A stretch of DNA of 64,000 bases from an uncultured bacterium (GCA_903906425.1 CAIVKH010000193.1:1-64000), one strand, 5' to 3'; counted from the first letter of the stretch, positions 1 through 64,000 are shown. A program made the numbers and translations. The notes: generated by a model from the sequence alone, not told the origin.

Positions 1-177
1 ATCTTCAAGTCTGACAAAGGCATCATAAAGTCTGGCAAAAGCATCTTCAAGCCGGACAAAGGTATCTTCGAGCAGGGCAGAGGCAAGTTCAGGTCGGGCA
101 GAGGCATCACCATTTGGGGCAAATGTGAGGAAACACCAATAAAAACGCGAAAACAGCTCGTCCTGCCCATCCGCCAT
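1..177 (-). CDS. Possible ORF running off the left edge, with heptad repeat (VRLEDAFARLYDAFVRLED)
   Basis: Minus-strand ATG at 177-175, open to position 1: MADGQDELFSRFYWCFLTFAPNGDASARPELASALLEDTFVRLEDAFARLYDAFVRLED. Not in the ORF track. Confidence 0.3.
   Translation of the reverse strand, partial: MADGQDELFSRFYWCFLTFAPNGDASARPELASALLEDTFVRLEDAFARLYDAFVRLED
10..113. repeat. Degenerate 21-bp tandem repeat (about 5 units)
   Basis: tCTGACAAAGGCATCATAAAG / tCTGGCAAAAGCATCTTCAAG / cCGGACAAAGGTATCTTCGAG / cAGGGCAGAGGCAAGTTCAGG / tCGGGCAGAGGCATCACC; register base C at 15, 36, 57, 78, 99. Confidence 0.75.
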
Positions 178-220
178 CCACGCGAACGCGGCTCTCACTT
201 CGCCTTCGGTACGCGGCGGA

Positions 221-1321
221 TCATTTCGGCAGAATCAGCCCGATCCGGTCAACGGCGTCTCCGCTCTTGACGGCAACGCCGATGGCAGGTCTGCCCGTGC
301 CGCCAATTTTTTTCACGCTCGGGTCGTTCGCCTTTGCACCACCGAACCAATCCGACTTTATAGGTTCACTGAAGGTGAGCTTCAAACTGTCTGGGATTAT
401 TTTCTGAAAGGTGACGTTGAACCCGTCCACGCGAGATCCAGTTGAAATTTTCATTTCACCAACGGCGTAGCCTGGCGGTGCTATGGCCTCATGATTGGGC
501 TTCCCCCTCCCATAGAACTTCCCAGGCGTGATTCCGTCCGCCGTCAGAAATACGGGCTGAATCCCCCAGATGATCGTGTGCCCGGACCAATTGCCCACGT
601 TGATCTTGAAACCAACAAGCAAAGCTCCGTTAGTTGGAATCTCCGGACTGATTGAGTCGTCGGCCGTTGATTTGTAACTACGCTTGTCAATCTCCTTGCG
701 AATGCTGGCAAACATGTTTTCCATGCTGGCAGCCGTTGGGGCCGTGGCGGGAATTTCGGCAAACACGGGCGGAATTTGCGACGTGGCAGGTGTGGCAGCA
801 GTCGCAGCAAGCGCTGCCTTCGCCTCTTTAATATTTTGCGTCTCCGCGAGCTTTTTGCGTTCGTCTTGTACGGCGCTTGCATCATCAATCTTCCCCTGCT
901 TGGTCAGGTCCTTTTGCAGCGCGGCGAGTGTCGCATCGTATTGTTGCGTCTGCTTGAGAATGTCGGCCGCCTCTTTCATTCCGATCTCGCGCAGCCGCCG
1001 GTTTAGCGCGTCGGCGAGGTTCTTGAGTTCGGTTACTGACGGTTGTGCTGCGGGCGAGCTGTGTTCCGTTTCGAAGCGCGTTTTCTCTGCAAGAATCGCC
1101 TTCACCTTGTCGAGGTCGCCGTCGCTTTGCGCCTTGATCTGGAGCGTGCTCAGGGCGTTGGTGTACTGGCCGGCGAGATTCTTTTCGGCCTCGACGCGCG
1201 TCGAATGAATCGCCGTGATGGCGTTGTCATATTGAAGCTTGGCGGTCGCCAGATCACCGGTCTGGCCCAAGGCGGACACGACGGTGATGAGTATTGCTGC
1301 AAAACAAACGGCACATTTCAT
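221..1321 (-). CDS. Secreted hypothetical protein, coiled-coil region plus possible jacalin/lectin-like C-terminus
   Basis: ORF 221..1597; real start likely MKCAVCFAAILITVVSALGQ (signal peptide) at 1321. The longer N-terminus reads through a palindromic repeat. Confidence 0.7.
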   Translation of the reverse strand: MKCAVCFAAILITVVSALGQTGDLATAKLQYDNAITAIHSTRVEAEKNLAGQYTNALSTLQIKAQSDGDLDKVKAILAEKTRFETEHSSPAAQPSVTELKNLADALNRRLREIGMKEAADILKQTQQYDATLAALQKDLTKQGKIDDASAVQDERKKLAETQNIKEAKAALAATAATPATSQIPPVFAEIPATAPTAASMENMFASIRKEIDKRSYKSTADDSISPEIPTNGALLVGFKINVGNWSGHTIIWGIQPVFLTADGITPGKFYGRGKPNHEAIAPPGYAVGEMKISTGSRVDGFNVTFQKIIPDSLKLTFSEPIKSDWFGGAKANDPSVKKIGGTGRPAIGVAVKSGDAVDRIGLILPK

Positions 1322-1420
1322 CTTCAACCCTCCGGCAACAAAATTTCCTTTTTGAATGCTCGCAAATGCGCGGCCGGGAGTAAACCGGAAAATCCGATCC
1401 GGCGGCGCGGCGCGCGGACT

Positions 1421-1467
1421 TTCCAATGATTGGAAACTGGGGGTCGGCCAACTTCCAATGATTGGAA
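1421..1467. repeat. Paired palindrome locus 1
   Basis: TTCCAATGATTGGAA 1421-1435 and 1453-1467; 32 bp start to start. Confidence 0.95.
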
Positions 1468-1599
1468 AAATTTTGCGGCGCACTTGCGAATCGCTGCATT
1501 GTCGTTTAACGTCTGCGTAAATTCCGCGGGTTTTGTAGTTCGCGGGCATAGTCGCACGGGAGCGCCTGCGGGATGGGAGTAAATCGGAAGGAGTCATCC

Positions 1600-2067
1600 T
1601 TGAAAAAATTAGGCATCCTGTTGGCCTCTGTGCTCGTCGCGGCTTCCGCGATGGCGGGAACGGTCAAGAGTTCGAGTAATTGCGGCTGCGGTATCGGAAC
1701 CATGGCGCTCGGCGAACAGCCGGACACGTTGATTTCGGAACTGGCCGCGACATTCCTCAACGGCATCTGCGGAAACGGAACGTTCGGCATCACGTCCGGT
1801 ACGCTGGATTGCAAACCAACCTCCGCGGTGGCGATGAACTCCCGCGTGAAGGAATATGTGACGGCCAACATTGACCAGCTCGCGCTGGACATGGCCATGG
1901 GTCACGGCGCGTCGCTGAATGCGCTGTGCGATCTCATGAATGTCCCCGCGGGCAAGCGCACCGACATCACCTCGAAGCTGCAAAACAACTTCGACAAGAT
2001 TTTCACGTCGGACAAGATTGGCGCTGACGACATCGTCAAGAACATGGCCTCCGTGTTGAATTCCTGA
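1600..2067 (+). CDS. DUF3015-like secreted protein
   Basis: Signal peptide, SSNCGCGIGTMALG, DUF3015-like. TTG start at 1600 with CGGAAGGAG upstream is preferred over ATG 1573. Confidence 0.75.
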   Translation: MKKLGILLASVLVAASAMAGTVKSSSNCGCGIGTMALGEQPDTLISELAATFLNGICGNGTFGITSGTLDCKPTSAVAMNSRVKEYVTANIDQLALDMAMGHGASLNALCDLMNVPAGKRTDITSKLQNNFDKIFTSDKIGADDIVKNMASVLNS

Positions 2068-2088
2068 GCATTTTTCGAAATGCGATTG

Positions 2089-3990
2089 ATGAAGAACCGC
2101 GGGATGATGACGCATTTCGCGGTTCTTCTTTTTTTGTCCGTCGCCCTCCTTCCCCTGTCCTTCGCCCGCGCGGCCGGCGCCGATGATCTGATCGCGACGG
2201 CGGAGGCGAAGCAGCTTTGGACGAACCGCTACTGGCACACGCTGGTTCATTATGTGCCGACCGTCCTCGGCACCGAGAGCCGCATTGACGATCCGAAATT
2301 CTTCCTCGCGCCGGATGGAAAGAAAAGCCCGCGCGCGGAAATGATCGCGACGTTGCAGGCGTATTTCGCGCCCGTCGGCACGAACGAGCGGACGCATGCG
2401 ATCTACCGTTTCCCCGCGCGGCTGCATTGGCTCAAGCAGGAGTTGAACTGGGACGGCAGCGGCCTGCCGATGCAGGAGGCGCAGAAGTTCCGGCAGGTTT
2501 ATGATTATCTGAAGCCCGCGTCTGTCGCGCTGATTTATCCCGCCGCCTACATGGGCAGCCCCGCCTCGATGTTCGGCCACACGATGGTCGTGTTCGACGC
2601 GAAGGACAAAAACCGGCTGCTCTCGCAGGCGATGACCTACGCGGCGCTGACCGGCCAGGGCTTCGGCCCGCTCTTCGCCTTCGAGGGAATTTTCGGGTTT
2701 TACAAGGGCTACTATTCCGCGATGCCGTACTACGACAAGGTTCAGGAATACACCGCCATCGGCCATCGCGATGTCTGGGAATACGAGCTGAACTTCAACC
2801 AGGAGGAGGTGGACCAGCTTTTCCGCCACGCGTGGGAAGTGCAGGACGTTTTCAGCTACTATTATTTTTTCACCGAGAACTGTTCCTACAATCTGTTTTA
2901 TCTGCTCGATGCCGGGCGGCCCTCGCTGCACACAACCGACTTCAACCGGCCCTTCGTCATTCCGATTGATACGGTCAAGTACATCGACGACCTCGGCCTC
3001 GTGCGCACGAAAACCTACCGGCCATCGCAGGTGACGCAGATCAAATGGCTCGCCGCGCACCTGCCCGATCACGAACGCGACCTCGCGCTGGCCTGTGCGC
3101 GCGGACAGACGAACGCGGCCGACATCGCCGCGGCCATCACGAACCGCGAAGAAAAAATCCGCATGATGGATCTCGCGTCGGAATACACGCAGTTCCTCTA
3201 CACCGACCGCAAACTTGCCGTGGAAGATTACCGCCCGCGATTCCTCAAGGTGCTCAAAATCCGCAGCGCGCTGGGGCAGGGCGATGATGTTGCCGCACTG
3301 TTGCCCGCGCCCGATCATCCCGAGGACGGCCACGCGCCGGCGAAGCTCTCACTCGGCTCCGGCGTGCAGAACGGAGATTATTTTTCATCGCTTTATTTGC
3401 GCCCCGCCTACCACGGCATCCTCGACAACGACGACGGCTTCACGCGCGGCGCGCAGATCGAATTTCTGAATCTCGAATTGCGGTACTATCCCAATCGCGG
3501 CCGCGTCGAATTGCAGAACGTGGATATTGTCGAAGTCCTCTCGCTCGCCCCGCGCGACGCGTTGTTCGATCCGTCGTCGTGGAAAGTCAAAATGGGCCTC
3601 ACGCAATCCGATCGCCACGACGACCAGGACCGGCTCATGGCGCATCTCAACACCGGTGCCGGCGAAACCTGGCGCACCGGCCGCGACGGAATTATTTGCG
3701 CAATGATCGAAGCCGAGCCGCAGCTTGGCCGCGACTTCAAGGCCGATTACGCGATCGGCGCGGGCCCGTCGCTCTGCCTCGTGCAGTCGGTCACCAGATC
3801 GTGGAAGATCGTCGCGCAGGCCCGCGCGCTCTACATGGCCGTCGGCGACCAGCTCTGGGAACAGTGCTACAGCATTGACCAGGATTTCCGCCTCCGCCGC
3901 AACCTCAGCGTCAGCCTCGGCCTGCTGCACGGGCGCATGGACACCACAAACACCGACGAAGCGCAGCTCCGGCTGAACATCTATTTCTGA
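2089..3990 (+). CDS. DUF4105-like (Lnb N-terminal-type) periplasmic/outer-membrane protein
   Basis: Long ORF with signal peptide; GSPASMFGHTMVVFDAKD and FTENCSYNLFYLLD resemble DUF4105; follows the DUF3015-like gene. Confidence 0.75.
   Translation: MKNRGMMTHFAVLLFLSVALLPLSFARAAGADDLIATAEAKQLWTNRYWHTLVHYVPTVLGTESRIDDPKFFLAPDGKKSPRAEMIATLQAYFAPVGTNERTHAIYRFPARLHWLKQELNWDGSGLPMQEAQKFRQVYDYLKPASVALIYPAAYMGSPASMFGHTMVVFDAKDKNRLLSQAMTYAALTGQGFGPLFAFEGIFGFYKGYYSAMPYYDKVQEYTAIGHRDVWEYELNFNQEEVDQLFRHAWEVQDVFSYYYFFTENCSYNLFYLLDAGRPSLHTTDFNRPFVIPIDTVKYIDDLGLVRTKTYRPSQVTQIKWLAAHLPDHERDLALACARGQTNAADIAAAITNREEKIRMMDLASEYTQFLYTDRKLAVEDYRPRFLKVLKIRSALGQGDDVAALLPAPDHPEDGHAPAKLSLGSGVQNGDYFSSLYLRPAYHGILDNDDGFTRGAQIEFLNLELRYYPNRGRVELQNVDIVEVLSLAPRDALFDPSSWKVKMGLTQSDRHDDQDRLMAHLNTGAGETWRTGRDGIICAMIEAEPQLGRDFKADYAIGAGPSLCLVQSVTRSWKIVAQARALYMAVGDQLWEQCYSIDQDFRLRRNLSVSLGLLHGRMDTTNTDEAQLRLNIYF
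2091..2135 (+). terminator. Intrinsic-terminator-like hairpin inside the 5' end of the DUF4105 gene
   Basis: GAAGAACCGCG (2091-2101), 16-nt loop, CGCGGTTCTTC (2118-2128), perfect 11-bp stem, then TTTTTTT (2129-2135). Confidence 0.75.
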
Positions 3991-4000
3991 TCTCCGCATT

Positions 4001-4048
4001 TTCCAATCATTGGAAGACTGCGTTCACGGTTTTCTCCAATGATTGGAA
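4001..4048. repeat. Paired palindrome locus 2
   Basis: TTCCAATCATTGGAA 4001-4015; CTCCAATGATTGGAA 4034-4048; 33 bp. Confidence 0.9.
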
Positions 4049-4201
4049 ACCACGAATGATCACCAAGGGACACGAATGGAGGATCGATGACGATGGCGAA
4101 AGGATTGGTTGCGCGCGGGTTGACGGGGGCGGGGGCTTTGTGGTTAATGGCGGGCCGTTTTTTGTGGCGATGTGTCGATCTGAATCCAGTCGAGGTGTGT
4201 G

Positions 4202-5260
4202 ATGAATTTTGAGCTGTTGAAAAAACTTAGCGAGGCGGCGGGCGTGCCCAGCCGCGAGGAATATTTGCGCGAGATCGTACGGGCGGAGCTGCAGGGGGTC
4301 GTAAAAACCATCGAGGTGGACACGATGGGCAATGTGATCTGTTTCAAGCCGGGCAGCGGGAAGTCGAAGGCGAAGAAGAAGGTGATGCTCGCGGCGCATA
4401 TGGACGAGATCGGTTTTTTGGTGCGGTTCATTGATGACAAGGGTTTCCTGCGGCTGCAGCCGGTGGGCGGGTTCGATCCGCGGCAGTTGTTCGCTCAGCG
4501 GGTGCTGGTGCACGGCCGCGCGGGTGCGCCGCTGCGCGGGGTGCTGACGTATTCGACGAAGCCGACGCATATGCTCACGCCGGAGGAGCAGAAGGCGACG
4601 CCGGTGATCGAAAACTTCTTCGTGGACCTGGGCATGAAGGCCGATGACGTGAAGAAGGTCATCCGGCTGGGCGACATGGTGACGATGGACCGTACGTGCG
4701 AGCTTTGCGGCGGGAACATCGTGGGCAAGTGCATGGACAACCGCGTGGGCGTTTTCGTGATGATCGAGGCGATGAAGGCGGTGGGAAATCATCAGGCGGA
4801 TATTTTTGCGGTGGCGACGACGCAGGAGGAGGTCGGGCTGCGCGGGGCCTCGACGAGCGCCTACGCGATTCATCCGGACGTGGGCGTGGCGCTGGATACG
4901 ACGCTGGCGAATGATTTTCCCGGCATCAGCGACAGCGACCAGATCACGAAGCTCGGCGGGGGCGTGGGGATCAAGATCATGGATGCTTCGTTCATCTGCC
5001 ATCCGAAGCTGGTGGAGCATTTCCGCCAGATCGCCGAGACGGAGAAGATCGCGCACCAGATGGAAGTGCTGCCGCGCGGCGGCACGGACGGCGCGGCGAT
5101 GCAGCGGGCGCGCGGCGGCGTGCCGAGTATCACGCTGAGCGTGCCGACCCGGTACATTCACACGGTGAACGAAATGGTGAACCAGGCGGATGTCGAGGCG
5201 GCGATCACGCTGCTGGCCCGCTTCCTCGAACAGGCGCACGACGGCAACTATGCGCTGTGA
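4202..5260 (+). CDS. M42 family metallopeptidase
   Basis: MLAAHMDEIGFLVRFID, CMDNRVGVFVMIEAM, TTQEEVGLRGA, GGTDGAAMQRARGGVPS: M42 metal/catalytic motifs. Confidence 0.9.
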   Translation: MNFELLKKLSEAAGVPSREEYLREIVRAELQGVVKTIEVDTMGNVICFKPGSGKSKAKKKVMLAAHMDEIGFLVRFIDDKGFLRLQPVGGFDPRQLFAQRVLVHGRAGAPLRGVLTYSTKPTHMLTPEEQKATPVIENFFVDLGMKADDVKKVIRLGDMVTMDRTCELCGGNIVGKCMDNRVGVFVMIEAMKAVGNHQADIFAVATTQEEVGLRGASTSAYAIHPDVGVALDTTLANDFPGISDSDQITKLGGGVGIKIMDASFICHPKLVEHFRQIAETEKIAHQMEVLPRGGTDGAAMQRARGGVPSITLSVPTRYIHTVNEMVNQADVEAAITLLARFLEQAHDGNYAL

Positions 5261-5394
5261 GACGATGCGCCGCAGCGCGGCGCGCGACGGCTCTTTTCTC
5301 TGGACGGCTGAAACGACGTGCCATAGAAACCATGCGCTGGCTGGCGGGTTCTTATGATCGAACGAGTCCATTTCATTTTGCGGCGGCTGGGCGT

Positions 5395-6081
5395 ATGAAG
5401 CTCAGCGTGTTGGTGCCCGTGTTCAACGAGCACGGAACGGTCGCGGAACTTTTGGAGCGCGTGGGCCGCGTGCCGCTCGAAAAGGAAATCGTGATCGTGG
5501 ACGACGCTTCGACGGACGGGACGCGCGAGATCCTGCGCGGCTTCGAGGCGCGCGCCGGCTTCAAGGTTCTCTATCACGAAAAAAACGGCGGCAAGGGCCG
5601 CGCCATCCGCACAGGGCTTGAGGTCGTCACCGGCGATGTGGTCGTCATCCAGGATGCGGACCTCGAATATGACCCGCACGATTTCATCGCGATGATGAAG
5701 CTTTTCACGGAGGGCGGCGCAAAGGCGGTGTTCGGATCGCGGCGGCTGCGCAAGGAGAACAAGCAGTACGCCGGGCCGATTTATTATGCCGGCGGCGTCT
5801 TCCTGTCGTGGGTCACGCGCCTGCTCTACGGCATCCAGATCACCGACGAGCCGACCTGCTACAAGATGGTGGACACGCACCTGCTGCGCTCGCTCGGCCT
5901 GACGTCGGAGCATTTCGAATTCTGCCCGGAGGTGACGGCGAAGCTCGCGCGGCGCGGAGTCAAAATTTTTGAGGTGCCGATCAAGTACATGCCGCGGCAC
6001 AAGAGCGAGGGCAAAAAGATCTGCTGGCGCGATGCGGTCGAGGCCGTCTGGGTGCTCTTGAAATTTCGTTTCGGGAATTGA
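5395..6081 (+). CDS. Family 2 glycosyltransferase (dolichol-phosphate mannosyltransferase-like)
   Basis: MKLSVLVPVFNEHGTVAELLERV, IVDDASTDGT, VIQDADLEYDPHD. Confidence 0.88.
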   Translation: MKLSVLVPVFNEHGTVAELLERVGRVPLEKEIVIVDDASTDGTREILRGFEARAGFKVLYHEKNGGKGRAIRTGLEVVTGDVVVIQDADLEYDPHDFIAMMKLFTEGGAKAVFGSRRLRKENKQYAGPIYYAGGVFLSWVTRLLYGIQITDEPTCYKMVDTHLLRSLGLTSEHFEFCPEVTAKLARRGVKIFEVPIKYMPRHKSEGKKICWRDAVEAVWVLLKFRFGN

Positions 6082-6084
6082 CCG

Positions 6085-8703
6085 ATGCGCCGCTGGGAAA
6101 ATTTTCTGCTGGTCGCGCTCCTCGTGCTCGCCGCGCTGCTGCGCTTCGGCGGGCTGTCGCACGATCTGCACGAGGGGCGGTTGTATCACCCGGACACGGC
6201 GAAGCAGGTCCGCGCGGTGGAATTGTATTATGGGGGGCATTACTTCTGGCACGTCGGCAACAAGGACTACGACGGCTATCCGCTTTTTCACGCACGCATC
6301 GCCGAATGCATTCTCAGGGTAATCGAGCCGGTCCGCAGCGGTGTGTGCGACCTGCTCGGCATTCCGACCCGCGCGGGCGCGCTGGTGACGGACTTCCCGG
6401 TGTACTGGCTCATGCTCACGATGAACGCCGCGCTCTCGACGCTCATCGTGCTCATCGTGTTTCGCGCGGGCCGCGAAAACTTCGGGCCGCTGGCCGGCTG
6501 GGTTGCCGCCGCGCTAATGGCCATCTCGCCGGCCGACATCACCTCGACGCACATGGCCGCCGGCGATGTGACGACCGGATTTTTCGCCGCGCTCTCGCTG
6601 TTCTGGACCTTCCGGGTTTTCCGTCTCGGCCGCTATCGCGATTACGCGCTGGCGGCGGTGTTCGCGACCTTCGCCTTCGCGGCCAAGTATTATGCGGCCA
6701 CCGCCTTCTTCGCGCTGGCGCTCGCGTACATCACGCGCGCCGGCATCACGCGGCCCGCCGCATGGTTTTCGCCCGACGCGCTGCGGCGCATCGGCGTCGC
6801 CGCCATCGCGGCGATCATCGCGCTGCTCGTGGCCATTCCTGCGCTGCTCACGGACTTCAGGGCCGAACTGGCCGACGTCTGGGTCGCGCTGATTCACAGC
6901 ACGCAGCGTTATCCCGCGTCGCTGATCGGGGCGGGGCAGTGGAAGCGCTACTGTTTTTCCATGCGCGTGAACCTTCCCGATCTGATTCGCACGATCAGCC
7001 CGCTCACGCTTGCGGCCGTCGCACTCTCCTTCGCGGGCCGCCTCCGTCGCGACGCGCGATTCTGGATTCTGCTGATCGGCCCGGTCCTCTACGTTTTTCT
7101 CGCCGTCGGCAGCCGCGGCCTCGTGAATCCGATCTACCACATTGACATCACGCCGCCGCTTTTCCTGCCCGTCGCCTTCTTCGGCTCGTGGGTCTTCGAA
7201 ATCACCGGCCGCGTTCGCGCGCTGTCGCGCGTGCTTTACTGCGCGGCCACCGCCTCCGCGCTCGGGCTCTTTGCCGCCGACGCCGCCCGCGAAGTTTTCT
7301 TCGCCTGGCACATGGACACGCGGCGCGTGTGCGACACGTGGGTCAACGCGAACGTCCCTCACATCTTCCTCTCGCACACCGGGCGCTACACCCTGCGCTG
7401 GGATGCCGAGGATCATCCCGATGTCAACGTGCGGGGCATGGTCTTCATAAGCTCGGCCCTCGATCCGGTGCGCGTGCCCGATTACGCGATTCCGCTCAAG
7501 CAATTCGCGCTCGAAGAGACGCCGCTGACCCAGTTCAGAAACATCGCGGAAAAGGTTTCGGTCGTCTGCCCGGCGCTCCTGCGCGCGGGCTTCAGCCTGC
7601 CGGTCAGCCAGCGCTGGCCGTCGCAAGCGGAGAACGCCTTCATCATGGACAACGGCGCGGAATTCGTCCGCAGCGAAAAATGCTTCATCCTGAACCACGG
7701 TGAGGGGCTGGTGCGATGGATCGTGGAGAGCAAGCCGCTGGCCGAGGTCTGGATCGCGGTGAAAACTTCCGCGACCTCCTCGGCCGTCCGCATACAATTT
7801 GAAGGCCAGCACAAAAAGTTTCACTTCGACCAGGACACGGCGGCCGTGCTTCACATCGAAAAGCCGCGGCCGGAATTTCCGACGGGCGACGGCCGCTTCT
7901 TCTACCGCCTCGAAATTGACGCGCCCACGGCCCGGATGAAAATCATGCTGGCGACGGACCTGCTCGATGCCGGCCGCCTGTTTGCCCGCCTCGGCCGCGA
8001 TGCCGATGCCGCGCCGCTGCTGGCGAAGGGCGCGACGGCCGCGAACGATCCCGCCGCCGCCGCGCAGGCGATCATCTCCGCGAGCCGCGCCGGCATCGCG
8101 CTTCCGCGCGACGACTCCGCGCGCCTCGAAAAACTTGCCGCGAAGGTTTTGACGGCAACCAACGCCTATGCAGTCTTCGCCGTCTTCGGCATCCATCCGG
8201 ACTATCTCGACGCGCTGCCGTTTCTCGGCGTCGGCACCGCGCAAATGGGTGCAAATGGATTCCGTTCGGCCCCGCTGCCGTTCGCGGACGAAACCGGGGA
8301 GTCGCGCGAACTGATTGTCACCACCAACGCCAGGGCTCGCCCGGACGGAAATTTCTACGGCGTGTGGACCGGCCTGCTGATGCTCGACCCGGGCCCGTAC
8401 CAGGCGAAGCTGCTGGCGCGCGCGCCGTCGGGCGCGTCGCACGGTCAGACGCTGAAGCTCACCGTGCGCGACGAAAACGGAAAAGCCATCGCCGAACGCC
8501 CGCTCGAAATTCCGCCGCTCGACGCGCGCGCCTACACCGTAATTCCATTCGATCTCGAAGTGCCCGCCGGCGTCGCAGGCGTCATCATCACATTGCGCAG
8601 CGACGAGGCGCCGGACCTCGCCGTCGGCGGCATCGAAATCCGGCCCGACGTTGTCGCCAACGTCATCGCCCTCGGCAAGGCCCTCGCCCCCGCGAAACCC
8701 TGA
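6085..8703 (+). CDS. Polytopic GT-C (family 39-like) membrane glycosyltransferase
   Basis: 872-aa ORF, N-terminal TM segments, RLYHPDTAKQVRAVELYYGGHYFWHVGN; large C-terminal soluble part. Confidence 0.75.
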   Translation: MRRWENFLLVALLVLAALLRFGGLSHDLHEGRLYHPDTAKQVRAVELYYGGHYFWHVGNKDYDGYPLFHARIAECILRVIEPVRSGVCDLLGIPTRAGALVTDFPVYWLMLTMNAALSTLIVLIVFRAGRENFGPLAGWVAAALMAISPADITSTHMAAGDVTTGFFAALSLFWTFRVFRLGRYRDYALAAVFATFAFAAKYYAATAFFALALAYITRAGITRPAAWFSPDALRRIGVAAIAAIIALLVAIPALLTDFRAELADVWVALIHSTQRYPASLIGAGQWKRYCFSMRVNLPDLIRTISPLTLAAVALSFAGRLRRDARFWILLIGPVLYVFLAVGSRGLVNPIYHIDITPPLFLPVAFFGSWVFEITGRVRALSRVLYCAATASALGLFAADAAREVFFAWHMDTRRVCDTWVNANVPHIFLSHTGRYTLRWDAEDHPDVNVRGMVFISSALDPVRVPDYAIPLKQFALEETPLTQFRNIAEKVSVVCPALLRAGFSLPVSQRWPSQAENAFIMDNGAEFVRSEKCFILNHGEGLVRWIVESKPLAEVWIAVKTSATSSAVRIQFEGQHKKFHFDQDTAAVLHIEKPRPEFPTGDGRFFYRLEIDAPTARMKIMLATDLLDAGRLFARLGRDADAAPLLAKGATAANDPAAAAQAIISASRAGIALPRDDSARLEKLAAKVLTATNAYAVFAVFGIHPDYLDALPFLGVGTAQMGANGFRSAPLPFADETGESRELIVTTNARARPDGNFYGVWTGLLMLDPGPYQAKLLARAPSGASHGQTLKLTVRDENGKAIAERPLEIPPLDARAYTVIPFDLEVPAGVAGVIITLRSDEAPDLAVGGIEIRPDVVANVIALGKALAPAKP

Positions 8704-8718
8704 GCGCGCACCGTCCGT

Positions 8719-8765
8719 TTCCAATGATTGGAACTTCCGCCGGCACTTTTTTCCAATAATTGGAA
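8719..8765. repeat. Paired palindrome locus 3
   Basis: TTCCAATGATTGGAA 8719-8733; TTCCAATAATTGGAA 8751-8765; 32 bp. Confidence 0.95.
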
Positions 8766-8807
8766 GAAGAGGCTTGCCCAATAGAAATATCTTTTTATTT
8801 TCAGGGC

Positions 8808-9302
8808 ATGAAAAGGAACTTCATCATCACGATCGGTGCCGGAATCTTTCTGGCGTGTCTGCTGGCGGGCTGCGAAGGGAACTCAAATAGCAGCAAGGAT
8901 TCCTCGTCTCTCCCCAACGACAAGGATGAGTTGAACATTTCGGCGGCCGTCATGCTCGGCCCGCACAAGGCGCAAGTCGCCCAGAACGCGACCATCACCC
9001 GCGAGATGAACTCGTCCGATGTCAACGGTTCAATGGTGAGCTACTCGTTTGAGCAACTGAACTGGCCCGTTTCGGAGGGATGCGATGGCGGCTGCTATGT
9101 GTTCTGGGAACTGAACGGCCAGGCCGTTGGCGGCTTGTTTGACGCTCACGGAGCCGGACAGACGGTCAAGTCTTTGGAAAATATCTATGGCGGCTATCTC
9201 GATGGCAAGCGGCCGGCCAAAGGCCAGACGGTCTATTTCGCATTCGTCAATCTGGATGGCACCGAGCGGACGAACGTCAAGAAGAGCGTGAATCCCTGGT
9301 AG
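8808..9302 (+). CDS. Lipoprotein, paralog of 61063..61650
   Basis: MKRNFIITIGAGIFLACLLAGC lipobox; C-terminus VFWELNGQAVGGLFDAHGAGQTVKSLENIYGGYLDGKRP. Confidence 0.75.
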   Translation: MKRNFIITIGAGIFLACLLAGCEGNSNSSKDSSSLPNDKDELNISAAVMLGPHKAQVAQNATITREMNSSDVNGSMVSYSFEQLNWPVSEGCDGGCYVFWELNGQAVGGLFDAHGAGQTVKSLENIYGGYLDGKRPAKGQTVYFAFVNLDGTERTNVKKSVNPW

Positions 9303-9370
9303 CGATTCGCCCGCCTGAGTCACCGGCAAGACCCGGAGGCGGGGCGGCGACATCCACATGAATGAAGAAG

Positions 9371-9400
9371 CGCCCCAGCTTGCCCGGGGCGTTTCTTTTC
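9371..9400 (+). terminator. Probable intrinsic terminator
   Basis: CGCCCC AGCTTGCCC GGGGCG followed by TTTCTTTTC. Confidence 0.6.
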
Positions 9401-9477
9401 GGCGTCGCCCTTCGCCCCGCGAAAATGCCGCTGTGGCCCGCCGTCCGCGCTGACAGAATTTCCACCGGCCGGAAAAC

Positions 9478-9525
9478 TTCCAATGATTGGAAATTTTCGG
9501 CCGCGGTCTTTTTCAATCATTGGAA
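9478..9525. repeat. Paired palindrome locus 4
   Basis: TTCCAATGATTGGAA 9478-9492; TTTCAATCATTGGAA 9511-9525; 33 bp. Confidence 0.92.
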
Positions 9526-9566
9526 CTTGCGACGACCTTTTTACGGCACTGCCGGAAGGATGAAGA

Positions 9567-10496
9567 ATGAAACGTTTTCTGAAACTGATCGCCGCGATTT
9601 CATGCGGCGCCATCTTGATGCTTGCATCCGCCGCGCAGGCCGCACGCGACCTCACCTTCTTCCAGGTATCCGATACGCACTATGGAAAGAGCCCGGTGGG
9701 CGACAAGACCGTGCCGATGCTGGTGGACAAGATGAACGCGCTGCCGGGCACGCCATATCCGGCGATCATCGGCGGCAAGGTCGGAGCGCCGCGCGGCGTA
9801 ATCCACACGGGCGACATCACCAACGACGGGAAGAAGGAACAGTGGCTGATGTTCGTGCGTGATTACGGGCTGACCGGCAAGGACGGGCGGCTGGCCTGGC
9901 CGGTGTATGAGACGATCGGCAACCACGACGGCAGCGCGGGGCTGCCGGTACGAAACGGAATCCGCGAACGCAACAAATCCCGCATCGGCCTCACGGCGGT
10001 TTCGGATAGCGGGCTCCTTTATTCGTGGGACTGGGACGGCATTCATTTCGTCAGTTGCGGAATCTCGGTTGGCACGACGGCGAGCAAGTACGATCCGGAG
10101 CACAGCTTCGAGTTTCTCGAAAAGGATTTGAAGCAGAGCATCGGCACCAGCGGACGGCCGGTGATCGTTCTTCACCATTTTGGCTTCGACAAGCACGCCG
10201 ACGGCTGGTGGTCGGATGAGTGGCGAGCAAATTACTTCGCGCTGATCAAGGACATCAACGTCATCGGCATCCTCCACGGCCACTCGCACGACACCTCCAT
10301 CTACGAATGGAACCAGATTGACGTTTATCATCCGCCGCACTTCAAGCAGGACGGCCCGAAGGATACCGCACCGGTCACGCACGGCTTCTTCGTCTTTCAC
10401 ATCACCGATGACGAACTCTCCGTGGCCGAGCGGAAGCTCGACGACACCTGGGGCATGACCGCGAAAAAGAAATTCAAGCCCGCACCCGCGAAATGA
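9567..10496 (+). CDS. Secreted metallophosphoesterase
   Basis: Signal peptide; QVSDTHYGKSPVGDK, VIHTGDITNDGKK, ETIGNHDG, LHGHSHD: calcineurin-like motifs. Confidence 0.88.
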   Translation: MKRFLKLIAAISCGAILMLASAAQAARDLTFFQVSDTHYGKSPVGDKTVPMLVDKMNALPGTPYPAIIGGKVGAPRGVIHTGDITNDGKKEQWLMFVRDYGLTGKDGRLAWPVYETIGNHDGSAGLPVRNGIRERNKSRIGLTAVSDSGLLYSWDWDGIHFVSCGISVGTTASKYDPEHSFEFLEKDLKQSIGTSGRPVIVLHHFGFDKHADGWWSDEWRANYFALIKDINVIGILHGHSHDTSIYEWNQIDVYHPPHFKQDGPKDTAPVTHGFFVFHITDDELSVAERKLDDTWGMTAKKKFKPAPAK

Positions 10497-10532
10497 TGCG
10501 GCCGGTCCTTTTGAAAAAGAAAGGATGAGCAG

Positions 10533-11579
10533 ATGCGCAGACTGATCAGATTGATTGCCATCGGCGTGCTCGCATCGCTGCCGCTGCTGGCCGCGCCGCG
10601 CGATGTCATTTTCATTTCGACGTCCGACTGCCACTACCGCGAACTGGATGATCCGCGCGGACATCACAATGACCTCAATCACGCCTCCATCGTCGAGATG
10701 AACAGCATCACGGAACGCGAGTGGCCGGAAAAACTCGGCGGCGGAAAGATCGGCAGGCCGCGCGGCGTCGTCGTGCTCGGCGATGTGATTGACGACGGCG
10801 ACCGCGCGCAAACCGGGCGCAACATCAGCGAGGCTCAATACAAATGTTTTCTCGCCGACTTCGGCCTCGATGGCACCGACGCGACGCTAAAGCTGCCGGT
10901 ATTCGAAGGCTGGGGCAACCACGACGGCCCGCCAATCGGAAAAGAAAAATGCGGCTTCAGTTTTCAGGCGCAGCTCAAGAAACGCAACGAGGCCCGCACG
11001 GCGAAGGGACTGATTTCAAATGTCTCGCCGAACGGCCTGCACTATTCGTGGGACTGGGACGACGTCCACTTCGTGCAGCTCAACATTTATCCCGCCAACA
11101 AGCAGCACGACGGCCTCCACTATTCGCCCGTCTGGCACGACCCGCAAGGCTCGCTGGATTTTCTGAAAAGCGACCTCGCCGAAAAAGTCGGCACGAGCGG
11201 CCGGCCCGTCGTGCTGATGAGCCACTGCGGCTTCGACACCGACTGGTGGGTGAAGGACGACTGGAAGGCCGCCTACGACGCCGCGAAAAACTTCAACGTG
11301 GTTTTCTACCTCTACGGCCACAGCGGCACCGGCCTCCGCCCGTGGGCGCCGGAAGGCGAAACGAAAAAGTGGGATTGCATCAACGACGGCCAGACCGAAA
11401 AGGGATTCTTCCTGATCCAGATCACGACCAACCGCCTTCGCGCCGCGATGCGAGCGATGGCCGGACTGAAATCGACGAAGGCCCCCGACGGAAAGACGAC
11501 GCACGAATGGTCTGGCGAGTGGGAATGGAAATGGTTCCTCGACAAAAATATTTCCGCGCCGCCCAAGCCCGCCGGCTGA
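10533..11579 (+). CDS. Secreted metallophosphoesterase (tandem paralog)
   Basis: STSDCHYRELDD, VVVLGDVIDDGDR, EGWGNHDGPP, LYGHSGTG; shares HYSWDWDDVHFVQ and GTSGRPVVLMSHCGFD with the preceding gene. Confidence 0.87.
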   Translation: MRRLIRLIAIGVLASLPLLAAPRDVIFISTSDCHYRELDDPRGHHNDLNHASIVEMNSITEREWPEKLGGGKIGRPRGVVVLGDVIDDGDRAQTGRNISEAQYKCFLADFGLDGTDATLKLPVFEGWGNHDGPPIGKEKCGFSFQAQLKKRNEARTAKGLISNVSPNGLHYSWDWDDVHFVQLNIYPANKQHDGLHYSPVWHDPQGSLDFLKSDLAEKVGTSGRPVVLMSHCGFDTDWWVKDDWKAAYDAAKNFNVVFYLYGHSGTGLRPWAPEGETKKWDCINDGQTEKGFFLIQITTNRLRAAMRAMAGLKSTKAPDGKTTHEWSGEWEWKWFLDKNISAPPKPAG

Positions 11580-11593
11580 CCGACGGCGCAATC

Positions 11594-11640
11594 TTCCAAT
11601 CATTGGAAGTTTTCCTGCCCGGCATTTCCAATCATTGGAA
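11594..11640. repeat. Paired palindrome locus 5
   Basis: TTCCAATCATTGGAA 11594-11608 and 11626-11640; between convergent genes; 32 bp. Confidence 0.95.
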
Positions 11641-11658
11641 AATTCGACGGCCTTGCCG

Positions 11659-12435
11659 TCACGACGCGCGCGCGGCAGGCAGCGCGTAGGGCGAGCGCTG
11701 GCGGCGACCCAGTTTGCTGCGCAGCCCGCCAAACACCAGCGCCCAGCCAAACCAGAACAGCCCGCTGGTCGGCTCCGGCACCAACAGCAGATCATTCATG
11801 ATCCGAAAATTGTCGATGTAGTAGCTCTGCTCCCCCCGCCCGTTGCGCGTCACTTCCACACCGACGGTCGTCACATGGCTCAGCATGTTCGAGAACTGAT
11901 TGGCCGTTCCCCCATACCAGTATTGATTGTACAGCCCCGGCGACAGCGGCACCGTCAGCGTGTACCATTGGTCCGGACTCTGTATCACCGAATTCTGCGG
12001 GTCCAGCACCATGTAAAAGTTGTTGGCCCCGTCGCTCATGTGGAACGTCAAGGATGACGGCAGCGTGCCGGCCGCATAGAAGTCAAACTGAAAGGCCACA
12101 TAGGGGTTCGTGCTGGAATTATAATCACCACCGAACGGGGCGCCGCTCGTGTCGGCCAGGAATTCTCCCGTCTGCGGCTGCCCATAACGCCCTTGCGCTT
12201 GAAATGTGCCTTCCAGCGCCCCTGCCCCATAGTCCGGCGACTGAGAAACTGTCAGGCCATCGCCGCCCGCCGACCAGCCCTCGGTCGTGCCTGAGAACGT
12301 TTGCATATAGAACACCGCCGCACCCACCGGCATGGCCGGTGCCAGCAATAGCATTCCGGCAACTGCAAATGTCCGGATTTCATGCTTTATATGCCTCGAA
12401 AGACACATGCTGAATGCTGAATCCAATGCGATCAC
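11659..12435 (-). CDS. PEP-CTERM sorting-domain protein
   Basis: C-terminal VPEPTSGLFWFGWALVFGGLRSKLGRRQR: VPEP, hydrophobic segment, basic tail. Confidence 0.85.
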   Translation of the reverse strand: MIALDSAFSMCLSRHIKHEIRTFAVAGMLLLAPAMPVGAAVFYMQTFSGTTEGWSAGGDGLTVSQSPDYGAGALEGTFQAQGRYGQPQTGEFLADTSGAPFGGDYNSSTNPYVAFQFDFYAAGTLPSSLTFHMSDGANNFYMVLDPQNSVIQSPDQWYTLTVPLSPGLYNQYWYGGTANQFSNMLSHVTTVGVEVTRNGRGEQSYYIDNFRIMNDLLLVPEPTSGLFWFGWALVFGGLRSKLGRRQRSPYALPAARAS

Positions 12436-12495
12436 GTAGCGATCAATTGTACAGAAGCACCTAGGCTCAATACAAGTTCGCTCTTGGAAAAAATC

Positions 12496-14499
12496 TCATT
12501 TGACCCGAATCAACACGACGCCGTGCCGTGCGACTTCGGCTGCATATCCGTCCGATGAATCGCCGATGTCACGCTGCCGCCACAAATCACGGACCGAGTG
12601 TTTGCCCGTCAGGCCCAACTCCGTCCATGAAACTTTGACCTCCGAAGCCTTTCGTCCCCGATTGAAAAGCCCCACGGCCTTGCTTCCGTCAGCCAAATCT
12701 CTGGCCCAGACTTCAACAGAACCGTTCTGACTGATGCGCCCCGCCGGTCTGCCGAGCGGGTCCTGATTCACGGCGATCACTTCATCGTTTTCCAAAAGGC
12801 CGAGCGTGAAATCGTCGAGTTGAGTCATGTCGCAACCGATCAGCAGCGCCGAACTCAGCAGGCACCACAAACTGATATGCGTGTACTGCTCGCTTGGCGT
12901 GAGCTTCGTCGGATGCAGATTCCCCCATCCGACTTTGCCGACGACGAGCATATCGGGGTCGTTCCAATGGCCGGGGCCGGCAAACTTTTCGTGGCCGTTC
13001 TGACCGAAGCCGATTCCGGCCATGCTGCCCCACGTATCGGTGATGTCGCCTGTCGTGCGCCAGCAATTGCCGCCGGCTTCCTCGCCCCATTCCCACACGT
13101 TGCCCATGCCGTACTGGCAGAAACTAAAAAGAATGTCGCGGTTCTGATGGTTCAACGCGGAACGCATGACCACATAAGGTCTGATCTGATCAAGCAACCC
13201 CTTCGGCTTGCCAGCACTCTCAAATTTCTTCATCGGCGAAAAATCAACCGGACGGGTGCGCTTGGATTCGAGGCTGGGATTGTAGGAACACCAGTCGTAT
13301 TTGAGGTAGTCGAAGCCCCATTCGGCGTATTGTGCCGCATCGAGTTCCTCGTGGTCAAAACTGGCCACGCAGCCGCCGCAGGTCCACGGGCCAGGCGACG
13401 AATACAGGCCCGCTTTCAAGCCGAGGCCATGGATATAATCAACCAACCCCTTCATGTCTTTGAACCGTGGATTCGTCAGAATCTTCCCGTCGGCGTCGCG
13501 ATGAGGGCCCTGCAATGTCGGATCTTTCGAATCGCGATGGCATTCCCAGAAATCATCAATGTTGATGTACTGCCAGCCGTGATCAATCAGCCCGCTTTTC
13601 ACCATCGCATCGGCGGCGGATTTTACGCGGTCGGCTGTGACTGCCGCCGCAAAACAATTCCAACTATTCCAACCCATCGGCGGTGTCAGCGCGATCTTGT
13701 CGCCGACGACAATTTTCAATTCGCCGCGCGCCGTGCCGAGCGAATTTTTCGCACGAAGCGATGCGACATGTTCGCCGCGCGCACTGACAGTACCGGAAAT
13801 AATTCCGCTGTTTTCGTCAAGATGAAGACCATCCGGCAATCCGCTGGCCGCAAATTGAATTGGCTTCTCGCCACTCGCCGCAATTTTGAAAAGGAACGGA
13901 TGGCCGGGCCGCACGCCCGTAATTTGCGCCCCGTTAATCCGCGGCTCGCGCGGCGTGGGCGGCGTGAGCCGGATATATTCTTCCTTCTGTACCGCGCCGG
14001 GTGTCGTGCTGGGCTTCTGGGCGTGGAATTCAATTTTCGCGTCGCACCAATCGGCGTGATCAAAGTCAATGCCGTCACCGGCATCAGTGACTTCCAGGTC
14101 GAGTTGCTTCACATCCTTCAGCGAAACATCAACGGCCTTCGCGGGCTGTTTGCCTTTCATCACACCGCTGCGCCACACTTCTTTTCCATCGGCAACCATA
14201 ATGAATTCGACCGAGCCGCGCTCATGAACTTCGCCATCCACGCCGACTTTTGCGGTGAACCGGTCTGCCGTTCCGTGAAGATCAATCTGCATCGAGCTTT
14301 CCGCGTGCGTACCCAGACCGTGTTCGAATTGCTCGCCGCCGACAGACAACTTCGCCTTGTCAACCGAATGGTCTCGCTGCGGCTGTCCATAGCCTTGCAT
14401 CATGTCGCCGAAGCCCAGTTCAGCGATTGAAATTGTTTCGGCGTTTGCGGCGAACGCACCGGCAGCGACCAGACAGAGAAAAGACAGATAACGATTCAT
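12496..14499 (-). CDS. NPCBM-domain GH27 alpha-galactosidase-like enzyme
   Basis: MGWNSWNCFAAAV, YLKYDWCSYN (nucleophile region), TTGDITDTWGSM, GPGHWNDPDMLVVG; N-terminal NPCBM-like HGLGTHAESSMQIDL. Confidence 0.9.
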   Translation of the reverse strand: MNRYLSFLCLVAAGAFAANAETISIAELGFGDMMQGYGQPQRDHSVDKAKLSVGGEQFEHGLGTHAESSMQIDLHGTADRFTAKVGVDGEVHERGSVEFIMVADGKEVWRSGVMKGKQPAKAVDVSLKDVKQLDLEVTDAGDGIDFDHADWCDAKIEFHAQKPSTTPGAVQKEEYIRLTPPTPREPRINGAQITGVRPGHPFLFKIAASGEKPIQFAASGLPDGLHLDENSGIISGTVSARGEHVASLRAKNSLGTARGELKIVVGDKIALTPPMGWNSWNCFAAAVTADRVKSAADAMVKSGLIDHGWQYINIDDFWECHRDSKDPTLQGPHRDADGKILTNPRFKDMKGLVDYIHGLGLKAGLYSSPGPWTCGGCVASFDHEELDAAQYAEWGFDYLKYDWCSYNPSLESKRTRPVDFSPMKKFESAGKPKGLLDQIRPYVVMRSALNHQNRDILFSFCQYGMGNVWEWGEEAGGNCWRTTGDITDTWGSMAGIGFGQNGHEKFAGPGHWNDPDMLVVGKVGWGNLHPTKLTPSEQYTHISLWCLLSSALLIGCDMTQLDDFTLGLLENDEVIAVNQDPLGRPAGRISQNGSVEVWARDLADGSKAVGLFNRGRKASEVKVSWTELGLTGKHSVRDLWRQRDIGDSSDGYAAEVARHGVVLIRVK

Positions 14500-14550
14500 G
14501 TACAGACTCCAGTTCAAAAGAATGACCAAGGACAAAAGACAACGGACACA

Positions 14551-15597
14551 TCACGCGAGCGCTGCACAGAGCTTCTGGCGCTCGTCAGGATTGGTCATGA
14601 AAACAAGAACGTCGCCTGGCGCAAGCAAATAATCGGCTTTCGGCTTGAAAATCCACGCGTCGCCGCGCTTCGCTGCCAGCAAAACGGAATTTTCAAAACG
14701 CTCCAGTTGCAGCGAAGAAATTGTTTTGCCCGCGCCCGCCGCGCCGACCGGCGCGTCCTCGACCCGCAGATTCCGGTCCTTGTCGCGCAGCATCACATCG
14801 AGAAAAGTCACGACGCCGGGCCGCACCATTTCCGAGCTCATCCGCAGCGCGCCAATCGAAATCGGCGACACGACCGACGACGCGCCCGCCTTTTTCATCT
14901 TCGAAATATTCCTGGTATCGCGAGCGGTCGAAACAATTCTCGCGTTCGCGTTCAGACCGCGCACGGCCATGCAGATGACGATGTTCGTGTTGTCCTCATC
15001 GTCTGCCGCGAAAATTCCCGCCGCGCGTTCGATGCCGGCTTTGCGTAAAACATCGTCGTCGGTCGGATCGCCCTCGATCAAAAAATGCGGCGTGTCGTCG
15101 CCCATCTCCTCGTCAACCTTGTCGCGATGCAGCACGACCGCGACGAACGCGCGCTGCGTCTGGCGCAGCTCGCGCATGATCTGCGGCGCGAGCGCGCTCC
15201 AGCCGCACACCAGATAATGGCCGCTGACTTCCGAAATTTTCTGCTGCATTTTTCGTCTCCTCCATCGCCGTTGCAAATCGCCGTCCACCGCAATCTGCGT
15301 CACCGTGCCCATCGTGTAGGTGATGATGCCGATGCCGAACAGTGCGATGAACATCGTGAAAATCCGGCCGCCGGGGCTGTGATCCATCGGAACAATTTCG
15401 CCGTAGCCGATCGTCGCGACCGTGATGACCACCATGTAAAGGCAGTCAACCCACGAAGAATTGCCGTGGCTCACGATGCGATAGCCGATGGTGCCGACGA
15501 TCAGCACGCCGGCCACCAGCGCGATGATTCGCGTCGCGCGCTGCTTCAACTGGTCTATCGAATCCGAGGCGGACATGGCGCGAGAAGATGCCGCCAC
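14551..15597 (-). CDS. Ion-channel protein with TrkA-N/TrkA-C domains (potassium channel)
   Basis: Filter VITVATIGYGEIVP; YLVCGWSALAPQIMREL (Rossmann); C-terminal TrkA-C-like. Confidence 0.87.
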   Translation of the reverse strand: MAASSRAMSASDSIDQLKQRATRIIALVAGVLIVGTIGYRIVSHGNSSWVDCLYMVVITVATIGYGEIVPMDHSPGGRIFTMFIALFGIGIITYTMGTVTQIAVDGDLQRRWRRRKMQQKISEVSGHYLVCGWSALAPQIMRELRQTQRAFVAVVLHRDKVDEEMGDDTPHFLIEGDPTDDDVLRKAGIERAAGIFAADDEDNTNIVICMAVRGLNANARIVSTARDTRNISKMKKAGASSVVSPISIGALRMSSEMVRPGVVTFLDVMLRDKDRNLRVEDAPVGAAGAGKTISSLQLERFENSVLLAAKRGDAWIFKPKADYLLAPGDVLVFMTNPDERQKLCAALA

Positions 15598-15686
15598 CGC
15601 CGCATCGCCGTCAATTCACGTTTCGATGCGTTCGCAAACGAAGGCTCCACCGGAAGAAGGTCAGTCGTTCATTCTCCCGCCCTCTT

Positions 15687-17944
15687 TCAACTGAGAATGC
15701 CGCCCTGGCTGGCGTTGGTTACGAGCTTCTGATAGCGGGCGAGCCAGCCGGTGAGATCGCGTTTCACGGGCTGCCACGTCTTCTTGCGCTCCGCGAGTTC
15801 TGATTCGGGAACGAGGATGTCCATGCGGCGGTTCGGAAAATCTATGCGGATGCGGTCACCGTTTTTCAGCAATCCAATCGGGCCGCCTTCCGCAGCTTCG
15901 GGGCTGACGTGGCCGATGCACGCGCCGGCTGTGCCACCGCTGAAACGGCCGTCGGTGATCAGCGCGCATTTGTCGCCGAGGTCGAGGCCGACGATGTAAC
16001 TGGTGGGCGAAAGCATCTCCTGCATTCCCGGTCCGCCGCGCGGACCTTCGTTGCGGATGATGACGACATCGCCAGCCTTCACTTTGCCGCCGAGAATTCC
16101 TTCGCAGGCATCTTCCTGGCTTTCGAATATTACGCACGGCCCTTCGAACACAAAACCGGGACCGCAATTCTTCTTGAACGTGTCGCTGATGCCGGCGGTC
16201 TTCACGACGCTGCCATCGGGCGCGAGTTGGCCGTAAAGAATCGCAAGTCCGCCATCGGGTGTATAGGCGGTTTCCATTGTGCGGATGCAATCCGAGGCCT
16301 TGAACTTGAACACGGAGTCATAAGGCATGAGGCCGGCAGGCTGCGCGGCCTTGATCTGCGCTTCGCGGTATTCGTGATACGCCTTGCTGATCGTCCAGCC
16401 GCGTAGGCGTCCCATTCGCAACAGGCATGCGATTTTCTTTTCGCCGCCCTGATAATTCCAAATCACGAGCACGGGCGTTCCGTTGAGCGTGCCCAGCTCT
16501 GCGCGAACCATTCCTCTGTGCTCGGTGAACTTCGCCTTCAATCCCGCTTCGATTTCAGCGGGGCCTTTCCAAGTCGTCGTGTCGTTCACTTGCAACTCGC
16601 CATCTTCCGTAAACAGCGCCGCGCACGCGGCCGCATCGCCGGCATTGAACGCCGCCGCGAACCTCCACAGCGTGATCGCTCGCAGATCGCCGGGGAAAAA
16701 TATCATCGGCTTCGGCGCGAGATTTCCGCCCGCCGTACGTCCGGCAGTTCCGAGCTTGTCATTCGGATCAACGACGATCGCCGACGCGCCCGATACGCGC
16801 GAGGCTTTCGCCCACGGCGTGCAGGTCTCGGAGCGAATATCCCATTCGTCAACATTCTCGCCGATGGTTTTTCCCGTCACGGTAATGCACGACAGATTCA
16901 GCGCGCCCATGCGCTTCAGCTCGCCGAGAATCGTATGAATCCCACCGGCCCGCTGCACGTCCTGAACGTGATAATCCGACGACGGCGAGACTTTGCAAAT
17001 GCACGGAATGCGCCGCGAAATCTCGTCAATGCGCTTGATGTCATAAGGAATGCCCGCTTCACGCGCTATCGCGAGCGTGTGCAAAACCGTATTCGTCGAG
17101 CCGCCCATCGCCACGTCGAGCATCAGCGCGTTATCGAACGCCTCCACCGTCGCGATGTCGCGCGGCTTGATGTCTTTTTCGATCAGCTTGATGATCGCGC
17201 GCGCCGCGCGTTCGTAAACCGCCTCGCGCTCTTTCGAAACCGCCAGCCCGTTCCGTTTCCGGGCAGCGCCATGCCGAGCGCCTCGCACAAACAGTTCATC
17301 GAGTTCGCCGTAAACATTCCCGAGCACGAGCCGCACGTCGGGCACGCCGACTGCTCCAGCTTCTTCAAATCCGCCTCGGTAATTTTCCCCGCCTGAAGCT
17401 GCGCCACGCCCTTGAAAACCGAAATGAGATCCGACTTCTGCGCCGCGCCGTGCAGATACGCCGGCAGTTCGCCTTCCGCCGCCAGATCGGAAATCCCCGC
17501 CGCCATCGGTCCGCCGCTGACGAACACCGTCGGGATGTTCACGCGCATCGCCGCCATCAGCATTCCCGGAACGATCTTGTCGCAATTCGGAATGCAGACC
17601 ATGCCGTCGAAGCGGTGCGCCTGCACCATCGTCTCGACGCAGTCCGCGATCAGCTCGCGCGACGGCAGCGAAAATTTCATTCCGCCGTGCCCCATCGCGA
17701 TTCCGTCATCCACTCCGATCGTATTGAAAATAAACGGCACGCCGCCCGCCTCGCGCACCATACGCTTCACCAGCGCGCCGACTTCGTTCAGGTGGGCGTG
17801 GCCGGGAATGCAATCCGTGTACGAATTGCAAATCGCGACGAACGGCTTGTCCCAGTCCGCCTCCGATTCGATGGAGCCGGTGGCGCGCAGCAGCGAACGG
17901 TGCGGCGCGCGTTCAAAACCTTTTTTAATGATGTCAGAGCGCAT
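15687..17944 (-). pseudogene. ilvD: Dihydroxy-acid dehydratase with a frameshift and an internal NTF2/SnoaL-like insertion
   Basis: N-terminal frame ([23 protein letters not shown] ... [13 protein letters not shown]) and C-terminal frame ([18 protein letters not shown] ... DGRFSGGTAGACIGHVSPEAAEGG) are both IlvD but in different frames; switch near 17247. Confidence 0.85.
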
Positions 17945-18207
17945 GATGTTTTCCCTTCGCCCGAAATAACGGACCATGCATGGCGTCTTGTCAAACTGGA
18001 AAACACAGCCATTTCGGATCCGAATCGTCTCGATGAAAGGGCGGACGAGTGGCGCGGCGCAATCGTCGGGAAGTCGTCAGCCGAAAGACTCCGAAGAAGA
18101 TTTCGCCGTGATTTATTCCGAAATCATGCCAGAATGTCGGCCGTGGGTCTCATGGCTGAAGTTCCGCGAAATTGGAACCGGAGAGCGCGACGAGGTTGTG
18201 AACGAAT

Positions 18208-18255
18208 TTCCAATCATTGGAAAAATGCGCAGCCGGTGATTTCCAATGATTGGAA
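18208..18255. repeat. Paired palindrome locus 6
   Basis: TTCCAATCATTGGAA 18208-18222; TTCCAATGATTGGAA 18241-18255; 33 bp; between divergent genes. Confidence 0.95.
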
Positions 18256-18267
18256 GAGAGCGATGCG

Positions 18268-19671
18268 ATGAAACTAAATGTCGAAGATCGCGGATTGGAA
18301 TACACGGGCGCGGCGCGGATTGAGGGGCCGCTCGTCGTGATCGAACGCGTACGCGATGTTGGATTCGATGAAAAGGTGGAGATCGTGGATTCGTCGGGGC
18401 GCGCGCGGCTCGGGCGCGTGCTCGACATTTCGGAGTCGTGCGCGGTCGTCCAAGTTCTGGAGGGGACGACCGGCCTTTCCAATCAAACGCTGCGCGCGAG
18501 ATTTCTCGGCGAAAGTTTCCGGCTCCCCGTTTCGCGCGAAATGCTGGGGCGCGTTTTTGACGGGCTGGGCCGGCCCGCGGACGGCGGCCCGCCGGCACTC
18601 GCCGCGGATCGTCGCGATGTGAACGGAATGCCGATCAATCCGTTTGCGCGAAGGTATCCGCGCGAATTTATCCAGACGGGGCTTTCGGCAATTGACGGAA
18701 TGAACGCGCTGGTGCGCGGACAGAAGCTGCCGATTTTTTCGGGAAACGGTTTGCCGCACGACCGCGTGTCGGCGCAGATCGTAAGGCAGGCGCGGCTGCT
18801 CGAAGAAAAAGTCGAGTTCTCGATCGTGTTCGCGGCGATGGGCGTGAAGCACGATGTCGCGGAATTTTTCATCCGCAATTTTCAGGAATCGGGCGCGCTT
18901 GCTCGCGCGGTCATGTTTTTTTCGCTGGCCGACGCGCCAAGCGTCGAACGTTTGCTGACGCCGCGCGTCGCGCTGACGCTGGCGGAACATCTCGCGTTCG
19001 ATTGCGGCCAGCACGTGCTCGTGCTGTTGACCGACATGACAAATTATTGCGAGAGCCTCCGCGAAGTCGGAACCGCGCGCGGAGAAATTCCGGGCCGCAA
19101 AGGCTATCCCGGATATTTGTATTCCGACCTCGCGAGCATTTACGAACGCGCGGGCCGCATTGACGGTTCGCCGGGTTCGATCACGCAAATTCCGATCTTG
19201 ACGATGCCGTCGGACGACATCAGCCATCCGGTGCCGGATCTCACCGGCTACATCACCGAAGGACAAATCGTACTCGACCGCGATCTTTTCCAACGCAGCG
19301 TTTATCCGCCAATCGCCGGGCTGCCGAGTTTGTCGCGGCTGATGAATGACGGCGTCGGCAAGGGCTACACGCGCGAAGACCATCCGGCGCTGGCGAGCCA
19401 GTTGTTCGCGGGCTACGCCTACGTGAAGCGCGTGCGCGGTCTCGCCGACGTGATCGGCGAAGAAGAATTGAGCGCACTCGATAAACTCTATTTGAAATTC
19501 GGCGAGGCGCTGGAGCACCGGTTTCTGTCGCAGGGCGAATATGAAAATCGCTCGATCGAGACGACGCTGGAACTCGGATGGGACGTTCTCTCGATGCTGC
19601 CACGCGATGAACTGCATCGCGTGAGCGATACGTTGTTGCAGCAACATTATCGCGAAAAGAAGGAGTCGTGA
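18268..19671 (+). CDS. ntpB: V/A-type ATPase subunit B
   Basis: [30 protein letters not shown] (non-catalytic B, no GKT P-loop), [42 protein letters not shown]. Confidence 0.93.
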
Positions 19672-20306
19672 TCGTGGCGATTCTGAACATCGCACCGACG
19701 AAATCGAATCTGCTGACACTGTCGCGGCAGCTCGCGTTTGCGGAGGAAGGTTATGATTTGCTCGAACAGAAACGGCAGATTTTAATTTTCGAATTGATGA
19801 ACCGGCTGAAGCGCGCGCGCGAACTCGAACAGCGAATCGGCGCGGATTTTCAGCGCGCATTCGCGGCGCTGCGCGAGGCGACGCTCGATGCGGGATCATC
19901 TGCGTTGGATCGCGCGGCGCTTGCCGTGATGTTCGATCATCGGCTCGAAATTTCCGATCAGCATTTGATGGGGCTTCGGATTCCGCGCGTGACGGTTCAC
20001 GCCGATTCGCCCGCCGCGCAGTTTGGTGTGAGCGGCACTTCGGCAAATGCGGATGTCGCGATGAAACGATTTGTCGAGGTGCTGCCGCTGCTCGCGGAAA
20101 TGGCGGAGCTGGAAAATGCGATCATCCGGCTTTCGCGCGAGCTTCGAAAAACGCAGCGGCGTTGCAACGCGCTGCTGAAAATTTTCATCCCGGATTATCG
20201 CGAGACGATCATCTACATCCGCGGCACGCTGGAGGAGCGAGAGCGCGAATCGTTCGTGATTCTCAAGATGATTCGCAATCGTCTGGCGCAAAGTCCGGCG
20301 AATTAG
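19668..20306 (+). CDS. ntpD: V/A-type ATPase subunit D
   Basis: [37 protein letters not shown]; overlaps the ntpB stop (GTGA). Confidence 0.9.
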
Positions 20307-20315
20307 GCGCGCGAT

Positions 20316-21011
20316 TCATTCGCTGAATTTGCGCATCCGCTGCTTGGCCATTTCGACGACGAGCTCGGCGATTTCGGGCGTGCTGAGCACGTCCATGTTG
20401 AGAACCGCGGTGTAGTTTGCGGGATCGTTTATATTTTTGTTGAAGAAATCCTTCACGAGGCGCGCGCGCGAAGTTTCAAGTTCGCGCACTTTCTTCAGAG
20501 CAGTGCCGTGATCGAGGCCCAGCAGCGCGGAAAGTTTTTCGACGCGTTTTGCCTCGCTGGCCACAAGCCGGATGTGGACGGCCAGCGGCATGTCCTTGCA
20601 AACATACGCGCCGCCGCGGCCGATGATGATTGTTTTTCCGAGAACGCCGAGCGTGCGGACGACGCCAAAAACTTTTTTGTAGGTGCGGTACTGCCGCGAT
20701 GTGCCGCGAATCATGTCGTAAATGATTTCCTCGATTTCGGAGTGATATTCCTCGGTGATCAAATCCTGCAATGAAGATTCGATCTTCGGATCGTCAACGA
20801 TGAGCTGGCAGAGTTCCTGATCGAAAATTTCCCAGCTCTCCGCGAGTTCCGCGTCGAGTTTCCCGCCGATCTGCCGGACAATTTCCTCGGCGAGTTCCTT
20901 GCTGCCGGAGCCGGCCTGCCGCGAGATGGTGATGAATGGATAACAGCCGAGCGTATCTTCATTTTCGCGACGTTTTTTCAAATATTGTTTGATGAGCGTG
21001 GACGTATTCAT
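20316..21011 (-). CDS. Cytidylate kinase-like family protein
   Basis: FITISRQAGSGSKELAEEIVRQ, IGRGGAYVCKDMPLAVHIRLVA, R-rich LID-like region. Confidence 0.85.
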   Translation of the reverse strand: MNTSTLIKQYLKKRRENEDTLGCYPFITISRQAGSGSKELAEEIVRQIGGKLDAELAESWEIFDQELCQLIVDDPKIESSLQDLITEEYHSEIEEIIYDMIRGTSRQYRTYKKVFGVVRTLGVLGKTIIIGRGGAYVCKDMPLAVHIRLVASEAKRVEKLSALLGLDHGTALKKVRELETSRARLVKDFFNKNINDPANYTAVLNMDVLSTPEIAELVVEMAKQRMRKFSE

Positions 21012-21202
21012 TTTGCCTTTCGCGCCGCCATCCGCACGACGGCGATCACTATTTTTCGATGCTACTGTATAGCCAGCCGACACGAAGCGACGCGACGAAA
21101 TTTTTTGTGAAAAAAATATTTCGAGATTGTTGCATTCGCCACCGCGATGCGGTAGCAAGTCACCCAGCGTGGATCGGCGGTTTCACTCTTCGCTTTCGCC
21201 GG

Positions 21203-21249
21203 TTCCAATGATTGGAAAGTTGCCGCGCGGTGACTTCCAATGATTGGAA
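21203..21249. repeat. Paired palindrome locus 7
   Basis: TTCCAATGATTGGAA 21203-21217 and 21235-21249; 32 bp; between divergent genes. Confidence 0.95.
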
Positions 21250-21308
21250 AAAAGAGGCTCGAAACGGGCCTTTTCCGCCGCATCGCGCGAATAATGAGGT
21301 TTTGTGTC

Positions 21309-22256
21309 ATGGCTTTTTGGGGTTCGAGGCGCGATGATTTTGTGAACCGACGGCGGTCCCCGTCGCGCGACCAGTTGTTGTTGGTGACGGCACGCGTCAA
21401 CGGCGCGCGCCAGGAAAAAATGCGGAAGGCCGGCGCGGTGACGGTGCTGGCCATCGGCCTGGGCGTCGGCTGCTGGGCGGCTGCAATGGGATCGTCGGCG
21501 CTGGCCGCGTGGCTCTTTGCGCAAAACGCGCGATTCACGCTTCGCCATCTCGATTTGCATTCCACGGGACGGCTGAGCTCCGCGCATTTGCAGCACTACG
21601 CAGGCCTGCACGAGGGGCAAAATCTTTTTGCCGTCAGCATGGCCGCGGTGCGGCTGAAACTCGAAACTGTGCCGCTCATCGCCCGCGCCGAAATTGAACG
21701 CAAACTTCCCGACACACTCATCGTAAATGTTCAGGAACGGATCGCCGTCGCGCGGATTTCGCAACCGGGACAGCCGGTGCTGCCGGTGGATCGCGACGGG
21801 CATCTGATGAGTCCGCCCGCATCGCCGCACCTGCCGCTGATTCTCGGCATCGCGGAGCGCGGCCTCGCGCCGGGCGGTGTAATCCAGCAGACCACAGCGC
21901 GCGATGCGCTCGCGCTGCTCGACATTCACGAAAACGCGCACCTGGCCGCGCTCACGCCGATCGTTTCCGTGGACGTGAGCGATCCGGCGCAATTGCTGCT
22001 CACGTTGCAAGACGAGGCAAAAATTCCGATGGCGCGCGATCATCTCGACCGGCGGCTGACCCGCCTTGCAAAGATGATCCAGACCGGTCGCGATGAAGGA
22101 CGCGGTGATTTGCTCTGGGCCGATTTCACCGTGGACCGCAACGAGCCGGCAAAATTTTCCCTGGACCACGGCACGAATGATCCGGCGGCCACGCCCCATC
22201 TCGCACAGCCGCCGGCAGCGCACGCGAATCAACGGTTGAAGGTGCCACATGGATAA
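21309..22256 (+). CDS. ftsQ: FtsQ-like cell division protein (POTRA)
   Basis: Single TM then FTLRHLDLHSTGRLSSAHLQHYAGLHEGQNLFAVSMAAVRLKLETVPLIARAEIERKLPDTLIVNVQERIAVARI; directly before ftsA. Confidence 0.82.
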   Translation: MAFWGSRRDDFVNRRRSPSRDQLLLVTARVNGARQEKMRKAGAVTVLAIGLGVGCWAAAMGSSALAAWLFAQNARFTLRHLDLHSTGRLSSAHLQHYAGLHEGQNLFAVSMAAVRLKLETVPLIARAEIERKLPDTLIVNVQERIAVARISQPGQPVLPVDRDGHLMSPPASPHLPLILGIAERGLAPGGVIQQTTARDALALLDIHENAHLAALTPIVSVDVSDPAQLLLTLQDEAKIPMARDHLDRRLTRLAKMIQTGRDEGRGDLLWADFTVDRNEPAKFSLDHGTNDPAATPHLAQPPAAHANQRLKVPHG

Positions 22257-23442
22257 CACCCCGATTGTTGCCCTCGAAATCGGCACGACGAAAATCCGTG
22301 TGATCGTCGCGGAACCGCGCGATGACGACAACCTCGCTGTGATCGGCATCGGCGAGTGCGCCTCCAGCGGCGTGCGCAAATCCGAAATTGTTCATCTCGA
22401 CAACGCGGTCACATGCGTCCGCTCCGCGATCAACAACGCCGAGGAAAGCAGCGGCGTGACGATCCGCTCCGCCTTTCTGCTGGTTTCCGGCGGCCACATT
22501 CAGAGCAAGATCAACCGCGGAAATATTCCGATGACCGACGGCGGAGAGATCACGCAAGAGGACATCGAGCACGTGACGGCCGCGGCCCGCGCCATCAGCC
22601 TGTCCAGCGAGCGTGAAATTCTTCACACGATCACGCAAAATTTTTACATCGACGACCAGCACGGCGTGATGAATCCGCTCGGCATGGAGGGCACGAAGCT
22701 CGCCGTGGACATGTTGATTCTGCACGGCGTGCGAAGCAGGCTGCGCAATGTCATCAAGGTGGCGCGCGACATTCCGCTGGATGTTCCTGACGTTGCGTTC
22801 GGCGGTCTGTGCGCCGGACTTGCCGTGCTATCGCCGGAGGAAAAACAGAACGGCGCGGTGGTGATTGATCTCGGCGGCGGATCGACAGATTATGTCGCCT
22901 ATGCCGATGGCGCGATTGCCGCGGCCGGATCGTTCGGCGTCGGCGGCGACCACCTCACCAACGACCTCGCGCGCGGCCTGCGGCTCACGCTTGCGCAAGC
23001 CGAGCAATTGAAGGAAGAACACGGCAGCGCCGTGATTGACCGCGGCGCACGCTCGCGGAAAATCAGTCTCGCGGCCGAGGCCGCCGGATCGGAAACGCGT
23101 CACGTCCGACTCGGCGATGTCCATCTCGTAACAAGTGCGCGCATCGAGGAAATTTTTCAGCTTGCGCGCTCGGCACTCGACCAGCAGGACCTGCTGCATC
23201 ATCTCGGCGCGGGCGTGATCCTCACCGGTGGCGGATCGTATCTGCTCAACGGATGCGTGCTCGCATCGAGCGTTTTCGGCCTGCCCTGCGTGATCGGCCG
23301 CCCGCGCGATATCAGCGGCCTGGCTGCGGCGGGTCCGGAATTCGCAGGTCCGCTCGGACTTCTGCGCTATGTCCAGCGCACGGTGCGCCGCGAGCAAAAC
23401 CAGAAATCGCGCTGGCCCTGGACGCGCCTGTTCGGGAGATGA
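22249..23442 (+). CDS. ftsA: Cell division protein FtsA
   Basis: VALEIGTTKIRVIVAE, AVVIDLGGGSTDYVAYADG, GVILTGGGSYLLNGC. Confidence 0.92.
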   Translation: MDNTPIVALEIGTTKIRVIVAEPRDDDNLAVIGIGECASSGVRKSEIVHLDNAVTCVRSAINNAEESSGVTIRSAFLLVSGGHIQSKINRGNIPMTDGGEITQEDIEHVTAAARAISLSSEREILHTITQNFYIDDQHGVMNPLGMEGTKLAVDMLILHGVRSRLRNVIKVARDIPLDVPDVAFGGLCAGLAVLSPEEKQNGAVVIDLGGGSTDYVAYADGAIAAAGSFGVGGDHLTNDLARGLRLTLAQAEQLKEEHGSAVIDRGARSRKISLAAEAAGSETRHVRLGDVHLVTSARIEEIFQLARSALDQQDLLHHLGAGVILTGGGSYLLNGCVLASSVFGLPCVIGRPRDISGLAAAGPEFAGPLGLLRYVQRTVRREQNQKSRWPWTRLFGR

Positions 23443-24677
23443 CTTCGATGGCAACGAACGCAACCACGGATCATCTGCTCAGCGTTTCAAACGTCCGGGC
23501 GCCGTGCCGGATGCTGGTCGTCGGCGTCGGTGATGGCGGTGGCCATTGCGTCATCCGCATGTCCGAAACCTGGCGCAACGGGCCGGACATCGCCTTCATC
23601 AACACGGACGTCAAGGCGCTCTCCGCGTGTCCCGTCGGCCGGTGCATTCCCATCGGCAAGACGACCGCGCACGGTCTCGGCACCGCCGGCGACGCGACGA
23701 TGGGCCGGCTTGCCGCCGAGGAAAACATCGAGGAAATCCAAGAGCTTCTGAGCCAGTACGATTTCGTTTTCATGGTCGGCGGGCTGGGCGGCGGAACCGC
23801 CGGCGGCACGATGCCGCTCATCGCGCAGATTGCGGGCAAGGCCGGCATCATCACGCTTTGTTTCGTGACCATGCCGTTCAAATTCGAAGGCGACCGCAAA
23901 CGGCTCAGCGCCGAGGAAGCCCTGCGCGTTTTGCGCCAGGCAGCCGACACGGTCGTATGCCTTCCGAACGACCGGCTCCAGGAACTGGCCGATCCAAACC
24001 TGCCGGTCGAATCCGCGTTTCGCATCACCGACGAAATCGTCGCCGCTGGCGTCCACGCGATGTGGCGGCTGCTGACGCAGGACGGCGTCATCAATTTGAA
24101 TTTCGCCGACGTGCGCGAACTCTTCGAGCGCAGCGGCGGCACCTGCGGCTACGGCTACGCCGAAGGTCGCGGCCCGGCGCGCGCGACCGACGCGCTGCAG
24201 GCGCTGCTCGACAGCCCGCTGCTCGCGAAGGGGCGGCAGATTTCCGAGGCGCTCGGCGTGCTTGTCAGCATCACCGGCGGCCCCGATCTTACGCTCGCCG
24301 AAGTCCAGGGCATCATGGGCCAGATCCAGGCGATGACTCGCACGAACGCCAAATTCTTTTTCGGCGCGCTCGTTGACCCCGCGTGGCGCGACCGTATTTC
24401 CATCACTGTGCTGGTCACCGAGCACTGGCTCGAAGACCGCGAAGGAAAAATTCCCGCGCGCGACACCGCGCACGATCTCATCACAAATGTTCGTCCCGAC
24501 TCCGCCGAAGCCGCCGACACCGCGACCGGCAATACGGACATCGAGCAGACGGAAATTCCCTTCGAAGCGGCAGGCAAGGGCCGCTTCGAAAAAGTCGAAC
24601 CGACTTTTTATCGCGGCCAGGACCTCGACATCCCGACCTACATCCGCCGCGGCCTCAACCTCTCCTTCGAGCACTAA
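23439..24677 (+). CDS. ftsZ: Divergent FtsZ
   Basis: MLVVGVGDGGGHCVIRM, FINTDVKAL, MVGGLGGGTAGGTMPLIAQIA, VINLNFADVREL, C-terminal DLDIPTYIRRGLNLSFEH; ATGA overlap with ftsA. Confidence 0.88.
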   Translation: MTSMATNATTDHLLSVSNVRAPCRMLVVGVGDGGGHCVIRMSETWRNGPDIAFINTDVKALSACPVGRCIPIGKTTAHGLGTAGDATMGRLAAEENIEEIQELLSQYDFVFMVGGLGGGTAGGTMPLIAQIAGKAGIITLCFVTMPFKFEGDRKRLSAEEALRVLRQAADTVVCLPNDRLQELADPNLPVESAFRITDEIVAAGVHAMWRLLTQDGVINLNFADVRELFERSGGTCGYGYAEGRGPARATDALQALLDSPLLAKGRQISEALGVLVSITGGPDLTLAEVQGIMGQIQAMTRTNAKFFFGALVDPAWRDRISITVLVTEHWLEDREGKIPARDTAHDLITNVRPDSAEAADTATGNTDIEQTEIPFEAAGKGRFEKVEPTFYRGQDLDIPTYIRRGLNLSFEH

Positions 24678-24696
24678 AAATTCCGCCCACGCATTT

Positions 24697-24743
24697 TGCC
24701 AATCATTGGAAATTTGCGCCTTCGCGACTTCCAATGATTGGCA
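24697..24743. repeat. Paired palindrome locus 8 (complementary arm changes)
   Basis: TGCCAATCATTGGAA 24697-24711; TTCCAATGATTGGCA 24729-24743; exact reverse complements; 32 bp. Confidence 0.93.
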
Positions 24744-24831
24744 ATTTTTGAGAACGATTTTCTTCACGCGACGTGCGGACCGGAAACAAAGCGCTGGTCT
24801 TCGCGGCGGGGCGCTGACATTTTCGCATGCG

Positions 24832-25815
24832 ATGAAACACGAACTCGCCGATTTTTCCGCGCTCACGCCGGACATGGTCCTGCAACTCATCGAGTCGGCG
24901 CTCGGCGTGCGCTGCTCGAACCTCTGCCGGACGCTGACCAGCTACATCAACCGCGTCTATGACGTGAAGCTCGACGACGAGTCGTGGGTCGTCGCGAAAT
25001 TTTATCGGCCCGGCCGCTGGAATCGCGATGCGTTGCAGGACGAGCAGGATTTTCTGACCGAGCTTGCCGCCGCGGAACTGCCGGTCATCGCGCCGATCAG
25101 GAATGCGAGTGGCGCGACGCTTCACGAACACGAAGGACTTTTCTTTGCGATCTTCCCGAAGAAGGGCGGACGCCCGGTCGATGAATTCAACGATGACAAT
25201 TGGAAGGAATTTGGCCGGCTCATGGCGCGCGTCCACAACGTCGGCGCGCAACATGCGCCGCGCAACCGCATCGTCATCGATCCGCGAAAATCAACGCAGG
25301 AACATCTCCAGGCGATCCTCGCGCTGGAATTTTCATCCGCAGGGCTGCGCCGCGAATTCGAGCAGACCGTCAACGAACTCGTGACGCAGATCGCGCCGAT
25401 GTTCGACGATGCCGCGATGCTGCGCATCCACGGCGACAGCCACGCCGCGAACATTCTCCAGCGCCCCGGCGAATCCATGTTCCTGATAGATTTCGACGAC
25501 ATGGCGCTCGGCCCGCCGGTGCAGGATTTATGGATGATGCTGCCCGGCCACCGGCGCGATTCGTCACGCGAGCTTGACCTGCTGCTCGACGGCTACGAAA
25601 CCTTCCGCGAATTCGATTATCCAACGCTGCGCCTGATCGAACCGCTGCGCGCGATGCGGTTCATCCATTTCATGGCGTGGTGCGCGCGGCAGAAAGCCGA
25701 CGGCGGTTTCGCGCGTCTCTCGCCCGACTGGGGCAGCGCCTCCTATTGGAAGCAGGAAATCCACGACCTGCGAAAACAGATGCAGGAGATCGCCGACCAC
25801 GAGAGCGGGCATTGA
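24832..25815 (+). CDS. srkA: SrkA/RdoA-like protein kinase
   Basis: YINRVYDVKLDDESWVVAKFYRPGRW, LRIHGDSHAANILQ, FLIDFDDMALGPPVQDLWMMLPG. Confidence 0.88.
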   Translation: MKHELADFSALTPDMVLQLIESALGVRCSNLCRTLTSYINRVYDVKLDDESWVVAKFYRPGRWNRDALQDEQDFLTELAAAELPVIAPIRNASGATLHEHEGLFFAIFPKKGGRPVDEFNDDNWKEFGRLMARVHNVGAQHAPRNRIVIDPRKSTQEHLQAILALEFSSAGLRREFEQTVNELVTQIAPMFDDAAMLRIHGDSHAANILQRPGESMFLIDFDDMALGPPVQDLWMMLPGHRRDSSRELDLLLDGYETFREFDYPTLRLIEPLRAMRFIHFMAWCARQKADGGFARLSPDWGSASYWKQEIHDLRKQMQEIADHESGH

Positions 25816-25877
25816 GCCATCGCGGAGACGCAGACTCGACGCGCGGACGTCAGCCGCTATGATTCGCGCCAATTTCC

Positions 25878-26612
25878 ATGCATACGACTTTTCATGTTGG
25901 CAGCAGCGGCGGCTTCGGCGGCCTCCCGATTCTGATCTTCATCGTGGTCGCGGCGCTGATCGTCGTCGGCGCGATTTACAGTTGGATCAATGCGAAGAAG
26001 CGACGCGAAGCGCTCGCGGCGTGGGCCGCGTCGAAGGGGTTGTCGTTTTCCGAAGGCCGCGACGGCGGCTATGAATATTCCTTCCCCGAATTCAAGGTGC
26101 TGAAAGCCGGCGAGAGCGACCGCTACGCCTACAACATCATCTCCGGCAGCTATCGCAACCGCGAACTGCGCGCCTTCGATTACCACTACATCACGACCAG
26201 CACTGACGACAAAGGCAACCGAACGACGACTCACCACACGTTCTCCGCGGTCATCATTGCCAGCACAATTCCGCTGAAGCCGCTGCACATCCGTCCCGAA
26301 GGATTCTTCGACAAGATTGGCGCGGTGTTCGGCTTCGAGGACATCAACTTCGAGTCGGCCGAATTCAGCCGCAAATACAAAGTCACCGCGCCCGACCGCA
26401 AATGGGCCTACGACGTTTTGCACGCGCGCGCCATCGAATATCTCCTGAAGCTCCCGCCCTTCTCGATGCAGCTCGACAGCCGCAACGTCATTTTCTGGAA
26501 CAACAAAAACTGGGACGTTCCGCAATTCGAATCCGCGATGAACATCGTCAACGACCTGCTCGAAATGCTGCCCGAATATGTGAAGGAACAACAACTGGGA
26601 ACCACGCCATGA
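25878..26612 (+). CDS. Membrane-anchored hypothetical protein upstream of lemA
   Basis: TM LPILIFIVVAALIVVGAIYSWI; ATGA overlap with lemA. Confidence 0.65.
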   Translation: MHTTFHVGSSGGFGGLPILIFIVVAALIVVGAIYSWINAKKRREALAAWAASKGLSFSEGRDGGYEYSFPEFKVLKAGESDRYAYNIISGSYRNRELRAFDYHYITTSTDDKGNRTTTHHTFSAVIIASTIPLKPLHIRPEGFFDKIGAVFGFEDINFESAEFSRKYKVTAPDRKWAYDVLHARAIEYLLKLPPFSMQLDSRNVIFWNNKNWDVPQFESAMNIVNDLLEMLPEYVKEQQLGTTP

Positions 26613-27187
26613 ACAACATGCCAGTGAACAATGTGCCGCTGATCATCATCGCGGTCGTATTCCTCTTCCTCATCATCTGGTTCTTCGGCACCTACAACGG
26701 CCTCGTCCGCCTCCGCAACTACGTCCGCGAATCCTGGGCCCAGATCGACACCGAGCTCAAGCGCCGCTACGACCTGATCCCCAACCTCGTCGAAACCGTC
26801 AAAGGCTACGCCACCCACGAACGCCAGGTCTTCGAAGCCGTCACCGAGGCCCGCAACCGCGCCGTCGCCTCCACCGGATCGCCCGCCTCGCAGGCCGCCG
26901 ACGAAAACACGCTCGTGCGTTCCATGCGCAGCCTCTTCGCCGTCGCCGAAAACTATCCCGACCTCAAAGCCAACAAAAATTTCCTCAAACTCCAGCAGGA
27001 ACTCATCAACACCGAAGATCGCATCCAGGCCGCGCGCCGCTTCTTCAACGCCAACGTCCGCGACTTCAACAACCGCACCGAAATGTTCCCCTCCAGCATC
27101 ATCGCCGGCATGTTCGGTTTCAAACGCGAGGAATTTTTCGAAGTCGAGGAAGTCGTCGTCCGCGCCGCCCCCGTCGTAAAAATCTGA
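26609..27187 (+). CDS. lemA: LemA family protein
   Basis: YNGLVRLRNYVRESWAQIDTELKRRYDLIPNLVETVKGYATHE. Confidence 0.93.
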   Translation: MNNMPVNNVPLIIIAVVFLFLIIWFFGTYNGLVRLRNYVRESWAQIDTELKRRYDLIPNLVETVKGYATHERQVFEAVTEARNRAVASTGSPASQAADENTLVRSMRSLFAVAENYPDLKANKNFLKLQQELINTEDRIQAARRFFNANVRDFNNRTEMFPSSIIAGMFGFKREEFFEVEEVVVRAAPVVKI

Positions 27188-27248
27188 CCACCCGCCCCAC
27201 CCCGCCGCCCGGCGTGGAAACCTTCTGGATGCGCGGCCACGATGGAAT

Positions 27249-27327
27249 TTCCAATCATTGGAACTTTGCGTCGGGTATTTTTCCAATGATTGGAAAAGAC
27301 GGCCGCGCCAACTTCCAATGATTGGAA
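27249..27327. repeat. Palindrome locus 9: three units
   Basis: TTCCAATCATTGGAA 27249-27263; TTCCAATGATTGGAA 27281-27295 and 27313-27327; 32 + 32 bp. Confidence 0.97.
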
Positions 27328-27414
27328 ATTTTCGCGCGCGGCAGAACCGCGGCACGTGTTGAAATGTTGCGCGCCTCTGACGAGGCGCATATTCTGAACG
27401 ACAAGTTTTTCGTC

Positions 27415-29853
27415 ATGGAATTTCGATTTTCAACCGGTTCGAGTTTTGCGGGCTACACGCTCGACGCGCCGCTGGGCGCGGGCTGCGCGGGCGAAACGTA
27501 TCGCGCGCGCCGGGCCGGGGCGCACGTCAACGTCGCGCTGAAAATCGCGTGGCCCCATCTGGCGGCCGGGCCCGGCTTCGCGTTCGCGATGCAACGGCAA
27601 ATCCGCATTCTTCAAAAAATCCGGGGCGCCCGCCTCGCGATCATCATGGACACCGGCATCAGCAAGGGCCTGCCGTTCATCGCGTCGGAATTCATCACCG
27701 GGCCGGGTGGAATCCCGCTGTCGCTGCGCGATGTCCAGGCTGAAGTTCTCGGCAAGGACCGGCAGCTTGACGAAGACATCGTCTTCAAAATCGGGAAGAG
27801 CCTCGCCGACAAACTGGGCGCGATTCACGCGTTTCGCGACGCGAAGGAATGCCCGGATGGAATCGCGCTCGGCGATCTTCGACCCACGAACGTTCTCTTC
27901 GATGCGGACAAACGAATTCACCTGTGCGATGCGGGATTCGGCGTGCTCGCGCTCGGCGTCGCGCGAGCCGCGGATTGCGCCGCGCCCGCCGTCGAAACGT
28001 GCGGCATCAGCCCGGAGGTACTCGCCGGCGGAAAGCCGACGGTCCGGTCCGATGTCTATTCGTTCGGCGCGCTGCTTTACGAATTGCTCACGGGGCAGAA
28101 ATATTCGGCCGATGCCAAGCCCTGCGCCGAAATCCGTAAAAGCATCCGCCCGGGCTGGGCTGCCGTGCTCAGCCGCTGCCTCGCGAAAAATCCGGACGAG
28201 CGGTTTGCCGACACGGCGTCGCTGAAAACTTTCATCGAGAATGTCGAACAAACGCCGCGACCCACCATCGCCATTTCCGAAGATCGCGTTGTCCCGGCCG
28301 TCGCGGCCACGCAAGAAAAGCAGGCGGTTCCGGCGCCGGTCGCGACGCCAGTGATTCCGCAGTCGCTCACCGCCGATTTGCCGAAGACAACTTCCGTACC
28401 GAAAGAATCGGCCGTGGCTTGGAAATCTCCACCTGCGGTGAGGTCGGCGAAACTCAAGACGGGTGGGCCGAAACTGCCGCCGCCAAAATCTCCGCCGCCG
28501 AAGATTGCCCCGGTGAAAACAGATCTGAAGCCGCCCGTCGCGAAGGCGGCAGAGACCGGCATCGTTGCGGCTCCAGTGACGGCAACCCCTGCAGGGCCGC
28601 CGGTGGCTGCAAAACGGAAATATATTCTGCCGATGATCACGTCCGGCATTCTGATTGTCGCGATCATCGTGCTTCTGGTCATCGCACATTTCTCGAGAAA
28701 AGATAAAGGCCGGACAGCCGCGCAATTTCCCGCGCCCACAGCTGCTGCCGCTCCAGCGCAACGCGTGGCACCGGTGCAAACCATCACGCCGCAGGCGCAG
28801 CCACAAGGATTATCGCCGGTTGCCGATGCCGACTCGGCGGCGCAATCCGCCGCAGCCGCAGCTGCGAAACCCACCCCACCTGAATCGCAAACCGCGCCGC
28901 AGCCCGTCGCGCCACAGGCAGCGGCGAAATCCACTGTCGCAGCTGCGGCTCCAGCGGAAGAAAAACCGTGGAAGGTCGCCGACCTTGGCATCACGATGAA
29001 GTGGATTCCGCCAGGCAAGGCGCTTGTCGGCAGCGAAGCCGAAGAGCGGACCGCCGCAGGAAAATTCATGCCGACAAAAGAGGAGCACGTTCTGACCTAT
29101 GAAGACGTGAAGGAGGAAAACATCGCGGCAGGTTTCTGGCTTGGCGAAACCGAGGTGACCATCGGCCAGTGGAAACAATTCATCGCCGCGAACAAGGGCT
29201 ATAAGACAGCGGTCGAGAAAAAAGGCGGCGCGCTTTCGATCAAGGCCGACGGCTCGCTCGCTGTGACGCCCGGAACGAACTGGCGTTTGCCGATCCCCGG
29301 CGAAAGTCCCGCCGACGATCATCCTGTCACCTGCGTCTCGCCTGCCGACGCCGAGGCGTTCTGCGCGTGGCTCACAAAACGCGAACGCGAGGCCGGCCTG
29401 TTGTCCGAGGTTTTTGCTTTCCGGCTGCCCACCGAACTCGAATGGGACTACGCCTGCCGCGGCGGCGCAACCTCGCGCACCGCGTTCTGGTGGGGCGCCG
29501 ATCCCGCGGGCGGCGAGGGCCGGCTCAACGCGGCCGGCAGCGAGTTCGCGGAGAAATTCTCCGCGACAAAACCGTATTCATTTGCGTGGAACGATTCCTT
29601 CGTCCATGCCTCGCCTGTTGGTTCCTTCGGCGAAAAGGGCCGGAACGGATTCGGCCTTTCCGACATGCTCGGCAACGTCTGGGAATGCGTCACCAAACCG
29701 TTCGTTTCGAAATACACCTATGCCTGGCGCGGCGGCTCCTTCGCCGACGGCCCCGGCATTGTCCGTTGCGCCAGCGCGCGCCACCGCTACACCGAGAGTC
29801 CCTCCTGCACCGCCGGCTTCCGCCTCTGCTTCGCGCGCACCAACGCACAGTGA
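27415..29853 (+). CDS. Ser/Thr kinase-like protein with TM segment and C-terminal SUMF1/FGE-sulfatase domain
   Basis: LGAGCAGETYRAR, ALKIAW, LGDLRPTNVLFD, RSDVYSFGALLYELLTG; TM YILPMITSGILIVAIIVLLVIAHF; C-terminal WIPPGKALVGSE, LPTELEWDYACRGG, GNVWECV, WRGGSF. Confidence 0.85.
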   Translation: MEFRFSTGSSFAGYTLDAPLGAGCAGETYRARRAGAHVNVALKIAWPHLAAGPGFAFAMQRQIRILQKIRGARLAIIMDTGISKGLPFIASEFITGPGGIPLSLRDVQAEVLGKDRQLDEDIVFKIGKSLADKLGAIHAFRDAKECPDGIALGDLRPTNVLFDADKRIHLCDAGFGVLALGVARAADCAAPAVETCGISPEVLAGGKPTVRSDVYSFGALLYELLTGQKYSADAKPCAEIRKSIRPGWAAVLSRCLAKNPDERFADTASLKTFIENVEQTPRPTIAISEDRVVPAVAATQEKQAVPAPVATPVIPQSLTADLPKTTSVPKESAVAWKSPPAVRSAKLKTGGPKLPPPKSPPPKIAPVKTDLKPPVAKAAETGIVAAPVTATPAGPPVAAKRKYILPMITSGILIVAIIVLLVIAHFSRKDKGRTAAQFPAPTAAAAPAQRVAPVQTITPQAQPQGLSPVADADSAAQSAAAAAAKPTPPESQTAPQPVAPQAAAKSTVAAAAPAEEKPWKVADLGITMKWIPPGKALVGSEAEERTAAGKFMPTKEEHVLTYEDVKEENIAAGFWLGETEVTIGQWKQFIAANKGYKTAVEKKGGALSIKADGSLAVTPGTNWRLPIPGESPADDHPVTCVSPADAEAFCAWLTKREREAGLLSEVFAFRLPTELEWDYACRGGATSRTAFWWGADPAGGEGRLNAAGSEFAEKFSATKPYSFAWNDSFVHASPVGSFGEKGRNGFGLSDMLGNVWECVTKPFVSKYTYAWRGGSFADGPGIVRCASARHRYTESPSCTAGFRLCFARTNAQ

Positions 29854-29899
29854 TTTCAGATCGGCCGCCGCCCGCTGAATCGCCGGGCGAATCGGGAAC

Positions 29900-32356
29900 T
29901 CACGGTTTCTTTTTGTAGGTGATGATCACCGCGGCCGGATGCGACGGGATCGCGAGGACGAGGCCGCCGTCCATGAGTTCACGGCCGGATTTCTCGGTCG
30001 TGGCGGCGATGTCGGGATTCGTGAGCGCGTAGGTCGTGTCCGGTTCGAGGCCGCGCAAGCGGAGGCGCGCAGATTCGTAGAGGCTGTGTTCGCGGCGGAA
30101 GATCTGGATCATGCCGTCGCCGGTTTCTGGACGATCAAATTGCCACGCGATCCAAGCGTCGTCCGCGATGCTGTAGCTCATCAGCGGATAATAATCGCCG
30201 AGCATGAACGGAATGATTTTGCGCGCCTCGTCGTAGCAGCGTTTCGTCGCGGCGTCGTGGCCGGCGAATCCGGTGCACGGCATCAGATAGCTGCGCTCGC
30301 TGTACGCATCGGAAAATGTGCAGCCCGAACCGTAGTACGGAATCCACGACGAAATTCCGTACGTGTGTCCCTGGTTCGGCATTGTCGCACCGTGGCCGAA
30401 TTGAAAATCGCTCCGCAGCAGCGGCACCGCCCGACGCAGCGTTTCGAGATCGTTGCGGCGTCCGCCGGAAGAACACGAGTCAATCCGCAGTTTCGGATTC
30501 CGTTTCAGCAGCTCGTCCCAGAAGGCGAGATAGCCGGAGACGTGTTTGTTTTCGGTGATGCCGCGACGGTCGGGCGCGTCGTTGCCGCGCCAGTTGCCGA
30601 GCGGGTCCATGTTGAAATCCTGCCGATACCAGTCGAGGCCCTCGCGCTTGATGAACGCGTCAATGTGATCGGTCAGCCATTTCCGCGCGTCGTCGTTTCC
30701 GAGGTTCAGCAAGTTGCCGCCGATGATCCAGTCAGGGTGATTCTTCGCGAGCCAGCTGTTCCCATCGCCAACGCGCTCCGGCTCGAACCACACGATGAAC
30801 TTCTTGTCCTGTTTGTGGACGAAGTCGGCGAACGGACCAAATCCATTCGGATAGCGGTTCGTGTCAATTTCCCACGTGCCGGTTTGCGGCCACTGCGTGC
30901 ATGCGTACCAGCCGGCATCGCGCCAGCAGAGATCCCACGGAATTTTCGCGTCGAGAAATTCCTGCACCGTGTCGAACATGTCCTTTTCGCCGCCATGCTC
31001 GAAGGTGCGATAGCATTGCATTTGCAGCATCGGCTTCGGAAGTTCGCCGCCCACGCGCGGCACGTTGTGCGCGATCATCCAGCGACGCCACAAATTTTGC
31101 GAGCGCGCCACATCCGCGCCCTGCCAGAAAAAAAGTGCGATCAACGGCGTACGGATTTCTTCGCCGGGCTTCAGATAAAAATGTGTCTGCTCCTGCCCCG
31201 CGCGAATCCGCAACGCATTCTTGTCATCGCGCTCGAACGACGCGGCCCACTGGCCGGGCCAGCCGACGGCGAGAATCAAACCGCCGTCCGGCGTCTTCAA
31301 ATTGAAATACGGCCAGCCGCGCTCGCCGTTCGTCGGGCGTCCGCCCACCGGCGAAAATCGTTGGCTCGTGCGCGGGCGAAGATCGAACTGCACCGGCTCG
31401 TAACTTTCCGGCGCGCACCAGTCGCCCTTGTTGCCGCGCAAAAGAAATTCGCCGGCATCGTCTCGCGTAAGCTGCGTGTCAAGCGCCTCGATGTTTTCCA
31501 CGATCGGCGAATTCGTCGCGCCGGTGTTCTTGAAATACAGAGTCCATTCGACCACCGGAAAATCGCGATACTCGACGCCGACGCAGTGGATCGCCAGTCC
31601 GCTTTTCGGATCAGAATACGTCAGCGTCCGCTCGACGCGCTGCGAATCAAGTTCGCGCGATTCGCGTTTCAGCTTCCACGAGCCGAGAAAATCCGACGAT
31701 GGTTTGCCGTCATAATTGAATGAGAAGAACGGCTCCGGTCCGATCGGTTTCTTCTGCGCGGTCACAATCGGCATGTCGCCAAGCCAGAGAATATTCCCGC
31801 CGGCCAATTCGACTTTCGCGTCGGCCCAATCGGATTGATCCCATCCGATCCCATCGCCCGCGTCGCCAATTTCCAGCGTGAATTCCGTCGCACCGCCGAG
31901 ATCAACCGGCACCGGTACGGCCGGCGAATCCACGCGCTGCACGCCGGACTTGAAAAGCTCCTTGCCGCCAGCAGTCACCGAAAAAACGACACTTCCTTTT
32001 CCGCGCCGCGTGTCGTCGTTGCTGTCGAGGCCGGCAATTGCGGAGAAAGTTTTCCCCGGAGCGGGCAGCCGCACGATGATTCTGCTGACGGCGTGGCAAT
32101 ACAGACCGCGCGTGAATTCTCGGCCCGCGACATTCAGCGGCGAGCCGCCGCGCGTATTCAGCGTGACCGGATCGTGGTTCGCCAGCACATGCAAACCGCT
32201 CTGCGCGTCATTCGTTTTTTCCGCGCCGTCGAATTTTGCCGCCGCCCATCGCCGCGCCTCCGCGAGTTCGCCCGACGTCGGCACAACGGCCATCGCGAAT
32301 TGAATCGCCGAAGCTGACATCACCGCCGCCACGCCGAACCGGAATCGACTTCTCAC
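29900..32356 (-). CDS. NPCBM-domain alpha-galactosidase/GH36-like protein
   Basis: FIVWFEPERVGDGNSWLAKNHPDWI, GLDWYRQDFNMDPLG, LRIDSCSSGGRRNDLETLRRAVPLLRSD. GTG start at 32356 preceded by GGGAGG. Confidence 0.85.
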   Translation of the reverse strand: MRSRFRFGVAAVMSASAIQFAMAVVPTSGELAEARRWAAAKFDGAEKTNDAQSGLHVLANHDPVTLNTRGGSPLNVAGREFTRGLYCHAVSRIIVRLPAPGKTFSAIAGLDSNDDTRRGKGSVVFSVTAGGKELFKSGVQRVDSPAVPVPVDLGGATEFTLEIGDAGDGIGWDQSDWADAKVELAGGNILWLGDMPIVTAQKKPIGPEPFFSFNYDGKPSSDFLGSWKLKRESRELDSQRVERTLTYSDPKSGLAIHCVGVEYRDFPVVEWTLYFKNTGATNSPIVENIEALDTQLTRDDAGEFLLRGNKGDWCAPESYEPVQFDLRPRTSQRFSPVGGRPTNGERGWPYFNLKTPDGGLILAVGWPGQWAASFERDDKNALRIRAGQEQTHFYLKPGEEIRTPLIALFFWQGADVARSQNLWRRWMIAHNVPRVGGELPKPMLQMQCYRTFEHGGEKDMFDTVQEFLDAKIPWDLCWRDAGWYACTQWPQTGTWEIDTNRYPNGFGPFADFVHKQDKKFIVWFEPERVGDGNSWLAKNHPDWIIGGNLLNLGNDDARKWLTDHIDAFIKREGLDWYRQDFNMDPLGNWRGNDAPDRRGITENKHVSGYLAFWDELLKRNPKLRIDSCSSGGRRNDLETLRRAVPLLRSDFQFGHGATMPNQGHTYGISSWIPYYGSGCTFSDAYSERSYLMPCTGFAGHDAATKRCYDEARKIIPFMLGDYYPLMSYSIADDAWIAWQFDRPETGDGMIQIFRREHSLYESARLRLRGLEPDTTYALTNPDIAATTEKSGRELMDGGLVLAIPSHPAAVIITYKKKP

Positions 32357-32390
32357 GCACGCATCCTCCCGTTTGTTCGCAAAGCATGTT

Positions 32391-32437
32391 TTCCAATCAT
32401 TGGAAGTTATCGCGGCGCAAATTTCCAATCATTGGAG
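32391..32437. repeat. Paired palindrome locus 10
   Basis: TTCCAATCATTGGAA 32391-32405; TTCCAATCATTGGAG 32423-32437; 32 bp; 1 bp from the SNF2 stop codon. Confidence 0.94.
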
Positions 32438-32438
32438 G

Positions 32439-35400
32439 TTACAATGACAGCAGGCTGCGGACGTCTTCCCACGTCAGATGCTCGACGGCCATTTCTTCGC
32501 GGGCGAGTGCGGCGTCAATCACGGCGCGCTTGCGCTGCTGGAGTTCGAGGACTTTTTCCTCGACGGTTTCGCGGGTGATGAGCTTGATGGCATAGACGGT
32601 TTTTTCCTGGCCGATGCGGTGCGCGCGGTCGGTGGCCTGATCCTCGACTGCCGGATTCCACCACGGGTCGAAGTGAATCACCATGTCCGCGCCGGTCAGG
32701 TTCAGTCCTGTGCCGCCGGCTTTCAGGCTGATCAGGAAGGCCGGGTACGTTGAGTCGCGATTGAACTTCGTGACCTCGCCAATGCGGTCCTTGGTGCTGC
32801 CGTCGAGATAGCAGTACGGGATCTTTTCCTGGTCGAGTTCGGTCCGCAGGATGGTGAGCATCGAGACGAACTGGCTGAAAACCAGCACGCGGTGGCCGCC
32901 GTCCATCGCCTCTTCGAGCAGCTCGTGAAACAGGTCGAGCTTCGCCGACGGCTCGCTGGATTTGAAATCTTTCATCCGCAGCAGGTCGAGATGGCAGCAG
33001 ACCTGGCGCAGCTTGGTCAGCGTCTTGAGCACGGCGAACCGCGAGCGCGCGAAACCGTCCTTGCCCACGATGCTGGTAACTTCCTGCTGGGCCTGTTCGA
33101 GGAGCTTCGCATAGACGTTACGCTGGTCGCGCGTCATCGTGCAGTAAGCGATGCGCTCGAGCCGCGGCGGCAGTTCGGTCGCGACTTCGCGTTTGAGGCG
33201 GCGCATCAGGAACGGATGGATTTTTTTCCGCAGCCGCGATTGCGCCGCCGAGCCTTCGCGGCCCGCGTTCGAAATCGGAACTTCGTACGACGTGCGGAAG
33301 CGCTCGTAACCGCCGAGATAACCGGGCATCAGAAAGTCCATGATCGACCACAAATCCGCGACGCCGTTTTCAATCGGCGTGCCGGTCAGCACGAGCCGGT
33401 GATGCGCATCAATCATCTTTGCCGCCTTCGCATTTTGCGTGGAGCGGTTCTTGATGTGCTGCGCCTCGTCGAGCACCGCGACGGCAAAATCGTATTGCCG
33501 GTATTGTTCGATGTCGCGGCGCAAAAGCGCGTACGAGGTGATGACCAGATCGGCCTTCGGAACGCCGTCCCAAACCTTGTGCCGCTCCGCGCCGGAAACC
33601 ACGAGAACCTTCAGCCCCGGCGTGAACCGCGAAGATTCCATCGCCCAGTTTTCGATGAGGCTGGTCGGACAAACCACCAGCGAGGGCAGATTCGCGCTGC
33701 CTTTTTTCAGCCGCGCGAGCTGGATCCACGCGAGCGCCTGGATCGTTTTGCCGAGGCCCATGTCGTCGGCCAGAATTCCGCTGAAGCCACCGCCCTCGAG
33801 GAATCGCAGCCAGCGAACGCCGTCCTTCTGATAACCGCGCATAATCCGTTCAAGGTCATCCGGGAATTGCACCGGCATGAACTCCACCGCGCGGTTCTGC
33901 CGCTGCGCGATGGCCTCGACGGTTTCGTCAGCCTCGACGTGAACTCCATGGAGCGATCGCAGCAGCGCCATCAAATAGCCCGCATTCTCCTCGCCGATCT
34001 TCCACGTCTTTTCCGTCTCGTCCTCGCTCTCCGAGATCAGGTCGGTCACTGCCGTCATCGTCTCGCGATCCAGCAGCAGCGTCTTTCCGTTGCGTTCGAG
34101 GTGCGACGAACCCGCACGCAGCGCCGCGTCAATTTCCTCCAGCGAAACGGATCCGCCCTCGCCATCCGCGCAGTTGAATGAAATCTCGAACCATCCCGCG
34201 CCTGCCGACGTGACCTTCACCTCGGGCTCCAGCCATCGCGCACCCTTGCTGACCGCCTCCAGCTCGCCGGCGAACTCAACATCAATGCCGTCGGCCTTGA
34301 TCGCCGGGACGATTCGCCCCAGGAAATCCATCACGTCGCGGGCCCCATCAATCGTGTTGAGCCGGTCGCCGGTCTCGCCGGTCAGCCCGTGTTTTGCGAG
34401 ATGCGCGAGTCCAAACTGCTCGGCCTTTTCGTTGCGCGTGAGATAGCGCCGCGGCGAGGTCGGATCGGGTGCCGTGAAATTTTCATCCGGCAGGCCGCGA
34501 CCTGCGGCGGCAAGGTCCGCACCATAGACCGCGTACAACGTTGAGACGAGCTGATCGGGCGAACCGCGCAGAACGAGCTTGAAGGAAGGCTCGCCCGGCG
34601 TGAACTCGAGATCGCCAATACCAGCCTTCGATTCGATGAGCATCGTCTGTTCGAGCACCGGAAGATCGCGGCGCAGAAACGCGGGAACGGAGGTGCGCGG
34701 AATCCTCATCTGCCCGCGATACGCATCCTGAAACGCGGGCGGCAGGACCTGTTCGAGTTGCGAAAATGTGTCGTCCGCAAATATCCACGCGATCCGCCGC
34801 GTCGCGATCATCAGCGGATTTCGGACGCCTTCGATTTCATGCTCGATGACGATTTCGCCGGAGTCTGAGAGCGAGACGCGGATCAGCGGCATGGTTTTCT
34901 TGTCGCTGACGCGGACCTTTTCCCTACCTTCGCCGACAAATATTTCGCCGGGAGCGAGCGTCGTCAGCAAATGCAAAAAGCCCTCCAGCGGCATCGTCAT
35001 CCGCCCGGGCAGCGGGCCGCGCATGATGTCTTCCATGAGATAGAGCAGCATTTCATCGCGCGGCGACCACGCGAACCACGGATGCGTGCCGATACGGTCA
35101 ATGCGATCGCGGCCGCGCGGCGCGATGACGTGGGCGGAGAGCGTCACGTTCCCCTGCCCCACCGTCTCACGCCAGTCCTGCGAAATCCAAAGCTGCAACT
35201 GCGCAGGAATCGCCATCGCGTGCTTCTGCGGAATGCGGCGAACATAACCCGCCGCCGGTCCGGTCATCTTTTCGCGCTCGCGCCGTTTCGCGATGCGCTG
35301 TTCGCGGTCGTGCTGCGGATCGGAAATCTCATCGGCATACGCGAGGCCGGCGGCGACGACGTGCGCGCAAATCAGCCCGCGGTCGCGGGCGTCGCGGCAC

Positions 35401-35603
35401 GGGCAGGCGGTGTCAACGGTTCCATCCCGCAGCGGGCGGAACCGTGTCTCGATGGTCCGCTCGCCGTACGCAATTTCGGCGGTGATCCAGTCGCCGTCGG
35501 CCGCGATCTTTTTCGCCGCGTTCTGCTCGAAGAGGCGCAGGCCGTCGCGAAACTGCATTGGGCCGGCCCATCGCTGGACCTGATCACGTGTGAAATAAAG
35601 CAT
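32439..35603 (-). CDS. SNF2-family helicase with N-terminal SWIM zinc finger
   Basis: CPCRDARDRGLICAHVVAAGLAY (SWIM); ILADDMGLGKTIQALAWI, VLDEAQHIKN, HFDPWWNPAVEDQATDRAHRIGQ. Confidence 0.93.
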   Translation of the reverse strand: MLYFTRDQVQRWAGPMQFRDGLRLFEQNAAKKIAADGDWITAEIAYGERTIETRFRPLRDGTVDTACPCRDARDRGLICAHVVAAGLAYADEISDPQHDREQRIAKRREREKMTGPAAGYVRRIPQKHAMAIPAQLQLWISQDWRETVGQGNVTLSAHVIAPRGRDRIDRIGTHPWFAWSPRDEMLLYLMEDIMRGPLPGRMTMPLEGFLHLLTTLAPGEIFVGEGREKVRVSDKKTMPLIRVSLSDSGEIVIEHEIEGVRNPLMIATRRIAWIFADDTFSQLEQVLPPAFQDAYRGQMRIPRTSVPAFLRRDLPVLEQTMLIESKAGIGDLEFTPGEPSFKLVLRGSPDQLVSTLYAVYGADLAAAGRGLPDENFTAPDPTSPRRYLTRNEKAEQFGLAHLAKHGLTGETGDRLNTIDGARDVMDFLGRIVPAIKADGIDVEFAGELEAVSKGARWLEPEVKVTSAGAGWFEISFNCADGEGGSVSLEEIDAALRAGSSHLERNGKTLLLDRETMTAVTDLISESEDETEKTWKIGEENAGYLMALLRSLHGVHVEADETVEAIAQRQNRAVEFMPVQFPDDLERIMRGYQKDGVRWLRFLEGGGFSGILADDMGLGKTIQALAWIQLARLKKGSANLPSLVVCPTSLIENWAMESSRFTPGLKVLVVSGAERHKVWDGVPKADLVITSYALLRRDIEQYRQYDFAVAVLDEAQHIKNRSTQNAKAAKMIDAHHRLVLTGTPIENGVADLWSIMDFLMPGYLGGYERFRTSYEVPISNAGREGSAAQSRLRKKIHPFLMRRLKREVATELPPRLERIAYCTMTRDQRNVYAKLLEQAQQEVTSIVGKDGFARSRFAVLKTLTKLRQVCCHLDLLRMKDFKSSEPSAKLDLFHELLEEAMDGGHRVLVFSQFVSMLTILRTELDQEKIPYCYLDGSTKDRIGEVTKFNRDSTYPAFLISLKAGGTGLNLTGADMVIHFDPWWNPAVEDQATDRAHRIGQEKTVYAIKLITRETVEEKVLELQQRKRAVIDAALAREEMAVEHLTWEDVRSLLSL

Positions 35604-35637
35604 GGCAGAAAACTGGGGAGAAATGCCCGGACTCAAA

Positions 35638-36078
35638 TCAAGAGATTAGCTCGATTGCATTTTGATTTTTGTCGTTCGTCGGAAGAAGTGATGTGATGCC
35701 TTTGTCCATTGTCGCAAGCCGTCCCCCTGATTGAATAGCCAGCGACAGAAGATACGCGTCATTGACTTGGTTATGGCCGCCCAGCATGTGCGTCGGCACG
35801 TGTTGCAACGCGGCAAGGGGAAAATGGTCCGGCCAGAAAACGTGGCGCGGAAGGCCTGTCAACCGCTTGAGAAGCTCCACCGCTTCGTGTGGCGTCACGG
35901 CATCAGCTATGATCTTTGGATTCGAGGAAAATCTGACAAAGGCACATTCGGTCAGCGGACATGTCGCCCACCCGTTGCGGCTCTTAATGGCAAACCATTC
36001 ATGAATTTTCGCATGATGAATATGATTGGGCCATGCGAGCGCAATGAGCACGTTTGCATCCAGTAGATATGGTTTCAC
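35638..36078 (-). CDS. PIN-domain toxin (VapC-like)
   Basis: MKPYLLDANVLIALAWPNHIHH, VNDAYLLSLAIQSGGRLATMDKGI. Confidence 0.87.
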   Translation of the reverse strand: MKPYLLDANVLIALAWPNHIHHAKIHEWFAIKSRNGWATCPLTECAFVRFSSNPKIIADAVTPHEAVELLKRLTGLPRHVFWPDHFPLAALQHVPTHMLGGHNQVNDAYLLSLAIQSGGRLATMDKGITSLLPTNDKNQNAIELIS

Positions 36079-36302
36079 GTCTCATCCTCGCTTCGCCGAA
36101 CATCGTCAGGAGTGATGGGCTTTGCGTTGGGCGAGACGCGAAATACGGGAAAACCCCTTGGCGTCCGTGCAACGCGCCGTTCCGACGCCAGCCCCCGCCT
36201 TGCCAGCTCGGAGATCATTTCGCCAACAGATACATCGCGGTTTTCCGCCATGGATCTGGCAACCCGCAGAATCTCGTCATCGAGTGTCAATGTCGTTCTC
36301 AT
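36075..36302 (-). CDS. Ribbon-helix-helix antitoxin (VapB-like)
   Basis: MRTTLTLDDEILRVARSMAENRDVSVGEMISELARRGL; 4-nt overlap with the PIN gene. Confidence 0.85.
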   Translation of the reverse strand: MRTTLTLDDEILRVARSMAENRDVSVGEMISELARRGLASERRVARTPRGFPVFRVSPNAKPITPDDVRRSEDET

Positions 36303-36333
36303 GCAGTTACCGTGACATCACATCATCACGATG

Positions 36334-37299
36334 TCAAGATGCTGAGGCTGTAACAACGTTTTGCGGTTTGCCGGCGATGAATGCCGCCAGGTTTTCAGCG
36401 GCGGTCTTCATGCAGCGCTGTCGCGCGGCTTTTGCAGCCCAGGCGTGATGCGGCGTGATGATGCAATTGTTGAATCGGAAAAGTGGGTGATTTAATTCGG
36501 GCGGTTCTTCTTTCATGACATCGAGCGCTGCGCCGGTGATCTTCCGCTCTTTCAAGACGGCGACGAGCGCTTCCTCATCGAGCACTCCGCCGCGGCTTGT
36601 GTTGATGAGATAGGCCGTCGGTTTCATCATCCGCAGCCGTTCGGCGCTGACTAGATTTTCGGTGAGCGGCGTAAGCGGGATGTGGACGGAGACGATGTCG
36701 CTTTCGCGAAAGACGGTTTCGAGATCGGTGAAGCGAATTCCCGCGACAGGTTCCGCCGGCGGCGTGCGCGTGTTGACGATGACTTTCATGTCGAAGGCCA
36801 CGGCGCGGCGGGCGACGGCCTTTCCGGTTTCGCCGTAGCCGATGATGCCCATCGTGAGGCCGGCGAGTTCGAGGATCGGAAAATTCCAGTAGCAGAAATC
36901 GGACTCGCGGCTCCAGCGGCCCTTTTTCACGGTGCTTATGTGGTGATCCACCTGCCGCGCGAAATGAAGCAGCAGCGCGAAGACGTGCTCGGCGACGGAG
37001 GCGGTGCTGTAGCCGGGGACGTTCGTGACGACGACGTTTCGCTTCAGGGCGGCCTCGACGTTGACGACGTTGTAGCCGGTGGCCAGCACGCCGATGTAGC
37101 GGGTTTCGGTCAGCTTGCGGATGATCTCGCGGTTCAGCTGCGTCTTGTTGGTGAGGATCGCGTTCGCATGTTCCGCGCGCTTCAAAACCGTCTCCGGCGG
37201 GCTGCGGTCATAGACCGTCAGATCGCCAAGCGCTTTGAAGGCGGCCCACGAGAGGTCGCCGGGGTTCAATGTGTAGCCATCGAGAACAACAATTTTCAT
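36334..37299 (-). CDS. D-2-hydroxyacid dehydrogenase
   Basis: VLATGYNVVNVEAALKRNVVVTNVPGYSTASVAEHVFALLL, GIIGYGETGKAVARRA, INTSRGGVLDEEALV, HHAWAAKAARQR. Confidence 0.92.
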   Translation of the reverse strand: MKIVVLDGYTLNPGDLSWAAFKALGDLTVYDRSPPETVLKRAEHANAILTNKTQLNREIIRKLTETRYIGVLATGYNVVNVEAALKRNVVVTNVPGYSTASVAEHVFALLLHFARQVDHHISTVKKGRWSRESDFCYWNFPILELAGLTMGIIGYGETGKAVARRAVAFDMKVIVNTRTPPAEPVAGIRFTDLETVFRESDIVSVHIPLTPLTENLVSAERLRMMKPTAYLINTSRGGVLDEEALVAVLKERKITGAALDVMKEEPPELNHPLFRFNNCIITPHHAWAAKAARQRCMKTAAENLAAFIAGKPQNVVTASAS

Positions 37300-37380
37300 A
37301 CGGGAAATCCGGTCGTCTTTGTCCGCCTCTCGTAAACCATTTTCAAGGGCGGCTGCAAGTTCCGCGTTCACTTCGTGCGA

Positions 37381-38550
37381 TCAGAGTTTCTTGTCCATTT
37401 CGAAATGCGGAAGCGAAACCTCGGTGAATTCCGGGCCGCAAATCTTGTAGCCGAGCTTTTCGTAGAAGCCGGCGGCGGATTTTCGCGCGTGCATAAACAT
37501 CCGTTTTGCCCCGCGGGCGCGGGCGACCGCCTCGGCAAATTCGATCAGCACTCGGCCGACGCCTTTCTTCTGGCAGTCCGCCGCGACCGCCATCTGACGC
37601 AGTTGCGGTTCGTGCGGAGCCGTCGCGGTGAGAATACAGCAGCCGACGATCCGCTCGCCCGCATAACATCCGAGCAGCGTGTCCTGCTTCTCGCGCTCCA
37701 GAAAATCCGGCGCGAATACCAGGCCGAGCGGCTTGCGCAGGACCTCATCGCGCAGTTTCACCATTTCGTCGTACGCCGCGCTTCCGTGCCCGATCAGCCT
37801 GCATTTCAATTCCACGGGCATCGCGACCGCCGCGCCGGTGACCCCGGAGCCGAGTTCCTCGAAAACTTTTTTCATCAGCGGCATCAGGTTTTTGATGTCC
37901 TCGCGATTGTATGCCAGCAGCACTTCCAGCGACTCCTCGCTGCCGTGTTCGAATTCGCGCCACAGCCGCACCGCGTCCCAGCCGTCCAGACCGCGCGCCT
38001 CCGGGCAGCGCTCGATGCCGACCTGCTGCTCGATGGATTTCAGCCCGCCGCTGAATCCGATTCGGCGCAGCGCGAAGCGCAGGTCCACGTGAACGTGGTT
38101 GAAAAGATTGTACATGAACCGCCGCCGGATCATCGGCATGTCGAACAGCGCGCCGTTGAATGTGACGATGAGCGGATGCTCCTCGATGAGTTCCTTCGCC
38201 TTTTCCAGATCGCGCCCGCGGACGAACGTGCGCGCCTCACGGCCGTCGAAGCAGCCGATGACGGTGATCGAATCCTCCTCGGTGCCGCCGTCGGTTTCGA
38301 TGTCCACATAGAGCGCGCGATGTCCGAGATCGGCGAACGCCCGCCATCGCTCGCTGGCGGGAATCGCGCGGTCGAAAAAATTCCAGTCGCGGGCATCGAA
38401 GCGGCGCTGCGACTCGGCCACATCGCCATGCCACCGCGCGAAGTCCTCGCGCTCCAGCGCGGCGGCCCAATCGCGCACGCCCTTCTTCCAAATCTTGCGC
38501 TCGGTGGCCGGGCCGATGCCCTGAATGTGGCAAAACGTCTGACGAATCAT
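37381..38550 (-). CDS. HhH + RNase H-like exonuclease domain fused to GNAT acetyltransferase
   Basis: HIQGIGPATERKIWKKGVRDW; ALYVDIETDGG, LIVTFNGALFDMPMI, YNREDIKNL; C-terminal LRQMAVAADCQKKGVGRVLIEFAEAVARARGAKRMFMHARKSAAGFYEKLGY. Confidence 0.85.
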   Translation of the reverse strand: MIRQTFCHIQGIGPATERKIWKKGVRDWAAALEREDFARWHGDVAESQRRFDARDWNFFDRAIPASERWRAFADLGHRALYVDIETDGGTEEDSITVIGCFDGREARTFVRGRDLEKAKELIEEHPLIVTFNGALFDMPMIRRRFMYNLFNHVHVDLRFALRRIGFSGGLKSIEQQVGIERCPEARGLDGWDAVRLWREFEHGSEESLEVLLAYNREDIKNLMPLMKKVFEELGSGVTGAAVAMPVELKCRLIGHGSAAYDEMVKLRDEVLRKPLGLVFAPDFLEREKQDTLLGCYAGERIVGCCILTATAPHEPQLRQMAVAADCQKKGVGRVLIEFAEAVARARGAKRMFMHARKSAAGFYEKLGYKICGPEFTEVSLPHFEMDKKL

Positions 38551-38613
38551 GCGCCGATCCTACCCCACGCGCCGCCCGCGTCGCAACCGCCCGCGAAAAT
38601 CTTGCACCGCCAC

Positions 38614-38661
38614 TTCCGATGATTGGAAAAGACCGGCCGCGAAAACTTCCAACCATTGGAA
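38614..38661. repeat. Paired palindrome locus 11 (diverged)
   Basis: TTCCGATGATTGGAA 38614-38628; TTCCAACCATTGGAA 38647-38661; 33 bp. Confidence 0.85.
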
Positions 38662-38707
38662 CTCATGGAGCGGCTCCGTAGCGCCGCCGGCACGGCCTGA
38701 TCTGATG

Positions 38708-38970
38708 CCGGCAAGCCCTTGCCCGCAGCTGGCAAGACCTTGCTGGAAGCAATCAAGCCATTGCTGGCAACCGGCAAGACATTCAACAAATCTGGCAAGA
38801 CCTTGCTGGAAGATGGTATGACCATACACGAAACTGGAAAGACCTTGCTGTAAGCTGGCATTACATTCCAAGAAGCTGGAAAGACATTGCCGTAGGCCGG
38901 CAAGACATTCCCTTAAGCCGGAAAGACATTTCTGGAGGCTGGAAAGGCCTTTCTAGGAGCTAGACAAGCC
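38708..38970. repeat. 21-bp tandem repeat, about 13 units
   Basis: Unit starts 38708, 38729, 38750, 38771, 38792, 38813, 38834, 38855, 38876, 38897, 38918, 38939, 38960; typical unit CTGGCAAGACCTTGCTGGAAG. Confidence 0.92.
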
Positions 38971-39138
38971 TGATTTGCGGCCGCTTTTGCCTTGTTTGCC
39001 GCTGGTAAACAGCAACTTGCGCATAAAACGCCCCAAACCGTCAAAAACAGGGCAAATCCACCGGTGCCGGCTGGAGGGGCGCCGTCCCGCCCCCTTTGGA
39101 GAGACGGTTTCCAGCCGCCGCAGCGGAGGATCTGCGCG

Positions 39139-39426
39139 CTGGAATTCGTCGCGCCGGAGGCCGGGGATTACAAGCTGGCCGGCACCGCGTACGCGCGAAT
39201 CTGGGAAGGCAAAAACAAAATGTCGCTGCGCCTGTTGCGCATGAACAATTCGGACGCGCAGGAAATCGGCAGCATCGCCATCGAACAAAAAGCCACCGTG
39301 TCGCTCGACACGCTGTCGGCACATCTCAACGCCGGCGACGAACTCGTGTTGCTGCCGGAGATTGACGGCATGTTTAACGGAGGCGAAATCACGTTGCGCG
39401 ATTTCACGATCACGATGGCACGATGA
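39139..39426 (+). pseudogene. C-terminal remnant of a secreted/carbohydrate-related protein
   Basis: LEFVAPEAGDYKLAGTAYARIWEGKNKMSLRLLRMNNSDAQEIGSIAIEQ...GGEITLRDFTITMAR: beta-rich C-terminal module without a plausible N-terminus; upstream is repeat DNA. Confidence 0.5.
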
Positions 39427-39427
39427 G

Positions 39428-39474
39428 TTCCAATGATTGGAAATGACCGCGCCGCTGACTTCCAATCATTGGAA
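39428..39474. repeat. Paired palindrome locus 12
   Basis: TTCCAATGATTGGAA 39428-39442; TTCCAATCATTGGAA 39460-39474; 32 bp. Confidence 0.95.
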
Positions 39475-39625
39475 ATTTGCGGCTGGCGGCCATCGGGCGC
39501 GCCAGAAAAAGGCGTAGGCGGCGCGGGTGTTGGCGGGTAAGGTGTGAAGCGGTCGGAACCGGCGCGGTTCCGAGTGTGCACGCGCGAAATGGCGCTGGTG
39601 AGTGTTCAAAAATATTGTGCGAGTT

Positions 39626-42553
39626 ATGACGATGAAGATTTGTCGTTTGAAGAAATTGGCATGGCTGCTGGGGCTGGTTCCATTTGTCTGCGGCGGCGAA
39701 CCGCTGGTCGGCAATACGTTTCACACGGATGGGCGCGACACGCCTGCGTTTTATGTTCCGCCTCAGGCCGGCGCTTCCGGGGCCATGGACCAGCTGACGG
39801 CGGAGAACTATCTGCGGGATCAGCACGACCTGTTCAAGCTGCCCGCCGATCTTTCGAATCTGCGGCTCATTTCCGCCCAGCGCAGCCTGCTTGGAATGCA
39901 CTACCGCTATCAGCAAGTGCTCAACGGCCTGAAGGTGGACGGCGGCGAGATCGTCGTGTCGCTGCGCGAGGACGGCAGTGTTTTCCAAGTCTTCAACTCC
40001 ACATATCCGGTGGCCGCCATACCGGCGATGCCGGGAAATCTCCTGTCACGCGACAATGTGCTGGATATCGCATGGAACCATCTTCGCGTTCACGGAAGAC
40101 TGATCATGCTTCCCAGCGTCGAGCTCATCTATGTGCCGCAGAAAACTGATTTCCGCCTCGTGTACCGGACGCTCATTTCCACGGAGGCTCCTTTCGGTCA
40201 CTGGGAACACAGAATCGATGCAGTTTCAGGTGAGATCATCTCCGTGCGCAGCGCGGCGATTTCGAGGAAGCCCGTTTTGATTCCCGATTTCTCGGCCTAC
40301 AAGGGGGCTGTCTGGTCTCGCGCGAATACGACCGCGGCATGGACGGCGGCGGCGCTGGCGAAAGCCGCCCAACCGGCATTGCTGGGCACGACGGTCAACG
40401 GCACGGGCCGCGTTTTCGATCCGGATCCGCGCTCTGTTCTGATGAACGATGCGCTGCTGGACTCCAGCCCGTCGTCATCCTTCACGACGGCCTATTTCAC
40501 GCGGACGCTGCCGGGCATCACGTCGAACGCCGGCTTCTATTCACTCACAGGCCCCTGGGTGACCATCGCGGAGATTGAATCTCCCACCAGCGCGCCAAGC
40601 ACGACGGTCAGCGGCAACTGGACCGCGACGCGCGGCACCAACGCCTTTGATGACGCCATGTGCTATTTCCACATTGACCAGAGCCAGCGCTATCTCCAGT
40701 CCCTCGGCTTCACCAACGTCCAGCACGGCTCGATCAATGTGGATTCCGATGGCGTGGCCGGCGACGACAACTCCCACTTCATGTCATCTGGCAACTATCT
40801 CGCCTTTGGACATGGCGGCGTGGATGACGATGAGGACGCGGATGTCATTCTCCACGAATACGGCCATGCCATCACGTTCAGCATCGTGCCGACATGGGGA
40901 TCAGGCGGCGACACCGGCGCCATCGGCGAAGGCTTCGGCGACTACTGGGGCGGGTCCTACAGCTACGTTTCGCCCAACGGTTCGACCTATCATCCGGAAT
41001 GGGCTTTCACCTGGGACGGTCACAGCGCCGACACGTGGTCTGGCCGGTTCATGAACCTGACGAATCTCACCTACGACTCCTCGCACACCTACGCTGCCCA
41101 CGAAACGATCAGCAGCATCGCCAACTACTCCGACCAGCTCTGGAGCGCGCCCATCTTCCAGGCATTCGTCACCCTCATGCAGATGGGCTATGCGCGCACC
41201 AACATGGACCGGATCATGATCCAGTCCTTTTATGGTATCGGCGGAAGCCCGAAGATGCGTGACCTGGCCTATGCCATCGTCAACACCGCATCCAACCTCT
41301 ATCCATCGGGGCAGTATGCCTCTGTCTTCTACCAGAAGTTCGTCAACCAATCCATCATACCGCTGCCCACCATGCAGGCGCCGCTTTCGCTGTATCCCGG
41401 CGGTGGAGAAATTTTCCTGACCGGCGACACCGTGCGCGTGATCTGGAACCGCAACAGCGCGCCCTCGCTGGCCGCGGAACGATTGACGTTCGCACCCAGC
41501 ACAAATGTCACTTCCATCTTTCAGGATTCGGTCGAGAGCGGCACCAACGGCTGGACCCGCTCGCACTACGGCCTCGTTTCAGACTGGAACCAGGTGGGCA
41601 GCGCGTATAGGAGCGCAACCCACAGTTGGTATGCCGCCGACGACACCTTCACAAACGATCAATTCCTCGTCAGCCCTCAGATCGCCGTTGTCGCCGGCAG
41701 CAGCCTTTCTTTCTGGCACAGTTATAACCTCGAAAGCGGCTTCGACGGCGGCGTCGTGGAAATCAGCACCAATGCCTCCACCTGGACCGATCTCGGCTCC
41801 AACGCCACGCAAAACGGATATTCCATGACCATCAGTTCGAGCTATCAGAGTCCCCTCAGCGGACGCCACGCCTTTTCCGGCAGCAGCAGCGGCTTCATTC
41901 AGACGATCATTCCGCTGACTAATTTCGCTGGCAGATCCATCTATCTCCGTTTCCGCGAAGCCGACGACAACAGCACCTCCGTCTCAGGCTGGTGGGTGGA
42001 CGACATCACCGTCAGCACGGACGTCGCCTGGAGCAACGTCACGACGACCGCCACTAACGTCACAAGTTATCTTTGGAAACTCCCGGGCTCGCCGACCACC
42101 ACCGCCGTCATCAGGATCCAGCAGTTCGGCACGGGCTATCAAGACTCGTCCTGGCTGCAAAGCAAACCCTTCACCATCTCCGCCGACACCGATGGCGACG
42201 GCATTCCCGACGCCTGGGAAATCAAATACTTCTCCTCGCTCACCAACGCCAACGCCACCACCGACAGCGACCGCGACGGCTTCAGCGACCTCAGCGAATA
42301 CCGCGCCGGCACCTTGCCCAACAACTCCACGTCCGTCTTCCAGACCGTCACCGCCTCCAACAGAACCGACGGCGGCTTCTCCATCCAGTGGCTCAGCATT
42401 TCCAATCGCGACTACAGCGTCGCGCGCGGCACCAATCTCATCGACTTCACCGTCATCGCCACTAATCTTCCGGCCACCCCGCCAGTGAACACCTACATTG
42501 ACACCAACGCCTTCACCGGCAGCCTGCGCTTTTACCAGATCCGCGCCCCATAG
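39626..42553 (+). CDS. Secreted M36 (fungalysin)-like metalloprotease with FTP-like propeptide and C-terminal beta domains
   Basis: DVILHEYGHAITF + GAIGEGFGDYWG; MHYRYQQVLNGLKVDGGEIVVSL propeptide; DTDGDGIPDAWEIKYF. Confidence 0.87.
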   Translation: MTMKICRLKKLAWLLGLVPFVCGGEPLVGNTFHTDGRDTPAFYVPPQAGASGAMDQLTAENYLRDQHDLFKLPADLSNLRLISAQRSLLGMHYRYQQVLNGLKVDGGEIVVSLREDGSVFQVFNSTYPVAAIPAMPGNLLSRDNVLDIAWNHLRVHGRLIMLPSVELIYVPQKTDFRLVYRTLISTEAPFGHWEHRIDAVSGEIISVRSAAISRKPVLIPDFSAYKGAVWSRANTTAAWTAAALAKAAQPALLGTTVNGTGRVFDPDPRSVLMNDALLDSSPSSSFTTAYFTRTLPGITSNAGFYSLTGPWVTIAEIESPTSAPSTTVSGNWTATRGTNAFDDAMCYFHIDQSQRYLQSLGFTNVQHGSINVDSDGVAGDDNSHFMSSGNYLAFGHGGVDDDEDADVILHEYGHAITFSIVPTWGSGGDTGAIGEGFGDYWGGSYSYVSPNGSTYHPEWAFTWDGHSADTWSGRFMNLTNLTYDSSHTYAAHETISSIANYSDQLWSAPIFQAFVTLMQMGYARTNMDRIMIQSFYGIGGSPKMRDLAYAIVNTASNLYPSGQYASVFYQKFVNQSIIPLPTMQAPLSLYPGGGEIFLTGDTVRVIWNRNSAPSLAAERLTFAPSTNVTSIFQDSVESGTNGWTRSHYGLVSDWNQVGSAYRSATHSWYAADDTFTNDQFLVSPQIAVVAGSSLSFWHSYNLESGFDGGVVEISTNASTWTDLGSNATQNGYSMTISSSYQSPLSGRHAFSGSSSGFIQTIIPLTNFAGRSIYLRFREADDNSTSVSGWWVDDITVSTDVAWSNVTTTATNVTSYLWKLPGSPTTTAVIRIQQFGTGYQDSSWLQSKPFTISADTDGDGIPDAWEIKYFSSLTNANATTDSDRDGFSDLSEYRAGTLPNNSTSVFQTVTASNRTDGGFSIQWLSISNRDYSVARGTNLIDFTVIATNLPATPPVNTYIDTNAFTGSLRFYQIRAP

Positions 42554-42573
42554 CCGCCGCGCCCTTGCCCAAG

Positions 42574-42620
42574 TTCCAATGATTGGAAACCACCGGCCCG
42601 CAAGTTTCCAATCATTGGAA
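42574..42620. repeat. Paired palindrome locus 13
   Basis: TTCCAATGATTGGAA 42574-42588; TTCCAATCATTGGAA 42606-42620; 32 bp. Confidence 0.95.
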
Positions 42621-42743
42621 ATTTTCCCGCCGGCGCCATCGCGATGGGAAGGGCCGGTCAATATTTGCCATGCGGCGGTCAAGATCGGTCATTGCAGGCG
42701 CGGAGGCCACAGCGGCAGGATGCGCGAAGTCAGGAGATCAGCC

Positions 42744-44117
42744 ATGTTCAGAATCTTGGTCGCTTCGTTGCTCGTTGTTCCATGCGTTGCGGGCGTCACG
42801 CGCGCGGTGGATGCGCCGGTTGAGGCGGCCGGTGCTTTCAAGCCGGACTGGAATTCTCTGGCGCAGTACAAGTGTCCCGATTGGTTTCGCGACGGGAAGT
42901 TCGGAATCTTCGTTCACTGGGGACCGCAGACGATCGCGGGCGAGTCCGGTTCTGCGGACGGGAGCAAGTCGCCGTGGAAGGAACTCGCAGAAAAATTCAG
43001 CGGCGAAAAGTTCGACGCAAAACATCTCGCCGAAATGTTTCGCAAGTCGGGCGCGAAATATGTCGTGCAGGTCGCGGAACATCACGATGCGTATGCGCTG
43101 TATGATTCGAGCCTGACACCGTGGTCGTCGGTCAAGATGAAGCCGAAGCGCGATTTCGTCGCGGAGCTTTCCGCGGAGGTTCGCAAGCAGGGTTTGATCT
43201 GGGGCGCATCATCGCACACGGAGGAGAACTGGTGGTTCTATTCCGATCCGCCGAGGCGAGCGCCGCCCGCGCCGCTGCCGGGCCGGCCCGCTCCACCGCA
43301 GCCGGACAAAGAATTCCTCGACTGGTGGTACGCGCGACTTGTCGAGATCGTGGACAAATATCATCCGCAGATTTTCTGGTTCGACTGGTGCATCGAGCAG
43401 CCGGCCTACGAGCCGTATCTGCAAAAATTCGCAGCACACTTTTACAATCGCGCCGCAGAATGGAAAAAGGACGTGGTGCTCAATTACAAATACTATGCCT
43501 TCCCGACGAATACCGCAGTGCTGGACATTTCGTGGAACACCGGCCGCATTTCGTGGCAGCCCGAACGAATCAATCCGGAGCCGTGGCAGTTCGACACGAT
43601 GTCGAACCGGAAATATTGGTTCTGGCGCGCCGACATGGAAATGCGGCCCACCGCAGAAATCTTGTGCGAGATGGCCGATGTCGTCAGCAAAAACGGAAAT
43701 TATTTGCTCAACATTCCACCCGCGCCCGATGGCACGCTGACGGAGGGACAGGAAAAAATCCTCACGGAGATCGGTCAGTGGCTTGCGATCAACGGCGAGG
43801 CAATCTACGGAACGCGCCCGTGGAAAAATTTTGGCGAAGGCCCGACCGAGGGACTTGGCCCGAAGTTCCAAGGCAATCCGCCGAAGGCGCCGTGGACAGC
43901 GCAGGATATTCGCTTCACCACGAAGGGCGACACGATCTACGCCATTGTTTTGGCGTGGCCGGAAAATGGAAAGTTGACCATCAAGTCGCTCGCCGGGACC
44001 AAATTCAGAAGCGTCAGTCTTCTCGGCGCGAACAATCTGGTGAAAATCGCAGACGCGTCGTTTGAACTTCCCGCGCCAGCACGACGCGACGGGCCGTTTG
44101 TTTTGAAACTCCGATGA
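42744..44117 (+). CDS. GH29 alpha-L-fucosidase
   Basis: WFRDGKFGIFVHWGPQT, YVVQVAEHHDAYALYDS, IFWFDWCIEQPAY, NYLLNIPPAPDGTL. Confidence 0.9.
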   Translation: MFRILVASLLVVPCVAGVTRAVDAPVEAAGAFKPDWNSLAQYKCPDWFRDGKFGIFVHWGPQTIAGESGSADGSKSPWKELAEKFSGEKFDAKHLAEMFRKSGAKYVVQVAEHHDAYALYDSSLTPWSSVKMKPKRDFVAELSAEVRKQGLIWGASSHTEENWWFYSDPPRRAPPAPLPGRPAPPQPDKEFLDWWYARLVEIVDKYHPQIFWFDWCIEQPAYEPYLQKFAAHFYNRAAEWKKDVVLNYKYYAFPTNTAVLDISWNTGRISWQPERINPEPWQFDTMSNRKYWFWRADMEMRPTAEILCEMADVVSKNGNYLLNIPPAPDGTLTEGQEKILTEIGQWLAINGEAIYGTRPWKNFGEGPTEGLGPKFQGNPPKAPWTAQDIRFTTKGDTIYAIVLAWPENGKLTIKSLAGTKFRSVSLLGANNLVKIADASFELPAPARRDGPFVLKLR

Positions 44118-46390
44118 AACCGATCACGGCTATTCTGATCGTTGGGATCATGTCATCCGGCGCGATGACTTCGCATGGCGCGGACTTTCCAGATGGCTTC
44201 ACCGCGGTCGGTGAATGGGGCGCGGGGATTCCGGGTGCTGATCCAGAGGTGCCGACGCGGCTCAACAGCAAGGACGGTTCATTCTGCATCTACAAACCTG
44301 CAATCGAAAAGCCCGCGCCTGTGACGATCAGTATTTTTCGTGTGAGCGAGGCAGGATCGTCCGGCAGGCAGCACTATGAAGTTCATCACAGTGGCAAGGT
44401 GGATGCAGTCGACGTGGAATTTGCCGGCTCGTCCGACTGGGTTTCGCTCGGCACTTTTCCGTTTGATGGTAGTGGTCGCGAATATGTGAGGCTCGATAAA
44501 GGGCGGACCGCGGAAGTGAAGTTCACGATTCTTTCCGCAGACGGAAAAAAGCCGGTGCGATCCATTGTGATCCCAGCTGGTCAGGTAACACGTCCGCCCC
44601 CGCCGCCGGCGAATGGCGTGGCGCGCGCAAATCAGACTGTTCTGCAAATTCCGAAACCGGTTTCGCGGCCGCTCGCCCCGGTCACCAGCCTGCAACTTCC
44701 GTCGCACATCTCCGATGGCATGGTCATCCAGCGCGGGAAGAAGATCGTGATCACCGGAAGTGCGCCGGACAAGGCCACCGTCACGGTTACGATGAACGGA
44801 CAAACGGCATCGGCGAAGGCGGAAGGCGGGACGTTCCGCGTCGAACTGCCGGAGATGAAGGAGGGCGGGCCATACGAGATGACGATTCGCTGCGGCAGCG
44901 ATGAGAAGATCATCAAGAATGTCATGCTCGGTGACGTGTGGATTTGCGCCGGACAGTCGAACATGGCGTTTGCCGGCAGCGGCCTCAACGATGCCGCGAA
45001 GGTTTTGGCGGACGCCGATTATCCAAACATCCGCTACTACAAACAGGACGGCGGAGCCGAGCCCACGCCCGGTTCGCCCGCACGCTGGATGGCCTGTACG
45101 CCCAGGCTGGCTGGCAGTTTCACTGCGATCGGTTTTCTTTTTGCGCGCGAGATTCACAAGGAACTCAAGGTGCCGATCGGACTGGTGTATGCATGGCGCA
45201 ATGGCGGCGACATCCGCCTTTTCATGCGCGACGAAACGCTCGCCGCGCTGACGCCGAAAATTCCTTTCACGCCGGGAACCAAACCGCGCAGCACCTTGTT
45301 CTCGAATTTCCTCGCGCCGCTCGTCGGCTATCCGGTGTCGGGCCTGCTTTACTATCAGGGCGAAGGCAACCAGAAGGATCCGCTATTCTATCGCGATCTT
45401 CTTCCGGCGATGGTCAAAGACGTCCGCGAGTTGTGGGGTAAGGGCGACTTCCCGTTCATCTACGTTCAGCTCCCGCGCTACAAGGATTGCTTCGTCGGAA
45501 CTCGCGAGGCGCAGTTCCTCGCGCAGCAACGCATCACCAATTCCGCCATGGTTGTCAGCATTGATACCGGCAATCCGAACTTGCTTCATCCCGGCGACAA
45601 ACTTCTGATCGGTGAACGCGCCGCGAAAGCAGCCCTCGGCCTCGTTTACAAGAAGCCCGGCGAATACACGGGGCCGATGTTTGCCGAAGCCGCCACCCGC
45701 GACAACAGCATCATCGCCCGCTTCACGCACGCCGGCAGTGGCCTCGAAGCGCGCGGCGATCTCGACGGGTTCATCCTCTGCGGTGAATCCGGCGAATTCG
45801 CTCCGGCCAAGGCCGAGATCGCCGGCCCCGACTCGGTTCGGATTTGGCGTGATGACGTCGCGCGTCCGGTCGCGGTCCGTTTCCTCTGGAGCGGAGCGCC
45901 TCGCGCCTGCCTTTACAATCGCGAAGGATTTCCGGCGAGCCCCTTCCAGACCGATACCACAAACGTCAACCGAATCTTCGACAACCGCGATCCGAATTTT
46001 ACGACGCGCGGCGATTGGAAAGCCGAAACACGCAAGGGAAACTTCGCGACCGATTGTCTCGTAGCCGCCGACACGCGCGATACCGACGGCGAATGCGACT
46101 GGCATCCGTGGGCCAAGTGGACCTTCGAAGTCCATCGTGCCGGCCGCTACGGAATCTATCTCCGCTGGCCCGCCGGCCTCGCTTCAACCGCGGCCATCAG
46201 TGTCGAATCGAACTGCGGCGGCTACGGTTATCCGCCTGTTGCGATTTCTCAGGCCGACGGCGGCGGCGACTGGCACAAAATCGGCAGCTATCGCATGAAC
46301 TACGGCAACACCGACAACATCAAGCTTGTCGCCACCGGCATCGGCGCCTCCGCGGACGCCGTCAAAATTGAATTTGAAATGGAGGACTGA
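44114..46390 (+). CDS. Sialate O-acetylesterase-like (SASA) protein flanked by golvesin/CBD-like domains
   Basis: GDVWICAGQSNMAFAGSG, PVSGLLYYQGEGNQKD, FPFIYVQLPRY, LLHPGDKLLIGERAA; ATGA overlap with the fucosidase gene. Confidence 0.88.
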   Translation: MKPITAILIVGIMSSGAMTSHGADFPDGFTAVGEWGAGIPGADPEVPTRLNSKDGSFCIYKPAIEKPAPVTISIFRVSEAGSSGRQHYEVHHSGKVDAVDVEFAGSSDWVSLGTFPFDGSGREYVRLDKGRTAEVKFTILSADGKKPVRSIVIPAGQVTRPPPPPANGVARANQTVLQIPKPVSRPLAPVTSLQLPSHISDGMVIQRGKKIVITGSAPDKATVTVTMNGQTASAKAEGGTFRVELPEMKEGGPYEMTIRCGSDEKIIKNVMLGDVWICAGQSNMAFAGSGLNDAAKVLADADYPNIRYYKQDGGAEPTPGSPARWMACTPRLAGSFTAIGFLFAREIHKELKVPIGLVYAWRNGGDIRLFMRDETLAALTPKIPFTPGTKPRSTLFSNFLAPLVGYPVSGLLYYQGEGNQKDPLFYRDLLPAMVKDVRELWGKGDFPFIYVQLPRYKDCFVGTREAQFLAQQRITNSAMVVSIDTGNPNLLHPGDKLLIGERAAKAALGLVYKKPGEYTGPMFAEAATRDNSIIARFTHAGSGLEARGDLDGFILCGESGEFAPAKAEIAGPDSVRIWRDDVARPVAVRFLWSGAPRACLYNREGFPASPFQTDTTNVNRIFDNRDPNFTTRGDWKAETRKGNFATDCLVAADTRDTDGECDWHPWAKWTFEVHRAGRYGIYLRWPAGLASTAAISVESNCGGYGYPPVAISQADGGGDWHKIGSYRMNYGNTDNIKLVATGIGASADAVKIEFEMED

Positions 46391-46428
46391 CCGCATCGCA
46401 CGCCGCATAAATTTGGGCACACAAAAAT

Positions 46429-46475
46429 TTCCAATGATTGGAAGTTTGCGGGTCGGAAGTTTCCAATGATTGGAA
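46429..46475. repeat. Paired palindrome locus 14
   Basis: TTCCAATGATTGGAA 46429-46443 and 46461-46475; 32 bp. Confidence 0.95.
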
Positions 46476-46597
46476 GATGCGATTCGAGGCGGCATCGGCG
46501 CGCCATCCACCTCGCATGAGGGCGGCTGAGGGGGCGGCGGGCAACGGGGAGAGGAATACGGCTTGACCGGATTTTTTGCGGCCCCTACTTTGCGCGG

Positions 46598-47671
46598 ATG
46601 TTCTTCATGAAGCATAGAATGGTTTTGGCCTTGATTGGCGCGGGTTTTCTCGCGCTGGCCGGCGTGGCGCAGGGGCAGATGTATCCGTCGGCGCCGGGGC
46701 GCGACGTGGATTCTTTTTCGCCGTCGAAGAAGACCAGGCCGTCGGAAGCGACGGGCGTGGAGAAAAACGGGGTCTATGATGAGACGGAGGTGAAGCATTC
46801 GTGGTTCAGCTTCACGAAGCCGTCGGAGAAGACGCCGGAGGCGCAGTTCGAGCGGGCGGAAAAATTGCGGCAGGCCGGTTTGTTCAAGTCGGCGGGGAAG
46901 GCATATTTTGCGCTGGTGATCACGTGGCCGCGCTCGGCGCAGGCGGCGATCTCGCAGCAGCGGTATGCGGAGATGCTGGCGGTGCGCGGGCTGAATGAGG
47001 ATGCGTTCGACGAGTACGACAAGCTGATTGACAAATATGTGGGCAGCTTCGACTACACATCCATCATCGAAGAGCAGTTCAAGCTGGCGCAAAAGGTGAT
47101 GAACAGGCGGAAGGGAAAGTTCCTGCTCTTCGGCGGCTGGAAGGCGCCGGAGCGCGCGATCCCGATGTTCGAGTCGATCCTGAAGCACGCGCCGCGGTGG
47201 GACGGCGCGGCGGAGGCGCAGTACATGATCGGCGTGGCCAACGAGATGATTGATGAGATGGATCTGGCGATTGTCGCGTACATGAACACGCAGCACCGCT
47301 ATCCGGAAAGTCCGTTCGCGGAGAAGTCAGGTTTCGGAAGGGCGCATTGTCTGTATGTGATGAGCGAGGAAAGCCCGAACGATGAGGAGACGATGGAGCA
47401 GGCCTACGCCGCGGTCGTCGCGTTCCTCAACACATATCCGAAGTCGGACCACGTGGAGGTGGCGACGGCCTATCGCGACACGCTGCTGCGCAAGCGCGCG
47501 GAAATCGCGTACAACCGGGCGGTATTTTACGACAAGGTTGCCAAGCAGCCGAAAGCGGCGTTGATGACCTACGAAAATTTTGTGAGGATGTTCCCGAATT
47601 CCGAATGGACAGAGACCGCCAGGGGACGGATCGAACAACTGCGTCCGCTGGCCGAGAAAGCGAAGAAATGA
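46598..47671 (+). CDS. bamD: BamD/YfiO-like TPR outer-membrane assembly protein
   Basis: Signal peptide; repeated TPR-type SAGKAYFALVITWPRSAQAAISQQRYAEMLA ... FLNTYPKSDHVEVATAYRDTLL. Confidence 0.78.
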   Translation: MFFMKHRMVLALIGAGFLALAGVAQGQMYPSAPGRDVDSFSPSKKTRPSEATGVEKNGVYDETEVKHSWFSFTKPSEKTPEAQFERAEKLRQAGLFKSAGKAYFALVITWPRSAQAAISQQRYAEMLAVRGLNEDAFDEYDKLIDKYVGSFDYTSIIEEQFKLAQKVMNRRKGKFLLFGGWKAPERAIPMFESILKHAPRWDGAAEAQYMIGVANEMIDEMDLAIVAYMNTQHRYPESPFAEKSGFGRAHCLYVMSEESPNDEETMEQAYAAVVAFLNTYPKSDHVEVATAYRDTLLRKRAEIAYNRAVFYDKVAKQPKAALMTYENFVRMFPNSEWTETARGRIEQLRPLAEKAKK

Positions 47672-48264
47672 TGAAGACCAAAATTCTTGGACTCGCCGCC
47701 GCCCTCGCCGCGCTGCTGCTCAACAGCTGCGCCGGCTACAAGCTCGGTTCGATGCTGCCCCCGGACATCCAGACGGTGTACGTGCCGACCTTCATCAACA
47801 AAACCAAGGAACCGCTGATCGAAATTGACACGACGCAAAAGGCCATCCAGGAAATCCAGCGCGACGGTTCGCTCAAGGTCGCCTCCAAGGAATCCGCCGA
47901 CGCGATTCTCCAGGTCACGCTCACCGACTACTCGCTCACGCCCGTGCGCTACGACACGCAGCACACCACGCAGACCAAGGAATACCGCCTCTGGCTCACC
48001 GCCAACCTCGTGCTCAAGCGCGCCAAAGACGACAAGGTCATCGTGGACCGCCCGATGGTCCGCGGCCAGGCCGTGTTCGAAGTCCTCGGCGATCTCACCT
48101 CGTCGAAACTCATCGCGCTGCCACTCGCCGCGCAGGACCTCGCCCGCAACGTCATCGCCACCTGCGTCGAGGAATGGCCGTCCAAGGAACCCGCGCCGGC
48201 GACGCCCGCATCGCCCGTAACGCCAGGCCACGTTTCACCCGCGCCGGTGCGGACCAGTCCGTAA
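47668..48264 (+). CDS. lptE: LptE-like LPS-assembly lipoprotein
   Basis: LLLNSCAGYKLGSMLPPDIQTVYVPTFINKTKEP; Pro/Thr-rich C-terminal tail. Confidence 0.82.
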   Translation: MMKTKILGLAAALAALLLNSCAGYKLGSMLPPDIQTVYVPTFINKTKEPLIEIDTTQKAIQEIQRDGSLKVASKESADAILQVTLTDYSLTPVRYDTQHTTQTKEYRLWLTANLVLKRAKDDKVIVDRPMVRGQAVFEVLGDLTSSKLIALPLAAQDLARNVIATCVEEWPSKEPAPATPASPVTPGHVSPAPVRTSP

Positions 48265-48265
48265 T

Positions 48266-48312
48266 TTCCAATCATTGGAAACCAGCGCGCCGCAGACTTC
48301 CAATGATTGGAA
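48266..48312. repeat. Paired palindrome locus 15
   Basis: TTCCAATCATTGGAA 48266-48280; TTCCAATGATTGGAA 48298-48312; 32 bp; 1 bp after the lptE stop. Confidence 0.95.
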
Positions 48313-48366
48313 AAAAGCGGCGCGCGGTCGAAAACCGGCCCGGCGTCGCGTAGGTTTGCGAGCGTG

Positions 48367-49368
48367 ATGCCGATTGAAATGAAGAAAAAAAACAAAAACG
48401 AATTTGCCGCGCGGTTCGACGAAGCGATCGCCGAACTTTCCGCGCTTTATGTCGAAGACACAGACGACCGGCCCGACGGAATTCTCGGCGGCTATCCGCG
48501 GCCCGCGCGGGTCATTCGTGCGCTGCAAATTTTTCTCGACGTCCTCTTCCCCGGAAAATTTTCCGATGCGCAGGTCACCCGCCAGAATCTGCCGGCCTTC
48601 CTGCGCCGACGCATCGCCGAAGGATCAGAAATTTTGCAGCCGGAAATTGAGCGAGCGCTGCCGCTGCGCTGGCACGGCCAGGCCGCGCGCACCGAGGGCG
48701 CCCGCGAGGAAACCGATATCGGCGCGGAGGCCCGCCGCGTCATGCAGGAATTCATCGCGGCGCTGCCGAAAGTCCGCTGGTTGCTTGTCGAAGATATTCG
48801 CGCCGCCTACGCCGGCGATCCCGCCGCGTTGACCTACGCGGAAGTGCAACTCGCCTATCCCGGCCTGCTGGCCATCGCCTCGCACCGGCTCGCGCATGAG
48901 CTCTACAAACTCAGCGTGCCGCTCGTGCCGCGCGTCATGAGCGAGTGGACGCATGCGCAAACCGGCGCCGACATTCACCCCGGCGCGCAGATCGGTCATG
49001 GATTTTTTATTGATCACGCCACCGGCGCGGTCATCGGCGAGACGACGATCATCGGCAACAACGTCAAACTTTATCAGGGCGTCACGCTGGGCGCGCGCAG
49101 TTTCCCGCTCGATGCGCAGGGCAATCCGATCAAGCACATCAAGCGCCACCCGACCGTCGAGGACAACGTCGTCATTTACGCCAACGCCACGATCCTCGGC
49201 GGCGACACCGTCATCGGCCGTGGCTCGACCGTCGGCGGCAACGTCTTCATCATGGAAAGCGTCCCCGCGGACAGCGTCGTGACGATGATCCACCCCGAGC
49301 ACCACATCAAGAATCCGAAAGCCAGGGGCGGGAAGCACGGCTATCACAGCGACGGCGAAGGCATCTGA
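48367..49368 (+). CDS. cysE: Serine O-acetyltransferase
   Basis: GADIHPGAQIGHGFFIDHATGAVIGETTIIGNNVKLYQGVTLGA: hexapeptide repeats and long N-terminal helical domain. Confidence 0.92.
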   Translation: MPIEMKKKNKNEFAARFDEAIAELSALYVEDTDDRPDGILGGYPRPARVIRALQIFLDVLFPGKFSDAQVTRQNLPAFLRRRIAEGSEILQPEIERALPLRWHGQAARTEGAREETDIGAEARRVMQEFIAALPKVRWLLVEDIRAAYAGDPAALTYAEVQLAYPGLLAIASHRLAHELYKLSVPLVPRVMSEWTHAQTGADIHPGAQIGHGFFIDHATGAVIGETTIIGNNVKLYQGVTLGARSFPLDAQGNPIKHIKRHPTVEDNVVIYANATILGGDTVIGRGSTVGGNVFIMESVPADSVVTMIHPEHHIKNPKARGGKHGYHSDGEGI

Positions 49369-49389
49369 CACCGCGCCGGGCGCGACAAA

Positions 49390-50346
49390 TCAAATCCACT
49401 TCTTGCGCTTCATCATCGTCAGCAGGGCAGCCACGATGACAACGACGACCAGCCAGAAGGCCCCGTAGCTGTATGGCCATTCTGCTTCCGGGATCTTCAG
49501 GTTCATGCCGTAAACTCCGCACAGAAACGTCAACGGCAGGAAGATGATGCTGATCACCGTCAGCCGGCTCATCACGCGGCTCGTGCGATGGCTCACCATG
49601 CCCATGTACAAATTCAGCGACTCCGTCAGCGTGTCGCGCTCGGTCAGCAAGTCATCGCTCAGGCGGTCAAGCGTCCCAGCCATCGTCGCCAGAAACGGCT
49701 GCGTCGTCTCGGAAACGAACGGCGACTTCCGCGTCGCGAGCTGATGCAGAAGTTCGCGCGCCGACCGGACGACGCCGCGAAATGCCAGCAGGTCGGTCGT
49801 CAGCGCGGAGACGCTGCGGAATATCGCGTCGTCCACCGTTCCGAAGAGATTCGTCTGCACCTGCTCCACCGCCGCCGAAAATTCGCGGAGCGAACGGCGG
49901 TAAGCGTCAACCAGGTGATCGCCGATTTCATACAGCAGGAAGCCCGGCGACTTCGCGAATCGCCGGAAATCCTCGCGATAGGTCCCGCGGAGGTGATCGA
50001 GAAATCCGACCGGTTGGCGATGCACCGTCACGAGAAACTTCGCACCGATCACGACATCGGCCAGCGCGGTCACGAGCCGTCCGTTGCGCAGATTTGTTTC
50101 GGTGATCGAAAAATAGAGGCAGTCCTCGAAGACCTCGTAGCGCCCGTCGACGTCCGGCCCGATCACGCCCTCGATGACCGGCTCATTCACGCCGAGGCGT
50201 CGCAGCAGATTTTGCGCTTCCTCCGGATTCTCCGGCACGACATCAACCCACCAATACAGCGGTTTTTCGCGCCAGTCATCGAGCGCCGCCGCGTCCGCGA
50301 TCCGGTCCGACTTCGATTCAAAATCGAATTCTACGACGTTGATCAT
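49390..50346 (-). CDS. corA: CorA-like Mg2+/Co2+ transporter
   Basis: FLCGVYGMNLKIPEAEWPYSYGAFWLVVVVIVAALL: GMN motif and two C-terminal TMs. Confidence 0.92.
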   Translation of the reverse strand: MINVVEFDFESKSDRIADAAALDDWREKPLYWWVDVVPENPEEAQNLLRRLGVNEPVIEGVIGPDVDGRYEVFEDCLYFSITETNLRNGRLVTALADVVIGAKFLVTVHRQPVGFLDHLRGTYREDFRRFAKSPGFLLYEIGDHLVDAYRRSLREFSAAVEQVQTNLFGTVDDAIFRSVSALTTDLLAFRGVVRSARELLHQLATRKSPFVSETTQPFLATMAGTLDRLSDDLLTERDTLTESLNLYMGMVSHRTSRVMSRLTVISIIFLPLTFLCGVYGMNLKIPEAEWPYSYGAFWLVVVVIVAALLTMMKRKKWI

Positions 50347-51197
50347 GACTCGCCCACTTTGATTTCCATGCCTTCGCGCACAAGCGCGGCCCACGGCCAC
50401 GCCCTGTGGACTTCCACATCGAGCGCCACAAGCGATTCATCGCTTCGCGACGGAGCATGATGCGTGACGAGCAATTTCTTCGCGCAGGATTCCTGCGCGA
50501 CGCGAATGCAATCCTGCCAAGTGCTGTGGCCCCAGCCCTTGAATTCCGCATATTCGTTGTCGCAATAATGTCCGTCCATCAGCAGCAGCGACACCGGCGA
50601 CGGCTCGCGGCACAGCCGCAAAAAATGCGCGCGCTCCTCTTCGTTGGATTCGCCCCACTCCATGTCCGTCGCGATCACACAGGATGCGCCGGATGCCGGC
50701 TCATCAATTCGATATGCGGTCGAGCCGTCGGGATGATGCAACCCGCACCACCGGATTTGCAGCCCGCCAAAATTTCTTGGCGCGACGGAATTGGAACCGC
50801 GCAGCGTTGTGAACTGGATCCGCGATTTCAGATCTTCGACCTGGAGCGGCCAGAACGGCCGGTGCATCAGGCGCGGAATCACATCGCCCACCAGATGTCC
50901 GCCGCGCTTCGGCGATGCCATTTCGATGTTCCATCGCGGGCTGTAAATCAGCCCCAGCGACGGCAGCCCCGAGACATGATCGAGGTGATAATGTGTGAAC
51001 AGCATCAGCAGCGAAGAAATTTCGCGCTCGCCATCGAGGCGAAGGCCGAGCGGCCGCGCGCCGGTGCCCGCGTCCACCAGTACGCGCTCGCCGCGCGCAC
51101 CCTCGATCAGAAACGCCGTCGTCTCCCCGCCATATTTCATGAACTCCGGCTGCGCGACCGGCGACGTCCCGCGGCAACCGCCCACAATCAGTTTCAT
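50343..51197 (-). CDS. MBL-fold metallohydrolase
   Basis: MLFTHYHLDHVSGL, LLMDGHYCDNEYAEFKGWGHST, LLVTHHAPSRSD. Confidence 0.87.
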   Translation of the reverse strand: MKLIVGGCRGTSPVAQPEFMKYGGETTAFLIEGARGERVLVDAGTGARPLGLRLDGEREISSLLMLFTHYHLDHVSGLPSLGLIYSPRWNIEMASPKRGGHLVGDVIPRLMHRPFWPLQVEDLKSRIQFTTLRGSNSVAPRNFGGLQIRWCGLHHPDGSTAYRIDEPASGASCVIATDMEWGESNEEERAHFLRLCREPSPVSLLLMDGHYCDNEYAEFKGWGHSTWQDCIRVAQESCAKKLLVTHHAPSRSDESLVALDVEVHRAWPWAALVREGMEIKVGES

Positions 51198-51242
51198 AAC
51201 CGCCTCAAAATTTGATTCCATCCTCGCGGAGAAGAAAGCTTT

Positions 51243-51289
51243 TTCCAATCATTGGAAACCACCGCCCGGCAAATTTCCAATCATTGGAA
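51243..51289. repeat. Paired palindrome locus 16
   Basis: TTCCAATCATTGGAA 51243-51257 and 51275-51289; 32 bp. Confidence 0.95.
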
Positions 51290-51346
51290 AAGACCGCCGG
51301 CGAATCCGCGCCGAGCCACGGCAGCGCAGTCCGCGAAAATTCGCGG

Positions 51347-53458
51347 CTAGCCCTTCTCGGTCAGATTCCAGATTCCGTCCCAGTCCGCGAGCCTGCCGTC
51401 GCGAAGCTCGGCGCAGCGCGCGGCATATTTCTCGGACAGTTGATCGTCCTGGATGGCCGCAAACAGGTCGTGCGCCCCGGCCCACTTCTTCTCGCGGATC
51501 AGCTGCATGGCCCTCGAATGGGTTTCAAATCGCGGTGGTATCGGCTCGCCGGACAGGCCGAGCGGCTGGAAGACGCGCACCGGCGTCGCGCGGCCGACCA
51601 CGCGGATCAGCCCGATTTCACGGCCCGGAACCGAACCGTTCAATTGCTGCCACGTGGACTCTGCAACCATGATGTACGTGCCAAACGCCTTGTTCGCGCC
51701 TTCCAGCCGCGATGCCAGATTCGCCGCGTCGCCGAGCATCGTGTAGTTGAAACGCTGCCGCGATCCCATGTTGCCGACGATGACTTCGCCGCTGTTCAGC
51801 CCGATGCGCATGCGCATCGGAAGGCCGGCGGCGCGCCCCTCAAATTCCGCGCGGCGCTCGTCGAGTTTTCGCTGGCAGCGGATCGTCGCGCGCACCGCCC
51901 GCAGCGCATGATCCGCCTGCGACATCGGCGCGTTCCAAAATGCGACGATCGCATCGCCGATGAATTTGTCCACCGTGCCGCCTTCCTCGAAAATTATATC
52001 GCACGCATCGGAGAGCACGTCGTTCATCAGCGCGGTCAAAACCGGCGGCTCGAGTTTTTCGGAGAAAGTCGAGAATCCCTTGAGATCGGAAAAGAACATC
52101 GTGAGTTCGCGCTTTTCGCCGCCGAGTTGAAGTCTGTCAGGATTGGCGAGCATTTGTTCGATCACGTCGCCGCTGAGGTACTGGCGAAACGCTGATTTGA
52201 TGAAGCGCTTTTGTTTGCCTTCGGTCGCGTAGCTCAGAATCACCGCGCCGAGCATCGAGAATCCGCCAGACATCCACGTGAAAACCATCGGCCACCAAAG
52301 CCCGCCGGAATACGCGCCGAAACCGATCGCAAGCGGAACGAGCATGAAACCGGAAAATACGCCGGCGACTTGCGGACCGTTCCGGCAAAAAAGAATCGCA
52401 AGCGCGCCGGAAATAGCGAGCAAGAGGGCCACCGCCGCGACGAGCGGACGCGGCGCATCGCGAAGAAAATCGCCTTCGAGCAAATTGTCCAGAAATGTCG
52501 CGTGAACTTCGACGCCAGGATAATCGCCGCCCGCCGGTGTCGTCTTGAGATCCTTGAGGCCGGGCGCGCTGACGCCAAAGAAGACATAGCAGTCTTTCAG
52601 CTCGGCCGGATCAACAACCGGTTTCTTTCCATCCACGATTCGCAATTCGGACTGGATGATCGCGGCGGCCGGATATTTGTGATGCGTTCCGGTCGGACCG
52701 CGGAAGCGGAGCAACGCTCGTCCCTGACTGTCGAGCGCGATGCGCGTTCCGCCAACCTGCATCACGCCGTTTTCAATTTTGATTTCGCGGTCTTTCGGAT
52801 CGCGCGCGGCGAGCCACGAGGCCAGCCCGAGGGATGGCACCGTCTGGCCATCGAAAATTCGGAACGGCGTTGCGCGGCGATAAACTCCGTCATCATCCGG
52901 TTCATCTTTCACACTCGCCAGCATCGCCGCATTCGTTGCGACGGACGGAACAGGAAATGTCGCACCGGGTTCATTGGCTGGAAAAGTCTCCGCTCCCGAA
53001 ATCTTCCAGACCGGCCTGGGAATATTCGCGGTCCAGTTCGTCGTCTGCTTCGCCTGTTTCCCCATGAAGAACACGGCGACAAAATCCTTCTTCTCGCCAA
53101 TCTTTGCGCCGAAAGTTTGATCGTCTTCCACGCCTGTCAGCGACGGTTCGGAATAAAGCATGTCGAACGCGATGACCTTCGCGCCGGCGCGCCGGCAAAA
53201 ATCCAACACCGGATTGTAGGCCTGCCGCATCCACGGCCAGGGAAGCGAATTTTCTCTTGCAGCCCAGTCGAGGCTCTCCTGATCAACAACGATGACTTTG
53301 ATCTTTTCCGTGGCAGGCGACGGTTTCCACATTGCGTGAACCCGCCACATCCACGGCGTGGATTCAAAACGGTCAAGCAAACCCGACAGCCAGAGCGCCG
53401 CAACGAGGAGCGTGGCGGCGAATCCGAGAATCAGTGATTGTGAAATCTTTTTTCGCAT
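51347..53458 (-). CDS. CHASE2-domain adenylate/guanylate cyclase
   Basis: CHASE2-like N-terminus (VIVVDQESLDWAAR...AKVIAFDMLYSEPS), TMs, cyclase LTMFFSDLKGFSTFSEKL, VDKFIGDAIVAFWNAP, VGNMGSRQRFNYTMLGDAANLASRLE. Confidence 0.92.
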   Translation of the reverse strand: MRKKISQSLILGFAATLLVAALWLSGLLDRFESTPWMWRVHAMWKPSPATEKIKVIVVDQESLDWAARENSLPWPWMRQAYNPVLDFCRRAGAKVIAFDMLYSEPSLTGVEDDQTFGAKIGEKKDFVAVFFMGKQAKQTTNWTANIPRPVWKISGAETFPANEPGATFPVPSVATNAAMLASVKDEPDDDGVYRRATPFRIFDGQTVPSLGLASWLAARDPKDREIKIENGVMQVGGTRIALDSQGRALLRFRGPTGTHHKYPAAAIIQSELRIVDGKKPVVDPAELKDCYVFFGVSAPGLKDLKTTPAGGDYPGVEVHATFLDNLLEGDFLRDAPRPLVAAVALLLAISGALAILFCRNGPQVAGVFSGFMLVPLAIGFGAYSGGLWWPMVFTWMSGGFSMLGAVILSYATEGKQKRFIKSAFRQYLSGDVIEQMLANPDRLQLGGEKRELTMFFSDLKGFSTFSEKLEPPVLTALMNDVLSDACDIIFEEGGTVDKFIGDAIVAFWNAPMSQADHALRAVRATIRCQRKLDERRAEFEGRAAGLPMRMRIGLNSGEVIVGNMGSRQRFNYTMLGDAANLASRLEGANKAFGTYIMVAESTWQQLNGSVPGREIGLIRVVGRATPVRVFQPLGLSGEPIPPRFETHSRAMQLIREKKWAGAHDLFAAIQDDQLSEKYAARCAELRDGRLADWDGIWNLTEKG

Positions 53459-53526
53459 CGCGCTTTCGTTGTAGCGCCGCCGTGAGGCGGTTCGGGGCCG
53501 ACGCCATCACGGGCGCGCTACGCAGA

Positions 53527-54456
53527 TCAGACGCCCGCCATCGCCGCGGCGAAACGCTGTTGGCGCGCGGCAGGCGCGGGCGCGGCGGCTGCGTTGCCGA
53601 TGATCGAACGCAAATCCTTGATGCGATCACCAGGCGGCGGATGTGTCTTGCCGAATCCGGCTTCGGGTTTGATCTTCGTGCTCATGTTCTGCAACACGGA
53701 AACCAACGCGTTCGGATCGTAGCCAAGCCGCGACATGATTTTGACGGCGACTTTGTCCGCATCGCGCTCCTGACCGCGCGCGTAGCCGGAGGTGATGAGC
53801 TTCTTCGAAATGTCGCTGATGCTGCCTTCAAACGCAGTCGTCAAATCTTTCAGTTGTTCTCCACCTAGACTCTTTCCAGCCTCGGCGGTGAGGATCGTGA
53901 ATGCGGATGTCCACCGGCTGTTACTGATCGCATTGATGGCATCTTTGTCCTGCACATGACCGACTTCATGTGCGAGCACGGCGGCAAGTTCATCCTCGCT
54001 GCGGCACAGTTTCAGCATTCCGCGCGAGACGAAAATAAAACCGGCGGGCGCGGCAAAGGCGTTGATTTCATCCGTATCCATGATGAGGAAATGATAGCCC
54101 TTGAACGTTTCGGGCCGGTCCGATGCGGCGGCGATGGTCTGGCCGACTTCGTTCAGATACATCGTCGCGGCTTCATTGTTGTAGGGCTTGTATTGTTGCA
54201 GGATCGTCGCGCCGACCGCGCGGCCCACGTAATATTCCTGCTCCGGCGTGATCTGTTCCATCGCCTTGCCAAACGCTTCGCCGGTTTTGACGATGGATTT
54301 CGCCTGGTCTTGATTGATTGTACCAGTGGCCACGCCGACCGCCGCGACGCCTTGGGAAATTTGCGCACAGCCGCTGATCAAAATTCCGATGGATGCGGCG
54401 AGCGTCGCGATGATCACGAAGCAAACGAGATTTTGATTCGAAGGAAGCTTATTCAT
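53527..54456 (-). CDS. M48-family metalloprotease lipoprotein
   Basis: LISGC lipobox; DELAAVLAHEVGHVQDKDAI; ARGQERDADKVAVKIM. Confidence 0.9.
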   Translation of the reverse strand: MNKLPSNQNLVCFVIIATLAASIGILISGCAQISQGVAAVGVATGTINQDQAKSIVKTGEAFGKAMEQITPEQEYYVGRAVGATILQQYKPYNNEAATMYLNEVGQTIAAASDRPETFKGYHFLIMDTDEINAFAAPAGFIFVSRGMLKLCRSEDELAAVLAHEVGHVQDKDAINAISNSRWTSAFTILTAEAGKSLGGEQLKDLTTAFEGSISDISKKLITSGYARGQERDADKVAVKIMSRLGYDPNALVSVLQNMSTKIKPEAGFGKTHPPPGDRIKDLRSIIGNAAAAPAPAARQQRFAAAMAGV

Positions 54457-54932
54457 CAGTTGCCTCCCTTCAAACCGCCGGCGCGGAGGAACTGCACCAT
54501 CTGCGATTCGCTGACTTTGATTTTTTCCATGTAGTCAATCCACTTGAAGTCGATGTTCGGATTGTTCGCTTTGAACTGGCCCTCGACCTGAGAATTGAAT
54601 CCCTTGCCGGCGAGCGCGAGTTCTTCGCCGGACGCGGTCTTGCTGACATCGGTTGATCCGGCTTGCAGCACAATCTTCTTCGTCGAAAGCGATGCCGTCT
54701 GCGTCCAGCCCGTCGCGCCGCTTGCGGTGCGGACCTGCGTCCAAGCGCCCTGCTCGCCGACGACGGTAACTTGATCGCCATACGTCAATGTCGCGAGGGT
54801 CTGCGCGAACGGTCCGGGACTCGCGCGAATGACCGCTTTTTCGCTCTGCACGCTCATCGTGCCGGCCATCGCCGCGCCGGCCCAACTCGTGAGCAAAAGC
54901 GCGAACAGAATTATTTTTATGTTTCGATTCAT
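54456..54932 (-). CDS. Secreted SH3-like domain protein
   Basis: Signal peptide; AVIRASPGPFAQTLATLTYGDQVTVVGEQGAWTQVRTASGATGWTQTASL. Confidence 0.75.
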   Translation of the reverse strand: MNRNIKIILFALLLTSWAGAAMAGTMSVQSEKAVIRASPGPFAQTLATLTYGDQVTVVGEQGAWTQVRTASGATGWTQTASLSTKKIVLQAGSTDVSKTASGEELALAGKGFNSQVEGQFKANNPNIDFKWIDYMEKIKVSESQMVQFLRAGGLKGGN

Positions 54933-54977
54933 TTTCCACCTTTTGAAGATCGTCATTTGGACGCCGCAAAATATCGG

Positions 54978-55949
54978 TTATTCAGTCACCGGTTCAACAG
55001 ACTTCTTGATTTGCTCGAACAGCGCGGCGATCTGGCCGCGAAGCTCCGCGGACTTCGCTTCATCCGCAGCCTTGAACGCTTCATCAATGCAGGCGAGCGC
55101 GGCGACGCGGTCGTTCTGCCCGAAATAACTTCGCGCTGCGCGATAAAACCGGTCGGCGGCATCGGCGGATTTTTTCGCGGCCTGCCAGGCCGCGCCGGCG
55201 GCGCGGAGGTTGTCGGCCATTTCGCGAATATTGCCGGCAGTGCGCCAGCCGTCCGCGGCCTGATCAAATTTTCCGGCAGCTTTTCCCGCGTCGGATTTCT
55301 GCAACAGCTTTCCTTCGGCGGCAGCGACGCGGGCGTTCATCGTGGCGCTGTGACTTTTTTCGGCGCGCCGCTGCGCCATTTTCAGCAACCGCTGAGCTTC
55401 GTCCAAATCGCCGTGCTGAACCGCGAGATCAAGCTGGACGAGGAGCACGTCGAGTTGCGCGACATCGGATTTTGCGGCGGCGAAAGCGTTCGATGCGAGC
55501 GCCGTTGCCTCCGCGGCCTGGCCGAGCGCAGACGCGGTCATCGCCTGCAAAACGAGAACCGGCTCGCGGTCCATTCCGGCGCGTTCGAATTCGCGTCCGG
55601 CTTCGACGAGCAGCGGCGACGCGGACGAGGGATGGCCGGAGCGCAGGTGACACGCGGCGGCGTTGTAGGCATTGCGCGCGATTTCCGCGCTGTCGTCGAG
55701 CGCACGGGCGCGGGCCAGCGCAAGTTCGTAACATTTCGCCGCGCGCAAAAAGTTTCCGCTCTGGTAAGCGGCCTGCGCCGATTTCACGCTCTGCGCAATC
55801 TGCGCGTCGGTGACGGGGCCGGTCGCCTCGAATTTCTTTACGGTTCCGCAGGCGGCGATCAGAAAAATGGCTGCGAGAGTTCCAATGATTGGAAATGTCC
55901 GCGACGCAAATTTCCAATGATTGGAAAATTCTTTCGCGGCGCGGTTCAT
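54978..55949 (-). CDS. TPR-containing lipoprotein; signal peptide overlaps a palindrome pair
   Basis: MNRAAKEFSNHWKFASRTFPIIGTLAAIFLIAACG; lipobox LIAAC; ATGA overlap with mlaD. Confidence 0.8.
   Translation of the reverse strand: MNRAAKEFSNHWKFASRTFPIIGTLAAIFLIAACGTVKKFEATGPVTDAQIAQSVKSAQAAYQSGNFLRAAKCYELALARARALDDSAEIARNAYNAAACHLRSGHPSSASPLLVEAGREFERAGMDREPVLVLQAMTASALGQAAEATALASNAFAAAKSDVAQLDVLLVQLDLAVQHGDLDEAQRLLKMAQRRAEKSHSATMNARVAAAEGKLLQKSDAGKAAGKFDQAADGWRTAGNIREMADNLRAAGAAWQAAKKSADAADRFYRAARSYFGQNDRVAALACIDEAFKAADEAKSAELRGQIAALFEQIKKSVEPVTE
55880..55926. repeat. Paired palindrome locus 17 (intragenic)
   Basis: TTCCAATGATTGGAA 55880-55894 and 55912-55926; 32 bp; inside 54978..55949. 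Confidence 0.95.
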
Positions 55950-56980
55950 GGCGATTTTCCTCCGGTCGCGGGCGAGCCGACATCGGACGGGGGAATTAAT
56001 TCGGTGGGCTTGGGCTGCGGGATGTAGTCGCGGATGAGCCAGTGTTTCTGGATGCCTTCGATCAGCCGCTCGGCTTCGCGCAGAGTTTCCTGCGTTTGCA
56101 AAACGAGGCCGGGCAGGTCGTCGGCTTCGTGGCCGACTTTCGCGGTCATCGGCGGAAGTTGTGCGGTTGTCTTTTTCACGTCATCGAGAATTTTCTGCAC
56201 CTGACCGATTGACTGCTGCGTCTGCGCGATGGTGTCCTGAACTTGTTTGAGAATCGCGTTGATCTGCTCGGCGGTTGCGGGATCACGCAGGAGTTTGCCT
56301 ACGGTGCCTTCGCCGTTGTTGATGCCGGCGGCCATTTGGTGCAGGTCAGCGAGAATCTTCATCAGCGGGCCGTCGTCGCTCTTCATTCGTGCAGTGAGCT
56401 GCTCGACATTGCCGGCAACTTTCATGATCGGGCCGTTGGTATCGCGCAGGTCGGCGGCGAGTCCGCCATATTCCTCGGCGGTGGTGCGAATCTGGCCGAG
56501 CAGCGGGATCGTCGCCTCGCGGACCTGGTTGAGCAGATCTTGTGCGAGTTGCAAAATTTCCGTGTCTTTCTCCGCCACGAGCGTGCCACCGTCCTTGAGC
56601 CGTTCGCCCGTGCCTTTCGTGATGGTGATGAACGCGTCGCCGGCGAGGGCGTAGCGCTTGGCGACTTTTGCTTTCGAGTCGGCGCGGATGAAGCGGAACC
56701 AGTTGCCGGTGATTTTGATTTCGCCGATCATTTTTTCGTTTTCGTCGATGTCGATTTTGTCAACGGTGCCGACGACGGTGTTGAGGATTTCGACCTCGGA
56801 ACCCTTCTTGAGGCCGAGCGAGCCTTCCTCGGGGAACGTCAGCTTGATGGTGTGGACGGGCCTGAACCAGCCCTGATAATGGCCGGCAAAAATTACGCCG
56901 GCAATGAGCAGCAAAATCACGAGCAAAACGAAAGCACCGACGATTTCGTTGACGTATCTAAATTTGAATGGCTTTGCCAT
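55946..56980 (-). CDS. mlaD: MlaD/MCE-family protein
   Basis: VNEIVGAFVLLVILLLIAGVIFAG, EEGSLGLKKGSEVEILNTVVGTVDKIDID. Confidence 0.87.
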   Translation of the reverse strand: MAKPFKFRYVNEIVGAFVLLVILLLIAGVIFAGHYQGWFRPVHTIKLTFPEEGSLGLKKGSEVEILNTVVGTVDKIDIDENEKMIGEIKITGNWFRFIRADSKAKVAKRYALAGDAFITITKGTGERLKDGGTLVAEKDTEILQLAQDLLNQVREATIPLLGQIRTTAEEYGGLAADLRDTNGPIMKVAGNVEQLTARMKSDDGPLMKILADLHQMAAGINNGEGTVGKLLRDPATAEQINAILKQVQDTIAQTQQSIGQVQKILDDVKKTTAQLPPMTAKVGHEADDLPGLVLQTQETLREAERLIEGIQKHWLIRDYIPQPKPTELIPPSDVGSPATGGKSP

Positions 56981-56981
56981 C

Positions 56982-57695
56982 TCAGTTCTTCTCCATCTCA
57001 ACCAGCCGGCCATCGCTCAGCCGCCAGCGCGACGACGGGTTCGGCGCGGTAATTTGCCACGACTCGCCTTCGCTGACCATCAGCAAGATGGCGGCGCCGT
57101 GTTCACGCGCCCGCGTCACCAACTGTCCGAGCGGCCCCTCCGCATCGCCAGTGATGTCGCGCATGGGGCGACCGAGAATCACCAGCGAAGGTTCGCCGAG
57201 AAACGCGCGGACCCATTCGAGGCGGCGCAAAATATTCTTCGACACCGACGCCGGACGTCCTTCTGGAATTGGCCAGCAACCGGCGATTGTCGCAAGTTCT
57301 TCGATTTGCTTGCGCGTCTCGGCGTTCAATTCGCCTTGATGATACCGGAAAGAGAGCGTGAGGTTTTCGTCATTGTCGAGATTGCTGACCCAGTTTGAGG
57401 CGATGCCGTCAAAAACACGCCCAATGCCGCCACGTGCGTGCGCGGCGGCATCGGGCGTCATCACACGCCAATCGACGCCTTGAAAAAATACCGTACCGTT
57501 TTCAATTTCCAGCAAACCGCTGACGACATCGGCGAGTGGAGCGCGGCGAATTTCGTTCGAAAGCTCGACTACGGCCAGTTCACCGGCTTTCAACACGAAT
57601 TCATCCACGGACAGTGCCGAGTCGTATGGAAATTCCGCGGTCACGCGGACGGTGCGCATTTCGACAATCGCTTTTCCGGCGGATGCGTCACGCAT
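56982..57695 (-). CDS. Degenerate ABC ATPase-like protein in the MlaF position
   Basis: Between mlaE and mlaD; ABC-like strand order (VVSGLLEIENGTVFFQGVDW) but no GxxGxGK[ST], no LSGGQ, no Walker B DE. Confidence 0.72.
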   Translation of the reverse strand: MRDASAGKAIVEMRTVRVTAEFPYDSALSVDEFVLKAGELAVVELSNEIRRAPLADVVSGLLEIENGTVFFQGVDWRVMTPDAAAHARGGIGRVFDGIASNWVSNLDNDENLTLSFRYHQGELNAETRKQIEELATIAGCWPIPEGRPASVSKNILRRLEWVRAFLGEPSLVILGRPMRDITGDAEGPLGQLVTRAREHGAAILLMVSEGESWQITAPNPSSRWRLSDGRLVEMEKN

Positions 57696-58476
57696 AGGTC
57701 ATCACCGAAACAAGGGCGGAGGTTATAAAAAGCGCCGCGGTGGATCTGGCGACGGCGCGCGTGGTCGCCTGCGGAACCTCCGTGATCGAGTTGCGCACGC
57801 TCAAACCCTCGATGCAACAGATGCAGCCCATGAGCAGGCCGGGTATGAAAGATTTGATCACAAGATTCACGATGTCAGCCGGTGCGATGGCGGCGAAGAC
57901 GCTTTTCAAAAACAGATCGGGTCCACCGGAGTTTGCGCCAAGAAGCGAACCGCAGAAGTAGCCGCTGAGAAACGACATCACGACGAAAACTACGCTCAGG
58001 CAGAAAGTCGAAATCGCCGCGCCGATGACGCGCGGCAGGACGAGATAAACGAACGGATCGAGTCCCATCGCGTCGAGCAGATGAACCTCCCCGTTGATTT
58101 TCATGTTGGCCAACTCCGTCGCCATCGCGTTTCCGCTGCGGCCGATGATGACGAAGTTCGTCAGCAGCGGCCCGACTTCTCGAATGATCACGGTGACGAG
58201 TATCGGCCCCAGCAGTGTTGATTGTCCAAATTTCTGAAGCCACACCTGTGATTCGACGACGACTGCAACGCCGACGAGCAGCGCGATGAGCGACATGAAC
58301 CGCCACGCGTCCACGCCGGTGAAAAGAATCTGGCGCGCCAGAACATCACGCGTCGGCTGCCGCCAGTTTTTCGGCCGCAGCGCCATCCAGAACGCAGTCC
58401 ATGCCACGGCCAGCAAATGAAGATTCGATCCCCACTTGTCGCGCGTCTTCGCACCGATGGATGCCAGCATGCTCAT
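57688..58476 (-). CDS. mlaE: MlaE-family permease
   Basis: FGQSTLLGPILVTVIIREVGPLLTNFVIIGRSGNAMATELANMKINGEVHLLDAMGLDPFVYLVLPRV. Confidence 0.9.
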   Translation of the reverse strand: MSMLASIGAKTRDKWGSNLHLLAVAWTAFWMALRPKNWRQPTRDVLARQILFTGVDAWRFMSLIALLVGVAVVVESQVWLQKFGQSTLLGPILVTVIIREVGPLLTNFVIIGRSGNAMATELANMKINGEVHLLDAMGLDPFVYLVLPRVIGAAISTFCLSVVFVVMSFLSGYFCGSLLGANSGGPDLFLKSVFAAIAPADIVNLVIKSFIPGLLMGCICCIEGLSVRNSITEVPQATTRAVARSTAALFITSALVSVMTYA

Positions 58477-58610
58477 GGCGCGCAAAGATGGCGCACTCTC
58501 CAGCAAGGTTCAACTGTGGACTGTCCATTGGAAAATTTTGGAAGGGAGATCACGGTGCGTCTATCACGCCGCGGCGCAGCCGCACAGGCCGGTTCGCGGG
58601 CCGGACGGTT

Positions 58611-60839
58611 CTATTGGATGCGGCGGAGCGTCACAGTTTTGATTTCGAGGGGGGCGGTGGCGTTGTAGAGGAAGACGAGCCGGAAGTCGGCGGTGCCGGA
58701 GAGGGTGACGAGGTGGCGGAACGGCGGCGTGCCATCCATTTCGACGTAGCCGATGCAGTTGTTGTCGGGGTTCTCAATGGTCCAGGAGCCGGTTTGCGCG
58801 CTGGCGTCGGGCGTGGCGTAGTCAATGGTGATGGCGTAGCGGCCGGTGGGGAAGATGAGGCGCGGGCCGTAGAGGACGACGCGGACGGCTTCGCGGGCGG
58901 GGTCGAGTTCGACAGAGTCGTGTTCGAGGTTGATGGTGCCGGCGTGGAAGAATTCGGCGGCGGGCAGGGTGAGGCTTGCGCCGACGGGGATGTCATAGGG
59001 CTGCGGGGGATGCCGGGTCAGTTCCTGCTGCGTCGGGAAGCGGAGGGTCCAGTTGGTTCCGCGCGGCGTGACGGGGTGGGCTTCGCGGTCCAAACGAAAC
59101 GACCAGACGGTGCCATCGTGGGCCAGCAGCGTGAGGCGCGGGTGGTTGAGCAGGGCCTTGAGCGTCCAGGTGACCGGCCGGGGGCTGACTTTTTCGGGGA
59201 ACAAATCTTCGTGCAGAATGATGGCGTTGACGCCGCGCTTCTGGAGGTCGTCGAGTTGCGCGTCGGCGATTTCGCCGCGGTTGACGCTCTCGATGGCGTG
59301 GAAAAAGTCGCTGCGGTAGGAGAGCGGGACGAAGGGGCGGTAGCCGTTGACCATGCGGATGCGGTAGAGCGAGGCGTCGAATTCGTACACGGAGGCGAAG
59401 TGCGAGTCCCCGGGCCAGAAGGGAATGACCAGCGCGTGGGGGTTTTCGCCGTGCTCGCGGGCGTTGCGGGCGACGGCGGCATAGGCGTCCTGCTTCGTGG
59501 CCAGCGAGGTGAGCACCACGACGTTGAAGGATTCGAATTCGACAAAGGCGACGGCGACTAGGGCGGCGCAAAGAACGGTCGCAAGGGCGCGGCGGCTGAA
59601 TACGGCGGCGATGTGGCGGATGGCCAGCGCGGCGGCGATGGCGAACAGCGGCGGCGCGATGGTCAGGATTTTTGCGGGCTGGCGGATCATGCCGAAGTGC
59701 GGGATGAAGTCGCGGGCCTTGCGGAAAAATACGCCGCCGTGAATTCCATGCGGGCCCAGCGCCATCGCGGCCATGACCAGCAGGCCGGCGACCAGCGCGA
59801 TGAGGCCGGCGGCGGCGAGGCGCCGGCGGCGGTCGCGCAGCGCGATGATCGCGGCGGCGATGAGGCCGGCGGCGAGAAGGGCGACGAGGCCGCAGCCGAT
59901 ATAAATGTGATTGGTGACGCCGGCATCGTAGCGCGCGAAAAATCCGGCGGCCTTCGGCGAGGTCAACGCCACTTCGGACAGCGGGCGCGATCCGCGGCCG
60001 GACTCGCTGACGGTGCCGGTCATGCTTTTCGCGGTCAGCAACGCGAGGGCGAGGGCGGCAAGAACGGGCGTCAAACGCAGCGCGATTCTGATCCAGCCGC
60101 GCGGGAAGGCGGGCAGCTTTCCGGCCTGCGAGAGCGAGACGAGGCAGAAGAGCGGGGAGAAAAGCAGACTGAAGAAAAATACGTGCGTGTCGTTCCACGC
60201 GGAGAACAGCAGGGCGATTGCGGCGAGAAATCCGCCGGTCCATCTTTCGTCGCGCAGGGCGATGTCGAGGCCGAGGAAGAAAAGCGGCGGAAGGCACATG
60301 GCAAAACCGGCGGGGCTTCCGCCGGCGAGGTTGATCCAGCGAAAGGGATAGGCGACGGTCAACGCCGCCAGCGCCCATGCCCACGCGGACGACACGCCAT
60401 AGCGGCGCACGAGGTGGAAGGTGATGAGCATCGTGAGCCAGAGCGAGATGAAGCCCGAGAAATTCCAGCCGAACGCGCGGCCGGCGATGGCGTCGCCGAG
60501 GGCGAAGAAAAGGGAGAACGGAAAATAATACGCGCCGATTTCGCGGCGCGCGGCGTCGTTGCCGAGGTTGAATTCGTAGATGTTCGAGAACAGCGGCGTG
60601 CGGCCGCGGGCCATGTCCTCGAAGAGCCAGAAGTGGTAGAGCAGTTGCAGTTGGTCGCCCGGTTCCATGAAGCGCGGCGCCGAGTGTTCGCAGGATTTCA
60701 CCGCGCCATATGGGATGGCCGAGGCGAGGTGGCGCGGCAGCGGCCACGACAATTCCGCCCACACCGCCGCGGTCAGCAGCAGCGCGACGAGGCAGGTGCG
60801 CCCGAAGACCGGCCGGCCCGTTGAAATTTCCCGATCCAT
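58611..60839 (-). CDS. Polytopic membrane protein, GT-C glycosyltransferase-like
   Basis: 742 aa, about 10 predicted TMs by eye, soluble C-terminus. Confidence 0.65.
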   Translation of the reverse strand: MDREISTGRPVFGRTCLVALLLTAAVWAELSWPLPRHLASAIPYGAVKSCEHSAPRFMEPGDQLQLLYHFWLFEDMARGRTPLFSNIYEFNLGNDAARREIGAYYFPFSLFFALGDAIAGRAFGWNFSGFISLWLTMLITFHLVRRYGVSSAWAWALAALTVAYPFRWINLAGGSPAGFAMCLPPLFFLGLDIALRDERWTGGFLAAIALLFSAWNDTHVFFFSLLFSPLFCLVSLSQAGKLPAFPRGWIRIALRLTPVLAALALALLTAKSMTGTVSESGRGSRPLSEVALTSPKAAGFFARYDAGVTNHIYIGCGLVALLAAGLIAAAIIALRDRRRRLAAAGLIALVAGLLVMAAMALGPHGIHGGVFFRKARDFIPHFGMIRQPAKILTIAPPLFAIAAALAIRHIAAVFSRRALATVLCAALVAVAFVEFESFNVVVLTSLATKQDAYAAVARNAREHGENPHALVIPFWPGDSHFASVYEFDASLYRIRMVNGYRPFVPLSYRSDFFHAIESVNRGEIADAQLDDLQKRGVNAIILHEDLFPEKVSPRPVTWTLKALLNHPRLTLLAHDGTVWSFRLDREAHPVTPRGTNWTLRFPTQQELTRHPPQPYDIPVGASLTLPAAEFFHAGTINLEHDSVELDPAREAVRVVLYGPRLIFPTGRYAITIDYATPDASAQTGSWTIENPDNNCIGYVEMDGTPPFRHLVTLSGTADFRLVFLYNATAPLEIKTVTLRRIQ

Positions 60840-61062
60840 GCTTCTCGTTTATTCGTTCCGCCGCCGGTTCGGCAAGCACCGATGGATTTTCTTTGGCGCG
60901 CCGGCCGCAGGGGCGGGCTGCCGGTGCGGCGTGACTTCATTCTGGCGGCGACCGGGCGCGGCTGAAGGAAAATATTTCATTCTTGTTCACTTCCGCTTGA
61001 CCTTTTTTTTTGATCGCGGCAAGGTGCAAACATCAGGCTAAAGAAAAAAAACAGGGGACGAT

Positions 61063-61650
61063 ATGATGTACTTTAGAATTCTTGCGGCGCTGTCACTGGT
61101 CGCGGTGCTCGGCTTTTTCGGAACCGGGTGCGAGGTCAACGTCGGAGCCAAACAGACGGATACAAATGGTGTGCCCACGACGACGACGAATCCGACTTCA
61201 ACGACGCAAACAAATCCGCTCACACAGACCACGACACCGGCTTCGACGAATCAACCGGTTTTTGCCGATGAACTCGATGTTTCGGGCGCGATCACCTACG
61301 GAACGCACGCCGACTTCAAGCCGCAGAATGCGCAACCCACGCAGATTCTCTACAAGTCCGACATTAGCGGCGGAAAGGTCTATCTGGATTTCCAGCCGCT
61401 GACCGGCTGGCCGCTTGACAACGGCACGGATGGAGGCGTCTGCATCTTCTGGCACGAAGGCGGCAATGTCGTGGGCGGAATGTTCGACTGGCACGGCGTG
61501 GGCCAGACGATCAAGCTGCTCGAAAACATCTATGGCGGTTACCTGGCCGGACATGTGCCGAAACACGGTGACTCGGTCTGGTTCTGCATCATCGGCAACG
61601 GCGACAAAGTGCGCACGACGGTGACGAAGAGTTCCGCGACGTGGGATTGA
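61063..61650 (+). CDS. Lipoprotein, paralog of 8808..9302
   Basis: LGFFGTGC lipobox, Thr-rich linker, C-terminus GGVCIFWHEGGNVVGGMFDWHGVGQTIKLLENIYGGYLAGHVP. Confidence 0.75.
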   Translation: MMYFRILAALSLVAVLGFFGTGCEVNVGAKQTDTNGVPTTTTNPTSTTQTNPLTQTTTPASTNQPVFADELDVSGAITYGTHADFKPQNAQPTQILYKSDISGGKVYLDFQPLTGWPLDNGTDGGVCIFWHEGGNVVGGMFDWHGVGQTIKLLENIYGGYLAGHVPKHGDSVWFCIIGNGDKVRTTVTKSSATWD

Positions 61651-61683
61651 TCAGCGCTTCTGCCCGATGACGGATTCGCCGCG

Positions 61684-62601
61684 TCACGGCAGCGGCGAAC
61701 CGTTGGCAATCGGACGCGGCCAGCCTTCCCATTTGCGATGCGGTTTCTTCTCGTAGGCCGGCCCGCTTTCGCTGAAGCGGATGAACCGGTACGTGCAATC
61801 GCTGTCCAGCGAGAGCTGCCGGTCCGGAACCAGTTCAATTTCGTCGCCGAATTTCCCGTGATTGATTTCGTGGACAAGCTTTGCCTCGCCGGTAAAACGG
61901 CTGCCAAAATTGAATTCGAAATCGTCGAAATAAAAAACGCAGCCGGACGGCAGGACCGGCAGCAGCCGCTCGAACACCGTCTTGGATGATGAATAGTAGT
62001 CGCAGTCCACCCACACGAGAATTGGTTTTTGTTGCGCAATCTCGGCGATGACATCCGGCGTCAGAGAGTCCTCAAAATACCCCTTGTGGATTTTGTAATT
62101 CGCGTAGCACTTCTTCTCGCAGTAATCGTGCAAGATTTCGTAGTTGCCCTTGAACTGCCCTTGTGCCCACTCGAAACCGCCGAGGCTGATTTCAGCCTTG
62201 CCGTCTGGCGCCCGCAATCCCTCGAACGAGTCGAACGCATGGACCGTCACTTCGTTTTCCAATCCGAGATAGCGCGTCGCATAGAGCATCTTTGCGAAGG
62301 AATAGCCATTGGCCGTGCCAAATTCCAAGATCGAGAATGGCCCCTTGTATTTTGCGTTGAAGTCGCGGAGCACGTCGTAGAGCTGCTCCATCCTGTAGAA
62401 GCTGCCCGCAAATTTCCTCAGTAGTTTCCGCGGGGCCGAAATGCAGTTCAAAAAGAAGAACGTCTTCAGCCAGTCTCCCGGCAGCAAATACGAAGAGAGC
62501 CTCATCCCCTTTGTCAATGTCGACCGGTCGGCGAGCGCTTTCTTCGCACTCACCAAAGGCTGACTTTCCAAGTTTATTCGCTTGGCAACACTCTCATGCA
62601 T
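61684..62601 (-). CDS. TylF/MycF-like SAM-dependent methyltransferase
   Basis: FSILEFGTANGYSFAKML, VHAFDSFEGLRAPDG, ILVWVDCDYYSSSKTVFERLLPVLPSGCVFYFDDFE. Confidence 0.8.
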   Translation of the reverse strand: MHESVAKRINLESQPLVSAKKALADRSTLTKGMRLSSYLLPGDWLKTFFFLNCISAPRKLLRKFAGSFYRMEQLYDVLRDFNAKYKGPFSILEFGTANGYSFAKMLYATRYLGLENEVTVHAFDSFEGLRAPDGKAEISLGGFEWAQGQFKGNYEILHDYCEKKCYANYKIHKGYFEDSLTPDVIAEIAQQKPILVWVDCDYYSSSKTVFERLLPVLPSGCVFYFDDFEFNFGSRFTGEAKLVHEINHGKFGDEIELVPDRQLSLDSDCTYRFIRFSESGPAYEKKPHRKWEGWPRPIANGSPLP

Positions 62602-62867
62602 ACCCCATTCCTCCCGCAAAGCATTCCAATTGCACCAGCTGATTTTTTCTGGAAGCTACATCCAAACTTTGAACAATCAAATTTTCCACGTATGAATTCT
62701 GGCTCGACAAGCCTTTCACCGTAGAAACGATCACCCTTGGCGATGCACCCGCGAAGAACGCAAACGAAAAGGCATGTGTTCGAATCCAGAACCAAACGAT
62801 CATACAAGAAAACACGACCTCACGATGCCGAAGGCGCATCGTGGAGGTTGGATCAACCGCACGCAAA

Positions 62868-63287
62868 TTACAGTTTTGTGCCGTTGATTGGATTGTGCTT
62901 GGGCGGGTCATGCCAGAACTCTACGAAATCCATCTGCATCGTTTTGCCATCTGAGCTCAGCGTGCAATCAATCTCACCCGTGCCGACGCCGGGGTTCGTG
63001 AACGGTCCGGTGACCGTGGTGCCGTCCTGGGTGAACGTTCCAGCCAAATGCTGGGATGAGAACCCGGCATCGTTATACTGGACGAAAGTTCCATCGGCAT
63101 TAAACTTCCACCACGTCTGGCCGCCATCTGTTTGATTCACCATCGCCCACTCGCCCACGACGCTGCCAGCACTACTGCCGCCTTTGTCGCTGCTGCCGCC
63201 GCCGTTGTCGCATCCCGACACTAACGCCATTGCGGCCATGGTCATGACGATCACGCCCACCATTTTCATGAATCCACGCACTGTCAT
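62868..63287 (-). CDS. Small lipoprotein, lipocalin-like beta-rich
   Basis: MAAMALVSGC lipobox; VVGEWAMVNQTDGGQTWWKFNADGTFVQYN. Confidence 0.65.
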   Translation of the reverse strand: MTVRGFMKMVGVIVMTMAAMALVSGCDNGGGSSDKGGSSAGSVVGEWAMVNQTDGGQTWWKFNADGTFVQYNDAGFSSQHLAGTFTQDGTTVTGPFTNPGVGTGEIDCTLSSDGKTMQMDFVEFWHDPPKHNPINGTKL

Positions 63288-63441
63288 TTCACTATCTCCT
63301 GTTATATTTATTCAACGTACAAACTGATCAAGCGCGCGAATTCCTACGCAACAATGCAGTGACTTCGCAACTTAATTTTGATTATTTTTGAGCCTCGCCA
63401 ATCGCGACAATCATGGAATCCCGTCCGCATTTTCGGCCCGC

Positions 63442-63954
63442 TCAGCGGCGTTTTTTGTCGATGGGCTTGACGAAGAGAATTTCTGCCATGCTCACACGGT
63501 CGCTCTTCCGCAGTCCGCGGATTTGTTCGAGCAACCGTGCAATGAGGTCGCGTTCGCGTTGGTCTTCCTCCGGCACATCATCCAACACATCGCGGATCGC
63601 AATTTCGAGCGTCTTGAAATCGTTGCCTGGATTTAGGGCCAGCAGATAGCGGGCAGGCGCGACTTCGACCAGATGAAGAAAGGGAATGCGCCGAAGTGCG
63701 TCACTGGGACCGATGACGATCAGTCCCGTGTGCGCCGCCATATCCACGACTTCCACCGCCGGTCGTGCCGATCCGTCGGTGCGCATGGCGCTTTTCGCAA
63801 GTTTCACAATGGCGCGTCCGCGGTCCGGATCGATGTATCGCAATTCCCTCAGGGTGCTTTCCGGAAGCGTCACCGTGATGGGGCGGCTCGGCCCGGCATA
63901 TTTGGGCGGACGTCCACCGGCGCCTTTTCTGCCAGTATGTCGATTAGTTTTCAC
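63442..63954 (-). CDS. Hypothetical protein, possible RHH-like N-terminus
   Basis: GGRPPKYAGPSRPITVTLPESTLRELRYIDPDRGRAIVKLAKSAM; 170 aa. Confidence 0.55.
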   Translation of the reverse strand: MKTNRHTGRKGAGGRPPKYAGPSRPITVTLPESTLRELRYIDPDRGRAIVKLAKSAMRTDGSARPAVEVVDMAAHTGLIVIGPSDALRRIPFLHLVEVAPARYLLALNPGNDFKTLEIAIRDVLDDVPEEDQRERDLIARLLEQIRGLRKSDRVSMAEILFVKPIDKKRR

Positions 63955-64000
63955 TTTGGAAATGGAACTACGTGATACTTCTTAAGGTGAAACATATTCT

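Follow-up and report, generated by a model that had tools for sequence, protein, structure and literature searches.

Introduction

To our knowledge, uptake sequences (DUS and USS) are known so far from only two proteobacterial families, the Neisseriaceae and the Pasteurellaceae. They are short and occur in hundreds to thousands of near-identical copies which are enriched in intergenic regions, with some inside genes, are relatively evenly spaced and fall into lineage dialects; both the receptor (ComP) and uptake itself have been demonstrated. For the USS of Haemophilus, a relatively even distribution is the expected result of uptake-driven accumulation, and closely placed pairs of USS add no uptake (PMC7811141). 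Karlin et al. interpreted the even distribution of USS in terms of replication, repair or compaction (PMC1939737). The dialects of DUS share a conserved core, and dyad-symmetric DUS pairs have been reported in Simonsiella (PMC3630211).

Other short palindromic sequences are comparable in some respects. REP elements and BIMEs associated with RAYT form many short palindromic intergenic copies, but are folded, strand-asymmetric and tied to RAYT. The sites of Noc, SlmA and MatP are short palindromes scattered over the chromosome and bound by dimers of known proteins; they number only tens of copies per genome and are not paired in helical phase. Operators of the Lrp/AsnC family are 15-bp palindromes, each bound by one dimer, with centres two or three helical turns apart (PMC4046817, PMC2995911). 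Such operators are confined to few target regions, are degenerate and are unevenly spread over the chromosome.

Here we describe arrays of a 15-bp palindrome from an uncultured bacterium. With DUS and USS, these arrays share over-representation, intergenic enrichment, even spacing and dialects with a conserved core, but they consist of helically phased palindrome pairs and are known from sequence alone. They resemble the Noc, SlmA and MatP sites in being scattered and the Lrp/AsnC operators in geometry, and show none of the three distinguishing properties of REP and BIME.

Phased palindrome arrays in the window and its source genome

The window, that is, the whole 64-kb stretch of DNA that was analysed (CAIVKH010000193.1:1-64000), comes from a 6.66-Mb assembly of 383 contigs (GCA_903906425.1; G000). 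Based on the titles of pair-bearing public records and on kinship labels, the host is taken as an uncultured member of the class Kiritimatiellia in the phylum Verrucomicrobiota. The public records that share the pair are mostly Kiritimatiellae or Pontiellaceae by title; the pair is also present in records labelled Lentisphaerae, Verrucomicrobia and Spartobacteria, and in single, possibly misbinned contigs labelled Firmicutes or Bacteroidales. Genes were called with a codon-usage caller built for this analysis.

The original prediction, which counted 35 units of the palindrome TTCCAATNATTGGAA at 17 loci of the window, was accurate to the coordinate, as was its account of the start-to-start spacing, which is 32 bp in 14 intervals and 33 bp in 4. 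With up to three mismatches allowed, the window contains 36 matches to the pattern compared to 2.0 ± 1.3 expected; the 36th (at 13658) carries three mismatches and is at chance level. Intergenic arrays of two units with a spacing of 32 bp are located at 8719-8765, 39428-39474, 42574-42620, 46429-46475 and 51243-51289, as well as at 32391-32437, with one mismatch, and at 24697-24743, with the mirrored mismatches TGCC..GGCA. Two further intergenic pairs, at 4001-4048 and 9478-9525, have a spacing of 33 bp and one mismatch each, and the intergenic array at 27249-27327 consists of three units spaced by 32 and 32 bp. One pair (11594-11640; 32 bp) is flanked by convergent genes, whereas those at 21203-21249 (32 bp), 18208-18255 (33 bp; sharing a few bases with the start called at 18250) and 38614-38661 (33 bp; two mismatches) lie between divergent genes, the last of these as called. 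The pair at 48266-48312 (32 bp) directly follows the stop at 48264, and a few of its bases overlap the start called at 48307. The pair at 1421-1467 (32 bp) falls in the 5′ part of an ORF on the minus strand (221-1549), the start of which is probably over-called. Finally, the pair at 55880-55926 (32 bp) occupies the first codons of a CDS on the minus strand (54978-55949), which there encode the N-terminal portion of what resembles a lipoprotein signal peptide (MNRAAKEFSNHWKFASRTFPIIGTLAAIFLIAACG); direct reading places an ATG at 55949 with GGAGG upstream.

The arrays are real, class-wide and not assignable to any described element. Genome-wide, we identified 1,026 perfect pairs in the 6.66 Mb of G000, compared to 0 for the reversed pattern, so that copies extend well beyond the window. 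The detailed anatomy was derived from 1.03 Mb of G000, including the window, which contains 264 clean arrays (223 pairs, 29 triples and 12 quadruples), or ~1,700 when extrapolated to the genome. The spacing preference also is genome-wide: in the 1.03 Mb, spacings below 60 bp are 31 (6 cases), 32 (268), 33 (51), 20-22 (8) and 56 bp (1). Single-unit matches number 37, including 17 with 0-2 mismatches. The arrays matched no characterised element: an Rfam scan of the window gave no hit, and the literature searched offered nothing relevant to the unit, to palindromic or repeated sequences of Kiritimatiellae or to uptake sequences of Verrucomicrobia.

The helical phasing originally proposed extends to several families, in which 515 of the 521 intervals between neighbouring units correspond to two or three helical turns: 448 measure 30-33 bp and 67 measure 20-23 bp, compared to 4 of 24-29 bp and none of 34-45 bp. 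Most of the loci outside G000 were found through pairs about 30-34 bp apart, so that their three-turn peak is partly selected; neither the two-turn peak nor the gap at 24-29 bp depends on this selection. The phase is maintained in longer arrays, such as an 11-unit array in G021, with steps of 31/32 bp, and the elements of the f26 family, which have a common 22/31/31/30/22 layout.

Sequence anatomy of the arrays

Within the 32-bp pairs, mismatches to the unit concentrate at the outer and central positions, and only 8 of 182 affect CCA/TGG, a nearly invariant core. The arms are nearly constant, as originally described, but the spacers, originally described as differing in sequence, do not vary freely and follow an oriented consensus, RTTTGCGnnCCGnWWT (EM gain of 129 log units compared to about 20 in column-shuffled data). 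The outer flanks resemble the spacer consensus, which in both places is weaker than that of the palindrome; apart from it, the flanks and most spacers of G000 display no recent copying.

The centre bases of paired units are independent (p = 0.34), no covariation of the spacer as a stem was seen in the 32-bp pairs, and only 6 of the 182 mismatches are matched by a compensating change in the other unit, with 8 compensated within the same unit. Lack of hairpin covariation combined with a nearly invariant CCA/TGG core suggests that the arrays are recognised by a protein as double-stranded DNA rather than acting as a folded strand. The helical phasing points in the same direction and, together with the avoidance of CCA/TGG by mismatches, argues for the dimeric binding protein that had been postulated for the window.

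Genomic context and even spacing

In the 1.03 Mb of G000, 201 of the 242 placeable arrays are intergenic, compared to about 36 expected from random positions. The placement between genes inferred from the window is thus the rule but not without exception: 41 arrays reside in called CDS, 25 of them within 66 bp of the called start, and the array at 1421-1467 lies within the probably over-extended ORF. Among intergenic regions of at least 60 bp, we found 37 arrays in 50 convergent, 122 in 254 codirectional and 42 in 79 divergent regions. The density is highest between convergent genes, the median distance of arrays from a 3′ end is 29 bp, and the orientation of the elements is unrelated to the direction of the genes (33 same, 29 opposite).

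Intergenic regions with more than one array are very rare. The mean distance between G000 arrays is 3.4 kb, and the coefficient of variation of the inter-array distances is 0.55, compared to 0.87 ± 0.06 expected if intergenic regions were filled independently while their occupancy by type and length was kept the same; intervals shorter than 1.5 kb account for 8.6% compared to the expected 31%. The occupancy of intergenic regions changes with the distance to another array, from 0 of 4 below 500 bp through 21-26% at 0.5-1.5 kb to 65-77% at 2-4 kb. In G013, a genome from another family with the dialect TTCCAAGSCTTGGAA, the coefficient of variation is 0.50 compared to 0.86 ± 0.12 expected, and none of 500 simulations gave a value as low. 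The arrays of both families repel one another along the chromosome. Furthermore, arrays inside genes occur where there is no other array nearby.

In the part of G000 that was read, the two longest stretches without arrays are located on contig 8 (L020:1-13514 and L020:18496 to L021:15190). They lie on either side of an MmeI-like restriction-methylase gene and contain genes for AAA ATPases, SNF2/helicase proteins and an FGE-sulfatase, which makes them look like an acquired or defence island. An array-poor, phage- or plasmid-like region of contig 54 (L072:889-18285) encodes a DNA polymerase of family A together with an AAA_25 ATPase, and its second half has a GC content of 0.53 compared to about 0.60. 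The remaining longest array-free stretches of G000 consist of long genes or ordinary core genes.

Distribution and dialects

Exact pairs are present in 25 of the 288 genomes of the class. Pairs of TTCCAANNNTTGGAA are found in more class members and in only 1 of 257 genomes from the other classes of the phylum, whereas pairs of the general form TTCC-N7-GGAA are present in 115 of the 288 class genomes and 52 of the 113 genera, with the corresponding control giving 1-4 hits in a handful of genomes. The arrays come in lineage dialects and are restricted, within the phylum, to the class. The copy number within the class ranges from 0 to above 1,300 and varies 15-20-fold even within genera (e.g. 101 and 6, or 82 and 4).

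Among 2.9 million viral contigs, the exact pair was found in 1. This sole match (L213:3200-3580; IMGVR_UViG_3300035698_006241) is in a small ORF with an HTH-like start, on a contig that may be host DNA.

In low-copy genomes, the genes beside or between arrays (D12 methylase, AAA_14/DUF4143 ATPases, CbiM and others) include no recurrent partner. In G184, two four-unit arrays in mirrored arrangement enclose the genes of a D12 adenine methylase and of a DUF6996/6997/7226 protein (L123:1862-4898), the latter probably being the restriction partner of the methylase. Separately, G000 encodes a 1,304-aa protein consisting of 17 Helicase-associated (HA) domain matches (L040:702-4616).

Origin of the arrays

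Arrays inside conserved genes provide some insight into how they arise. In ffh (L013), the GTPase domain contains two perfect units, and alignment to the solved Ffh reveals one extra residue; in ugd (L047), the array region aligns without a gap. These alignments indicate that both arrays evolved via substitution or equal-length replacement, without insertion. The array in hsdR, whose units carry 2 and 1 mismatches, is in a domain that, by length comparison, is nearly unchanged. By contrast with ffh and ugd, in which the origin in place resembles that of DUS and USS, length changed at three loci: there are 13 extra residues at the array in trpF and 10 in an amidohydrolase, suggesting that insertion or local duplication may also occur, and in f26, one G086 array is absent as a block from G068 (96% identity), although two others are kept in place. 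No target-site duplication was seen at arrays. In G103, two arrays 1.5 kb apart (L124:6947-7022 and 8459-8534) share an almost identical 30-bp upstream flank and represent a local duplication that included the array.

A permease gene carries an array at the same codons in G086, G068, G077 and G154. The spacings are 22/31/30/22 in G086 and G068 and 22/30/22 in G077 and G154, whereas the palindrome is TTCCAATNATTGGAA in the former two and TTCCACNNNGTGGAA-like in the latter two. As judged from these four genomes, position and geometry are conserved across genera, whereas the palindrome has changed.

Association with ComEC

We examined ComEC because uptake sequences fit the arrays best among the known kinds of sites; the choice was made once the even spacing had pointed to uptake, and the difference in length was noticed in the output rather than predicted. 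ComEC is encoded in G000 and in 263 of the 288 class genomes. Among the best 150 matches, the ComEC open frames, measured around the Competence domain and in some cases shortened by contig ends, have a median length of 813 aa where the genome contains 10 or more pairs, compared to 550 aa where it contains no more than 1. The ratio of long to short frames in the same two groups is 47/20 and 9/68, respectively (Fisher p about 3e-13, a statistic that ignores shared ancestry). Within these 150 matches, families split nearly cleanly, with ComEC being mostly long in array-bearing families and short in most array-free ones; the exceptions are f2 (long, no arrays) and f16 and f30 (shorter, arrays). 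Given the restriction to the best 150 matches, the contig ends and shared ancestry, we regard the association as a lead and not as proof.

Short ComEC proteins of Kiritimatiellia end after the Competence domain, whereas the extra C-terminal part of the long ones gives a weak match to the structurally solved beta-lactamase-like domain of ComEC (E = 7.5e-4). Long variants with a divergent C-terminal beta-lactamase-like domain are encoded at L209, L210 and L211. On contig 1 of the two-contig genome G018 (f12), the Competence match (1409676-1410500) contains 3 in-frame TAG codons and a Y1_Tnp match (1893839-1894171) contains 1, so that TAG reassignment is possible in this lineage.

Possible functions of the arrays

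The explanation that we favour, if tentatively, is that the arrays are uptake-signal-like sites of a putative dimeric, duplex-reading protein that would have accumulated genome-wide by biased DNA uptake. A putative receptor of the competence machinery would favour fragments containing the phased palindrome pair; recombination of imported fragments into the chromosome would push near-matches to the preferred form, and the sites would accumulate where the sequence is tolerant, in intergenic DNA first and in permissive codons second. Because one site per fragment would be enough, even spacing would follow, and if the specificity of the receptor shifted, the sites would follow it, giving rise to dialects. 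We infer the existence of the receptor, its role in uptake and the competence of these bacteria.

This explanation is supported by the copy number and the class-wide dialects, by the formation in place of the ffh and ugd arrays, by the repulsion and even spacing in G000 and G013, by the permease locus, where the position was kept while the palindrome changed, and by the association with long ComEC. It also is consistent with the near absence of arrays from viral contigs and with the wide differences in counts within genera, unlike what would be expected of an essential chromatin site. It is weakened by the fact that the known DUS and USS are not helically phased palindrome pairs, by the exceptions to the ComEC association (f2, f16 and f30) and its disregard of phylogeny, and by the gain or loss of one f26 array as a block. 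Moreover, given that close USS pairs add no uptake, multi-unit arrays (up to 11 units) are unexpected from uptake alone, and even spacing would be required by an architectural protein too.

Such a protein is the subject of the next explanation, which we consider possible but rather unlikely: an abundant cytoplasmic dimer, nucleoid-associated or condensin-related, would bind phased pairs cooperatively and anchor or bridge DNA about every 3-5 kb, with selection maintaining both the sites and their spacing. Phasing at two and three turns, even spacing with repulsion and the permease locus, with its position and geometry kept under a changed palindrome, are explained equally well by architecture and by uptake. 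Multi-unit arrays and the occurrence of arrays within genes that lack a nearby array also fit an architectural role, as does the precedent of the Lrp family, with its 15-bp palindromic sites at two or three turns (PMC4046817, PMC2995911). However, a copy number that spans 0 to more than 1,300 across the class and changes rapidly within genera speaks against an essential role in architecture, and Lrp/AsnC proteins are poor candidates for the binder. Although the geometry of the arrays is of the Lrp/AsnC type, the presence of the family does not track them: it is encoded in 240 of the 288 genomes, including those of the array-free families f10, f24 and f31, its loci lack consistent arrays, and its HTH has no obvious dialect signature. 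A broader proposition, that class-wide, quasi-periodic phased arrays read by a co-evolving protein organise the chromosome, with the recognised sequence switching concertedly at fixed positions, would amount to a sequence-encoded ruler without known counterpart and strikes us as somewhat improbable.

Less plausible still is a mobile repeat of the REP or MITE type whose arms would be maintained by transposase specificity; a REP-like element was one of the alternatives raised originally. The arrays are indeed multi-copy, intergenic and patchily distributed, the f26 elements share a layout, G068 lacks one array as a block at the same site, and the extra residues in trpF and the amidohydrolase are located at the array. 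However, there is no target-site duplication, the ffh and ugd arrays are not insertions, the flanks and most spacers of G000 display no recent copying beyond the consensus, and the arrays repel one another. Furthermore, the number of Y1_Tnp matches does not track the arrays, as exemplified by 3 in G000 (1,026 pairs) compared to 14 in G002, a genome of the same family without perfect pairs. We consider it improbable, too, and more so, that the arrays are operators of a single global transcription regulator. Dimer-like sites in phased, mostly intergenic pairs would suit a regulator, but as many arrays are near 3′ ends and in convergent regions, there rarely is more than one per intergenic region, and where arrays are placed depends on how far away the next one is; moreover, a pair contains about 54 bits, whereas about 12 would suffice for 1,700 places in 6.66 Mb. 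The weakest candidate is a transcription terminator or other folded RNA, such as the transcript hairpin with a 15-bp stem and a 17-nt loop raised originally, which would fit the proximity to 3′ ends and the high density between convergent genes but is very improbable given the independent centre bases, the spacer without covariation, the few compensated mismatches, the presence of arrays within CDS and in divergent regions as readily as in codirectional ones, and an orientation unrelated to the genes.

Implications

If the arrays are part of an architecture system, they would be a rare case of anchor positions written in the sequence every few kilobases. If, instead, the uptake-signal explanation is correct, a class of Verrucomicrobiota would have an independent, palindromic and phased version of uptake sequences, so that sequence-marked 'self' DNA would have arisen again. 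Such a version would suggest that natural transformation takes place in a group of mostly uncultured bacteria, and the series of dialects would let the receptor be sought by co-variation.
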